Positions 1 to 64,000 of a DNA stretch of 64,000 nucleotides are shown here, one piece after another. The notes below the pieces were generated by a model. It was not told the origin of the DNA. It was given only the letters and a program-made list of their open reading frames with translations, and ran no database searches. The stretch is from assembly GCF_047511655.1 (NCBI RefSeq), contig NC_133394.1, forward strand, positions 55,646,501 through 55,710,500. Direction: 5' to 3'. The stretch's first letter is position 1, and each line of letters begins with the position of its first letter. The DNA is from Castor canadensis (Eukaryota > Chordata > Mammalia > Rodentia > Castoridae). The translations under genes were made by a program, and so were the position numbers.

Positions 1-2074
1 ATGACCATAAAAATTGGACCCCCAAAACTTACATTTTTATGCATATATATGTTCTCACAGGATGTATGAATTCCCCACTGTGTTCAGCTTAAGATGGATA
101 ATTAGAGTATTTACATCAGTTCACAAACAGTGGGCACAAAACAATCTATAGAAGCTTTACAGAGTTTAAAAGAGTTCTAATTGTCCATGCCAAATGCATT
201 TCTTTCTCAATATGAAACTGCTTTTGAAACCAAACATTCATTGCCTAATACAAGGCATCTACTGTTAAGGAGATTGAGCATCCTGGGGCCTGAATTAATT
301 GAGAGATTAGCTAAGGTTCCATACTCTGGATAACATGTTTTGTGCTGAAAAAAGTCAGACCAAAAATGAGCAAATTTCTCTTAAACACAAATGACCTTCC
401 ATTTAATTCAAATTTTCTTTAAGTAGGAACAGTCTTGCAAATATCAGGTTGGTGAGACTGCTGGGTTATGAGCTACAAATTCATTGACTTGACCAGGTCA
501 TTTCTGTAGTAACAGGTATATATCATCACATAAACAAAACAATCTCAAAGAAATGAGTTTTTGGTCAAATTCCACAACTTCAAGGAGTTAAAATGATGTT
601 ATAATACACACACATACACACTGATGTGTCATTTTAGTGTTTCTCTTGTCAGTTAGGTATCAGTTATTACCCCTGAATGCAGACTTCACCTTATTCTGAG
701 GCTAATTGCAATCAGACCTTTGTTAATACTTTTCACCAATACATAAGACCCAGGTCATCCATCCAAAATGCTCATATAAATTGCACTCCCCCAAAGTACT
801 ACCCTTTTCCTCTATGCAGATACACATCACAACCTCTCCCATTTTTGTTCAGCCTCTTTGTTTCCACATAATGTCACGCTCTGAAAAAGTGGTTATCCAT
901 AGGCTGTAAGAAACATTATGCTTTGTTTACATAATAAATCAAATAACATGTTAATTATGCAGTTAGATATAATTTTTTAGCATATATATTTAACATATAG
1001 ATAACATATTCCATTTGAACTTCAAAATGGATTCATTTTCCAGAATGACTTCTTTCTATTCATTTTTCACCTTTTCTTGAACTCTTGGGATAAAACCAAT
1101 TTTATTTGTCCTCTTCCACCAAAGAAAAAGAGGAAAAAAAGCTGTAGAATGGAAGTATTCAAGTGCAAGTGTAGGACTGAATAATTTATGAAATATTGCC
1201 TTTGTCAATTTTACTATTTATGCTTTCTTTAATATAATTTGAATTATGCATTATTTAAAATTACTACTTTCTAAGGCCTGAAGTATATGAAAAATAATTT
1301 CAAGATATTTAGAAACTACTATAGTAAGGCTTTTAAAGGAAGTTTGTAACAGATTCAAATCAGAATTAGACTGAAACCTATTGATTCTGTTAATTTTTCA
1401 TCCCTAATGTGTTTTACCTCATATATTTCAACGTTAACTACATTTGGACATAAGTCACTATAAGAGAAGGCAGAGAGAGATAGTTTATTTGGAGATAAAT
1501 TGCCAGCAACAGCTTAATATTTTAAGTTTCCTTAACCTTAAATTAACATAGATGAGTTTGGGGTCTTAATTTTAAAGCCCTTAAGTGTTAATTAAAATTG
1601 AGTAAAAATTTAGTAAAATGGTAAGAAACATATAAGAAAGAAGCATTAGTATCTTTCCTTTCAGTCACAAATATAACCACACAAAATTTTATATACTTGT
1701 TAGGCATAACATAGTAAAAAGCAACAAATACTTTATTGAGCTTATGGGATATGGTGGCATGAAACATTGGTAACTATTAAAGCTTATCAAGTACTGTGGA
1801 ATGTACTGGTAATATTAGGACATTTATGACACAGGCCATGAATCTATTGGAATTCTGTAAATTGAGGCCAATGTGCACTTTTCTACTAAAAACCAGGATA
1901 GCTTAAAAGAAAAAGAGCAATGGACACAAGTATAAAATAGGGAGATTATATGGAAGTGCAAATGAGCAGGAAGGTAAAAGGAGAGTGAAGGGAAGGTGTT
2001 GTAAGATCAAACTACTTTATATGCAGATATGAAAATACGATAATGAAACTCAGTAAAATTGCTTTAAAAACAGG

Positions 2075-2350
2075 GGCAAGAGCTGGGTACAATGGCTCAT
2101 GTCTGGGCAAAAATCTAGTGAGACCTCATCTCAACTAATCAAAGCTGGGAGTGGTGGGACATTCCTGTCACCTTAGCTGCATGAGAAGCATAAATAAGTG
2201 GATTGCAGTCAAGGCCAGTCTCATAAATTTGAGACCCAATTCAAAAAAATAACTAAAACAAAAAGGGCTGGAGATATGACTCAAGTGGTAGGTCTGTCTA
2301 GCAAGCACAAGGCACAGAGTTACCATAGTAACTCTGAAAAAATTTAAAAT
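2075..2350 (+). mobile_element. Degenerate composite rodent SINE
   Basis: The sequence runs from 'gctgggtacaatggctcat' through a middle module to a tRNA-like part reading 'ctcaagtggtaggtctgtc', followed by an A-rich tail. This order of modules matches the composite tRNA-derived SINEs I associate with castorimorph rodents. The copy is old, with many substitutions and internal deletions. It is the best taxonomic clue in the left flank. Confidence 0.65.
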
Positions 2351-3106
2351 AACAAAGGGGGAGAAAAAGGGGATAGGAAAGGGTAATTAGAGGGTGAATT
2401 TAATCAAAGTTCATGATATGCATGTATGGAAATATCACAATGAAATTCATTTGTACAATAAATATATGCTGATAAATTAATAGAGTGAAAAAATGAGCAA
2501 TGGAAGACAGATTAAATAAGGCCATGAGAAGAGGACAGGAGCTAAGGAGGACCACTAATCAATGACATTGGCAGATAAGAAGAGTGAGAAATTGATGAGT
2601 TTATGATAATGAAAGAACACTGGGAATTTTCTCGGTAATTACAACACTTGCTGGTAATAATGAAGAATAATTAAAATAGTGAAAGTCTTCAGTGTTTCAT
2701 ACCTAGAGTGTGACCATACCTTTTTAATCTGTACTTCGCATCAGCTATGATAAAAGAACTAAAATACTACTTGAAAATTCCAAACTTTTAGTCTGCCTCA
2801 CAGACTCTCTGCAGAAAAGACTCAGGTGTGATCTTAACCACATGAAGATTGTCCCAGGGAAAAAGTTAGTTTGATGCTTCCATGCTTTTGTTCCACTGTC
2901 TTTAAATGATGGATCTATGATGCCCTCTCCTACATAGCCACACCTAGAAATACTTTTTCCTGCCTTTTATGGCGCAGACTGGGCTTCATATTCTCCATTA
3001 AACCTTCCCTAATAACCACTTCTATTAAACCACCGTCTTTGCCTAACAAATTACTGTTTAAGTTTTAGGTCCTTGAAGGAATGTTTTTTTAGTTTTCTTT
3101 ACTTAT

Positions 3107-3170
3107 TTTTTTTGTGACCTCAGGACCTTTTGCTTGCTATAGCACTACTGTGGAACCACTCTGTCAGCCC
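3107..3170 (-). mobile_element. Short SINE fragment, reverse orientation
   Basis: A T-rich start followed by 'ctcaggaccttttgcttgct' and 'ccactctgtcagccc' is the reverse complement of the 3' tRNA-like module of the local SINE family. Only that module is present. Confidence 0.45.
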
Positions 3171-3784
3171 TTCCTTTAGGTATTTTTAATTTTACACAAA
3201 TGCATATTGTCACTAGGTTCCTTATGTGCAGTGATTTTTGTGTACTGAATCCCCAACTACATTCACCTAGCATAGAATGAATTCATTTTCTTTTTCTCCT
3301 TCACACTTCCCCTCAACCCCTTACCTCACTTCCTTCTTCCTTTACTCACATAAACAGACAGCAACACACTGTGAGATAAACAGCATTTGTACTTAAAAAA
3401 TATCCATCAAGGAAGAAGACTTTGTAGTTTCATTGTTGACATCTCATCCCATTCTCCATAATGACTGCTACAAATGGCTTTCCAACTTTTTTCACTTCCC
3501 TGACTCCATCTTTCTGCTTCCCCACTTTCCTATCTTGTCATTTCCTCCACTGAAAAGCTAGGTTATTTTTCACTTATGTTTCATGAAAAAGTAAGAATTT
3601 TTTTGTACTATTACTTTTCCTTTCTTGCATATGTCTATTTTCTTGAGGAAAGTATTTCTTTTTATGCTTATTCTCCATTTGGATCCTTGATATCTCTGGA
3701 TCTATTAATTACACCTTTCCAACATTTCCTCTACATATACTAAAAATAAATTCATGGCCAGGCAGGGTGCACATGAGGGTAATA

Positions 3785-3925
3785 CAGTAATTCATTACAG
3801 TTTTGATTTGTATTTTCCTGATGGCCAATAATGAGCATTTTCTCATATATTTTTTGAACATTTATACTTCTTCTTTTCAGAAGTGTCTATTCAGATCCCT
3901 TGCTCAATTTTTAATTAAATTACAT
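3785..3925 (-). mobile_element. LINE-1 ORF2 fragment, minus strand
   Basis: The plus strand reads 'ttgatttgtattttcctgat' then 'ggccaataatgagcatttt' and 'cttttcagaagtgtctattc'. These are the reverse complement of a conserved part of mammalian L1 ORF2. Only about 140 bases are recognisable, so this is a truncated old copy. Confidence 0.7.
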
Positions 3926-4806
3926 GGATAAAACTATTTGTGTCATTGAAGACACACCGTGTTATTGGGCTTTTTGATATACATGTAATAATCAGTACTG
4001 TGCTAATAGGAATTTCAGAAAAATTAGCACTCATTCTGGCTTTCAAAGAAAAGTGACTTTTAAAATGAATAAACAACCAATGTTCTCAAAAGATATTACT
4101 GGGAGAGTACGTTTGTCGCAACTATTTTTTAATTTCCCATCTTTGTGATTATAAAACTTAGAAGCAGATTTTTCTAATTTATTTGTAAAGTTATAAATCA
4201 TAAATTAGTTCCAAGGTAATTAAAAATTCAAAACATTTAGTTCCCTTAGTTCTCAAGCTCATAGAAAGGTATTGTGTTTGGTACTTTTAACAAATGGATG
4301 GGTATACTGCTTACTTCACTGGTCTACCTGTCAAAACATTTTAATGGATCACCTTTTAATTACTTTGTAAGAACATATAATTGGCAACAGGCAAATGAAA
4401 ATTTAATAAATGCCTTTCAATGAAAACTTTGGATAATTGCAAATATAGTTACATCAAAATTAAAAATCAGCAGTGTACTTTCTTCCCTTTAGTCTTCCTA
4501 TCTTAATAACATACTGTTTTCCTTGTAGTTTTGATGACCAAAACCAAACCAAAATACCAAACTCTGTTTGTCAGACTTTTGCCAGCATGTCTAGTACAAA
4601 GTGTTTTTTCAATTGAAGGAGGAAATATTAATTTTGGCTCATGGGTTCATAGATTTCTTTTGGTTGCCTCCCTTGCAGTAGGCCTGAGATGAGGCTGAAC
4701 TTCATAACTGGGAGCATGTTGTGGACAAAGAGCTCAGCTCATGGGGAGCAAGAAGCATACAGAGAAAGGTACAGAGAAAGGGTAACTTGTATCCTTCAAG
4801 ATTGAA

Positions 4807-4809
4807 AAC

Positions 4810-4869
<60 letters not shown>
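4807..4869. repeat. (CA)n microsatellite
   Basis: About 30 CA dinucleotides with a single interruption (CAAACA) near 4830. Reverse-strand open frames with cysteine-valine runs across it are artefacts of the repeat. Confidence 0.97.
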
Positions 4870-4870
<1 letters not shown>

Positions 4871-4879
4871 GTGAAATCT

Positions 4880-4970
4880 TTGAGCTGACAAAGTGGCTCA
4901 AGCAGTAAGCGTGCTTCCATAGCAAGCATGAGGCCCTAAGTTCAAACATCAGTGCTGCTAAAAAAAACCC
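4880..4970 (+). mobile_element. tRNA-type SINE module
   Basis: The sequence 'aagtggctcaagcagtaagc' followed by 'gcaagcatgaggccctaagt', 'tcaaaca' and an A-rich tail matches the 3' module of the local SINE family, with degenerate A- and B-box-like segments. It directly abuts the CA repeat. Confidence 0.65.
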
Positions 4971-6577
4971 CACAGAAACAATAACAAACTAAGAATAAAA
5001 ACACTGTCATATTCAATCTATAAGTGGAAATATCCAACACAAGCAATATAATTAATGTGCATGATTGATCTGCATACTGAAAAATAAGGCTTGATGTTGT
5101 ATCATTTGAATGAGTTTAAACACAAGGCAAGTTTGATGAAATCTATTGAAATTATAAACCCAAGTTTATCCATAATAGAAAATATAACAAATTTAAAGTT
5201 AAGTGATTTTCCCTGTTACTACAAAGTATATTCTTCCCATAAATGTTTTATAAAATGACATTGATAAATATGTGAGAAAGACCCAAATTTATGATCTATT
5301 TATTTTATGTATGAAATTATCTTAAAAATATTTTTGTACTTAATCAAACAACAGAGTTTTATTGTTCGTTGACAGATTTAGCTGAACTAATTCACCTATA
5401 TTTACATATTGGGCAATGAAAATAATCCCACATTCAGTACATTCACAAAAATCCAACTAAAATATACTATATGCAAAAATATCTGAGTAATTTAAATAAT
5501 TAATTATAAAATAACTGAACACATTAAATCAATTCTTATTAATTTTAACAGGACCATGGATTATCACTTCCTCACAGAGGCTTTGCTTTGTTTGGTCATT
5601 TTACATATCTGAAACTATTATGAGCTCTTTTGAATTTCAAGTCTATTTTTAAATGTATGCACATTATATATATAATATATATGTGTATATATATATAAAT
5701 ACACACATATTTTCAGCCTGTAAGGATTAAATGCCAATAAATTATATATCTACATTTCTAATTATACCATTTGGTACAAAATCATGGTAGAGCTATGAAT
5801 AGCTATGTCACTATATAGTACTAATTTGATAAAATTATAATAAAATATGATAATGCCTTCTGATAAGAAACTGTGACTAAGAATTTATATAATTATTAGC
5901 TTTCAATATTTTATTCTTAATTTTTACTAAAGACAAAAACTTAGTATGCTATGTATGCAACTGGATTCTTAAAAATTTTGAGGTCTATGGAGATAAATTT
6001 GTTGATTTTCTAAGTCATTGTTAATTATTATGTCATGATTCAAATTCATCTTTCCACCTTTTGGAGCTCCTGCACCACTACAGCCCTTAAGAGGAAATTG
6101 TAAGAGGAAAAACTGCATTCTGCAGTTTGATTCTTAAGCCAAGAAAAAAATACATATTCATTACATCTACAAAATGAACTTCTAGTGATTAGAATAGAAA
6201 ATTACTGATTTCTTTTAATTTTGTCCTTTACATAAAATGAAATATAATCTCTATAAAAATAACACAGAACAGCACGATTTTCTCCCAGGAGAAGCCCATT
6301 GCAACGCAGAAATCAGGCTCTTCTCCCGCAGCTCCTCTACAAATCCCAAAGCATCTGGGAGAAGTTTCTAACATCCACTAGACATCACTGCTGCCATGCC
6401 AGGCACAGCTGGCATGTTCACGTATATTTAAATTTAAAATAAGTATCTGAAACTCAGAGACTGTGCTCCCTCATTGTTCAGAAAACAGGAATAGGAAGCA
6501 GCCCCCCCATCTCCCACCCTCCAACAAGACAACTGCAGAGCTTGACCACCTGGAAGCAAGTACTAATGTCCACCCAC

Positions 6578-6589
6578 TGCGCCTGCGCA
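6578..6589. promoter_or_regulatory. NRF1-like site 1
   Basis: TGCGCCTGCGCA fits the alternating GC palindrome bound by NRF1 (core GCGCNTGCGC, one mismatch to the ideal centre). It lies about 210 bases upstream of the ATG. Confidence 0.5.
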
Positions 6590-6667
6590 ACAGGCCCCTC
6601 CGAGGTGGTGGGGTGACCCAGGGAAGCGCAGGACCTGGCTGCGTGGGGCGGGGCTGAGAGGCGCATC

Positions 6668-6678
6668 GCGCATGCGCA
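6668..6678. promoter_or_regulatory. NRF1-like site 2
   Basis: GCGCATGCGCA is an excellent match to the NRF1 consensus. It sits 120-130 bases upstream of the ATG. The paralogous stretch near 7465 reads 'gcatcatgcttaagcaga', so the site is destroyed there. Confidence 0.6.
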
Positions 6679-6708
6679 GAGGGCTCGGCGGCGGGTTTAG
6701 TCGTTAAT

Positions 6709-6714
6709 TTTGAA
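6709..6714 (+). promoter_or_regulatory. CHR-like element (TTTGAA)
   Basis: TTTGAA matches the cell-cycle genes homology region recognised by DREAM and MuvB complexes. It lies about 85 bases before the ATG, a position typical for such elements. A hexamer can occur by chance; the cell-cycle identity of the gene makes it worth noting. In the second tandem copy it reads ATTGAA. Confidence 0.45.
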
Positions 6715-6797
6715 ACGTCTGGTGGGGAAACTGCTGTGGAAGCCCTTGCTGGAGCTGGCTGCCCACTTCCAGCCGCGTCTAGTGAGCGGACCTCGCG

Positions 6798-6870
6798 ATG
6801 GCTCTGCAGCTCCCTCAGGAGCAAGCCATCACCCTGCTCAGGACCGCGGAGATTTTGGTCGATTTCTTCT
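6798..6870 (+). pseudogene. MAD2L1-like exon 1 (intact)
   Basis: The exon encodes MALQLPQEQAITL followed by a segment ending in VDFF, closely matching the MAD2L1 N-terminus (MALQLSREQGITL in human). It is followed directly by GTGAGT, a good donor. It ends after the first base of a codon, the same phase as in MAD2L1. The ATG is the family's normal start, at the end of the CpG-rich promoter. Confidence 0.88.
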
Positions 6871-8640
6871 GTGAGTCCTCGCTCAAGACGCGGCTGGGAG
6901 ACCTGGGCTCTGGTGGCCTCGTGGGCCCAAGGGTCGGCCTGGGAGACCACGAGGCCCAGGCCGCCCAGGCACCGGCCCCTCGAGGAACCTGGGAGTGGGA
7001 TGCGGGCTCCTCCTCACTACTGACGCGCTGCTCAGGTGGGAGGAGAGGCCTGCATGCTGATGATGCCTATCTGGCAGGGCCTCCCCTTCTCCTGAGCTGC
7101 TCTTTAAAGTGCGCACCCCCTACCCCAGTCTTAGGCCTGGTGTACCTGGTGGGGCCTGGCGAGGATTTTTACCCAGACTCCACCCCACCTGGGCTGTGGA
7201 AGACGCTGCACCCCACCAGGCACCCTGCACCTTCTAATGGATCCTGAAGAGAAGAGTAAGAATTAGAGGGGCAGGCTTGCCTGGGGAGTGTTACCAGGCA
7301 GGCAGGCAGTCAGTCAACTGCGAATTCCCAGGAAACAACCTGATTTGATCTCCTCTGACCACATAATCTCAATTTAGACAGATCGCAAAGAACTGAACTT
7401 TGGCAATGGTAGTTTTATATGGTTTGACCCAGCTGAGTGTGGGCGAGGCTAAGAGGTGCATCATGCTTAAGCAGAGGGCCTGGCGGGGAGTTGCAGTATT
7501 AATATTGAAATGTCTGCTTGGGAACTGCCATGGAACCCGCTGCTGGTGCAGTCTGCACACTAAAATGTTCAGCATAATGAGCAGACCTCTCCCGTGGTGC
7601 TACAGCTCGCTTGGGAGGAAGGCATCACCCTGTGCAGGACACTGAGATCACAGCTGAGTTCTGTGAGTCCTTGGGCAGAATGCAGTTGGGGACGGGTGGG
7701 GAGGGAGACATGTGCTCTGGCGGCCTTGTGACCCCAAAGCTTCGACCTAGGAGACCAGGAGGCCCTGGCCCCCAGGCACTGGCTTTCAGAAGGAACCTGG
7801 CAGTGGAATGGGGGTTCCTCCTGAAAGATTGGTGTACTGTTCATTTGGGAGGAGAGGTGTGCATGCAGCTGAGTGAGGCATGGCTCACATGGCCACCCAT
7901 TCCCCTCGGCTGTTTAAAGTGCATACCCCCTCTACCAGCTGAGCTATGTCCTTAGGTTTGAAGGGAACTGCCCGGGAAGCCCAGTGAGTCCTCATATGGC
8001 ACTGAAGCTAATCTTTATCATGCATTGCCTGCTGGAGTGCAGGCAGATCACCACCTAGCCCTTCTGAGATCTGGCCTCTGATAGCCTCATGGACCAGAGG
8101 CTTGGCCTGGGACCAGAAGGTCCTGGACGCCCAAGCTCTGACTCCCAGGAGGAACCTGGGGGAGGGATGTGGGCTCTTCTTCACTGCTAACATGCTGCTC
8201 AGGTGGGAGGAGAGGCCTGCATGCTGTTGATGACTGGCTGGCAGGGACTCCCCTTCTCCCGTGCTGTTCTTTAAAGTGCACACCCCTTACCCCTGTCTAA
8301 GGCCTGGTGTGCCTGGTGGGGCATGGCATAGATTTTTATCCAGATTCCACCCCCTAAGCTGTGGGTGGCACTGCACTCCACTAGGCCCTCTGCACTTTCT
8401 GATGGAGCCTAATTGGATCCCCTCTGACCACATAATCTCCACTTAGATTACAAAGAGATGAAATTTGGCAATGGTAGTTTAATGTGGTTTGACATTTTTC
8501 TCTTATTGCCACATAAATGCCACTCTGTTTTCCTTGGAAGCAAAATTTTAAGAAATTTCTATGCCACTTTACCCTGCTTTCAACAGACATACAAACATCT
8601 TTTTAGGCATTTATAGCGTTAACATTTCCTTTGCTTTCAG
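6871..8640 (+). other. Intron 1 of MAD2L1-like locus
   Basis: The intron starts GTGAGT and ends in TTTGCTTTCAG. It is filled by the decayed second and third copies of the exon-1 region. It also yields several overlapping open frames on both strands because of its higher GC content; none resembles a known protein. Confidence 0.75.
7594..7662 (+). pseudogene. Second, broken copy of MAD2L1-like exon 1
   Basis: The segment aligns codon by codon with exon 1 (for example 'ctacagctcgcttgggagga' against 'ctgcagctccctcaggagca') and still precedes GTGAGT. The start codon is GTG instead of ATG, and it is 69 bases long instead of 73, so the frame is lost. It is a relic of a tandem duplication. Confidence 0.7.
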
Positions 8641-8787
8641 CGTTTAGCATCCACAGCATTTTATATCAGCATGGCACAGATCCACCTGACACCGTTACGG
8701 GAGTGCAGAAACAGGGACTCACCTTGCTTGTCATAACTGATTCTGAGCTCAGAAAATATCTCAGCAATATGATGAAACAACTGAAAG
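8641..8787 (+). pseudogene. MAD2L1-like exon 2 (intact)
   Basis: Preceded by TTTGCTTTCAG and followed by GTATTT. It joins exon 1 in phase and encodes FSIHSILYQHG, then VQKQGLTLLVITD, then LSNMMKQLK. These match MAD2L1 FGINSILYQRG, VQKYGLTLLVTTD and LNNVVEQLK. This is the N-terminal half of the HORMA domain. No lesion is visible in its 147 bases, so this exon decayed less than those downstream. Confidence 0.87.
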
Positions 8788-9724
8788 GTATTTAATCATT
8801 GGACACACTTTGAGTTTTGCATGTCTCCTACGGTCCATATTTTATACATCTCAAGGAGTTATTTTTCAGCTCTTTCTCTATGAGTGAAAAACCAACATCT
8901 CAAATACACTGATCTAAAGGGAACCAAGGAAGCAAAGATACAGAAATCAAAAAAAGCTCACCTTCCCCCAGTACATTTCAAGTGAACTGAATAGTTGATG
9001 TTGGGAATTTTATATGTCCTAACAAAACAGTCTCTTATCATTTCTCTTAGAAATGGCTTTTGCAGTTAGTAGATCCAAATGAAAAAAGTTGGAATTTTTA
9101 CACAGTTGTGATGATATCCATGATCTGCTTAAGAAAACACACTGAATATTCTTTTTTTTCACCCTATTCTTATTATGATAAACTTATTTTCTGTAACCTG
9201 TGTCTGTTTCATAATATTAATGTCAAAAAAATTGGATCCAAGTAGGGAAGCATATTAAGAACAATTTAATAAATAGCAGAACATCCAGTGGAGTTTTATT
9301 TTTCAACTATTTTCATTTGACTTTTTGAAAAATATTGTCTCTGATTCAAATATAAACACATTTTCTTTTTATTAATTCAAGAAATTGTTGTATCCCCACT
9401 TGGATCAATGCTGTTCACCATCTTAATTCTTTTTTGCTTTTAAAATTTCCTATTCCTCATGACTCTCTCTGCTTAGGAGTCTTATTTCTAATTTGTTGTG
9501 GTTTGTTTCTCCCTGTTTAGTCTCCCATTACTCCAAAAGGTCCTTCAAGTGTCCATCTTTTTCCTTTTTTGTTATTTAAATTCAGAAATCATTGTTATTC
9601 GGAATTTTTAAATTTGTTTCAATCATAACTTCATTCTTTAAATTATAATATTTTCATTACCATCAGTCTTAAGAGGGCCTTCTATTGATAGACATCTGAA
9701 CTTTGCTAGCTTGAGAACATTTTT

Positions 9725-9910
9725 AAAATTTTTTCCCTTGTACTGGGATTGAACAATTTAGGCAAGTGTTCCACCACTTGAACTATGACCAGTCCTTTTA
9801 TTTGTATTTTGTTTAGAGATAATGTCTGGCTAACTTTGACCAGGTTGGCCGCGAGCTCCCTGTGTTCTGCCTCATGAGAACATTACATAACTATGTGCAC
9901 CATTGGGCCC
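9725..9910 (-). mobile_element. Composite SINE, reverse orientation
   Basis: The plus strand reads 'gtactgggattgaacaattt', then 'ccaccacttgaactatgacc', then a module ending 'gcaccattgggccc'. This is the reverse complement of the tRNA-like 3' end and upstream module of the local SINE family. Confidence 0.6.
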
Positions 9911-10034
9911 TGTTGATAGCTGTCTTTGAAGCCATATTGTTTAATGTTTCCCTACCTTTCATATCTACAGTAGTTGAATACCCCAGTACTTGAGCAGGTC
10001 AGACAGGCAAAGAAAATAGGGCTTATTCTTTAGT

Positions 10035-10250
10035 ACAGGTTTTCTCATCCTTCGTGCTATTGACATTTTGATCTGGATATTAAGTATGGTATGCTTTCCT
10101 ATGTATTATAGGATGTGTAGAAACACTCTTTATCTCTACCCACTAGATGTGACTAAACACACCTTACAGCTTTCACCATCAAACATGTCTCTGTATACTG
10201 CCAAATGTACCCTGGACACAAAATCCTGCTTGATTGAGAACTTCTGCTCT
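10035..10250 (-). mobile_element. MER5A-like hAT-Charlie DNA transposon relic
   Basis: The plus strand carries 'gctattgacattttgatctg', 'ctctacccactagatg', 'atactgccaaatgtaccctg' and 'ttgattgagaacttctgctc'. These are the reverse complement of characteristic MER5A blocks. MER5A is an old non-autonomous element shared by placental mammals. The 67-codon open frame inside it is not a gene. Confidence 0.75.
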
Positions 10251-11754
10251 GGTCAGTCAGTACTAACATAACAGCAAGATAAGAGCTTTGCTGGGGATGG
10301 GGAGTGCAAATAGGAAATACATAGATAGCAACAGCCTACCACTCTCAGAATAGCTTTTAACAATGGAGGTCAGAGTTAAGACATCTATATTCATAATCAG
10401 ATCATCATAGGTCCTCTAGGCCACTATGAATCTTTGTCTTCACATTAATGAACTTCTCATTTTTCTCCTAGTTAAAATAGAGGACTTGCTCTTCTTTATT
10501 AGCAAATAGTTCCAGTTTTTTGAATTTCATTTCTGGTAGACTGTTTAGAAGCCTTATCTTATTTCTTTTATGCTAAGATTTGAATTATTCCTCTTAGTTT
10601 CATATCTTTCTCTGAGTATGCTGTCCCAATCTCAAGATTAACTCAAGGCTCATTCTGAGCCTCTTATCTTTATAATTTCTGTCTAGGTTATCTCTGACAT
10701 TAATATAGCTTCACTAACAACTTTTGTGGAGTCAACCCATATACTTCTTTGTAATCCAAGTCTCTTTTTATTCCAAACAACTATATCTTGATGTGGCTAA
10801 TCTAACTTAATTTAGGATGGTCTCCCAAATTGATATTCTCCCAATGGATAGCTCAACAGTCGAAATAGAAAAAAAGTCAGACATTTGAGAGCTGTTCCTG
10901 AATTGTTACTGTTCCTTATTCTCATAGCTAATCCAATAAATCATAATAATTATAACCATTAAATGTCTTGGCGACATCTGTACTGGCTTATCCTATAAAC
11001 TTTCATTCCTTTTTGGCCAAATTACTAACGAACTAACTAGTATCTGAAGATGCTCTTTTTATATCCTTCAGTGCATAGCTACATGATAATAAGGATAATA
11101 GTTTTGAAATACAAGTCTAACTTATCCTTCAAGTACAATACTGATTTTCCTGATTCTTAAATATGATTTCTTTAATTTGACCCATATGGGTTTGCATGGT
11201 CTGGGCTCTTATTTTACCAGAAATAATTAATTTTCCCTTTATTCACCCTAGTTTCATTGGCATGCTTCAATGCTCTGGTCCCATGCTTTCCACTTATGAG
11301 TATTTAATGCCTTTCTTCCCTCTCCTTTTGCATGCTTAATTCAGTTAATCATTGTAACTAAAACCAACCCTTTCCATGCCTCCCTGAATGGGTCAAATTT
11401 TCCTATCATGCTCTCACTGTTCTATCCCTGTCTTTCCATAACAGCCATCATAATTATAACTTCACATCAGTGGTGTCCATAATTATATTACTTTCCTTCT
11501 CCTAATCTCTTACCTTGCATTTGTGCAAAAATACCACATGCTATATCCTCAACATCTAGTATACACCCGTTCTTGATATTAATAATTTGAAAACAGAAAC
11601 TCTATCATCAATGGGGCAAACTTCCTTACATGTGAGAGGCAGTCCAAAATACCAGTGGTTGAAATTTACTACAAATAGGAAGTGGGAGCTTAGAAGAGAA
11701 TTGCTTGCTTTGCAATAAAGTGTACCACAAAAGATGCCTTGTTATGTGTTGCAG

Positions 11755-11855
11755 ATTGGCTGTACAAGTGTTCATTCAGAAACTGGTGGTCTTCTTTTCA
11801 AATATTGAAAGTGATACCAGCTGGATATTGAATGTGAAACACTGCAAAAGATGAC
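11755..11855 (+). pseudogene. MAD2L1-like exon 3 (frameshifted)
   Basis: It begins after GTTGCAG with codons for WLYKCS, as in MAD2L1. One base is then missing near 11775; in the shifted frame the next matches read LVVFFSNIES against LVVVISNIES. About 16 further bases and one more are missing before the DIEC motif. Read from exon 2, the frame hits TGA at 11829-11831. The donor is reduced to GATGAC|GTAGAG. Confidence 0.82.
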
Positions 11856-12308
11856 GTAGAGCTATGGATTAAAGTATTCTTACCTTAATATATATTTTCA
11901 AAACTGGCTTTCATTGTAACTGTGTTTAATTTATTCAGGTAGCTTCATATGAAGTGTAGTATGTTTCTGAGGTGTATTTTCTAAGATATCTTCAAGGAAA
12001 ATTTCCTAGGCTTATGGTAGTAAATTGTTGGTTTGCATAGATAGGACAATTTTAATATAATTGCCTCTTGTCTAAATCAGTAAATTTTGAATTTGAGTAT
12101 TTTTGGTGATATATGCAGAACTACACATGATATACTAGATTGGCTTGTTAGTTATTTGAAGTGCTGTTAACTACACAAAATGTTCCCAGATCCTCTCCCA
12201 ACTTAAGACGTGACTCTGCTTCTTTTAATACTCCATGGACTTCCTAATATACTTCACAACCTTCTTAAACTTGCAAACTCCTCAAGTTAAAAATTGGTTT
12301 CTTTGATA
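11856..12308 (+). other. Intron 3 of MAD2L1-like locus
   Basis: AT-rich sequence with no feature seen. It lacks a proper acceptor at its end: TA precedes exon 4 where AG is expected. Confidence 0.6.
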
Positions 12309-12405
12309 TGCTCCAAGAGAAAAGTCTCAGAAAGCTGTCCAGGAAGAAATCCATTCAGTGATCTGACAGATCACAGCTATAGTAACATTTTTGGCACAGT
12401 TAAAT
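12309..12405 (+). pseudogene. MAD2L1-like exon 4 (no splice sites, stop codon)
   Basis: The sequence encodes PREKSQKAVQEEIHSVI, matching the MAD2L1 segment PREKSQKAIQDEIRSVI. It is then interrupted by TGA (12364-12366) where the family has arginine, and continues QITAIVTFL. The base pair before the exon is TA instead of AG, and no GT follows the expected end. This exon cannot be used as in the parent gene. Confidence 0.83.
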
Positions 12406-12517
12406 ATTTTTATATGTATTATGCAACTTATTGCCCTAGACTTATTAGAGAAAAACCAAGCTCCTATTGTACAAATTACCCTTTATTAACTTTTTTCTTC
12501 ATTATCATTATAATGTA

Positions 12518-12518
<1 letters not shown>

Positions 12519-12554
<36 letters not shown>
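12519..12554. repeat. (GT)n microsatellite
   Basis: About 18 uninterrupted GT repeats. Confidence 0.97.
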
Positions 12555-12555
<1 letters not shown>

Positions 12556-12887
12556 ATTCCAGAAAATTTGTAAATGATGAAACTGTAAAAGGATTCCATA
12601 ACATCTACTTTTGGACATTTTCATGTAATACTTTTCACACTTTTATTTTCTACCCATTATTTCATATAACATGACTTTAGATATTATTGTATCTTTCTTT
12701 CATTCTTAGTTACCCCATTCATGAAATATTTACCAAATGCCTTCTATATGCCAGCCATTGATATGAACACTCGTATATAGCTTTCTTGTGGCTTATGTTC
12801 ATTTTTATGCAATTATATGCTTATGGAATTTCAATGGTTTTCTCTTTACAGAAAATAAAAATTTGAATTTTTCATAACAGAATATAG

Positions 12888-13235
12888 AACTGAGACCTGG
12901 TGGCTCATACTTGTAATCCTAGCTGCTTGAGATGCTGGGAACAGTGATATGCCCCTGCCAATGAGATTACATAACAGACTGAGATTGGTAAGATTACAGT
13001 TCCAGGCCAGTCCCTGCAAAAAAGTTTATCAGATGAAAGGAAAAAGCTGGGTGTAGTGGCATATGTCTGTCATCCTAGCTAGTCATGAAGTGTAAAATAG
13101 GATTACCATCCAGGCCAGCCTAGGCAAAAAGCATGATCCTCTCTCCAAAATAACCAGAATAAAAAAGTGGTGGAGTTGTGGCTCCAATGGTAGATCATCT
13201 GCCTCACAAGCATGTCCTGTTGAAAGAGATATGTG
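12888..13235 (+). mobile_element. Composite SINE, plus strand
   Basis: Several modules occur in order. 'ggtggctcatacttgtaatc' starts the first, a second module starts 'gggtgtagtggcatatgtct', and the 3' tRNA-like part reads 'ggtggagttgtggctccaat' and 'cctcacaagcatg'. This is a near full-length example of the local SINE family, moderately diverged. Confidence 0.7.
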
Positions 13236-13279
13236 GGATGGTTTTGGTTTTGAAAAATAATGTTCTTTCTTATCCCTAG

Positions 13280-13455
13280 CATGGGCTGAATAATCTACTG
13301 ATTTATTCAGACAAAGATTTGATTGGACCTGAAAAATGGGAAGAAGCAGGACTTCAGTTCATTACCAGTTCTGAAGAAGTCCATCTTCCTTTCTTTACTG
13401 CCACAATCTCCAAAGAAACAACTTGGTGTCCAACAAAAGTCCTGTCAGTGACTGA
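13280..13455 (+). pseudogene. MAD2L1-like exon 5 (terminal; late frameshift)
   Basis: It encodes LLIYSDKDLIGPEKWEEAG, then LQFITSSEEVHL, matching MAD2L1 LLIYTDKDLVVPEKWEESG and its continuation. One base is missing near 13423. After that point the ancestral frame still reads NKSPVSD and stops at TGA 13453-13455, matching the family ending YKIPVND. In the unshifted frame translation would continue to TAA at 13478-13480. The lost stretch is part of the safety belt that clasps CDC20 or MAD1. Confidence 0.85.
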
Positions 13456-15284
13456 AGGTGAGATGAGGAAAATAATATAATTGTAATTCCCAAAGTTTGT
13501 ATTCCCAAAACCAATCAACAATAATGCATGTTTGTTTCATTGTTTAATTTTCACATATGGAAAGCCAACATTACACTTTGATGAATATGTGTAATTGTTC
13601 CATCTGAAGGGGAACCTGTTTGACTTACCCTAGGTTTTACATAATTAGTCTACTGAACATTGCTCAAGAGGAACAGAATATTTTGTAACCATTGTAATGT
13701 GAAGGTCTTCAAAGTTACAATTATAGGTGGAAAAGGTTTTGCTACAAAGCTAAGTACTTTTGTTTAGTCATTTTTTAAACTAATGACTCAGTATCTTGTT
13801 TCATTCTTCCTGGCAGTGTATACTATTCTCCATATTAGTAGATGCTAAATATATGATTTTTGCATGAAGGACACAGGCTATATGCAAATATTTATTAATA
13901 GGGAAAGTTAAATGAATTAATTCAGGTAAAGAGCTTAGAACAGTGCTTAATCAAGTATTTAATAAAATTAGTAAAAATAATGAGTCAGAATGTATACATA
14001 TTGAATATGAAGTATGGCAAAAGAAGTCTTGAGTATTCAGAATGTTGGCTTAGATTCAGAAAGTAGAGAAATATTGTTTTGTTGGACACATTTGTCATTT
14101 TTTTAGTGTATAAATCTCATTGATAAAAACTACTGATTATTAGATTTTAATTTATATGACTTAACTCAGGGCAATGAGTATTTGTACTGTTTAATTCCTC
14201 TAAAAAAGAACTGTTAATGTTTTATGTTTTAGATAATCAAACGTTAAGTGACAACAATGAAGTAGTGCTAAATATATATGTCTTAAATTTTCTTAAAATA
14301 TTTTGTTATCAATATATAATATAGTTAAATAAGAAAAGAGTCATATGATAGCTAATAATATCTTTCAATAATACTGTCTTCTCCATCTTACAACAATATG
14401 CTTAAAATAAGCTTCATTTTAAAGGGATTAATATCATTTATAATTAGTTCAATTTAGCAGGTGTTATATTGTGGTACCTTTTTTCTCACCCCATTGTCAG
14501 CCTAGTTCTTCTTATGTTCTATATCATCATTCTTATTAATAGCCTTCATTACTATCCTTATCAGCTACATTGTCTTTATTTAGTTCTCACCTAGTTTTGA
14601 ACCTTGTTTATTAAAAACAATTCTGATCTGCATCCTACATCTAACCTTACTTTTACTCATTTTAATAAGCAATTGAATAGACACTATTCTATGCTCTTTA
14701 TCTGTATTAACTAATTATTCTTCCCTATTACTAAGTAAATGCACATAGCCTGTATCCTTCCTGCAAAAACCCAGATATTTAGCATCTATTAATGTGCAGA
14801 ATACTGTGTGTAAACTGTCAGGAAGAATGAAACCAAGTATTCATTTTTCTGATGTTTAAGACCTTGCAAGAGAAGGAAAAGTATATGACAAAGAACCATA
14901 AGTAAGCAAGTTCATTTATTTATGCATTTCTCTGTCTTCATTATCTCTGGGAGAATCATTATTTTGATCTAATTGTGTGCATGGTAAGAGTAAATGTTAG
15001 TGTGTCACATTTTTTCCATCTTAGTGCTGGACAAGAGATGCCAATATTTGCTGTTGACAAGTAGAGTAAATGCTGTTAGGAAAACCTCTTCCTTAAAGAG
15101 TAGCTGAATCTTCCTGAGGTCCAGTGGTTTATAAAAGGTCACCTGCAATTGTTTATTCCCTAATAAGAAAAGTAGTTATGGACTAATGGAACTGGTGGTG
15201 AGTTAGGTAGGGTTTTAAATGTCTAGGATTCATACAACATCAAGTAAAGTATAAAGTGAATGATATTGCAATTAAAACATTCAT

Positions 15285-15392
15285 TTGGCTGGAGTCTCAG
15301 GTGGTAGAGCACTTGAGACAGTGAGTTCAAACCTTAGTTCTGGCCAAACAAAAAGTGAATGAATGAATGAATAAATAAATAAATAACATTAA
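15285..15392 (+). mobile_element. Short tRNA-type SINE with simple-repeat tail
   Basis: 'ctcaggtggtagagcacttg' and 'cagtgagttcaaacctta' are the tRNA-like 3' module alone. The tail has expanded into AATG/AATA tetranucleotide repeats ending near 15386. Confidence 0.65.
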
Positions 15393-18300
15393 CAGTTGAA
15401 ATATAAATTGAGAAGGAAATCAGAAATAGAGCTTCAGTAAAAATATTCATTTGAAAATTCTGTTCTTTTTGGGAACTATGATTGATTATTTTTAAAGAGA
15501 GAAGTAAGTTTCAAAAATTAGGGGAATGCCTCTGATAATTGGTGGGCATAACTAAATGTGAATCTTCACTCTCTTAAAAAGCACAGCAGAAATATCATTC
15601 TCACATATTGCTAGTAATACCTAAATGTCAGTCATTTGTTATCTTTTTATTTGTCAAACTAAAACTAAATGATCTGTATCATACCACTTTTGTGATTTAC
15701 TATATACTTCTTTGTTGTTGAGGAATTAAGTTCAGAAATTAATGCTCTAGATTTCTCTGTTACTCTAAATAGTAGAATCTGCTAACATTCTTTTTGCCTA
15801 CAATTCATTCTTTAGTTAGTTCACTTTCACAATTAGCTGGCCTCTTGCTTGTTAAAAAGCAGCAAAACCTGGCTCTGGAAACAGTTAATGGAATAATGTA
15901 AATGCTATATAGAACCAAGTAAAACACTGAACTCCAGAGACCATGAGCAACTACTAGTTTCTGTGGCAAATTTGTGACCTTGAATACCAGTTTGGAATTA
16001 ATGGACCACTGATGTTATTCAGTTTGATGATTTCAAGAAAAGGGACAATAAAAAGCTTTGTTTATAGTCCAATAACTTGAATTCTGAAAAATCACATTTT
16101 TTAAGGTTTGTTATACTTTAATAATTTCATCTGAGCTAATCTTATTAACAGGGTTAAATTCTTGGATCTTTATATCATTTTAATGTGACTGTTTCCTCTT
16201 GCACAGTTTCTGAGGATCCAGTTATCTTTGATCCACCTTAATGATTGTGTCAATTAACAAATAATAATTCTGGTGTAAGGAGTCAAACTGTGGGCTACAT
16301 TGTAAAAGCTATGGCTTATGGCTTCATGTTGACTTGTCCCTCCTTCTTTTTACAAATTGAGGCTCAGCTAAGGAGCAAAGACATTTAATCCAGCCATGGA
16401 AAAAATTGTGACCAGCTTCACACCATGCTAAGTTTAGGAAAGCCAATATTCCACAGTTCTTGTAGAGCTGACATGTGATTCAGTATTATTTAGCATATTT
16501 AGAGGAATGAAAACATGTTCTGCTGAACCAATTAAGATATGAAATAAGATTCCAGAAAGGACTAAGTCACACCTGGTCTTCAAAATCCTACCAGTGTCAT
16601 AATTTAGGGATTGAAACCTCTAGGAGAATGTTTAAGCAGAAGTATAACTTTCCTATCTATTAGTTGGCTTTTCTGCAGCACAAATAAACACACAATGCAA
16701 AAAATAAGCATTTTTTCTCTTGCAAATCTGCAGATCAGCTAGGGTGGTTCTCTTCCACATATCTCATTCTAACAATGGAGGGACAATGGCTAGTCATGAC
16801 TCAAAGCATAGCTTCAAAATTTGTAGACTGACATTTCTCTAACATTCTGCTAAACAAAGTAAGTCTCATGGCCAAGTCAAACATCAGTGGAACCATTCCT
16901 CCATGGTATTCTAAAGGGAGCAGTTCAGGGACCCCTGAAAATACAAATACCCATGGATGCTAAAGTTCTTGGTATAAAATTATGTAGAAGTTCCATAAAA
17001 CCTACACACATGGTCCCATTACTGTACAACTATAGGTTACTTGTAACTAATACAAGATAAATTCTATGTGAATACTTGCTGCAATATATTGTTAATGAAG
17101 TAATGCAATAAGAAGAATCTGTACATATTTAGTACAGGGACAATTTTTAAAAAGTATTTTGATGCAAAGTTGATTGAATCTGTAGATGCAGAACTTCAGA
17201 TATGGAGGGCCAAGTGGTTATAGAGATTGAGAGACAAGTGAATGTTTGTTGAAATTGATCTAATGGATCATTGTTTATGTAAATGGCTGGATGGTAAGTT
17301 ATTGAGGCTTTATAGGTTTATGGTCTCTTGCACCTACTTACATAAATTCTTGTAGCTTGAAAGCAATCAGACAATATGTCAATGAGTAAGCACAGTTGTG
17401 TTTCAACAACAAAAACCAGAATGACCTGAATTTGGCCCAAGGGTTTTAGTTTGCAACCATTTGCTCACAGTGTGCTTTGGGACACAAATATTCAAGACCC
17501 TCCTTAGCACAGAGCATTTTGTTTTGTGATTTTTAAGGCTCTGTTATAAAACATCATTTGATGTCTCTATAGTGTCTCAAATTAGATGTCTCTCTGTATT
17601 TTATCTCAGTTCCATTTTCTATGCAGCACATATGCCTATTTCTTTCAGGTAATATCTAGAACACACCACAGAGAATTTTGATCTAGGAATGGGAAGTTCT
17701 TTGGCAAGTAGTGCATAAAAAAGTAAAAGGCCCATAAATCCATTTTAAGTTTTTTGTAGCTCTCTTCACATGCTGAATAAATGCATATTATTAAAATATA
17801 CCAGAGTCACTTGTGCTTCTTATTTTGTAATATAGACTCAAAAATTGCATATTAAGACAATGATCCTTTTCAACATTCTCTTCTCTTTTGTTTCTATTTA
17901 TTTGCTTAGTATGTAAGATTTAGCTTGAATTTAGTATAAATAAAAGACCAGAAAAGGCATATAATGCTACATTGTAACTTCTATACTTTCTACCAGATAT
18001 CAGTAATGCTACAAAATGTTCAAAGTAAGATGAATTTCTTTTGATTTTAAAGACTATAATATGTTGTTTTCCTTAGTGAAGTTGTTGAAGGGGTTTTTAC
18101 TTACAAAAATAAATATATCAAGGGGAAAAAGCACCTATTATTTGTTTGACACATTACATGAATATTCTATGTAAGTCTCTTCCATTAGTGCAGAAGTAGA
18201 GTAGGCTCAGTGGGTATGCAATGTGCTGTGCTTCTTGAGGTTTTGTTGTTCTTTTCCTTCTATCCCTGGAAAAAGAAGCTCATCCTCTGATTTCCCAGCA

Positions 18301-19129
18301 ATCTTATCAAAAACAGAGCTCCTCATCCATTCTGTCTACCTTCCACACACATGTAGCTACTGAGTGTCCAGAACACACAATTTCCTTAATGCACTTTCCA
18401 AAACTTGTGCTTGTCTTATTGGGTGACTTTTATGTACACTTTCCTCAGCTAGGTATCCCATTCTCTTTTGATTTGACCCATTAATGGGAGAAACCAAAAG
18501 AATTTGATCCTTTAGCTTATCTACATTGTCTAAACAATGAGTTGCATAGGGGAATTCCCATTCCACTTGTTTATGGCTTTGAAAGTCAAGAGTGTTCACT
18601 GCACCCGCTTTTTTCAAAACTTGTGAGCAAACTACTTAATCTCCATTAGATTTGACAATTCTGTTCAATTCTGGAAAAAGCACGATAATGCAACAAGTTT
18701 GTTTAAAAAAATCTAGATTGAAAAATGTCTGGCCTTCTGATTACACAAGATTAGCTTATGTTACCATATAAGTATTTTTGTCCTCTACATGTAAATCTAC
18801 TTTTATGACAGAGAAACATAATACAATTTCATTTTTGTACAATGTCCATTTTCATCAATGTTTTTCTGTGCCATTTTGACAGGCAAGCTTGTTTGCACAA
18901 AGCAAATTTTCCCAGTCAAAATCTTTATGGTTTTAGAATTTATTCTGTTCTTAGAAAGGCCTCCATATATAAGCTGGACCACCCATACTGCATTTCCATG
19001 TAAGAAAAATATCCAAGAATCTTTAAAATCCTATTTATATATGGACATAACCAGCATGTACCTAGGCATGGATATTAATTTCATTCTGAAATGGTAGTCT
19101 CACTTACCAGAAAAATTAGCTAGTGATTC

Positions 19130-19235
19130 TTTGTTTGGGTGGTTTATACTTTGTTGTGGTAGGTATTGAACCAAGGGCCTCATGCATCTTAGGCAAGTAC
19201 TCAACTATTGAGCCATATTTCCAGCTCAAAGATAG
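19130..19235 (-). mobile_element. ID-like tRNA SINE, reverse orientation
   Basis: The plus strand reads 'ggtattgaaccaagggcctc' then 'ggcaagtactcaactattga' and 'ccatatttccagctc'. This is the reverse complement of an ID-type SINE body with its B-box region. Confidence 0.65.
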
Positions 19236-19428
19236 TTGGTTTTAAAGATTGAGTCTGTGATGTCCAAAATATTTTATGTCTAAAATCTGTTGCATCACTA
19301 TGTTCACCATGGTAATAGAAAATAGCCCAGTTACAACAGTTTAGTGCTCCTAGGTGTAAGAATGGAAATTCCTGACTATTGAACTGTTGAGTATTTACAG
19401 GATGTGAGGCACCAATGAAGGCACCTTT

Positions 19429-19454
19429 TTTTTTTCTTTTTTTTTTTTTTTTTT
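19429..19454 (-). repeat. Poly(T) run: possible poly(A) tail of a minus-strand retrocopy
   Basis: About 25 Ts with one C interruption. To its right, a 136-codon minus-strand open frame (19376-19786) runs into it and gives a lysine run. This could be the tail of a retroposed sequence, but I recognise no parent gene. Confidence 0.4.
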
Positions 19455-22400
19455 ACATTTTCTGCTGAGATTTTGATTGTTTTTGTTTGGGAGTGAATGT
19501 AGGTTGGGGTTTGTGGGGAAATGAGAGACTTCCTTACACAAAAGACTGTGGTTGTGGAAACTAGCCCTGGGGCAAAGCAAAACCTATGAGATAAAGGAAA
19601 TGATGAACCTGAGTCCTCTGGAGCAAGGATCAGACTCCAAATGTTAGTTTGGGGCCACAAGAGCAGAATACTGTGAGGAAAGAAGTATTGGATCCAAAAT
19701 GTAGTCTTACACCTCTTGTGCCCAAATGAGTCCCAGAAGAGAATGGTAAGGAAAATCATGATGAAACACTCCCTAGATAGAGACAATCCCTACAGAGTAG
19801 TTCCATGTAGACAAGGTGGGTCTTAGGCATCAAATTAGTTGCTGCATATATTATGTCAATCTTTACACAACATGTAAAGATTACACAACACTCCATCTTT
19901 ACACATGGAGGTTTTCTCACCATGCTAAAAATGTAAGGATTGACATTCAGGGAAGTGAAGTAATTCTTTCTGAACTTCCACCATCCAGAATCAATGCCCG
20001 AACCTGATCACAAAACCAAGGTTTTTCTACTGTATCTCATTGTCTGTCAGGGTCTAGTGGTCAGAGAACAGTGCCTTGAACCCAATAGACACAGACTTAG
20101 CTTCTAGAAGACTAGAAAACCATGTGACTCTCACTCCAAGGTGCAGAAGTGAGAGCTTCTAGTCATATTTGAGTATCAGTTTGCATTAACTTTTTAAAAC
20201 ACACTTTTCATAACCAGTTGCCCTAAAATGTTCATAAAGTAGGATATTAATTTTTTATGTTATTCACTTGTTTTAGTAATCAAATGATGTATTTGCTTTG
20301 ATACTTAATACATAATCCTTTATATGATTTTATTGCAGATATTAGCTATACAGGGAGATATATTGTGATAATGTTCAAAATATGTATTAGTTGGATTTAA
20401 TCCTCCATCATTCTCCCTCTTCCCCATCCTCCCTTCTTAGAACAATTTCAACAGATTTCAGTCTTCCATTTTCATATATTGATACAAAATATATCCACCA
20501 TTCATGTGTTGTAAGCTTGGTCCTAAGTGTTGCAATGTCAATGGTGAGACCATTAAGAGGTGAACCCTAAGGGAAGATCATGAGGTGATGAGTGCTGCCC
20601 TCTGAATGGATTAAGTCTATGAGACCCTGGTGTGTTCATATGAGAAGATTGTTACCACAGAGCAACTCTGGCCCCACTATACTCTGTGTAAGTTTCTGTT
20701 TCACCATATAATCTCTCACACATGCTCCTGCCATCTCCCATTCACTGTGATGTGACACAACCAAGGTGGCACTTATCAGAGGCCAAATTGAGATGACAAT
20801 CTGATCTTGGATATTCAACTCCTCAACTATGAGTGAAATAAACATTTGTGAAGTACCCACATTTAGATATTTTTATAATAATGGAAATTGGACTAATACA
20901 CTTGGTTATGATATGTTGTACTACAGTTTTGGGATATATTGGGTGAAATGAATAAAGATTGATGTAATCTCTCCATATTATTTCTTACAACTAAATATCA
21001 GGCTACAACTACCTCCAAAAGATTAATTTTAAGGAGGAAGAAAATCAGAAGGGAAATAAGTATATTAATCTGACAGTTATGACTGAGCCTCGGAACCCTG
21101 ACATCACAATGATGAGTGATCTTAACTACTGCAGTATCCTCTGATTTCAGACAGTTATTCATAGCGCTCTGCCAAGTGCTGTAGCTATGGGTTGTGTTCA
21201 GAGTCAAGAATTTGAGGAAAATGGATATTCATATCAAGTACAAAGATTTCTACTCAATGCTTCACTGGGCCAGGTAGTCTTTTATTATACTACTTTGGAG
21301 TTTAATCATTAAAAGAGTCTGGTGGTCACAGGAATGATTCTTTCTTGGTACCTCTTAAATATATGAACTAATTCTTGCCTCCAGCACTGGTTTCATGAAA
21401 AACTACTAATGTTCATACTATTTAGTACTGTTGAACTCAACACTATAGGCTTTGTATTATCAGGAAAGACATGTTCTTGGCATCATGGGAGATAATACTG
21501 TGTGTGTCTATGAAGATAACTTCTGTAGTTATGAATGACATTTTATGTTCTGTTCAGTCTATTTGGTTTTAAGTATTAGGACCAAGAATCCTAATGGAAA
21601 GGCACCACAGCTCAACCACCACAGCTCAACCAAAAATCTAAGCACTTCAATATGTCTCAAACCTTTTGATATTTCTATTATTACTTGTTCTTTAGCAACT
21701 TTCCCCCAATAATTTGAATATTGATATACATAAGATAGGAATAAATGTTCCAGAACCTTAATTACCTCAATTTTCATGCTAACATTACACCAAATTGGAA
21801 CTACTTCATCATAGGTCTTCTACTGTTCCAAAAACTGTTCTTATCATGTTTACCAATGACTTTCTGATTGATAAAACCAATGCCCAATTCTCAGCTTTCA
21901 TCTGCCTTGGCCTTGCTATAGCATTTGTCATGGATGATAGCTCCCATCATTTAATACTCTCAGAATAGGCAATCCCCAGGGCTCTCTTTGTGAATCTGTT
22001 CTTCATCCACCTTCCTAAGAGACATCATCTATTCTGCTCAGTATTAAAAACATTATGCAATGACTCCTGGATTTCAGTGATGGTGTCCTTATTTGTGAAA
22101 TGAAACTAGCATTTTTAGCATGGTGTCCCCCTTCAAATTTTTCATAAAGCTCTGTACAATATTTTACCATTGACTAACTGTTCTGTAGTATTTGATGTGT
22201 ATCACTAAGACATTTCTACTGAAATGATAATACAAGATGAGAAAAACATGTCTTCTGATGCCACATATCCAAACCTGCTCATCCATGGCCCTGTGGAACT
22301 AGGAAATGGCTGGCATAGGAAGAAGAGGCATCTGTTCCTATTCAGCGATTACTTACTTATATCTAATACCAGGTAACTATGCACTACATCCTCTCCTGAT

Positions 22401-22559
22401 TATTGCAATATGCATTTTCATTAACATGAATTTTCACTAACTCTTACTATAAGGAATCATAATTTTTTCTATGTCTGGAAATTTTTTATTCCTCCTTTAT
22501 TTAACTATCATTTGTGGAGATCCTGTTCTGTGCCCCCATATAGAATACAATCAAGAATC

Positions 22560-22690
22560 AATAGAATCAGGCATTGTGCTTCACAACTGTAATCCCAGCA
22601 CTCAGGAGGTTGAGGCAGGAGTTATCACAAGCTTCACCAGGAGTATCACAACCTTGGCCAGATGGTGAGGCCCTGTCTTACCACAAAAGA
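22560..22690 (+). mobile_element. B1-like (7SL-derived) SINE
   Basis: 'aactgtaatcccagcactca' and 'ggaggttgaggcaggag' are the hallmark of 7SL-derived B1/Alu elements, followed by 'ggtgaggccctgtctta'. It supports a rodent source. Confidence 0.75.
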
Positions 22691-23689
22691 GAATCAATCA
22701 CAAATATGACAGGCAGTTACCCGTTTTCCTGGGCCTAAAGATAGATGAAAATAAAAGGGGAAATTTCAAATTATATCAGATCTTCTAATAAAAAGACAGA
22801 TATTTTGATATGCGGAGAAGACTGGGAAGTGTTACAGAGATTCATCCAAGTGATCTTCTGGGGTGATGATATTTAAACATGACCTATGAGATAAAAAGCA
22901 GTGACCATTCCAACACTAGACAGAGGTAGCAGCAGGCTGAGGTGAGTGCAACTTGGTCCTTTGGAGGGAATGGTTCAATGAAGTCTAACATGGTGTGATG
23001 TGAACCTAATACATGAAGGCATGTTGGCAAATAGGAGACTTGAGTATTATCAGAGATATGTTCATACACTGTCTCCAAAGGTGAATCTCAAAGTTTTGGG
23101 ATATTATTCTGAAGGGTAATTAACTAGAGACTCGCTCAAAGAGGTGGTTTTTACTGCATTGCTCTGGCTATTGTTAGACAACGGAAAGGAGGGCAGGCAG
23201 CACTGGAATTAAGGAAACCAGTTAGAGGTGGCAATATTCCTGATCACCAGAGGATAACACTCCTGACAATCTACCTTGGGGGTGTCAGTGGAAATGAAAG
23301 ACGCAAGAGCCTGGTTAAGTGGACACACTTTCCTCTTAACCCTGAACACAAAGACACAGCCTAAAACATGGTGATTACTTAGTTGCTGACAGCATGGAGA
23401 TGGAATGAATTCACTAGCCTGGGCATCTCTTTAACTGTCCCTCTCTGTTTTCATTATCTATCAAATATCATGAAAAACAAAAGATATCTCATCTAGAAAC
23501 TTTTGAGTCACTCAATAAATCAATATTTTCAATTTTTGTCGTCCTTCTACCTTCTAGCTATGCCATGTCATGATAAGATACACAAAATTCTATATTTCAT
23601 CTAAGTAATAATGATAGGTATAATTCATCTGTGGCATATTTCCTGTGACATATTATGCTAAGCACCTTATGCATCTCATCTTGGCTACT

Positions 23690-23840
23690 CCCTTACCTCT
23701 CCCATCTGATATAAGCTAATTTTCATTGTTTGACAGAGGGACTTGATACTCAGAGGTCTAATGGCTTACCCATGTCACTGCACAGTAGTCAGTGGAGTTC
23801 ACATTTAAAACTAGATATGTTTATTTCAAAGCACAGGCTT
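23690..23840 (+). mobile_element. MIR relic
   Basis: The stretch around 'ggacttgatactcagaggtc' and 'ggcttacccatgtcactgca' resembles the MIR core, where a paragraph such as 'acttgcccaaggtcac' is expected. It is very old and diverged. Confidence 0.5.
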
Positions 23841-24316
23841 TCTTTCTTTCCTTTTGGTTCTCATCAAAGAGTCCACAATCATTTTGGTTCTTTCTCATCA
23901 CTGAAATGAAACTTTCATCAGTGGTAAATAAAAAACCTATCTTCTGTATACTTGGTATCCAGTGAAAAATGGGACAGAACGCTTAGTTAACAGTGACATG
24001 AAAAAGAAGTCAATCTATGCAAAGTGTAGAGAAAAATATAAAGATAATATGAGGTGACCAGATTGAGAGAAATTGCCTTGACATGTTATGGTAGAGGCAG
24101 TAATGTTGCAAAGAGGACAGAGAGAAAGACATCTTAGATCCTGGCATGAGATCCTTCGGAAGTTCTCTGCCACAGCCTGATTGAGGACAAGTCCTAAATT
24201 TTTCAGGCTACTTACGTTCTCTTTATTATCAAGGCAAATTCACTGGAAGGTTATCAGAACCATACTGAGAGCATCATTTATGTTGCATGTAACTTTCCCA
24301 AGGGTTCAAGACAGGT

Positions 24317-25440
24317 AGTTTTACTTGTTTATTTATTTTTTAAATTGTTTTACTGGGGCTACATTGTGACACTTACAAATTTGTTACAATAGAACACAGT
24401 TGAATTCATCCCTTCTCTCATTCTCCTTTTTTCTTCTTCCCCCATTCTGGGAATAGGTTCAATAGGTCTCATTTTTCCACTGACAAACGTGAGTGCATAA
24501 TATTCCCACCATCTTCCGACTACGCTTTCCTTATGTTCTCCTCCTCACACTGGTATCATCCTGCCAGAGAGGACTTGCTTTGCCTTCCTGTTCTGTGTTT
24601 GAAAAAAAAGACAGGTTTGATTGTTTAAGATAGATATATAGGGTATTTCTTTGTGAAATTTCCATGTATATATGTGTTATAACTCCAATTGGTTCACCTC
24701 TATTTTTCTTCTTTCTACCTTAATCCTCTGCTTATAGTGATTTCAACAGGTTTAAAAATTCTATATTCATTTTTTTGGGGGGGGAGATTTTAAATTTTTT
24801 TCTTTCTCCTTTTATCATTTTTGCATTTACTTACATGTGTATACATTGTTTGTGCCACCTTCCCTCCACCCCCTCAACCCCCCAACCCCCTGCTTCCAGG
24901 CAGAATGTGTTCTGCTTTCTTCTCCAATTTTGTTGAAGAGAAAATGTAACAGATAATAAGACATAGTGTTTTTGCTAGTTTGAGGTAAAGATAGCTATGC
25001 AGAGAGATTCCTAGAGTTGCTTCCATGCACTTGTGTATTGCAGTCCACATTGGTTCATTTCTACCAAACCTCCTTGCTACTTCTTGGATCCCTTCTCATA
25101 GTGGCCTCTGCTAATTTAAGATTACTTTATTTGCTCCTCAACAAAGAGCACATCAACTACAATAGACTTTTAGGTTTCCTTCCCTTTTCCCTATTCTTCC
25201 CACGCACATTCTAGCCTTAGTGTGTGACCCATGTCCAATAATATTACTGCATTTGTTTTGGGTCTATAATCCACATATGAGGGAGAACATGCGATTTTTG
25301 GCCTTCTTAGCCTGGCTAACTTTGCTTAAGATGATGTTCTCTAGTTCCATCATTTACTTGTGAATGATAAAATTTCATTCTTCTTTGTGGCTGAGTAAAC
25401 TTCCACTGTGTATATGACCACTAGTAGTATATGAATTTTC
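24317..25440 (-). mobile_element. LINE-1 3' end, minus strand (possibly two pieces)
   Basis: The right part is the reverse complement of the end of L1 ORF2: the minus strand encodes YSATKKNEILSF, matching the YSAIKKNE motif of L1 ORF2 C-termini, and 'gagggagaacatgcgatttt' is the adjoining 3' region. The T- and C-rich left part is L1 3'-UTR-like. A related stretch at 34297-34860 repeats the segment 24330-24770. Confidence 0.75.
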
Positions 25441-27030
25441 TTTTTGAGAAAAACATCTGTTAATCCCCTGCAGTAACAAATGTTTTCTTTTCCCTTACAG
25501 GTCCCTCTTTGGGAAAGCATGTGTTTTGTGCTTTCAATCAATTCCTTCAAATGATTATTAAAAATTTAGTTCCTCATTTCCCAACTTCTCTACATGAAGA
25601 GAGGGGGATTTGTGTTCCACTTTACCTCAGCTCACCTCAGGCTTCATTTGGAAGGACTCACTTTTGAGGTTGATGAACCAGTAACCACCTCAAGTGTAAT
25701 AGAGTTCTACAATTGCACCATTTATTTTTGTGGAAATAAGTGAATTTCACTTTGTGTGTAGGGATTCATGGGAATTTAAGTGTTTGTTTGCTCATACAGG
25801 TAGTACATTTTCTCTAATTGTGGTGAATGTTAATAGTAAATTTTATTTTGAGATTTTTTTGAGGAAAAGAGGTTGATTTAGTGCACAAGAAAAAGTCATT
25901 GTTTTAATACTGCAGTTTGAGGATACTCAACCTTATCTAAAATACTTGTGACCAGAAGTGTTTCAGTTTGGGTTTTTTGCTCTGGCTTTGGAAATTTGAA
26001 TATACACAGAAAAGTTCTTGGGAATATGATGCAAACCTAAATGTGAAAATCATTTATATTTAGTATACACCTTATAGACATAGCCTAAAGGTAATCTTAT
26101 GTGATATTCCTATATTTTGACTTCAATCTGTCACATGAGATCAGGTGTAGAATTTTCAATTTGTGGTATCATATTGGTGCTCAGAAAGGTTTGCATTCCA
26201 TAACATTGCAAATTTTGGATATTTGTTTTGGGGACTCTTGACCTGTTCATTAGGAAATTCTGTTTCCAAGAAGATGGGACCTTCATGATTAATTTTGATA
26301 GTCATTAGGATGCTAGTTAGTAAGTTGTTTATCCCATTGCAATTGACTTGTGTATTTAAAATGGAATATGCTGAATAACTATTATGACATTAATAATAAA
26401 AGAGTAGTTACAAAATAGGAGAAACCATACACCATTTGAGTGTGCACCACTCACTTGTATTACCTTGTGATCTCTGCTCCAGTTTCCCTTGTTCAATTTT
26501 CTATTTAGCTTAAGTTGGGTTGTAGGCTACAGTTTTGGGGGTTTTTTTCAGTATGAATAAAATCAATGGGAAAGTGATGTGAACAAAATAATAGCAGGAA
26601 ATTTACAAAAATCTATTTTCTACAATAATAAATCTTACATAAACTAAGATTGAAATATATTTTGAAACCCTTGAGTTCAAACTTACATATTTATAGCCCT
26701 GTCTGTCATATAAAAAATTTATGTTTTCAGGAACCGTACACTCTTGCATTTTTGTTTAGCCCCTGAGATACTTTTTGAAACCATAGTTCTCTAAAACACA
26801 GCTTTAAAATACAGAGTATTATGCTTGCTCAGTACTTAATATTCTGAATGATAGCATTATCTACAACTGTTTGGTGCTATCCACAAAGTTTTCAGTGCTT
26901 CCTGGGTTAGTCTTCACCCACCACACCCTTGGTCATGGCCCATAGAGCTGGTCACTGAGCCAGACCTCAAGACTGCTAGGGATGGAAGTGACATGCTTTG
27001 CTCTGGAGCAGGCATAATTAGTTTCTTCCC

Positions 27031-30000
27031 ATGATCACAGCTGTTCCCACATTTAAGACACAAACAGAGATTGTGCTTGATTATCTTTCTAGGTGTAAGA
27101 AAATCTTGCAGATCAAATGTGTAATCCCACTGCGCATCATATGGATGGACAAAGTGGAAGAAGGCGACTCCAGTGCCAAGAAGTCCTTTCTCTTGGGGTG
27201 GCCAATGGAGAACTTCAGGGCCACCTTCCAGTAAGACCCACAACTAGGCCTTGTGTTTATATGCTACCTATGATAGGGCACAGTTACTTTTATATTTTCT
27301 ATCCCAGATCAAAAATGCCATTAAAATTTTCTCAAAAATTATTCAAAATGAGAAAACATTTTCCTCTGGCTGCATATTAAGCTCTAGACTCATTTTTGAC
27401 CTCCCATAATATTGATCATTTGCCCTGTATTTTCCCCTAAGAGATTTTTACATGCAAATATGTGCAAATGAATCAATAGTCAAATAGGTTTTGACCAGTG
27501 CTTTTTCAACAGGACTCCAGAAGCTACTTGGGGTGGATGGATGTTTAAGGACTGTGGAAGGCAGATCAGGGAGCAAGGAACTAGGCCTCTTCAACATCCT
27601 CTCTCTGAAATGATCAGAGATTATCTGTGTTTTAAAAGTATCTGAGTAGTTCTTTCTTCAGCAAGTATTATTGCATTGTCAAATTCAGTTTGAAAATTCT
27701 TTTTGTACTCCCAATTTAATTGTACAAATTAAAAATATTTTGTCATCAAATACTGAGATGCCTGAATTGCCATGTGACAGATTATCATATTTGTTGTCTG
27801 TAGGCAATATATACCAAACATGATGCCTTTAGACAATTTGAAATAGATATTTATTCATGCAGTATAGGTTAGTTTTCCAACACATTCGTAGGCTTGCATG
27901 AAGATGGGAATGTGGCTGTCTACCTAGCCATCTTGAGCTCATACTCTTGATTTAACAGCATGTAACACAAAGCTGCTGCTCTGAACAACCACATGTCACA
28001 CATCATACATATTTTTCTCAAGGGTTCATCACATGCACTCAGTATTCCTCTTTACTTTCTTCACCACTCTGCCAAAACCTGATGCATTATCACAAAGTTG
28101 AAATAATTAAAATTTTTACAATTTTATAAATTTAGTAAATTCTGTGATGCATCTTTTGACTCAAGGAACTTTCCAAAGATTATTGGGAAGAAGACTATGT
28201 TTGTATCAATCTCTATGTGTCTTCTCTTCCATGGCAGATTTCTCTAAAGGTTATCAGTTCTTAATGTTTTCTCTATGTGGCTGGTTAGAAGAAGGAGTTC
28301 AGATTGAGAATATGTGAAGACTTTGCTGAGATGGTTTACAAAATCCTTTTTTTAAAAGGATGTAAAAATTAGATTTCCATTTAGTTATAATGCTACAAAG
28401 ATGCCCAGTACCTAAGTGCTTTTCCATTTACTGTTGTTAAGATTCTTTAAATTGGCATAATAGAAGTGGTATCCATGTATATATGTAACTTAGGGGCCAT
28501 CAAGGTGATTCACACTCCTGAAGAAACCCATCCCAGACAGCAGAGAGATGGAAATTGGAGTTTCTTTTACTAATAGAGATATAAAATGTGGCAGTCCTGG
28601 GGAAAAAAAGTCTGATTTTCCATAACAATTTCAAGATGGGGTTTCTCAATAACTCAGCAATTTACTCCTGAATGTAGATTCATGAAAAATGCAAACATAC
28701 ATCCACACAAAATCTTCTGTTCAAATGTTCACAGCATCATTGGTCATATTAGCCAAAGTAGAAACCAATTTATACTTTGTAGGAATAATTTGGAGAGTAA
28801 TGAATAAGGGGCTTGCTTTTCATAACAAGATAATGATGGTAGATAAACAATATTGTGAGTTTACTAAAAGTCACTCATGGTCAGTTTCATGTTGTATGTA
28901 ATATGCCAGTTTTAAAAAAAATAGTTAACAAGTGATCAATCCATATTTGAATAATTCTCAAAATATTTTTACTTAAATATTTAATACAGCTGTGAAATAA
29001 CAAGGGGATAGTTAGCAATTTAGATACAGGTGAATTGATCTTGGCCAGACGATCACACTAATGAATGTTTTCTAGGAAGTAATTTTCCATATTACAACTC
29101 TGAAGCTTGTATAAAGAAATAAAACATTGTGGAGGTTTTTTCCTCTAAAAACATAGTCTTGTTTCTGGTGCAAGAGTAGTCCATCCAAAGGACAAATTTC
29201 TTATGTATGATTAAATCTGATTAACAGTATTTTTTGCATATGAGTAGTACTTTAAGCTCCCTGAGGTTTAATTTGCCTATTTATAAGTTCTGGTAACTGA
29301 ATCATAGAGCAGTTATGTGAGTTGGCTGTGGTCACATAGTTTGCAGGTTATGGCTGGAATCTAGTGTTTAAATTCCAAACCAACATCTTTTCCCTTTCAA
29401 ATATACTTCCCTTCACTGGAAAATCACCTGTAAATAGCAAGGTCCCTTAAACTCAGTTATTAGCAGGATACTACTTCCACTTGTACCCACAGCAGTAACA
29501 ATGGGCCTCTAATCCTTTTATCTGGAATGATGATCTTAAAATCTTAGAATAAATATATTATGCTTAATTTTCCTCACTTTTTATATTGCAGCTCTTTGGA
29601 ACAAAAGGAAAAGTGGTACTCATTCCTTGAAAGGTATTTTGCCAGTGTGCATATTTTAATTCTTATGTTTGTGATAAAAGAAGGAAAGTCCCTGAAAGCC
29701 AGTACCCCTCAAACTATTCTACTTTTTAGTCACAGAAATTACTAGACTATCCTCATATAAATTCTTACTTGCATTTACCCTGAATGTTATTATAAATAGT
29801 GTTCTCTAGGTGATACGTACATTTTGTTTATATTTGAGGAAGTTTTGGTTAACTTTCCTTTTCTTCAACCTATAGATTGGAGCTAACATTATTCTTGAAC
29901 CATATATTAAATTCTCATAAACATAGATTACTTACTCAATTGAGCCAATTCAAAGAAACTGCTTCTTCCCACCTACCCTTGAACCCAGGAAGGTGTTGGG

Positions 30001-31228
30001 CCCTCCCTCCATCAGGCAAAAATGCTTTGAGGTCTAGACTTGCTTCCCAAATCTTATATCCCATTGAATCCTGGTATCCTCAAGGCCACAGGTTATTTTC
30101 CTGAAATATTACCTATTTTCAAACACATAATTGATCTTGCTGTATCTTTTCATATGCCTTAAATATAACATAATAAAGATGGATAATTTTCAAAACAGGT
30201 TTTTTTGGAAAAAAATGGTACTAGCTTATTCATTTTTAAATTTTTGGTTATTATTTAATCATTAGAAACATCAAGCTAACAAAAGAGAAGGACAACCAAA
30301 AAAGCCTTGAGCTCCAGATCTTCGCCAAAGACTTCCATCCCTGTGTAAGTGTTTTTAAGACAAAAAAGAAAATTTCAAGTTACTGATTTAGGCAGAATAA
30401 GAGAGAGAATGAGAGAGAGAAGTGGAGGGAGATAAAGAGAATTTGTAAAGTATTTGAAAAGATAATTTATAAAATGATAGATAATTTTAAAATGTTATAT
30501 GGAACTAAAAACTTTTAATGAAGGAAACAAATAGAGGGTGTAGTAAAGGGGGTTAAGAAATAGAAATACAGATGAGTTTGGTCAAAGTACATTATATGTA
30601 TGTAGGTAAACATCACAATGAAATATTGTTATATGTGCTATATACCTAACACATATACGTATTTAACATGCATGCATACATGGTAAATTCTGGGCAATAT
30701 GAAGCAAGAATAGCCCATTTTAGATACAATGCCTAAACAAAGAAGAAATGTTTCAAATTAAATGTCCATGAAATATACTGGTTTTTGTACTAAAAGAATT
30801 TTCCCAAGCAGGTATTTCTTAGCACAATTAAATTTTTATTCAAGTTTTCACTACATATATACATAGTGATTACAGTTGGTTCCATTTTTAAATGTTGTTT
30901 AGATGTTTTATTTTAAAATGATTTTGTGTCTTTCAAATCAACATACATTGAAGTAAAAATATGACTAATATCATATAACCTCTTTCTGTATTCACTTATT
31001 TGATAACATTTTGCCTTATTTCCTTTATCAAATATTTTCTTTCTTATCCCTTTCCTTAGAAAAACATATATGTACACTTATTTTTTAAGCTCAGTTACAT
31101 ATACCATTCCCCTCTATCCTTACTTATATATTTCCTGAGAATGAGAATATTCTAGGTAACTACCATTGAGTAACTTTAGTAAATTCATTAGTAAGTTTAT
31201 TATTGTTACATATATATGATATAATATG

Positions 31229-31275
<47 letters not shown>

Positions 31276-33514
31276 ATGGTGTGTGTCTGTGTAAACAGTG
31301 CTAGTATTTGAGTTCAGGGCCTCACACAAGCTAGGGAAGTGCTTTATGGCTGAGATAGAGATTTAGCCAATATAAAATTTTATCTATTGTTCATATTCCA
31401 ATTTTTATCAGTTCACTCCAATAGTGTTGTTCTCTTTCCAGTACCGGATCCTCTAGGGACAGGCATTGAGTTTCGCAATTATTTCAAATACAGAGTTTTG
31501 AAATAATGGTCCTCAGAAATCAATTGAGCTACCTTAGAGTAATGACACTCTCTGTCCTCTGTTTTACTGCTATTGAAAAAAAACCCTGTATCTTCAATAC
31601 TATGTAACATTGGATTTCTGAAATTATAGTACAGTAGTCAGGATGTTCACAATGATGAATAAAATGACTATTTTTATGTCACTTATCTCTGTATAGTGGT
31701 TCTAGTGGAAGTCAGAAGTTTTTGTTTGTTTTTTGCAGCACTGGGGTTCTTAACTCAGGGCCTGATATTTGCTCAACAGGCACTTTTACCACTTGAGCCA
31801 CTCAGCTGGCCCTGAATAGTGGTTCTGAATTACACAAAATAGTATTGAAGGAGGAAAAGGGTAGTGCCAATACATTCTTTCTTGACCAATAACAAAGTCA
31901 TAAGATTGTTCTGACCTGTTTACATGTGCCAGAAGCATTGCAGGAGAGAGAAAAGACTAGATTATTCTCATGTAAAGAAGCATTCAAATGTCTCTGCTGG
32001 CTTGATTTCAATGATAACAAGTGGTAACATTTAGAATTTGTCATGGACTACATCTTTATATACACCTTAAAAAGCCAAATTTATTTCTGTCTAATTTGTT
32101 TAAAAAATCAATATTTTGAATGCACGTTTTTAGTCTCATAAGTTGAACATTTATATCATCTTTTCTTTTTTTTATTGTTTATTCATTTATTCATATGTAC
32201 ATACATTGTTTGGGCCATTTCTCCCCAGCACCTTCCTCGCTTCTAGGCAGAACCTCTTCTGCCCTCTGCTCCAATTTTGTTGAAGAGAAGACATAGTAAT
32301 AATAAGAAAGGCATAGTGTTTTTGCTAGTTTGAGAATAAAGATAGATCTACAGAGAGATTCCTAGCATTGCTTCCATGCACATGTGTATTACAACCCTAA
32401 TTGGTTCATCTCTGCCAGAGCTATTCACTACTTCCAGGTCACCTTCCCATAGTGGCCTCTGTCAGTTTAAGATTACTTTATTAGCTGCTCTGCAGTGGGC
32501 ACATCAAACACTTTCAAGTTTTAGGTTTCCTTCCCTTTCCCTATTCTTCCTGTATGCATTCTCCCCTTAGTGCATAACCCATATCATCTTGTGCTTGGCC
32601 TCAGCTCTTAAGAATTGAGGACACTTGCTCTATATTAAAAGGAAGATATATAAAAAAGAAAAAAGATGGGCATGATGCCACATCACTGTCATCCCAACAA
32701 GGGAAGAAAGCATAAAATGAGAGAATTGAGGTGCACTTGGTCTTGAGCAGACATTGAGAACCTATCTCTGATATAACCAGAGAAAAAGGGCTGGAGGCAT
32801 GGTTCATGTGATAGAGTGTCTGTCTAGCAAACATGTAGCCATGAGTTCAAACCCCAATATTAAAAAAAACCCTACTTTTTTTTCACAAGGAGCTCTGTCT
32901 ACACAAATTTACATGTTTTTATCTACAAAAACACTATCTGAAGAGAATATGTATATTATTGTAATTATTATTTTGATCTTACTTCGTTCCACATGTCATA
33001 AACACCTACTGTCTTGCAAGCCACACAAATTAGAGAATGATTAGAATTTCAAAGAGTTTCTTTGTAGATTTCATGGTGGAATTTTAAAATTATGAGGGAC
33101 TTTCTGACATTTTAAAAATTACAGAACCTTTACTGGTAACTAAATTTCAAGTTAAAGCACAATGTTTGTACCTGCCAGATATTTTAGCATAAGAAGTTCT
33201 GACTTTCCTGAGTTTGGATAATCTGAGACCTACTTTTGGGTTCTGTGACAAATTTTTACAGTTGTTAGGCTATAAGAAGCACAATGAGAAATAACTGAAT
33301 TTGACATGATTTGTTCATAAAAATCCAATGAACTCTGGTCAGGCTCAGTGGATAATCCTGTAATTCCAGATACTTACAAGCCAGAGATTGGAAGCAATGT
33401 AGTTCAAGGCCAGCTTGGGCAAAAATAAGAGTTAGCCAGACCCCCATGCCTAGTTACCCTCAGGGATAGATCACTTGGCCATATGTGCTAGGCTTTGGGT
33501 GATCCTCAGCAACA

Positions 33515-33549
<35 letters not shown>

Positions 33550-36500
33550 CCAATTGAAAACTTTAGGACTAGCTGTCATGCAAACCAGTTAGTTCCTAAA
33601 AAAGTAAAATACAATGAATCATAAAAGGGTTTCCTATACTTTATTTTTAGTGTCACTTAAAGGCCTGTGCTTGCCCACTGATGCTGTTTGTCTTTTTAGC
33701 CAGAGTTTCCTTATGTAGCTCAGGCTGGCCTCAAATTCACAATCTCTCTGCCTCAGCCTTTGGAGTACTAGGAGTATAGGGGAGTGATAACATGCAGAGC
33801 AACTTTTTTCTTCTTTAAGCAGTGTTTATCAGGTACCACAGACCTGATTGTGGATTTATGTGATATTACAAAATCTGCATGCATAGTAACTTTCTTATTT
33901 TATGGTACTATATTTTGAAATTCAGATGGCTCAATAGTATCTGCTCAGAATCCCATTAATCTTTGTTTGATTTTCTATAAATTGTCCTCCTATTTTTCTA
34001 GAATTCATGTTCAATGTGTGATGTAGTAGAAATGACTATATTCACTGGCAGATGGGACTAGAGCTAAAATTATGAAAGGTTTCATTCTTGATTCTCAGAT
34101 TCATTATTTCAATAGATATTAACAATGAAAATCTAGTAACCCTGAAGAGAAACTGTTCTCTATATAGTGGTTATTTGAAAATGTTTTTATGTCAATTTTT
34201 ATTCCAATTTTAGTAGAACAGAACATATGACACGCAAAGAAATAAAGCCAAACTCGTAACACAACTTGGGTAGAAAAGGAAAGGCTTCAGCTCCTCCTTA
34301 ATTTTTAAATCATTTTATTATTGTTGCACTGAGGGTACATTGTGACATTTACCACAGTTATTACAATGCATCAAAATTGAGTTTGCCCTTTCCACTATGC
34401 TCCTTTATCCCTCTTTCCCCCATTACTGGAACAGTTTCAGTAGGTCCATTTTCCCATTTTCATTCATGAGTACATACTATTTTCCCCATATTCACCCTTC
34501 TGTACCCTTTCCCTATATTCTCCCCTCTCTCAGTGGTCCCAATCCTCAGACAGGACTTGTTTAACCTTCAAGTTAATAAAACCTTTCTGTATTTCTCTAC
34601 GTAAGAGGGTTTCAGTATGACATTTCCATTTGTATATGTCTTATATTCCAAATTGGTCCATCCCCTCTGTTTTTCTCCTCTCTACCATAGTCCCCTTCTT
34701 ATGGTTGTTTCAACAGGTTTGAAAATTCTTTATGCATTCTTGTATAGAAAATATATCAACCATATTCACCTTCTTAACTTTTTTCTTTTACCCTCCTCCA
34801 TCTCCCATTAGTAACCTCCCCTTAGTGTGTCCTGCTTTTCATAACATCACCTCGTTCTTTTGAAATTACTCTCCCCCATTATGCAAACAGCCTCACAGCA
34901 CTCAGAACCAAACCCCATGCCATCTCTGACTACTTAATTTTTTTCTTTCTCAACTAACTTGCTATATTTCATGTGCTACAAATCCTTTATTTGAAGAGAA
35001 ATGTGTTATACTGAAATATTTCCTACTGATTTCATGTTATATAAAGAAATGAAAAAATATTTAGTCAAGGTTTTGTGCTATACATGTACTTTATTTTCTC
35101 CTCACCTGAAAACAAATTTTGCTTGTTTAATGTGCATAATAATTTGACTGTAACTATAGAATTCTTTGTTTTGTCTTATAGTATTTTAATCATGTATTTT
35201 TTATAGCCCATTGATGTTACTGCAACAAGTTTTGATACAGTAAATGATATTATTAAGAAGATTCTCTCCATTTTAGGAATAACTGTAAGTTACCTGCAAG
35301 CTATTTTAAAATTTAAAGATAACTTCAATTTTTGAGATTCATATCTATTTAAATATGTTTTTTCATATACCTATCATATGATAGCCGATTATTATAGCTA
35401 TCAAAGTCATAGTTTGTCCCCACACACACATTTTTAGGAACTGAAGCTAGCTAGTTATAAGATTAGTCTATCTATCTATTAACATTGCATTATCATTCTC
35501 ATTTTAAGTTTCATACCAGCCAAAAGTCTCAAACTATAATGAGTTTTGCTATAATTGTAGAGGATTAATAAAAATATATAACATATACAATAAAAATTGC
35601 ACAATTTTTAATAGGAAATTCTATTTCCTATTTTTGAAATAATAATATTGAGATGTTCTTTTTGTATTATTTTTTGTTTTCTCCTTTCCCATACAGGTTT
35701 ATTCTGATTATCATTCAGAGGACTCAATCTGAATGTGATGTGTCCTAAAGGACATGTTTCATTATACAGATTTACATTAAAAACATGTGGGTGGAGACCA
35801 TATCCCCTGAATGTTGGTTTGTGAATAAGAGGCAGATGTCTTTAAATAACTGACAAAGAGACAAGTTTTGGATGAGACCATGGATTAGGGGTCATTTATG
35901 TGTACACACTTCCATCCTATTTTACTTTTAGGTGTCTGTTGCTTTATGTTTTGATTGTGCTTGTATATGTAGTTAAATATTCTTTTGTAAAAGAGGTGCA
36001 TATATTTGAGAATGAGGCAGCAAAAGAGGAAGAGAAAAGTGCACATCATTCAGAGTTTTATTAAATTTAAAGACTTTTGGATCAAGGAAGCATGTTATAG
36101 CAGGGCTCCTTATATAAAATTATTTCCTTGTGAAAATTCCTTGATATTATGACATGAACTCTGAGGTTGTAATTAAATCTGACTGAATGGCATGATTGGG
36201 TCCCATAAAATTTCCACAATTTGGAATAATAATCTCTTTTATAGAAGTACAATTTAATAATATATTGAAGATAACTCTGAATTCATATGTTCTTAGTAAA
36301 GCAGATACCTCTACCTTGATTTCTAAACTGTAGGATGTATGTGCTCTGAATAAGAATTAAATCCTAGAAAAGACTGAGTAGTTTAGTGGAAGCATGGGGA
36401 GAGTGACTTAGAATACAGTTCATTTAATTCATATTTGTGAATCACATTTCCTTAATGTAAACAGCTCACCACAAAGAATTTCTAGTTTAATAAAGAATGA

Positions 36501-39500
36501 AGGTTATTTGGTTATATAAGTATGCTTGATTTAAGTAACTCCATCACAACATTTTTAATCCATGATTTACAAAAATATTTTTATTAGGTCTCCCAATTTG
36601 CCATACAATATTGAGATTATGTAATACCATCCTTGTGCATGCACACATGTGTTTGGGTGTGCCTATTACTAATAACTCCATTTGAAACATATTTCTGCTT
36701 TAGCCCCACTTTTAGGACTGTAGAATAATTCAACAGAATCTTGGTAATTTAGGTTTGTTTAAATGAGGTTTCCATATTGTTGGCCAATAATTCTGCTGGG
36801 ATAACTGTTTTCTACACCTGACCTATTTTTCAGGTAGATTCCTTATAAAGATTCTCTCCTCAGGACAAGACTCCTCTGACTGAATGCAGATGTCAGGCTT
36901 CTCCCTGACATCTCCTCAAGGCCTCTTAGACCTCTGTCTCTTTTGCTTAGGGTTATTGAGCTTACAATGCCTTCTAAATTTTACATTGCTTGGGCATAGT
37001 CATAGCATGTGTGTGGCTCTCTGAGACACAAGTTTGTCTGCATGTCTGGAAAGGGACATGTGAAAGCAGAAGTCAACATTCTTCATAGACTGTGAAGATA
37101 GCAAAAGGCAAGACTCTGGGGATTAAACATTTTTCCCTTAGTGGAGTAGCTTGAGTATTATTTATCATTATTTGGGTCACTCAGAAAATGATGGCTGGGT
37201 TGCATTATGATTCATGGTTCTTCAGAAGTCACAAGGCACAAATCTAGAGTAATCTCCTGGAGGCTTAGAAGTATCCAGAGGTTACAGAAATCAGCAGGGT
37301 TAACTTAAAACTGTGGCCAACACAAGAATATAATAGCATTTGTACTGATGCAAATTACTTTCCTTCTTAGAAATACTAAGAAAATATGTTCTTCAGTAAT
37401 CTATTGTGAATGATCTTTTGTGGTGCTTTGTCCTTTCTGTCTCCCAGGGATGTGAAAATGAATACCTGCTGTCTTTCAATTCTGGGAATGAAGAAGCCCC
37501 TTTCTCACTCAATGGTAAATGTCAGGGAAAATCTAAAATGTGATTGATGGGATTCAAAGTTGTACTTCTACCTCTCAAAGTATTGATTATTGTCTTAAGC
37601 TTAAATAACTCTAAATGTAAAAATGACTCAAAATATTCACTTGTACATTAAAGAAATAATTGCCCAGCATTTACTCTATCACAGGTACCTGGAAATATCT
37701 CTCTCCTCAACAATTTCTTGTACAGTTGAGGAGAAAAATGTGATATTTTCCTCTATTTTTTTACACAAAACATGACTTTCTTTGAAAATAAGAACAAAAC
37801 TATTTTTGGTCATAAAGTATAAAACAGACCGGAAATTAATTTTCCCATTTATTGTTCCTATCCCAGTAAAAATCCACTGTTCCATTTTCTAAAGAGTATG
37901 TCACCTCTATTTTGTAAGAATCTTCTATAATTCAGCTATGGCTGTGAATCCATATACAAATATTTAATTAACACAAGCTCTATGCTCAGAACTTCTCACA
38001 GCATTAACAGAAAAGGAGATAATCAGACTCTTAAACTCTTCCTCCCTGACTGACCAACCTGTATTTTGGCATTAATTAGGTTGTATTTTCCACTATCTCT
38101 TTTTAAAGTCACTGGCAGGTTATTCATCTTTAAAGTTGTTCAAATAATTTAGTTGCAAGAAAAATGCATGACTCATCAAGTGAGGATGAAGAAATAAATC
38201 CACTCCAACACACTGGAAGGGCCAGGATATGTAGCATATGCTCTAGTTGAGAGAGGGAGCTGATTTATGTTGGAAATCATAAACATGCTTCTTTTTAATA
38301 ATGTTGACTTATTTAATAATGTTGTTTATCAGCAATAAATAAATGATGTGGAGAAGGAAATACTGGAAATATATTTTAATGAAATGTATTAATTTGATAA
38401 AAAATCTTAATGATAACTAAGGCTCAGAACACCTTTGAACAAAGCTGGTTTAAGGCACTCTAAGAGCACAATAGTCTTGAGGATCCCAGGTCAGCCTTTC
38501 TGAATCATTTATTTTAATGTACTCTCTATTCTCAAGTGTTAATCAACTTCTGATTATCCTGAACTTTGATTTTATTGCATTGGTGCCAGAAGAGCTTGCT
38601 TTACCCTAAAAGTTGAAAGTTGCTGTATTTCTTGCTCTGAATGTAGCACTGACAATGTATCTGTGCCAGATGGAAAGGAAAAGCAAGAGTTCACCATGTT
38701 ACATCAGTGAAAAATGAGCAGTAGATACAAGAGAGCTTATATACTCTTTCTAGATAATGCACTTCAAAGCACAGTGTTTTTGATAATTTTTTATAAAGAA
38801 AGTAATTTAAAGCATGAAAGAGCAAAATAAGTCACTTGTCATGTAGCTCCTGATGACTGTGAGTGTGGTTTCCCAGATTGCAGCATTTTGCCCACTGTTT
38901 CTATTCTCTAATACACTGCAACCTTCTTTCTGCTCACTGTCTGTGAGGAACCACTGGGAAGACAGCAGTGTGAGGGAATCATGAGGAAAACCAGTCTACT
39001 GATCATGAGTAGCCCTGACAAGATAACTGACAAAGGGAAACAACATCTCTTTTGGTCAAAGTGACATCATATAAGATAAAGTATTAATCTTAGCAATTCT
39101 TATCATATATACTTTAATTATTAAAGAACATTAACAACCAATGTACGTCATTGTATTTTTTTCCATCCTTATAAGTCTCTGCAGTAGGGAGGACATATGT
39201 TTGAAATGAAGAATGTAAGGTTAGAGGATTCAAGTAATTTGCCTAAGATAAAAATTTGGTTGTAGTCAAGGCAGAAACTAGAAGGCCTTGAATATTCTCA
39301 GATGAGAACATAGCAAAAGTCATTATTGAACCATTCTCAGATGTATCTCTTCATCCCAAACAAGGTAACATATTTAAGGTTTTTATCTCTTTATTACTTA
39401 ACCTCCTTTGCTTGGTCACCTGTTTTCTGGATGGTCTTCTCAGTGAGTGTGCATAATGCATACTCAGGAGACACAGCATTATTATTTTCACAGACTATAA

Positions 39501-41400
39501 GAGAGTTATGTTTGTACCAGTGTTCATGAATTCAGCCAAAGGTAAACTTGATCACACCTATCATCATCAGACTGAATCTGTTTCTATTTTTCTCCACATA
39601 GGGCATGAATGTCCGTACGCCATCAAAATGAACCAACTTGGAGAGAAGGCATTCATTCCACAGAGACCAAGTAAATTTACTTCTCAGACCTTCCAGGAGC
39701 CCATCCTGGGGCAGGTGTCCCTAGATCTCAAGGGCCAGTTTTTCCTAAAGCCAAGGCATCCATCCAAAGGCAAGCACTGGAGCAATTAATATCTTCTCTT
39801 CTTGCAAGTGCCATGTCACATTTCTCATGGTTATCACAGTTCCATTCCTGACAAAAAAACTCATGATATGTAGGTATTCCCCATATACTGTAGGGAGATA
39901 TTATAGACAAGTACCCAATACTCACTCAGAATCTGGCTTAGATTGCCTCTGAGGACTGAAGTTAAGACACAAGTCCCTACTAAGTGATTTTTTTCATTCA
40001 TCCACAGAAATAATTGCTCTCTTATTTGTATCCCCAGAGAACTTTAGAAAATAGTTATGCATGTATACATCTGTGTGTCTTATGAGAAGACAATCTCTTG
40101 AGGCCTGGACTTTCATATCTTCCCCATTCCATGTTGCAGCCATCTGGGGCCAAATTAGTCATGACTACAGCATGACTTAGACTTGAAATGGATGGTCTTG
40201 ACTAAAGAGCTATGGTATTAAATGGAATCTCTTCCTATTATGAAGGGTCTTTGCATTTCTAACCAAATGAGCAGGTATTTAAAGATACTTGGTCAAATGT
40301 CAATCATCTTGCAAATCTTGGCTTATCTGCTACCTTTTTTTTTGTGGTGCTGGGGCTTGAATCAGAGTCTATGCCTTGAGCCACACCACAAGCCCCCATC
40401 CCTTTTTTTGATGTGTTTTTTGAGATATAGTCACAAGAACTATTGCCATGGGCTGACTTTGAACCACATCTCTCCCTCCTTAGTAGCTAGGATTACAGGT
40501 GTGAGCCACTGGCTCCTGGCTTATCTTTTATCCTCCAAATATTCGGTATATGTTACCAATTTAGTAAAATATGAAGGTATCATGTTTGGAAAAATTTATA
40601 GCTGAGCAGTAGAAACTTTGGACTGAGGTTTGAAGACAGACTACATAGTGAAGTGGCCAGAGGCTTACTGAGAAATAACTCAAGCAGGCTGTGTCGTTAA
40701 GGGCAGATGCCCTTTTGATGGGATAGAGTTGACCTTGGCTGGATGTTTTGAAAGTTAAACAGGAGGAGATTTTCTTTGAAAGTAGATTATGAGACCACTA
40801 GAATTGAATACCAAATAGTTTTAGCTTTCAATGTGTCACTTCATTGGTCATGCTTACCTTCCAAGAATCTTTTCCACCAATGTATAAATAGTCTGATAAT
40901 GCAATGTTACAGGACAGAGGCAACACTATGTAGTATGCATTCACCTGGGTAGAACTAAACTGAATCTGATCAGGTCACGAGCTGTAACCACAAGGCAATA
41001 AGTTTCAGAATGTAGGACATTTACCATAAAATGACACAGATCCTCTACTGTGCAACTATAACAAGAAAATTGTGAGAACAAAGTGAAAAGAATGAAACAC
41101 CTAACTGTAATAATCTCCCTTCTTCCTTTGATTCAGAAACAGCCACAGATAAAGAAATCTCCAATGCCCGCTCAGGAATTGGAGATTTCGCTGCCGATCT
41201 AGATCCTACCACAACAACTTGGATGAATTCCCACCTACCACAAGGACAGGACTACGCATTGGAATTTCTATTATGGATATATGTAATAATGACAGCTCAC
41301 CATCTCCAATTCTGGGGGAAAGAGCTTGTTGTTACATATTACTGTTTAATTTTTATGCTCCCAGGGAAGGAAATTGTATTCATGGCCTAAAGATTTAGGT
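27031..41400 (+). CDS. ARHGAP20-like locus: PH-end and RA exons intact, RhoGAP exon broken
   Basis: ARHGAP20 is a Rho GTPase-activating protein with PH, Ras-association (RA) and RhoGAP domains. Six exons on the + strand (27093-27230, 29592-29633, 30266-30344, 35207-35284, 37448-37514, 39602-39769) splice in consistent phase with no stop, giving about 190 codons. They cover the end of the PH domain (KKSFLLGWP, then EQKEKW) and the RA region (FAKDF, NEYLLSFNSGNEEAPF, then KMNQLGEKAF). Upstream PH exons were not found. The next exon (41137-41400) aligns with the linker and start of the RhoGAP domain but is in a shifted frame with a stop, and the arginine-finger region is not recognisable. The copy may encode a PH-RA protein without GAP activity, or be a pseudogene with recent damage. 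ARHGAP20/TAGAP-like genes are multicopy and testis-biased in several rodents (family knowledge). Confidence 0.75.
27093..27230 (+). CDS. ARHGAP20-like exon: C-terminal part of PH domain
   Basis: Acceptor TTATCTTTCTAG, donor GTAAGA. The frame encodes KCVIPLRIIWMDKVEEGD and KKSFLLGWPMENFRATF, matching the ARHGAP20 segment with KSFVLGWPTVNFVATF. The frame is also open upstream to an ATG at 27031 (21 extra codons), so an alternative first exon beginning there would stay in frame. Confidence 0.8.
27231..29591 (+). other. Intron of ARHGAP20-like locus
   Basis: AT-rich unique sequence with a MIR relic at 29240-29395. No other element or exon was recognised. Confidence 0.6.
29240..29395 (+). mobile_element. 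MIR SINE relic
   Basis: 'cctgaggtttaatttgccta' followed by 'agcagttatgtgagttggct', 'gtggtcacatag' and 'aatctagtgtttaaattcca' follows the order of the MIR consensus core and 3' part. Confidence 0.65.
29592..29633 (+). CDS. ARHGAP20-like exon: end of PH domain
   Basis: A 42-base exon between TTATATTGCAG and GTATTT. Joined to the previous exon it encodes HSLEQKEKWYSFLE, matching ARHGAP20 SSPEQKDKWLSLLQ, the last helix of the PH domain. Both junction phases agree with the neighbouring exons. Confidence 0.8.
30266..30344 (+). CDS. ARHGAP20-like exon: PH-RA linker and RA start
   Basis: Acceptor AATCATTAG, donor GTAAGT. It encodes NIKLTKEKDNQKSLEL then QIFAKDFHPC, matching ARHGAP20 INLEKEKDYPKSIPL and KIFAKDIGNC. 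It ends on a codon boundary. Confidence 0.85.
31231..31272. repeat. (AT)n microsatellite
   Basis: About 21 AT repeats. Tyrosine-isoleucine open frames across it are artefacts. Confidence 0.95.
31300..31378 (-). mobile_element. ID-like SINE fragment, reverse orientation
   Basis: 'agtatttgagttcagggcct' and 'agggaagtgctttatggctg' are the reverse complement of a tRNA-type SINE body. Confidence 0.5.
31715..31815 (-). mobile_element. tRNA-type SINE, reverse orientation
   Basis: The T-rich start, 'gcagcactggggttcttaac', 'tcagggcctgatatttgctc' and 'accacttgagccactcagct' are the reverse complement of the local SINE 3' module with its poly(A) tail on the left. Confidence 0.75.
32165..32600 (-). mobile_element. 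LINE-1 3' end, minus strand
   Basis: Starts 'ttttttattgtttattcatt', then 'gtacatacattgtttgggcc', 'ctccaattttgttgaagaga' and 'gcatagtgtttttgctagtt'. The same series occurs at about 24815-25200 and, more diverged, at 42780-43250, defining one L1 subfamily in this genome. Confidence 0.7.
32660..32875 (+). mobile_element. Composite SINE, plus strand
   Basis: 'gggcatgatgccacatcact', 'gtcatccc', then 'agggctggaggcatggttca', 'gatagagtgtctgtctagca' and 'gagttcaaaccccaat' with an A-rich end: a two-module copy of the local SINE family. Confidence 0.75.
33330..33515 (+). mobile_element. Composite SINE ending in CA repeat
   Basis: 'aatcctgtaattccagatac', 'gtagttcaaggccagcttgg' and 'gggatagatcacttggcc' form a diverged SINE. 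Its A-rich tail became the CA repeat at 33517-33548. Confidence 0.6.
33517..33548. repeat. (CA)n microsatellite
   Basis: About 16 CA repeats at the tail of the preceding SINE. Confidence 0.95.
33690..33815 (-). mobile_element. B1-like SINE, reverse orientation
   Basis: 'ttatgtagctcaggctggcc' followed by 'tcaaattcacaatctctctg' and 'cctcagcctttggagtacta' is the reverse complement of a rodent B1 element. Confidence 0.75.
34297..34860 (-). mobile_element. LINE-1 3'-end-like segment, minus strand
   Basis: Shares 'gtacattgtgacatttac', 'cagtttcagtaggtcc', 'tgtttcaacaggtttgaaaa' and spacing with 24330-24770, so both belong to one repeat family. The pyrimidine-rich plus strand is typical of L1 3' UTRs read in reverse. 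Confidence 0.6.
35207..35284 (+). CDS. ARHGAP20-like exon: RA domain part 1
   Basis: Acceptor TTTTTTATAG, donor GTAAGT. It is exactly 26 codons, encoding PIDVTATSFDTVNDIIK then KILSILGIT. This matches ARHGAP20 around MNSDTANEVINMSLPMLGIT in length, phase and key positions (DT, V..I, LGIT). Confidence 0.82.
35285..37447 (+). other. Intron of ARHGAP20-like locus
   Basis: Unique AT-rich sequence. A perfect 10-base inverted repeat with a 6-base loop occurs at 36888-36913. No mobile element was recognised. Confidence 0.55.
37448..37514 (+). CDS. ARHGAP20-like exon: RA domain part 2
   Basis: Acceptor TGTCTCCCAG, donor GTAAAT. It encodes GCENEYLLSFNSGNEEAPFS, then LN, matching ARHGAP20 SERDYQLWVNSGKEEAPYP. 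The N-S-G-x-E-E-A-P core is preserved. Confidence 0.85.
37515..39601 (+). other. Intron of ARHGAP20-like locus
   Basis: AT-rich unique sequence. A possible MIR relic lies at about 39168-39290 ('ggttagaggattcaagtaat', 'ttgcctaagat'). No other element was seen. Confidence 0.5.
39602..39769 (+). CDS. ARHGAP20-like exon: end of RA domain
   Basis: Acceptor TTCTCCACATAG. It joins the previous exon in phase and encodes GHECPYAIKMNQLGEKAF, later FQEPILGQ and GQFFLKPRHPSK. These match ARHGAP20 GHEYPYGIKMSHLRDSAL, LQEPFL and CQFILKPSR. The donor is GCAAGC instead of GTAAGC (see separate entry). Confidence 0.85.
39770..39775 (+). promoter_or_regulatory. GC-type splice donor
   Basis: The exon ends CCAAAG followed by GCAAGC. 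Every other position fits the U1 consensus AAG|GTAAGC, so this is a T-to-C change at donor +2. GC donors are a tolerated minority class with strong flanking matches, but use is often weaker. Confidence 0.6.
40320..40520 (-). mobile_element. Composite SINE, reverse orientation, in last intron
   Basis: The T-run, 'tgctggggcttgaatcagag', 'tgccttgagccaca', then 'agtagctaggattacaggtg' and 'tgagccactggc' are the reverse complement of a full composite SINE. The remainder of the intron 39770-41136 shows nothing recognisable. Confidence 0.7.
41137..41400 (+). pseudogene. ARHGAP20-like RhoGAP-start exon, frameshifted
   Basis: The acceptor TTTGATTCAG is good. In one frame (from 41138) the sequence reads RNWRFRCRSRS, NNLDEFP, then GISIMDICNNDSSPSPIL. 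This matches the ARHGAP20 linker and RhoGAP start (INWAFWRGSS, DNLPSSP, GISLPNICENDNLPKPVL). That frame has TAA at 41150-41152 and ends at TAG 41396-41398, and the GPLTKGIFR arginine-finger motif is not preserved. Splicing from the previous exon instead enters another frame, open for 83 codons to TAA 41388-41390, giving an unrelated tail. GAP catalysis is therefore lost in this copy. Confidence 0.7.
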
Positions 41401-41519
41401 GAAAAATCTCAGGGTACAGTCCTGGGCTCATGGGACATATGTTCTGTTTTCCTGAAAGATTCCAAATAGATGCAAGAAATCCTTACACATGAATAGGTAA
41501 ATGAAGGGTCTAAGAAAAG

Positions 41520-43495
41520 TTGACTTTTGCTCATCCTAACTGGACTGTTTAAGAACAATTGGGTTCTATAAATTTAGTTTCCTTAATCAACTCATATTTT
41601 CATGGAGAAAATATATAATTTCTTTGGTCATGTACACAACATGAATTATTACATCAACTAAGATACATCACAAAACACCCAGCTAAATCTCAAGATATAT
41701 CAGAAAGTACCAGTCTCCACAGTTACTTTGCCTAGTGTCATTTCTCACTGAATCACATAACATACAGCTTTGTATGAATGGGCAGAGCATTCTCAATTTT
41801 CACATTGAATCAAAATGCAAAATAATTTTGGTAATTATACACATAATAGAAAAAACAAGATTGAACAAAATTCAACCTACATAGTTACATGCACAGTAAG
41901 CCAACATTTACATGTTGACAGAGGAACATCCTCAAAGTTTTAAGACACTGTCTACTTTCTTCTGTCTTGTCCTTTTGAATTGCTTAGGGTATAAATACAC
42001 ATGTAAAGAGGGCATATGGCAAAAGGATATTTATTCAAAGAGTGATAAAAAACTAACTTTGAATAGGTACATATTTTCTTTTCAAATTCTGATTGCCTCA
42101 AACCTTCAAAACTTCAGAAATGTAGGGCCTTGCCTCACTACAGAAGATATGGAAGAAATGTGAAGGGAAGATCATTTGTTACTGTATGTTATTTTTTAAA
42201 AATTGACTGTCCTTGATAGAGAAAAGCAATTCATGATGTAAAGATTTATCTGAATAAGGTCATGGTAAAAGTTGAAAAGTGTTAGATATATGGATCATGT
42301 GTATTACTTCCTACAAACAATCCAAAAAGAAGCAAGAATCCCTCACAGAATCAAGAGGTAATTGATGTGTAAAATGCAGCCTCGGATAATCAAAAGAGAT
42401 TTCTTTTTACCTTTGATTCAGGTCAGCAAAATTATTCCCATGCACCCAAGAGTGATAAGGAAATTAATGGAATAACCAGTGTATTTGAAGGAGAACTGTA
42501 TTAGAAAGTGCTCTGCATGTGAATTATCCAACTGATTTGTCTCCACAGATTTCATGAGTGTAGATGAGTCGGGTGGAAATGACATGGGAACTTAGCAAGA
42601 ATCTTCATTGTCCAATGCACTATGTGATCTTTGCATTCCAAGCAAGCAATGAATATATGATATTTTTCTCCTTATTTGTTGATTCCCTGGTTTTTTTTTC
42701 TTTTTACATGTGTTTTAGGTAAGCCTCAACAGGGAGTGCACAAGATGCTCAGGCTGTAACATAGGTGTTTTCTTTCTTTTTAAAAAGTTTTTTATTATTC
42801 ATTTATTCACATGTGTGTACATTGTTTGGGTCACTTCTCTCCCCTGCCCCCCTCTCCCCCCCCTCCTCTTCATGTCCAGGCAGAAACTGCTCTGCACTGA
42901 TCTTTAAATATGTTGAAGATACAACATAAGCATAATAAGGAAGACAAAGTGGTTTTGCTAATTGAGTTAAGGAAAGCTATACAGAAAGATCCCTACCATT
43001 CCTTTCATGAACAAATGTGTTATTCCAAGTTGATACATCTCTAAATAATCTTTACACTGGTTGCTGATCCCCTTCTCATGTTAACTTCTGTCACTTTAAG
43101 GTTTCTGTATTAGTTCCTCTGGAGTGGGGATATGAAACACTTTCATGTATTGGGATTTATACCTATTCCCATATCTTGTGTAGGTGATTTCCCCTAGTCA
43201 TGTGATTGAAGACCTAACACATTGCTGCATTTTCCCTAGATCTAAATATCTACAAGGTCCAATATGTGCATCCAGGCATACTAAGGTAGGATTGATAACA
43301 TCTTCACAATCACTTGAATCTATATTTACATTGTTAAATTTTACTACACATACGGGATGAATATCTGAAAGAAAATGAAATGAGCATCATGGAAATCAAT
43401 GCTAAACAGAACTCAGTGGTATCCACATCTTCAAACACCCTCCAAAGTCCAACCCAGGAGGAAAAAGAGCCCCTTGATGAGCAAACCAGAATGAC
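41520..43495 (+). repeat. Diverged left-edge copy of the 2.34-kb unit
   Basis: From about 41520 the sequence aligns in order with the array unit at 44330-45690. Examples: 41900-41945 with 44670-44720 ('ttgacagaggaa'), 42177-42210 with 44953-44985 ('tttgtt', 'ttattttt'), 42420-42445 with 45204-45230 ('aggtca', 'aaaattatt'), and 42605-42680 with 45405-45490 ('ttctccttatttg'). Similarity is clear but far lower than among array units. An L1 piece interrupts it at about 42775-43255. A further fragment at about 41330-41460 also resembles 44955-45080, implying a still older partial copy. Confidence 0.65.
42775..43255 (-). mobile_element. LINE-1 3' end inserted in the diverged unit
   Basis: 'tttttattattcatttattc', 'gtgtgtacattgtttgggtc', a C-rich block, then 'gtggttttgctaattgagtt' parallel the L1 pieces at 24815 and 32165. 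Unit-like sequence stops before and resumes after it. No array unit carries it. Confidence 0.7.
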
Positions 43496-43500
43496 AGAAT
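43347..43500 (+). pseudogene. Diverged copy of the array's candidate terminal exon
   Basis: The frame from 43348 encodes DEYLKENEMSIMEINAKQ through SSNTLQ to EEKEPLDE. It aligns without gaps over 42 codons with the array exon (EGYPKVNENV through CTSSTR to EEKESLDE), with 15 identical residues. The acceptor AG is lost (ACG in its place). One base is missing just after 43480, giving a TGA at about 43493-43495 in a frame that is otherwise open. Confidence 0.55.
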
Positions 43501-44235
43501 GACAGGACCTTCACCAGAAGGCAAGCATGAGAGCATTCCTTCCATTGACCTGTCTCTGATCACGTCTATATTTCTATCAAGAAAGACACAGCTCTTCTCC
43601 ATGCAGCAGGGATGTGTGCTAAAGGCTGCATCCCTACCCTCACCCAGAATCAGACTAAGAATCATGTCTAAAATCTGAAGAAGGCCCAGACCCTTTCTAA
43701 AAGAAGCTTTATATTCCTTTTCATTCCTCTCGGGAAACACGTGCTCTGTCCTCTATGTGCCCAGAGTACTTTCCATACATAGTTTTCTGTGCACCTGTCT
43801 GGGTGTCTCCCTGGCTTAAGGTTTCTAGAGTTGAGGTCTCACCTGTCCTCCCAAATGTGGGCATTCCCGGGGAAACTGTTGACAGAGCAGGAAAGGATCA
43901 ACTGACTGCATGACTTAGATGCGTGTAAAATGGAGGTTCTTGACTAAAGAGCTATGGTATGAGTTGGAATCTATCCTCAGGCCACAGTGACCTTGGGCTT
44001 CTGACCTTCATTAACTGCATATTGCAGCACATGGTAAATTTTCTTCCCACATCCCTTTCAAACCTTGATCTGGGCTAGATCCCGAACTGCGCATTCACTG
44101 TCAGGAGTGTCGTAAGCTTACCTTTTGCCACTTTTTGCCTCCTGGAAATGGCCCTCAGTGATTTGCTGATTACTTTGGATGTTTGGGAGTAGAAGGGAAT
44201 TTCTGATGAAAATATTGTGTAAGGGGCTGAGGGTC

Positions 44236-44241
44236 AATAAA
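44236..44241 (+). terminator. Canonical AATAAA in each unit
   Basis: AATAAA within 'gggtcaataaagac' is invariant in all nine copies (starts 44236, 46579, 48922, 51267, 53610, 55954, 58299, 60642, 62985). It lies about 650 bases after the stop of the candidate terminal exon, and is followed by a T-rich stretch. This fits a polyadenylation signal, unproven. Confidence 0.45.
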
Positions 44242-44412
44242 GACAAGTGTAAAATTGATGAATTTAATTTTCACAGCCTGAGTTTGAGCACTGAGACCTG
44301 CAAACCCAAATTGATCCAGGAAGTGTAGCAGAGGGTTTCTTCCCATTTAGCTGCTCTCTCCCCTCATCTTGCCAAGGCAAAACCATACAGTTTCGTCTAT
44401 CACAATGACAAC

Positions 44413-44676
44413 ATGTACTCTCAAATCCAGGAACATACACCAAAAACGGCCTTCCCTAAAGCTTTCGATATAGTTAGGAAATTACCAGAGCTCATGTCAA
44501 CTATCCTCATTCACAACCCTCTTCAAATTGAAGTGTATACAGGTTATGTCCAGGGCAGCCAGCATTCTTATATTCACATGGAAAAAATAGGGACTAATTG
44601 GGGCATTTTTACACAAAACAATAGCAGGGAAACAAATTTGTATACAATTGAACCTTCATGTTTACATGCACTTTAA
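44413..44676 (+). pseudogene. RhoGAP-like decayed stretch in the unit (repeated every 2.34 kb)
   Basis: An open stretch of 87 codons recurs at the same place in all nine units. Around KAFDIVRKLPELMSTI the DNA resembles the ARHGAP20 RhoGAP segment coding LLDQLPRANVVLL, and 'gaagtgtataca' and 'cagcattcttatattcacat' echo the following GVLHNIEQHSSSNQM codons, with frame breaks. I read it as a degraded RhoGAP exon; the ATG start is incidental. The alignment was done by hand against remembered protein sequence and is only suggestive. Confidence 0.35.
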
Positions 44677-44920
44677 GACAAACTCTCCATATTGACAGAG
44701 GAATATCTCAAGGTTTGAAGAAGTTGTCTAATGTCTTCTTTCTTCACCTCTTCAATTGCCTAAATGGAATGTGCAGGTAGATAAGGCACATTGCCTAAAG
44801 GATATGTGCTAAGAAGAATGGTAGAAATAATGTTTGAGTTAGGTGCAGATTTTCTTTTCATATTCTGTTTGCCTGTAGCCTTCATGCATTTAGAAAAGTA
44901 GTACCATGGCGCACAGAAGG

Positions 44921-44995
44921 GATGAAAATGAAAACTGTGAGGGGACGATCCTTTGTTGCTTTATATTATTTTAAAATTTACCCTATTCAGGAGAC
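44921..44995 (+). pseudogene. RhoGAP-start-like decayed stretch in the unit
   Basis: 'gatgaaaatgaaaactgtga' followed by 'ttgttgctttatattatttt' aligns with the exon at 41280-41400 ('aattctgggggaaagagctt', 'gttgttacatattactgttt') and with 42150-42210. It keeps the order of the ICEND-to-LFFLN segment of ARHGAP20 but no frame. It recurs at equivalent positions in later units (for example about 47264, 49608, 51951). Confidence 0.35.
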
Positions 44996-45690
44996 AATAG
45001 AGATCCATTACCTAATATTTAGCTGGAAAAACTCATAGTAGCGGCCTAAAATTGTCAGGTATATGGGACCTATCTCTTGTTTCCGGGAAAGATTCCAACA
45101 ACAAGTACGCATTCCAAATGGAAAAATCAAGTGGTAGATGACCTGTCTCCATGACATGGGGTCTACCCCATTCAAACCGATTTCTTTTCCTTCAAAACAG
45201 AGGTCAGGAAAATTATTTCCATGAATCCCAGCATGCTAAGCACATTCATCTGAAAAGCAGTGGGCCTGAAGGTGATGTGTCTTAGAATGTGGTCTGTAAA
45301 CGAATTACATAAGTGATTATAAGCACTGATGCAAGTGGGTATACATGGCTCCTGGGTGGATATTAGAAGACCCGAGAAAGTCTCCAATGGGAACTGACCA
45401 AAAGCCATTGCTGTCCAATACACTAACAGATCTTTACATTCCATGCAGGAAAGAAACGTTTCAGACATTCTTTTTCTCCTTATTTGCTGAAGCACTGAAT
45501 TTTCCCACCTGTATACAGGGCACCTGCCAAAGGAGTTCTCATTATGTTCCAAGTGGAACATGGCCTTTCACCTACCAGAAGCTCCCGGGGAACCATGCAA
45601 ACACCACTTTGTGCACACAGTCATGGTCACTTGGGATTGATCACACCCCTCATGATCAGCCTAAATCTACACTTAATTTTGTTCCAATAG

Positions 45691-45929
45691 GTGAAGGGTA
45701 TCCAAAAGTAAATGAGAATGTTCATGTGGATGTCACCAATGCAGAGGAGGCAGTGGACTGCACATCTTCAACCAGGTTCCATGATTCAATCGAGGAGGAA
45801 AAGGAGTCCCTTGATGAGCCAAGCCAGGATGATGCAATGCCAGGACCTTCACCCGAAGGCAAGCATGAGAGCATTCCTTCCATTGACCTGTCTCTGATCA
45901 CGTCTATATTTCTATCAAGAAAATCATGA
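45691..45929 (+). CDS. Candidate terminal coding exon, unit 1
   Basis: Preceded by TTTTGTTCCAATAG, a reasonable acceptor. The frame encodes GEGYPKVNENVHVDVTNAEE, then an acidic serine-rich run (DSIEEEKESLDEPSQDD) and ends SIFLSRKS with TGA at 45927-45929. An AATAAA follows about 650 bases later, as expected of a last exon. Position and acidic-serine composition resemble the segment just after the RhoGAP domain of ARHGAP20/TAGAP proteins (GE-start, then D/S/E-rich), but this likeness is weak. The frame is open upstream to an ATG at 45345 (194 codons in all); I think that extension is intron. Expression is unknown. Confidence 0.4.
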
Positions 45930-48033
45930 CACATCTATTCTCCGTGCAGCAAGGATGGGTGCTCAAGGCTGCATCCCTACCCTCACCCAGAATCAGACTA
46001 AGAATCATGTCTAAAATCTGAAGAAGGCCCAGACCCTTTCTAAAAGAAGTTTTATGTTCCTTTTCATTCCTCTCGGGAAACACGTGCTGTGTCCTCTATG
46101 TGCCCAGAGTACTTTCCATACATAGTTTTCTGTGCACCTGTCTGGGTGTCTCCCTGGCTTAAGGTTTCTAGAGTTGAGGTCTCACCTGTCCTCCCAAATG
46201 TGGGCATTCCCGGGGAAATTGTTGACAGAGCAGGAAAGGATCAACTGACTGCATGACTTAAATGCGTGTAAAATGGAGGTTCTTGACTAAAGAGCTATGG
46301 TATGAGTTGGAATCTATCTTCAGGCCACAATGACCTTGGGCTTCTGACCTTCATTAACTGCATATTGCAGCACATGGTAAATTTTCTTCCCACATCCCTT
46401 TCAAACCTTGATCTGGGCTAGATCCCGAACTGCGCATTCACTGTCAGGAATGTCGGAGGCTTACCTTTTGCCACTTTTTGCCTCCTGGAAATGGCCCTCA
46501 GTGATTTGCTGATTACTTTGGATGTTTGTTAGTAGAAGGGAACGTCTGATGAAAATATTGTGTTAGGGGCTGAGGGTCAATAAAGACCAGTGTAAAATTG
46601 ATGAATTTAATTTTCACAGCCTGAGTTTGAGCATTGAGACCTGCAAACCCAAATTGATCCAGGCAGTTTAGCAGAGGGTTTCTTCCCATTTAGCTGCTCT
46701 CTCCCCTCATCTTGCCAAGGCAAAACCATACAGTTTCATCTATCACAATGACAACATGTACTCTCAAATCCAGGAACATGCACCAAAAACGGCCTTCCCT
46801 AAAGCTTTCAATATAGTTAGGAAATTACCAGAGCTCATGTCAACTATCCTCATTCACAACCCTCTTCAAATTCAAGTGTATACAGGTTATGTCCAGGGGA
46901 GCCAGCATTCTTATATTCACATGGAAAAAATAGGGACTAATTGGGGCATTTTTACACAAAACAATAGCAGGGAAACAAGTTTCTATACAATTGAACCTTC
47001 ATGTTTACCTGAACTTTAAGACAAACTCTCCATATTGACAGAGGAATATCTCAAGGTTTGAAGAAGTTGTCTAATGTCTTCTTTCTTCACCTCTTCAATT
47101 GCCTAAATGGAATGTGCAGGTAGATAAGGCACATTGCCTAAAGGATATGTGCTAAGAAGAATGGTAGAAATAATGTTTGAGTTAGGTGCAGATTTTCTTT
47201 TCATATTCTGTTTGCCTGTAGCCTTCATGCATTTAGAAAAGTAGTACCATGGCGCACAGAAGGGATGAAAATGAAAAATGTGAGGGGACGATCCTTTGTT
47301 GCTTTATATTATTTTAAAATTTACCCTATTCAGGAGACAATAGAGATCCATTACCTAATATTTAGCTGGAAAACCTCATAGTAGCGGCCTAAAATTGTCA
47401 GGTATATGGGACCTATCTCTTGTTTCCGGGAAGATTCCAACAACAAGTACGCATTCCAAATGGAAAAATCAAGTGGTAGATGACATGTCTTCATGACATA
47501 TGATCTGCCCCATTCAAAACCGATTTCTTTTCCTTCAAAAGAGAGGTCAGGAAAATTATTTCCATGAATCCCAGCATGCTAAGCACATTCATCTGAAAAG
47601 CAGTGGGCCTGAAGGTGATGTGTCTTAGAATGTGGTCTGTAAACGAATTACATAACTGATTATAAGCACTGATGCAAGTGGGAATACATGGCTCCTGGGT
47701 GGATATTAGAAGACCCGAGAAAGTCTCCAATGGGAACTGACCAAAAGCCATTGCTGTCCAACACACTAACAGATCTTTGCATTCCATGCCCTAAAGAAAC
47801 GTTTCAAACATTCTTTTTCTCCTTATTTGCTGAAGCTCTAAATTTTCCCACCTGTATACACGGCTCCTGCAAAGGGAGTTCTCATTATGTTCCAAGTGGA
47901 GCATGGCCTTTCACCTACCAGAAGCTCCCGGGGAACCATGCAAACACCACTTTGTGCACACAGTCATGGTCACTTGGGTTTGATCACACCCCTCATGATC
48001 AGCCTAAATCTACACTTAATTTTGTTCCAATAG
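45691..48033 (+). repeat. Array unit 1
   Basis: 2343 bases. Terminal-exon segment 45691-45929; AATAAA at 46579-46584; 87-codon open stretch 46756-47019 of type B (APKTAF, FNIV, QIQV, ending SFYTIEPSCLPEL). Confidence 0.93.
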
Positions 48034-48272
48034 GTGAAGGGTATCCAAAAGTAAATGAGAATGTTCATGTGGATGTCACCAATGCAGAGGAGGCAGTGGA
48101 CTGCACATCTTCAACCAGGTTCCATGATTCAATCGAGGAGGAAAAGGAGTCCCTTGATGAGCCAAGCCAGGATGATGCAATGCCAGGACCTTCACCCGAA
48201 GGCAAGCATGAGAGCATTCCTTCCATTGACCTATCTCTGATCACGTCTATATTTCTATCAAGAAAATCATGA
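48034..48272 (+). CDS. Candidate terminal coding exon, unit 2
   Basis: Intact acceptor (CCAATAG) and frame, protein identical to unit 1. Upstream open frame from 47688 has the CPKET and CKGSSHY variants in the presumed intron. Confidence 0.4.
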
Positions 48273-50378
48273 CACATCTATTCTCCGTGCAGCAAGGATG
48301 TGTGCTCAAGGCTGCATCCCTACCCTCACCCAGAATCAGACTAAGAATCATGTCTAAAATCTGAAGAAGGCCCAGACCCTTTCTAAAAGAAGTTTTATGT
48401 TCCTTTTCATTCCTCTCGGGAAACACGTGCTCTGTCCTCTATGTGCCCAGAGTACTTTCCATACATAGTTTTCTGTGCACCTGTCTGGGTGTCTCCCTGG
48501 CTTAAGGTTTCTAGAGTTGAGGTCTCACCTGTCCTCCAAAATGTAGGCATTCCCGGGGAAACTGTTGACAGAGCAGGAAAGGATCAACTGACTGCATGAC
48601 TTAGATGCGTGTAAAATGGAGGTTCTTGACTAAAGAGCTATGGTATGAGTTGGAATCTATCTTCAGGCCACAGTGACCTTGGGCTTCTGACCTTCATTAA
48701 CTGCATATTGCAGCACATGGTAAATTTTCTTCCCACATCCCTTTCAAACCTTGATCTGGGCTAGATCCCGAACTGCGCATTCACTGTCAGGAGTGTCGTA
48801 AGCTTACCTTTTGCCACTTTTTGCCTCCTGGAAATGGCCCTCAGTGATTTGCTGATTACTTTGGATGTTTGGGAGTAGAAGGGAACGTCTGATGAAAATA
48901 TTGTGTTAAGGGCTGAGGGTCAATAAAGACAAGTGTAAAATTGATGAATTTAATTTTCACAGCCTGAGTTTGAGCATTGAGACCTGCAAACCCAAATTGA
49001 TCCAGGCAGTTTAGCAGAGGGTTTCTTCCCATTTAGCTGCTCTCTCCCCTCATCTTGCCAAGGCAAAACCATACAGTTTCATCTATCACAATGACAACAT
49101 GTACTCTCAAATCCAGGAACATACACCAAAAACGGCCTTCCCTAAAGCTTTCGATATAGTTAGGAAATTACCAGAGCTCATGTCAACTATCCTCATTCAC
49201 AACCCTCTTCAAATTGAAGTGTATACAGGTTATGTCCAGGGCAGCCAGAATTCTTATGTTCACATGGAAAAAATAGGGACTAATTGGGGCATCTTTACAC
49301 AAAACAATAGCAGGGAAACAAATTTGTATACAATTGAACCTTCATGTTTACATGCACTTTAAGACAAACTCTCCATATTGACAGAGGAATATCTCAAGGT
49401 TTGCAGAAGCTGTGTAATGTCTTCTTTCTTCACCTCTTCAATTGCCTAAATGGAATGTGCAGATATATAAGGCACATTGTCTAAAGGATATGTGCTAAGA
49501 AGAATGGTAGAAATAATGTTTGAGTTAGGTGCAGATTTTCTTTTCATATTCTGTTTGCCTGTAGCCTTCATGCATTTAGAAAAGTAGTACCATGGCACAC
49601 AGAAGGGATGAAAATGAAAAAATGTGAGGGGACGATCCTTTGTTGCTTTATATTATTTTAAAATTTACCCTATTCAGGAGACAATAGAGATCCATTACCT
49701 AATATTTAGCTGGAAAACCTCATAGTAGCGGCCTAAAATTGTCAGGTATATGGGACCTATCTCTTCTTTCCAGGAAAGATTCCAACAACAAGTACGCATT
49801 CCAAATGGAAAAATCAAGTGGTAGATGACATGTCTCCATGACATGGGATCTGCCCCATTCAAAACCGATTTCTTTTCCTTCAAAAGAGAGGTCAGGAAAA
49901 TTATTTCCATGAATCCCAGCATGCTAAGCACATTCATCTGAAAAGCAGTGGGCCTGAAGGTGATGTGTCTTAGAATGTGGTCTGTAAACGAATTACATAA
50001 CTGATTATAAGCACTGATGCAAGTGGGAATACATGGCTCCTGGGTGGATATTAGAAGACCCGAGAAAGTCTCCAATGGGAACTGACCAAAAGCCATTGCT
50101 GTCCAATACACTAACAGATCTTTACATTCCATGCAGGAAAGAAACGTTTCAGACATTCTTTTTCTCCTTATTTGCTGAAGCCCTGAATTTTCCCACCTGT
50201 ATACACGGCTCCTGCCAAGGGAGTTCTCGTTATGTTCCAAGTGGAACATGGCCTTTCACGTACCAGAAGCTCCCGGGGAACCATGCAAACACCACTTTGT
50301 GCACACAGTCATGGTCACTTGGGATTGATCACACCCCTCATGATCAGCATAAATCTACACTTAATTTTGTTCCAATAC
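48034..50378 (+). repeat. Array unit 2
   Basis: 2345 bases. Terminal-exon segment 48034-48272; AATAAA at 48922-48927; 87-codon open stretch 49099-49362 of type C (QIEV, QNSYVHM, ending HAL). The stretch around 49850 reads 'gggatctgccccattcaaaa', a type-C marker shared with units 5 and 8. Confidence 0.93.
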
Positions 50379-50617
50379 GTGAAGGGTATCCAAAAGTAAA
50401 TGAGAATGTTCATGTGGATGTCACCAATGCAGAGGAGGCAGTGGACTCCACATCTTCAACCAGATTCCATGATTCAATCGAGGAGGAAAAGGAGTCCCTT
50501 GATGAGCCAAGCCAGGATGATGCAATGCCAGGACCTTCACCCGAAGGCAAGCATGAGAGCATTCCTTCCATTGACCTGTCTCTGATCACGTCTATATTTC
50601 TATCAAGAAAATCATGA
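50379..50617 (+). pseudogene. Candidate terminal exon, unit 3: acceptor lost
   Basis: Frame open to TGA, with a cysteine-to-serine change (VDSTSS) and a glycine-to-arginine change at the first codon. The base change creating that arginine also destroys the acceptor (AG to AC at 50377-50378). If the exon is ever spliced in, this unit should not contribute. Confidence 0.45.
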
Positions 50618-52721
50618 CACATCTATTCTCCGTGCAGCAAGGATGCGTGCTCAAGGCTGCATCCCTACCCTCACCCAGAATCAGACTAAGAATCATGTCT
50701 AAAATCTGAAGAAGGCCCAGACCCTTTCTAAAAGAAGTTTTATGTTCCTTTTCATTCCTCTCGGGACACACGTGCTGTGTCCTCTATGTGCCCAGAGTAC
50801 TTTCCATACATAGTTTTCTGTGTACCTGTCTGGGTGTCTCCCTGGCTTAAGGTTTCTAGAGTTGAGGTCTCACCTGTCCTCCCAAATGTGGGCATTCCCG
50901 GGGAAACTGTTGACAGAGCAGGAAATGATCAACTGACTGCATGACTTAGATGCGTGTAAAATGGAGGTTCTTGACTAAAGAGCTATGGTATGAGTTGGAA
51001 TCTATCTTCAGGCCACAATGACCTTGGGCTTCTGACCTTCATTAACTGCATATTGCAGCACATGGTAAATTTTCTTCCCACATCCCTTTCAAACCTTGAT
51101 CTGGGCTAGATCCCGAACTGCGCATTCACTGTCAGGAATGTCGGAGGCTTACCTTTTGCCACTTTTTGCCTCCTGGAAATGGCCCTCAGTGATTTGCTGA
51201 TTATTTTGGATGTTTGTTAGTAGAAGGGAACGTCTGATGAAAATATTGTGTTAGGGGCTGAGGGTCAATAAAGACCAGTGTAAAATTGATGAATTTAATT
51301 TTCATAGCCTGAGTTTGAGCATTGAGACCTGCAAACCCAAATTGATCCAGGCAGTTTAGCAGAGGGTTTCTTCCCATTTAGCTGCTCTCTCCCCTCATCT
51401 TGCCAAGGCAAAACCATACAGTTTCATCTATCACAATGACAACATGTACTCTCAAATCCAGGAACATACACCAAAAACGGCCTTCCCTAAAGCTTTCGAT
51501 ATAGTTAGGAAATTACCAGAGCTCATGTCAACTATCCTCATTCACAACCCTCTTCAAATTCAAGTGTATACAGGTTATGTCCAGGGGAGCCAGCATTCTT
51601 ATATTCACATGGAAAAAATAGGGACTAATTGGGGCATTTTTACACAAAACAATAGCAGGGAAACAAGTTTCTATACAATTGAACCTTCATGTTTACCTGA
51701 ACTTTAAGACAAACTCTCCATATTGACAGAGGAATATCTCAAGGTTTGAAGAAGTTGTCTAATGTCTTCTTTCTTCACCTCTTCAATTGCCTAAATGGAA
51801 TGTGCAGGTAGATAAGGCACATTGCCTAAAGGATATGTGCTAAGAAGAATGGTAGAAATAATGTTTGAGTTAGGTGCAGATTTTCTTTTCATATTCTGTT
51901 TGCCTGTAGCCTTCATGCATTTAGAAAAGTAGTACCATGGCGCACAGAAGGGATGAAAACGAAAAATGTGAGGGGACGATCCTTTGTTGCTTTATATTAT
52001 TTTAAAATTTACCCTATTCAGGAGACAATAGAGATCCATTACCTAATATTTAGCTGGAAAACCTCATAGTAGCGGCCTAAAATTGTCAGGTATTTGGGAC
52101 CTATCTCTTGTTTCCGGGAAGATTCCAACAACAAGTACGCATTCCAAATGGAAAAATCAAGTGGTAGATGATTTGTCTTCATGACATATGATCTGCCCCA
52201 TTCAAAACCGATTTCTTTTCCTTCAAAAGAGAGGTCAGGAAAATTATTTCCATGAATCCCAGCATGCTAAGCACATTCATCTGAAAAGCAGTGGGCCTGA
52301 AGGTGATGTGTCTTAGAATGTGGTCTGTAAACGAATTACATAACTGATTATAAGCACTGATGCAAGTGGGAATACATGGCTCCTGGGTGGATATTAGAAG
52401 ACCCGAGGAAGTCTCCAATGGGAACTGACCAAAAGCCATTGCTGTCCAACACACTAACAGATCTTTGCATTCCATGCCCTAAAGAAACGTTTCAAACATT
52501 CTTTTTCTCCTTATTTGCTGAAGCCCTGAATTTTCCCACCTGTATACACGGCTCCTGCTAAGGGAGTTCTCATTATGTTCCAAGTGGAACATGGCCTTTC
52601 ACCTACCAGAAGCTCCCGGGGAACCATGCAAACACCACTTTGTGCACACAGTCATGGTCACTTGGGTTTGATCACACCCCTCATGACCAGCCTAAATCTA
52701 CACTTAATTTTGTTCCAATAG
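50379..52721 (+). repeat. Array unit 3
   Basis: 2343 bases. Terminal-exon segment 50379-50617 whose acceptor has changed from CCAATAG to CCAATAC; AATAAA at 51267-51272; 87-codon open stretch 51444-51707 of type B (QIQV, ending SFYTIEPSCLPEL). Confidence 0.93.
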
Positions 52722-52960
52722 GTGAAGGGTATCCAAAAGTAAATGAGAATGTTCATGTGGATGTCACCAATGCAGAGGAGGCAGTGGACTGCACATCTTC
52801 AACCAGATTCCATGATTCAATAGAGGAGGAAAAGGAGTCCCTTGATGAGCCAAGCCAGGATGATGCAATGCCAGGACCTTCACCCGAAGGCAAGCATGAG
52901 AGCATTCCTTCCATTGACCTGTCTCTGATCACGTCTATATTTCTATCAAGAAAATCATGA
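52722..52960 (+). CDS. Candidate terminal coding exon, unit 4
   Basis: Acceptor and frame intact, same protein as units 1 and 2. The upstream open frame is interrupted by TAA just after the CIHGSC codons (near 52559), which does not matter if that part is intron. Confidence 0.4.
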
Positions 52961-55065
52961 CACATCTATTCTCCATGCAGCAAGGATGCGTGCTCAAGGC
53001 TGCATCCCTACCCTCACCCAGAATCAGACTAAGAATCATGTCTAAAATCTGAAGAAGGCCCAGACCCTTTCTAAAAGAAGTTTTATGTTCCTTTTCATTC
53101 CTCTCGGGAAACACGTGCTCTGTCCTCTATGTGCCCAGAGTACTTTCCATACATAGTTTTCTGTGCACCTGTCTGGGTGTCTCCCTGGCTTAAGGTTTCT
53201 AGAGTTGAGGTCTCACCTGTCCTCCCAAATGTGGGCATTCCCGGGGAAACTGTTGACAGAGCAGGAAAGGATCAACTGACTGCATGACTTAGATGCGTGT
53301 AAAATGGAGGTTCTTGACTAAAGAGCTATGGTATGAGTTGGAATCTATCTTCAGGCCACAATGACCTTGGGCTTCTGACCTTCATTAACTGCATATTGCA
53401 GCACATGGTAAATTTTCTTCCCACATCCCTTTCAAACCTTGATCTGGGCTAGATCCCGAACTGCGCATTCACTGTCAGGAGTGTCGTAAGCTTACCTTTT
53501 GCCACTTTTTGCCTCCTGGAAATGGCCCTCAGTGATTTACTGATTACTTTGGATGTTTGGGAGTAGAAGGGAACTTCTGATGAAAATATTGTGTTAGGGG
53601 CTGAGGGTCAATAAAGACAAGTGTAAAATTGATGAATTTAATTTTTACAGCCTGAGTTTGAGCATTGAGACCTGCAAACCCAAATTGATCCATGCAGTTT
53701 AGCAGAGGGTTTCTTCCCATTTAGCTGCTCTCTGCCCTCATCTTGCCAAGGCAAAACCATACAGTTTCATCTATCACAATGACAACATGTACTTTCAAAT
53801 CCAGGAACATACACCAAAAACGGCCTTCCCTAAAGCTTTCGATATAGTTAGGAAATTACCAGAGCTCATGTCAACTATCCTCATTCACAACCCTCTTCAA
53901 ATTGAAGTGTATACAGGTTATGTCCAGGGCAGCCAGCATTCTTGTATTCACATGGAAAAAATAGGGACTAATTGGGGAATTTTTACAAAAAACAATAGCA
54001 GGGAAACAAATTTGTATACAATTGAACCTTCATGTTTACATGCACTTTAAGACAAACTCTCCATATTGACAGAGGAATATCTCAAGGTTTGCAGAAGCTG
54101 TGTAATGTCTTCTTTCTTCACCTCTTCAATTGCCTAAATGGAATGTGCAGATATATAAGGCACATTGCCTAAAGGATATGTGCTAAGAAGAATGGTAGAA
54201 ATAATGTTTGAGTTAGGTGCAGATTTTCTTTTCATATTCTGTTTGCCTGTAGCCTTCATGCATTTAGAAAAGTAGTACCATGGCACACAGAAGGGATGAA
54301 AATGAAAAAATGTGAGGGGACGATCCTTTGTTGCTTTATATTATTTTTAAATTTACCCTATTCAGGAGACAATAGAGATCCATTACCTAATATTTAGCTG
54401 GAAAACCTCATAGTAGCGGCCTAAAATTGTCAGGTATATGGGACCTATCTCTTCTTTCCTGGAAAGATTCCAACAACAAGTACGCATTCCAAATGGAAAA
54501 ATCAAGTGGTAGATGACCTGTCTCCATGACATGGGGTCTACCCCATTCAAACCGATTTCTTTTCCTTCAAAACAGAGGTCAGGAAAATTATTTCCATGAA
54601 TTCCAGCATGCTAAGCACATTCATCTGAAAAGCAGTGGGCCTGAAGGTGATGTGTCTTAGAATGTGTTCTATAAACGAATTACATAAGTGATTATAAGCA
54701 CTGATGCAAGTGGGTATACATGGCTCCTGGGTGGATATTAGAAGACCCGAGAAAGTCTCCAATGGGAACTGACCAAAAGCCATTGCTGTCCAATACACTA
54801 ACAGATCTTTACATTCCATGCAGGAAAGAAACGTTTCAGACATTCTTTTTCTCCTTATTTCCTGAAGCCCTGAATTTTCCCACCTGTATACAGGGCTCCT
54901 GCCAAGGGAGTTCTCGTTATGTTCCAAGTGGAACATGGCCTTTCACGTACCAGAAGCTCCCGGGGAACCATGCAAACACCACTTTGTGCACACAGTCATG
55001 GTCACTCGGGATTGATCACACCACTCATGATCAGCCTAAATCTACACTTAATTTTGTTCCAATAG
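52722..55065 (+). repeat. Array unit 4
   Basis: 2344 bases. Terminal-exon segment 52722-52960; AATAAA at 53610-53615; 87-codon open stretch 53787-54050, variant of type A (MYFQIQ, QHSCIHM, TKNNS). Confidence 0.93.
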
Positions 55066-55304
55066 GTGAAGGGTATCCAAAAGTAAATGAGAATGTTCAT
55101 GTGGAAGTCACCAATGCAGAGGAGACAGTGGACTGCACATCTTCAACCAGGTTCCATGATTCAATCGAGGAGGAAAAGGAGTCCCTTGATGAGCCAAGCC
55201 AGGATGATGCAATGCCAGGACCTTCACCCGAAGGCAAGCATGAGAGCATTCCTTCCATTGACCTGTCTCTGATCACGTCTATATTTCTATCAAGAATATC
55301 ATGA
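55066..55304 (+). CDS. Candidate terminal coding exon, unit 5
   Basis: Acceptor and frame intact. Differs from unit 1 by D-to-E (VHVEVTN), A-to-T (EETVD) and K-to-I in the last but one residue (SRIS). Units 5 and 8 share the last two changes. Confidence 0.4.
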
Positions 55305-57410
55305 CACATCTATTCTCCGTGCAGCAAGGATGTGTGCTCAAGGCTGCATCCCTACCCTCACCCAGAATCAGACTAAGAATCATGTCTAAAATCTGAAGAA
55401 GGCCCAGACCCTTTCTAAAAGAAGTTTTATGTTCCTTTTCATTCCTCTCGGGAAACACGTGCTCTGTCCTCTATGTGCCCAGAGTACTTTCCATACATAG
55501 TTTTCTGTGCACCTGTCTGGGTGTCTCCCTGGCTTAAGATTTCTAGAGTTGAGGTCTCACCTGTCCTCCCAAATGTGGGCATTCCCGGGGAAACTGTTGA
55601 CAGAGCAGGAAAGGATCAACTGACTGCATGACTTAGATGCGTGTAAAATGGAGGTTCTTGACTAAAGAGCTATGGTATGAGTTGGAATCTATCCTCAGGC
55701 CACAGTGACCTTGGGCTTCTGACCTTCATTAACTGCATATTGCAGCACATGGTAAATTTTCTTCCCACATCCCTTTCAAACCTTGATCTGGGCTAGATCC
55801 CGAAGTGCGCATTCACTGTCAGGAATGTCGTAACCTTACCTTTTGCCACTTTTTGCCTCCTGGAAATGGCCCTCAGTGATTTGCTGATTACTTTGGATGT
55901 TTGTTAGTAGAAGGGAACTTCTGATGAAAATATTGTGTTAGGGGCTGAGGGTCAATAAAGACAAGTGTAAAATTGATGAATTTAATTTTCACAGCCTGAG
56001 TTTGAGCATTGAGACCTGCAAACCCAAATTGATCCAGGCAGTTTAGCAGAGGGTTTCTTCCCATTTAGCTGCTCTCTCCCCTCATCTTGCCAAGGCAAAA
56101 CCATACAGTTTCATCTATCACAATGACAACATGTACTCTCAAATCCAGGAACATACACCAAAAACGGCCTTCCCTAAAGCTTTCGATATAGTTAGGAAAT
56201 TACCAGAGCTCATGTCAACTATCCTCATTCACAACCCTCTTCAAATTGAAGTGTATACAGGTTATGTCCAGGGCAGCCAGAATTCTTATGTTCACATGGA
56301 AAAAATAGGGACTAATTGGGGCATCTTTACACAAAACAATAGCAGGGAAACAAATTTGTATACAATTGAACCTTCATGTTTACATGCACTTTAAGACAAA
56401 CTCTCCATATTGACAGAGGAATATCTCAAGGTTTGCAGAAGCTGTGTAATGTCTTCTTTCTTCACCTCTTCAATTGCCTAAATGGAATGTGCAGATATAT
56501 AAGGCACATTGTCTAAAGAATATGTGCTAAGAAGAATGGTAGAAATAATGTTTGAGTTAGGTGCAGATTTTCTTTTCATATTCTGTTTGCCTGTAGCCTT
56601 CATGCATTTAGAAAAGTAGTACCATGGCACACAGAAGGGATGAAAATGAAAAAATGTGAGGGGACGATCCTTTGTTGCTTTATATTATTTTAAAATTTAC
56701 CCTATTCAGGAGACAATAGAGATCCATTACCTAATATTTAGCTGGAAAACCTCATAGTAGCGGCCTAAAATTGTCAGGTATATGGGACCTATCTCTTCTT
56801 TCCAGGAAAGATTCCAACAACAAGTACGCATTCCAAATGGAAAAATCAAGTGGTAGATGACATGTCTCCATGACATGGGATCTGCCCCATTCAAAACCGA
56901 TTTCTTTTCCTTCAAAAGAGAGGTCAGGAAAATTATTTCCATGAATCCCAGCATGCTAAGCACATTCATCTGAAAAGCAGTGGGCCTGAAGGTGATGTGT
57001 CTTAGAATGTGGTCTGTAAACGAATTACATAACTGATTATAAGCACTGATGCAAGTGGGAATACATGGCTCCTGGGTGGATACTAGAAGACCCAAGAAAG
57101 TCTCCAATGGGAACTGACCAAAAGCCATTGCTGTCCAACACACTAACAGATCTTTACATTCCATGCAGGAAAGAAACGTTTCAGACATTCTTTTTCTCCT
57201 TATTTCCTGAAGCCCTGAATTTTCCCACCTGTATACATGGCTCCTGCAAAGGGAGTTCTCATTATGTTCCAAGTGGAGCATGGCCTTTCACCTACCAGAA
57301 GCTCCCGGGGAACCATGCAAACACCACTTTGTGCACACAGTCATGGTCACTTGGGATTGATCACACCCGTCATGACCAGCCTAAATCTACACTTAATTTT
57401 GTTCCAATAG
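55066..57410 (+). repeat. Array unit 5
   Basis: 2345 bases. Terminal-exon segment 55066-55304 (ETVD, ending SRIS); AATAAA at 55954-55959; 87-codon open stretch 56131-56394 of type C (QNSYVHM). It shares 'cccgaagtgcgcattc' (55799-55814) only with unit 8. Confidence 0.93.
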
Positions 57411-57649
57411 GTGAAGGGTATCCAAAAGTAAATGAGAATGTTCATGTGGATGTCACCAATGCAGAGGAGGCAGTGGACTGCACATCTTCAACCAGGTTCC
57501 ATGATTCAATCGAGGAGGAAAAGGAGTCCCTTGATGAGCCAAGCCAGGATGATGCAATGCCAGGACCTTCACCCGAAGGCAAGCATGAGAGCATTCCTTC
57601 CATTGACCTGTCTCTGATCACGTCTATATTTCTATCAAGAAAATCATGA
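57411..57649 (+). CDS. Candidate terminal coding exon, unit 6
   Basis: Acceptor and frame intact; protein identical to unit 1 in the exon part. The presumed intron part carries HTRHD instead of HTPHD. Confidence 0.4.
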
Positions 57650-59753
57650 CACATCTATTCTCCGTGCAGCAAGGATGTGTGCTCAAGGCTGCATCCCTAC
57701 CCTCACCCAGAATCAGACTAAGAATCATGTCTAAAATCTGAAGAAGGCCCAGACCCTTTCTAAAAGAAGTTTTATGTTCCTTTTCATTCCTCTCGGGAAA
57801 CACGTGCTCTGTCCTCTATGTGCCCAGAGTACTTTCCATACATAGTTTTCTGTGCACCTGTCTGGGTGTCTCCCTGGCTTAAGGTTTCTAGAGTTGAGGT
57901 CTCACCTGTCCTCCCAAATGTGGGCATTCCCGGGGAAACTGTTGACAGAGCAGGAAAGGATCAACTGACTGCATGACTTAGATGCGTGTAAAATGGAGGT
58001 TCTTGACTAAAGAGCTATGGTATGAGTTGGAATCTATCTTCAGGCCACAATGACCTTGGGCTTCTGACCTTCATTAACTGCATATTGCAGCACATGGTAA
58101 ATTTTCTTCCCACATCCCTTTCAAACCTTGATCTGGGCTAGATCCCGAACTGCGCATTCACTGTCAGGAATGTCGTAAGCTTACCTTTTTCCACTTTTTG
58201 CCTCCTGGAAATGGCCCTCATTGATTTGCTGATTACTTTGGATGTTTGTTAGTAGAAGGGAACTTCTGATGAAAATATTGTGTTAGGGGCTGAGGGTCAA
58301 TAAAGACCAGTGTAAAATTGATGAATTTAATTTTCACAGCCTGAGTTTGAGCATTGAGACCTGCAAACCCAAATTGATCCAGGCAGTGTAGCAGAGGGTT
58401 TCTTGCCATTTAGCTGCTCTCTCCCCTCATCTTGCCAAGGCAAAACCATACAGTTTCATCTATCACAATGACAACATGTACTCTCAAATCCAGGAACATA
58501 CACCAAAAACGGCCTTCCCTAAAGCTTTCAATATAGTTAGGAAATTACCAGAGCTCATGTCAACTATCCTCATTCACAACCCTCTTCAAATTCAAGTGTA
58601 TACAGGTTATGTCCAGGGGAGCCAGCAGTCTTATATTCACATGGAAAAAATAGGGACTAATTGGGGCATTTTTACACAAAACAATAGCAGGGAAACAAAT
58701 TTGTATACAATTGAACCTTCATGTTTACATGCACTTTAAGACAAACTCTCCATATTGACAGAGGAATATCTCAAGGTTTGAAGAAGTTGTCTAATGTCTT
58801 CTTTCTTCACCTCTTCAATTGCGTAAATGGAATGTGCAGGTAGATAAGGCACATTGCCTAAAGGATATGTGCTAAGAAGAATGGTGGAAATAATGTTTGA
58901 GTTAGGTGCAGATTTTCTTTTCATATTCTGTTTGCCTGTAGAATTCATGCATTTAGAAAAGTAGTACCATGGCGCACAGAAGGGAGGAAAATGAAAAATG
59001 TGAGGGGACGATCCTTTGTTGCTTTATATTATTTTAAAATTAACCCTATTCAGGAGACAATAGAGATCCATTACCTAATATTTAGCTGGAAAACCTCATA
59101 GTAGCGGCCTAAAATTGTCAGGTATATGGGACCTATCTCTTGTTTCCGGGAAAGATTCCAACAACAAGTACGCATTCCAAATGGAAAAATCAAGTGGTAG
59201 ATGACCTGTCTCCATGACATGGGGTCTACCCCATTCAAACCGATTTCTTTTCCTTCAAAAGAGAGGTCAGGAAAATTATTTCCATGAGTCCCAGCATGCT
59301 AAGCACATTCATCTGAAAAGCAGTGGGCCTGAAGGTGATGTGTCTTAGAATGTGGTCGGTAAACGAATTACATAAGTGATTATAAGCACTGATGCAAGTG
59401 GGTATACATGGCTCCTGGGTGGATATTAGAAGACCCGAGAAAGTCTCCAATGGGAACTGACCAAAAGCCATTGCTGTCCAATACACTAACAGATCTTTAC
59501 ATTCCATGCAGGAAAGAAACGTTTCAGACATTCTTTTTCTCCTTATTTGCTGAAGCCCTGAATTTTCCCACCTGTATACACGGCTCCTGCCAAGGGAGTT
59601 CTCGTTATGTTCCAAGTGGAACATGGCCTTTCACGTACCAGAAGCTCCCGGGGAACCATGCAAACACCACTTTGTGCACACAGTCATGGTCACTTGGGAT
59701 TGATCACACCCCTCATGATCAGCATAAATCTACACTTAATTTTGTTCCAATCC
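57411..59753 (+). repeat. Array unit 6
   Basis: 2343 bases. Terminal-exon segment 57411-57649; AATAAA at 58299-58304; 87-codon open stretch 58476-58739 that is a hybrid: type B at its start (FNIV, QIQV) and type A at its end (NLYTIEPSCLHAL). Confidence 0.93.
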
Positions 59754-59992
59754 GTGAAGGGTATCCAAAAGTAAATGAGAATGTTCATGTGGATGTCACC
59801 AATGCAGAGGAGGCAGTGGACTCCACATCTTCAACCAGGTTCCATGATTCAATCGAGGAGGAAAAGGAGTCCCTTGATGAGCCAAGCCAGGATGATGCAA
59901 TTCCAGGACCTTCACCCGAAGGCAAGCATGAGAGCATTCCTTCCATTGACCTGTCTCTGATCACGTCTATATTTCTATCAAGAAAATCATGA
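59754..59992 (+). pseudogene. Candidate terminal exon, unit 7: acceptor lost
   Basis: Frame open to TGA with the VDSTSS change of unit 3 and an M-to-I change (DDAIPG). The acceptor reads CCAATCC, losing AG as in unit 3 but with an additional substitution, which suggests common descent of these two copies. Confidence 0.45.
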
Positions 59993-62097
59993 CACATCTA
60001 TTCTCCGTGCAGCAAGGATGTGTGCTCAAGGCTGCATCCCTACCCTCACCCAGAATCAGACTAAGAATCATGTCTAAAATCTGAAGAAGGCCCAGACCCT
60101 TTCTAAAAGAAGTTTTATGTTCCTTTTCATTCCTCTCGGGAAACACGTGCTCTGTCCTCTATGTGCCCAGAGTACTTTCCATACATAGTTTTCTGTGCAC
60201 CTGTCTGGGTGTCTCCCTGGCTTAAGATTTCTAGAGTTGAGGTCTCACCTGTCCTCCCAAATGTGGGCATTCCCGGGGAAACTGTTGACAGAGCAGGAAA
60301 GGATCAACTGACTGCATGACTTAGATGCGTGTAAAATGGAGGTTCTTGACTAAAGAGCTATGGTATGAGTTGGAATCTATCCTCAGGCCACAGTGACCTT
60401 GGGCTTCTGACCTTCATTAACTGCATATTGCAGCACATGGTAAATTTTCTTCCCACATCCCTTTCAAACCTTGATCTGGGCTAGATCCCGAACTGCGCAT
60501 TCACTGTCAGGAATGTCGTAAGCTTACCTTTTGCCACTTTTTGCCTCCTGGAAATGGCCCTCAGTGATTTTCTGATTACTTTGGATGTTTGGGAGTAGAA
60601 GGGAACGTCTGATGAAAATATTGTGTTAGGGGCTGAGGGTCAATAAAGACAAGTGTAAAATTGATGAATTTAATTTTCACAGCCTGAGTTTGAGCATTGA
60701 GACCTGCAAACCCAAATTGATCCAGGCAGTGTAGCAGAGGGTTTCTTGCCATTTAGCTGCTCTCTCCCCTCATCTTGCCAAGGCAAAACCATACAGTTTC
60801 ATCTATCACAATGACAACATGTACTCTCAAATCCAGGAACATACACCAAAAACGGCCTTCCCTAAAGCTTTCGATATAGTTAGGAAATTACCAGAGCTCA
60901 TGTCAACTATCCTCATTCACAACCCTCTTCAAATTGAAGTGTATACAGGTTATGTCCAGGGCAGCCAGCATTCTTATATTCACATGGAAAAAATAGGGAC
61001 TAATTGGGGCATTTTTACACAAAACAATAGCAGGGAAACAAATTTGTATACAATTGAACCTTCATGTTTACATGCACTTTAAGACAAACTCTCCATATTG
61101 ACAGAGGAATATCTCAAGGTTTGCAGAAGCTGTGTAATGTCTTCTTTCTTCACCTCTTCAATTGCCTAAATGGAATGTGCAGATATATAAGGCACATTGC
61201 CTAAAGGATATGTGCTAAGAAGAATGGTAGAAATAATGTTTGAGTTAGGTGCAGATTTTCTTTTCATATTCTGTTTGCCTGTAGCCTTCATGCATTTAGA
61301 AAAGTAGTACCATGGCACACAGAAGGGATGAAAATGAAAAAATGTGAGGGGATGATCCTTTGTTGCTTTATATTATTTTAAAATTTACCCTATTCAGGAG
61401 ACAATAGAGATCCATTACCTAATATTTAGCTGGAAAACCTCATAGTAGCGGCCTAAAATTGTCAGGTATATGGGACCTATCTCTTCTTTCCTGGAAAGAT
61501 TCCAACAACAAGTACGCATTCCAAATGGAAAAATCAAGTGGTAGATGACCTGTCTCCATGACATGGGGTCTACCCCATTCAAACCGATTTCTTTTCCTTC
61601 AAAAGAGAGGTCAGGAAAATTATTTCCATGAATTCCAGCATGCTAAGCACATTCATCTGAAAAGCAGTGGGCCTGAAGGTGATGTGTCTTAGAATGTGGT
61701 CTATAAACGAATTACATAAGTGATTATAAGCACTGATGCAAGTGGGTATACATGGCTCCTGGGTGGATATTAGAAGACCCGAGAAAGTCTCCAATGGGAA
61801 CTGACCAAAAGCCATTGCTGTCCAATACACTAACAGATCTTTACATTCCATGCAGGAAAGAAACGTTTCAGACATTCTTTTTCTCCTTATTTCCTGAAGC
61901 CCTGAATTTTCCCACCTGTATACATGGCTCCTGCCAAGGGAGTTCTCGTTATGTTCCAAGTGGAACATGGCCTTTCACGTACCAGAAGCTCCCGGGGAAC
62001 CATGCAAACACCACTTTGTGCACACAGTCATGGTCACTAGGGATTGATCACACCACTCATGATCAGCCTAAATCTACACTTAATTTTGTTCCAATAG
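59754..62097 (+). repeat. Array unit 7
   Basis: 2344 bases. Terminal-exon segment 59754-59992 with the acceptor changed to CCAATCC; AATAAA at 60642-60647; 87-codon open stretch 60819-61082 of type A. Confidence 0.93.
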
Positions 62098-62336
62098 GTG
62101 AAGGGTATCCAAAAGTAAATGAGAATGTTCATGTGGATGTCACCAATGCAGAGGAGACAGTGGACTGCACATCTTCAACCATTTTCCATGATTCATCGAG
62201 GAGGAAAAGGAGTCCCTTGATGAGCCAAGCCAGGATGATGCAATGCCAGGACCTTCACCCGAAGGCAAGCATGAGAGCATTCCTTCCTTTGACCTGTCTC
62301 TGATCACGTCTATATTTCTATCAAGAATATCATGAC
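62098..62336 (+). pseudogene. Candidate terminal exon, unit 8: frameshifted
   Basis: Acceptor CCAATAG is kept. One A is missing in 'gattcatcgaggag' (near 62195, 'gattcaatcgaggag' elsewhere), so the acidic tail is replaced by a basic one (SSRRKRSP) ending at TGA 62301-62303. Nearby R-to-I change (STIFHD). Confidence 0.5.
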
Positions 62337-64000
62337 ACATCTATTCTCCGTGCAGCAAGGATGTGTGCTCAAGGCTGCATCCCTACCCTCACCCAGAATC
62401 AGACTAAGAATCATGTCTAAAATCTGAAGAAGGCCCAGACCCTTTCTAAAAGAAGTTTTATGTTCCTTTTCATTCCTCTCGGGAAACACGTGCTCTGTCC
62501 TCTATGTGCCCAGAGTACTTTCCATACATAGTTTTCTGTGCACCTGTCTGGGTGTCTCCCTGGCTTAAGATTTCTAGAGTTGAGGTCTCACCTGTCCTCC
62601 CAAATGTGGGCATTCCCGGGGAAACTGTTGACAGAGCAGGAAAGGATCAACTGACTGCATGACTTAGATGCGTGTAAAATGGAGGTTCTTGACTAAAGAG
62701 CTATGGTATGAGTTGGAATCTATCCTCAGGCCACAGTGACCTTGGGCTTCTGACCTTCATTAACTGCATATTGCAGCACATGGTAAATTTTCTTCCCACA
62801 TCCCTTTCAAACCTTGATCTGGGCTAGATCCCGAAGTGCGCATTCACTGTCAGGAATGTCGTAAGCTTACCTTTTGCCACTTTTTGCCTCCTGGAAATGG
62901 CCCTCAGTCATTTGCTGATTACTTTGGATGTTTGTTAGTAGAAGGGAACTTCTGATGAAAATATTGTGTTAGGGGCTGAGGGTCAATAAAGACAAGTGTA
63001 AAATTGATGAATTTAATTTTCACAGCCTGAGTTTGAGCATTGAGACCTGCAAACCCAAATTGATCCAGGCAGTTTAGCAGAGGGTTTCTTCCCATTTAGC
63101 TGCTCTCTCCCCTCATCTTGCCAAGGCAAAACCATACAGTTTCATCTATCACAATGACAACATGTACTCTCAAATCCAGGAACATACACCAAAAACGGCC
63201 TTCCCTAAAGCTTTCGATATAGTTAGGAAATTACCAGAGCTCATGTCAACTATCCTCATTCACAACCCTCTTCAAATTGAAGTGTATACAGGTTATGTCC
63301 AGGGCAGCCAGAATTCTTATGTTCACATGGAAAAAATAGGGACTAATTGGGGCATCTTTACACAAAACAATAGCAGGGAAACAAATTTGTATACAATTGA
63401 ACCTTCATGTTTACATGCACTTTAAGACAAACTCTCCATATTGACAGAGGAATATCTCAAGGTTTGCAGAAGCTGTGTAATGTCTTCTTTCTTCACCTCT
63501 TCAATTGCCTAAATGGAATGTGCAGATATATAAGGCACATTGTCTAAAGGATATGTGCTAAGAAGAATGGTAGAAATAATGTTTGAGTTAGGTGCAGATT
63601 TTCTTTTCATATTCTGTTTGCCTGTAGCCTTCATGCATTTAGAAAAGTAGTACCATGGCACACAGAAGGGATGAAAATGAAAAAATGTGAGGGGACGATC
63701 CTTTGTTGCTTTATATTATTTTAAAATTTACCCTATTCAGGAGACAATAGAGATCCATTACCTAATATTTAGCTGGAAAACCTCATAGTAGCGGCCTAAA
63801 ATTGTCAGGTATATGGGACCTATCTCTTCTTTCCAGGAAAGATTCCAACAACAAGTACGCATTCCAAATGGAAAAATCAAGTGGTAGATGACATGTCTCC
63901 ATGACATGGGATCTGCCCCATTCAAAACCGATTTCTTTTCCTTCAAAAGAGAGGTCAGGAAAATTATTTCCATGAATCCCAGCATGCTAAGCACATTCAT
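62098..64000 (+). repeat. Array unit 8 (cut by the window edge)
   Basis: 1903 bases visible. Terminal-exon segment from 62098 with a one-base deletion near 62195; AATAAA at 62985-62990; 87-codon open stretch 63162-63425 of type C. Same variant combination as unit 5. Confidence 0.93.

Follow-up and report, generated by a model that had tools for sequence, protein, structure and literature searches.

A macrosatellite within an ARHGAP20-like gene of the beaver, probably built from an internal coding exon

The 64,000-nucleotide stretch of Castor canadensis DNA analysed here (the window) ends in a tandem array that is probably a repeat able to lengthen a protein and not plain junk. Judging from the sequence, we consider it reasonably probable that this array is an intragenic macrosatellite of a coding exon, which would be spliced and translated. 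This reading builds on the array itself, on its origin in a gene, on the retention of frame and splice sites between diverged monomers, on its recurrence at sister loci and on two gene models from NCBI with joined repeat exons.

Layout and extent of the array

The array is real. It starts at position 43522 on the + strand, and 8.7 head-to-tail units of ~2.343 kb, with 97-99% identity to unit 2, reach the window edge (43522..64000). A sequence-only reading had described such an array of near-identical 2.34-kb units running off the edge, which holds, and had placed its start at 43495, which has to be moved to 43522. With a longest period of 500, TRF did not make the array visible. When 200 kb of 3' sequence were added, the array was found to end at extended coordinate ~117564, ~53.6 kb beyond the window edge. 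As a whole it thus measures ~74 kb, consisting of 31 full units and one partial unit, i.e. ~32 copies as read from one assembled haplotype.

Because near-identical large arrays assemble poorly and the copy number comes from a single haplotype, a collapsed or inflated repeat was considered. However, the units can be told apart (pairwise identity among units 1-30 of 96.9-100%, mean 98.3%), the edge copies decay as in real satellites (down to 90.6% and 83% identity, followed by 64-70% remnants up to extended coordinate 121265), and an independent metagenome ORF (P0015, 25 members), whose contig is no longer than 2,493 bp, carries the unit exon. We regard an assembly artefact as extremely unlikely.

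The host gene and its broken GAP domain

The array was said to lie 3' of a same-strand PH-RA gene of the ARHGAP20 family, and PH and RA exons are indeed found upstream on the + strand. Host exons were searched with human ARHGAP20 sequence as query. PH exon 1 (22209..22372, RHG20_PH 37.9 bits) has a GT donor, its 5' border not being fixed. From PH exon 2 to RA exon 3 all borders were read, each exon showing an AG acceptor and a GT donor: PH exon 2 (27093..27230, RHG20_PH 35.1 bits), PH exon 3 (29592..29633), RA exon 1 (30266..30344), RA exon 2 (35207..35284) and RA exon 3 (37448..37514). PH exon 3, RA exon 1 and RA exon 3 were located by tblastn with this query, and the residues of RA exon 2 are identical in the NCBI models P0001 and P0003. 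The last RA-domain exon (39602..39769, + strand) is 168 nt long and symmetric in phase, with an AG acceptor and a GC donor (AAG/GCAAGC); it occurs at 22 places genome-wide and is homologous to the array exon. All host exons from PH exon 1 to this fourth RA exon have open frames, and those of their splice sites that were read are usable. Joined, they match the RHG20-type PH domain PF22286 (99 bits, cut-off 27.7) and the RA domain PF00788 (25 bits, cut-off 21). The beaver host gene thus has the PH and RA domains and the exon layout in common with ARHGAP20 (PH-RA-RhoGAP).

It differs from ARHGAP20 by a broken GAP domain. RhoGAP exon 1 persists as a shortened, frameshifted remnant at 41137..41282 (+ strand), which ends at an internal GT donor, a splice used by model P0001. 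The broken exon noted earlier at 41137 is confirmed: with 146 nt against 141 nt it is 5 nt longer than its counterpart in the paralogue on C13, and its inclusion at the window locus breaks the reading frame. The remnant sits within a diverged first copy (40167-43519) and is gone from the other copies. RhoGAP exon 2 lies 17 kb past the array (extended coordinate 134656-134805) and contains an in-frame TAA that the window locus and C13 have in common. In the case of RhoGAP exons 3-5, human ARHGAP20 pieces gave chance-level matches only in 264 kb. Therefore, the host can be described as a GAP-less paralogue. The array is placed inside the gene, between the RhoGAP exon 1 remnant and RhoGAP exon 2.

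The repeat unit as a copy of an internal exon

Each array unit consists of a 168-nt phase-symmetric exon (unit positions 61-228) and an intron. The exon keeps its 168 nt and symmetry in 28 of the 30 complete copies. In the window, + strand copies with AG acceptor and open frame lie at 45691..45858, 48034..48201, 52722..52889, 55066..55233 and 57411..57578. The copies at 50379..50546 and 59754..59921 are also open, with AC and CC at the acceptor position, respectively, and the copy at 62098..62264 has an AG acceptor with 167 nt and a frameshift. Just 5' of the array, a diverged copy of the exon (m0, 43354..43520, + strand) reads as 167 nt with AC at the acceptor and a stop; its counterpart in the C13 paralogue is open.

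By way of a monomer at C9:32.35, the array exon can be aligned to the last RA exon with 66.5% DNA identity over 242 bp (E=2e-8), and both have the same phase. By this homology the unit is a duplicated internal, frame-neutral exon with its intron, a diverged copy of the RA exon at 39602-39769, which is the likely source of the array exon. An origin of the satellite in the adjoining same-strand ARHGAP20-like gene had been proposed beforehand, and it is borne out by this homology and by the listed unit matches, nearly all of which lie beside exons of the family. The proposal that the unit represents the 3' end of the gene fails, being excluded by the homology to an internal exon and by RhoGAP exon 2 beyond the array. 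RhoGAP similarity of the unit was not recovered either: ARHGAP20 tblastn hits stayed at chance level (E of 1.9 or worse) and a profile search of three open pieces gave no match, which rejects the unit as a carrier of RhoGAP exons. Nor did the unit exon find a match in the PDB.

Related to this is the idea of alternative terminal exons, in which each unit would bring its own acceptor and last coding exon, together with a stop and a poly(A) signal. Without use of its donor, the unit exon continues in frame to GKHESIPSIDLSLITSIFLSRKS and then a stop, and an AATAAA is present in unit 2. Similar read-through occurs in gene models: in isoform P0004 the RA exon runs past its donor up to a stop, and in P0002 the last repeat exon runs past its own donor and closes the model. 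An open exon-like stretch with an AG acceptor is present in 20 of the 30 complete copies; however, a GC or GT donor directly follows every repeat exon read, so that the exon stands as a candidate coding exon but not as a last one. Likewise, the AATAAA claimed for each unit exists in unit 2 but is missing at that place in five other covering monomers, and in two of the five open monomers the read-through tail is just 3 residues long. Given the absent signal at the equivalent place and the short tails, the terminal-exon reading was rejected, and we consider it quite improbable. The monomer r1 carries two AATAAA motifs at other places.

Retention of frame and splice sites

The preferred reading, a macrosatellite of an internal coding exon, was followed across diverged monomers. 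When 168-nt segments were moved along the unit, 8 of 2175 (starts 48-69) were open and frame-kept in all four of the types u1, C32_1, HOR_A and HOR_B, and none on the minus strand; upon adding monomer r1, zero segments were open in all five types. Among these five monomers (~35% divergent), pairwise indels number 0 in the exon and 440 elsewhere, with 34 expected in the exon by length, although the events are not independent. Because the five monomers were taken by DNA homology, this comparison is freer of a choice for open copies.

In a neutral-tree simulation of 21 monomer types, 8 of which came from a tblastn list whose ranking favours open copies, the level of 18 open exons out of 21 was reached in 7 of 5000 runs with substitutions alone and in 0 of 5000 with intron-like frameshifts. 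Near-duplicates (u30, C13_a, C13_r1 and three C9:37 copies) were left out of this set, C13_r1 being broken like r1; C7_1, whose 5' half is replaced, was also omitted. A test with nine exons gave P=6/20000 for exons that had been picked as open. In all 10 pairs, the 60 nt 5' and the 172 nt 3' of the exon were less divergent than the intron. The conserved stretch reaches ~170 nt into the intron, beyond what a donor requires.

Large tandem arrays of other macrosatellites can be heterochromatic or a source of small RNA. A comparable non-coding role as antisense or small-RNA source or chromatin element, to which the exon would be irrelevant, is nevertheless very improbable here. The only open stretch with kept frame in the four monomer types is the exon, on the sense strand alone, and an Rfam scan of 38000-50600 found no family, by which a known RNA gene in that interval was also rejected.

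The amino acids behave differently from the frame. For the repeat exon pN/pS is 0.92 (bootstrap 0.74-1.18), compared to 0.48 for the RA exon, and a second estimate gave a mean pS of 0.329 and pN of 0.322. Substitution rates are about equal in exon (0.336) and intron (0.354). Within the array, variation (S/n) is likewise 0.083 in the exon and 0.081 in the intron, the exon changes being 10 replacements, 6 silent and 0 stops. Altogether, the exon keeps its length and frame between monomers while its amino acids drift almost neutrally, an unusual split in which frame and splice sites are kept and the amino acids are almost free.

Sister loci, gene models and the state of the window copy

The array exon is also found at at least nine other places in the beaver genome. 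The 61 unit matches listed (38 of 843 candidates scored) fall on C7, C9 and C13 only, three chromosomes. As far as these scored matches and the Rfam scan of 38000-50600 reach, neither of the two outcomes named in advance as speaking against a gene origin was seen (no similarity of the unit to ARHGAP20 genes, or a match to a known satellite or ERV family genome-wide). The window locus, C13, C7, C151 and C9:32, 37, 51.65, 58.5 and 60.5 each have the last RA exon upstream in the same orientation; the matches listed include none next to the C9:60.93-61.10 and C114 arrays. Monomers measure 2.34-2.37 kb and dimers 4.7 kb. At C9:51.8, a 300-nt stretch is found again 2373 bp further on with 69% identity and 4738 bp further on with 100%, and among the matches listed a spacing of ~4.72-4.73 kb appears at C9:58.5, 60.1-61.1 and C114. 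The 4.7-kb two-exon higher-order repeats alone hold ~600 junction-conserved exon copies (exon A 305, exon B 299, controls 0) over an estimated 1.4 Mb. The C13 paralogue has ~2.5 units against ~32 at the window locus.

Two NCBI Castor models include repeat exons: P0001 splices PH-RA-GAP1 remnant-m0-a-b, with a frameshifted third repeat exon, and P0002 contains A-B-A-B-A. Among the best 7,990 word-sharing candidates scored, no repeat-bearing protein of 633-2012 aa was found, the five matches all being turtle ARHGAP20. Among the literature titles listed, none fitted on rodent ARHGAP20 tandem copies, rho GTPase-activating protein 20-like, or duplicated ARHGAP20 paralogues and the RA domain, and no paper was found on C. 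canadensis satellite DNA. In the portion of the beaver genome paper available to us, ARHGAP20 is absent from the main text and satellites are mentioned once, in a table line (PMC5295618).

The window's own gene copy looks partly decayed. Besides the frameshifted GAP remnant, the AG acceptor is lost in 10 of the 30 complete array copies and two are frameshifted, with 19 usable; the NCBI model of the locus (P0003) begins only in PH exon 2, ends at the GAP1 remnant and is repeat-free. This copy may be relaxed or dying. These features, together with the pN/pS of about 0.9, the equal variation of exon and intron within the array and the RhoGAP exon 2 stop common to the window locus and C13, also fit an inert satellite with a coding past. 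There, the frame would be retained between monomer types because a few tandem copies were once translated, and the large arrays would be later neutral, now unspliced amplifications, the one in the window being no more than a dead by-product of a gene in decay. Against this, the repeat exons read at sister loci keep splice sites and open frames, the junctions are conserved as counted above, all 150 repeat exon matches scored were without a stop (692 candidates; tblastn, ranking favouring open copies), and NCBI models join repeat exons at two loci. We hold the inert satellite to be a less probable, though serious, explanation.

Discussion

We propose that in an ancestor of the beaver family of genes the last RA-domain exon, 168 nt with equal end phases, was duplicated in tandem together with its intron, and that the copies came to lie 3' of the RhoGAP exon 1 remnant. 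A frame-neutral exon of this kind could be spliced in or skipped in any copy number with the message intact. Unequal exchange would then have altered copy number separately in each paralogue, leading to ~32 monomers here and to 4.7-kb dimers at sister loci. The predicted product would be a PH-RA protein without GAP domain, with an acidic tail of 56-residue repeats of variable length; mRNAs would be made and translated, and tail length may matter. Set against the roles suggested beforehand (alternative terminal exons, antisense or small RNA, an inert by-product), the evidence fits best with exons of the family that are internal and used alternatively or repeatedly, with a partly decayed copy in the window.

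In a bolder form, which we put forward tentatively and hold to be rather doubtful, beaver PH-RA proteins would carry tens to more than 100 tandem 56-residue acidic repeats, encoded in exon macrosatellites as long as ~280 kb and differing in length between paralogues and probably individuals. Selection would act on the length of the tail and not on its content, the exon being kept splicable and open while its sequence is free.

To our knowledge, coding macrosatellites with intragenic higher-order repeats are few. The best-known cases, LPA and NBPF, come from work on humans and are prominent in medicine or evolution. The beaver would add a second, independent family from a rodent, and with it a comparative test of repeat origin and of selection on length versus content. 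From the sequence, the beaver array reads as an intragenic coding macrosatellite that resembles LPA KIV-2 or NBPF/Olduvai and belongs to a new gene family.

In the case of LPA, the sections of the source at hand describe the kringle IV-2 VNTR of apolipoprotein(a) as protein-coding and polymorphic, with 1 to ~40 units of 5.6 kb (up to >200 kb) and two exons per unit encoding a kringle domain (PMC11462820). As far as those sections go, the beaver array is alike in its kb-scale intragenic tandem unit with short coding exons and long introns, in its highly homologous units and in its tens of copies, and its exon is frame-neutral in the large majority noted above (28/30). The beaver monomer differs in having one 56-residue, putatively expressed exon with nearly unconstrained amino acids.

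In the case of NBPF/Olduvai, the available part of the source describes one family on one chromosome, in which coding monomers of ~1.6 kb have been amplified in several paralogues, the higher-order repeats measuring ~4.77 kb (PMC9584774). To that extent, higher-order repeats in several paralogous genes are common to both systems, with 2.34-2.37-kb monomers and 4.7-kb dimers in beaver. A Pfam scan of the beaver repeats gave no Olduvai/NBPF match, and the beaver system differs in its ARHGAP20-like gene, its occurrence in a rodent, its dimer instead of a trimer and its single exon per monomer instead of two.

Extent and internal structure of the array

The window covers C9:55646501-55710500. A BLAST search of it with unit 2 (45860-48200) traced consecutive head-to-tail copies, starting at 43522 and filling the rest of the window. 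Using 200 kb more downstream sequence from the same chromosome, the array end was placed at ~117564 in extended coordinates (window numbering continued downstream), giving 31 full units and one partial one. Units 1-30 are 2338-2345 bp long with a mean identity of 98.3% (96.9-100%), confirming the near-identical ~2.34-kb tandem units that a sequence-only reading had described as running off the window edge. The final two copies drop to 90.6% and 83% and are followed by 64-70% remnants up to 121265; such loss of identity in edge copies is typical of satellite margins. Units 5-8 and units 11-14 are 99.6-100% identical, and therefore a block of ~14 kb was duplicated within the array.

Two other repeats were seen in the window. 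A dispersed repeat is present three times (24798-25235, 32161-32585 and 42788-43170, 69-75% alike), its third copy directly preceding the array, and the GC-rich stretch 6632-8493 holds low-copy internal direct repeats, e.g. 6898-7245 and 8066-8410 (81%).

The host gene

Upstream of the array, on the same strand, lie seven ARHGAP20-like exons, all open: PH1-3 and RA1-4. Joined, they score 99 bits to RHG20_PH and 25 bits to RA in Pfam; exons and scores together bear out the proposed position of the array downstream of PH and RA exons of a gene of ARHGAP20 type. Where read, their splice sites are AG acceptors and GT donors, except for the last RA exon (39602-39769), which has a GC donor. Of the 11 family members read, 10 share this GC donor (GCAAGC in nine, GCAAAC in C19) and C7 has ACAAGC; the 10 include C19 and C9:67.6, loci without a repeat exon among the listed matches.

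Along the strand, the order is PH1-3, RA1-4, a truncated RhoGAP exon 1 (GAP1 remnant, 41137..41282), array and RhoGAP exon 2. The remnant at 41137 carries 5 extra nt relative to the C13 paralogue, and exon 2, at extended coordinate 134656, has an in-frame TAA in common with C13. Because exon 2 sits past the array, the array lies within the gene and the unit exon is internal, so the suggested origin from the 3' end of the gene does not hold. A search of 264 kb with human ARHGAP20 sequence gave no convincing match to any later GAP exon. Broken remnant, TAA and the unmatched later exons together point to a host gene that has lost its GAP domain.

Nature of the unit

The reading had also aligned parts of the unit to RhoGAP exons and placed a last coding exon in each. 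Neither survives: ARHGAP20 gave only chance-level matches to the unit (E 1.9 or worse), three open pieces had no Pfam match above cut-off, and the candidate exon, 168 nt long (first complete copy 45691-45858), ends at a GC or GT donor, with the gene continuing beyond. This exon had no PDB match.

Instead, the unit exon is homologous to the last RA exon (66.5% over 242 bp, E=2e-8, via a monomer at C9:32.35), starts in the same codon phase and has the same length of 168 nt. In alignments from many loci, both classes keep 168 nt with one exception, a C7 repeat exon (C7_2) of 129 nt, in frame. The next matching intron block lies 565 bp from the start of the RA exon and 557 bp from that of the unit exon. 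Unit sequence also matches the flanks of the GAP1 remnant (40167-40230, 41786-42682 and 43337-43519); this stretch is therefore a diverged first copy enclosing the remnant, GAP1 having, we infer, been dropped from the remaining copies. Based on this homology, length and phase, intron spacing and the matches around the remnant, the unit is a tandem duplicate of a frame-neutral internal exon with its intron.

Sister loci and higher-order repeats

Genome-wide, 22 places carry the last RA exon. Downstream of it and in its orientation, repeat-exon arrays or short runs are present at C9:32.35-32.38, 37.34-37.31, 51.66-51.84, 58.54-58.81 and 60.5-60.1 (Mb), and likewise at C13:122.05-122.04 and C7:81.465-81.461. 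Contig C151 holds both RA exon and repeats; C9:60.93-61.10 and the short contig C114 carry arrays without a listed RA exon alongside, and an isolated repeat stretch at C9:52.83 lies 0.35 Mb from the closest family exon.

Higher-order repeats of 4.7 kb with two exons, A and B, were found at C9:51.66-51.84, 58.54-58.81 and 60.08-61.10 Mb and on C114; together they are estimated to make up ~1.4 Mb of the assembly. The 4737-bp period at C9:51.8 corresponds to a dimer: of the further copies of a 300-nt stretch, the one 2373 bp away is 69% identical and the one 4738 bp away 100%. Pattern counts of the exon junctions (at most 2 mismatches) gave 305 for A and 299 for B genome-wide, and 0 for reversed controls; among the first 100 exon-A places listed, 39 fall in 51.66-51.84 and 58 in 58.54-58.81. 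All 150 scored exon matches, from 692 candidates in a ranking biased to open copies, were stop-free.

The flanks of the C13 locus match those of the window locus at 97.6-98.7% in four stretches and at 94.7% next to the array; it is a recent copy of the window locus. Its array has only about 2.5 units, and a large change in copy number must therefore have occurred since the split.

RhoGAP exon 1 is itself tandem at C9:32289144-32347905 (at least 10 copies) and C9:37347350-37432173 (at least 14), with ~6.51-kb spacing, no stop in the listed copies and an adjoining repeat-exon array; the two loci look like inverted duplicates of each other. Separately, a JGI metagenome protein (P0015; 25 members, longest contig 2,493 bp, about one unit) comprises the window's array exon with intronic flanks and is probably beaver host DNA.

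Conservation of frame and content

Five full monomers were compared (u1, r1, C32_1, HOR_A and HOR_B), with an intron divergence of ~35%. Pairwise indel events numbered 0 in the exon and 440 elsewhere; by length, 34 would be expected in the exon, and the events are not independent. In the four monomers other than r1, 8 of 2175 168-nt windows were open and frame-kept, all coinciding with the exon, and 0 on the minus strand; on adding r1, a monomer that carries a stop and has lost its acceptor, no window was open in all five. On a tree of 21 exon types, 8 of them taken from a tblastn ranking that favours open copies, 18 were open, a number reached in 7 of 5000 neutral simulations with substitutions alone and in 0 of 5000 with intron-like frameshifts. 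Excluded from these types were near-duplicates (u30, C13_a, C13_r1, which is broken like r1, and three C9:37 copies) and C7_1, whose 5' half is replaced.

The 60 nt before and 172 nt after the exon are less diverged than the intron in all ten monomer pairs. The ~170 nt directly 3' (e.g. 45859-46030) are the best-conserved part of the unit between monomers, exceeding what a splice donor needs.

The pN/pS of the repeat exon was 0.92 (0.74-1.18) versus 0.48 for the RA exon, a separate estimate being similar. Across 11 repeat types, the only invariant residues are L41, E43, P51 and G52, and the repeats are acidic as judged by eye. As frame and openness are retained at such a pN/pS, we read this as selection that would oppose breakage of the message, with little selection on the amino-acid content of the repeat.

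State of the window's copy and gene models

Among the 30 complete exon copies of the window array, AC or CC replaces the AG acceptor in 10 and two are frameshifted (one also with an AC acceptor); 19 combine AG acceptor and open 168-nt frame. Segregating-site density (S/n) is 0.083 in the exon versus 0.081 in the rest, pi is 0.012 versus 0.017, and the exon changes comprise 10 replacement, 6 silent and 0 stop. With the GAP1 remnant included, the repeats of this gene would be unreadable in frame; skipping it would be permitted by phase. Given the lost acceptors, equal variation and frame-breaking remnant, the window array is probably a relaxed family member, other members being better coding candidates.

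Four NCBI proteins, all predicted gene models, come from the family. P0003 models the window's gene, beginning in PH exon 2, finishing in the frameshifted GAP1 remnant and free of repeats; in P0004 (isoform X2) the RA-exon donor is read through to a stop. P0001, the C13 copy by residue match, runs PH-RA-last RA exon-GAP1 remnant-m0-a-b (m0 being a diverged pre-array exon copy, a and b C13 repeat exons) and ends in a frameshift in b; its remnant contributes 141 nt, spliced at an internal GT donor. P0002, from contig C151 (32 kb), has the order PH(partial)-RA-GAP1 remnant-A-B-A-B-A and finishes in a read-through tail. A protein search over the best 7,990 candidates by shared words gave no longer repeat proteins, its five matches all being turtle ARHGAP20.

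Comparison with known systems

Altogether, the array is a real internal-exon macrosatellite; there is good evidence that it is coding in origin, and it is moderately likely, on sequence grounds, to be in coding use at some loci. No published account of this beaver exon macrosatellite was found in searches of the literature on ARHGAP20 tandem copies or paralogues and on Castor canadensis satellite DNA. The beaver repeats have no Pfam match to either KIV-2 kringle or NBPF/Olduvai. The higher-order repeats of NBPF/Olduvai (PMC9584774) resemble the beaver sister loci, and the system that the beaver array would work most like is the LPA KIV-2 VNTR (PMC11462820).
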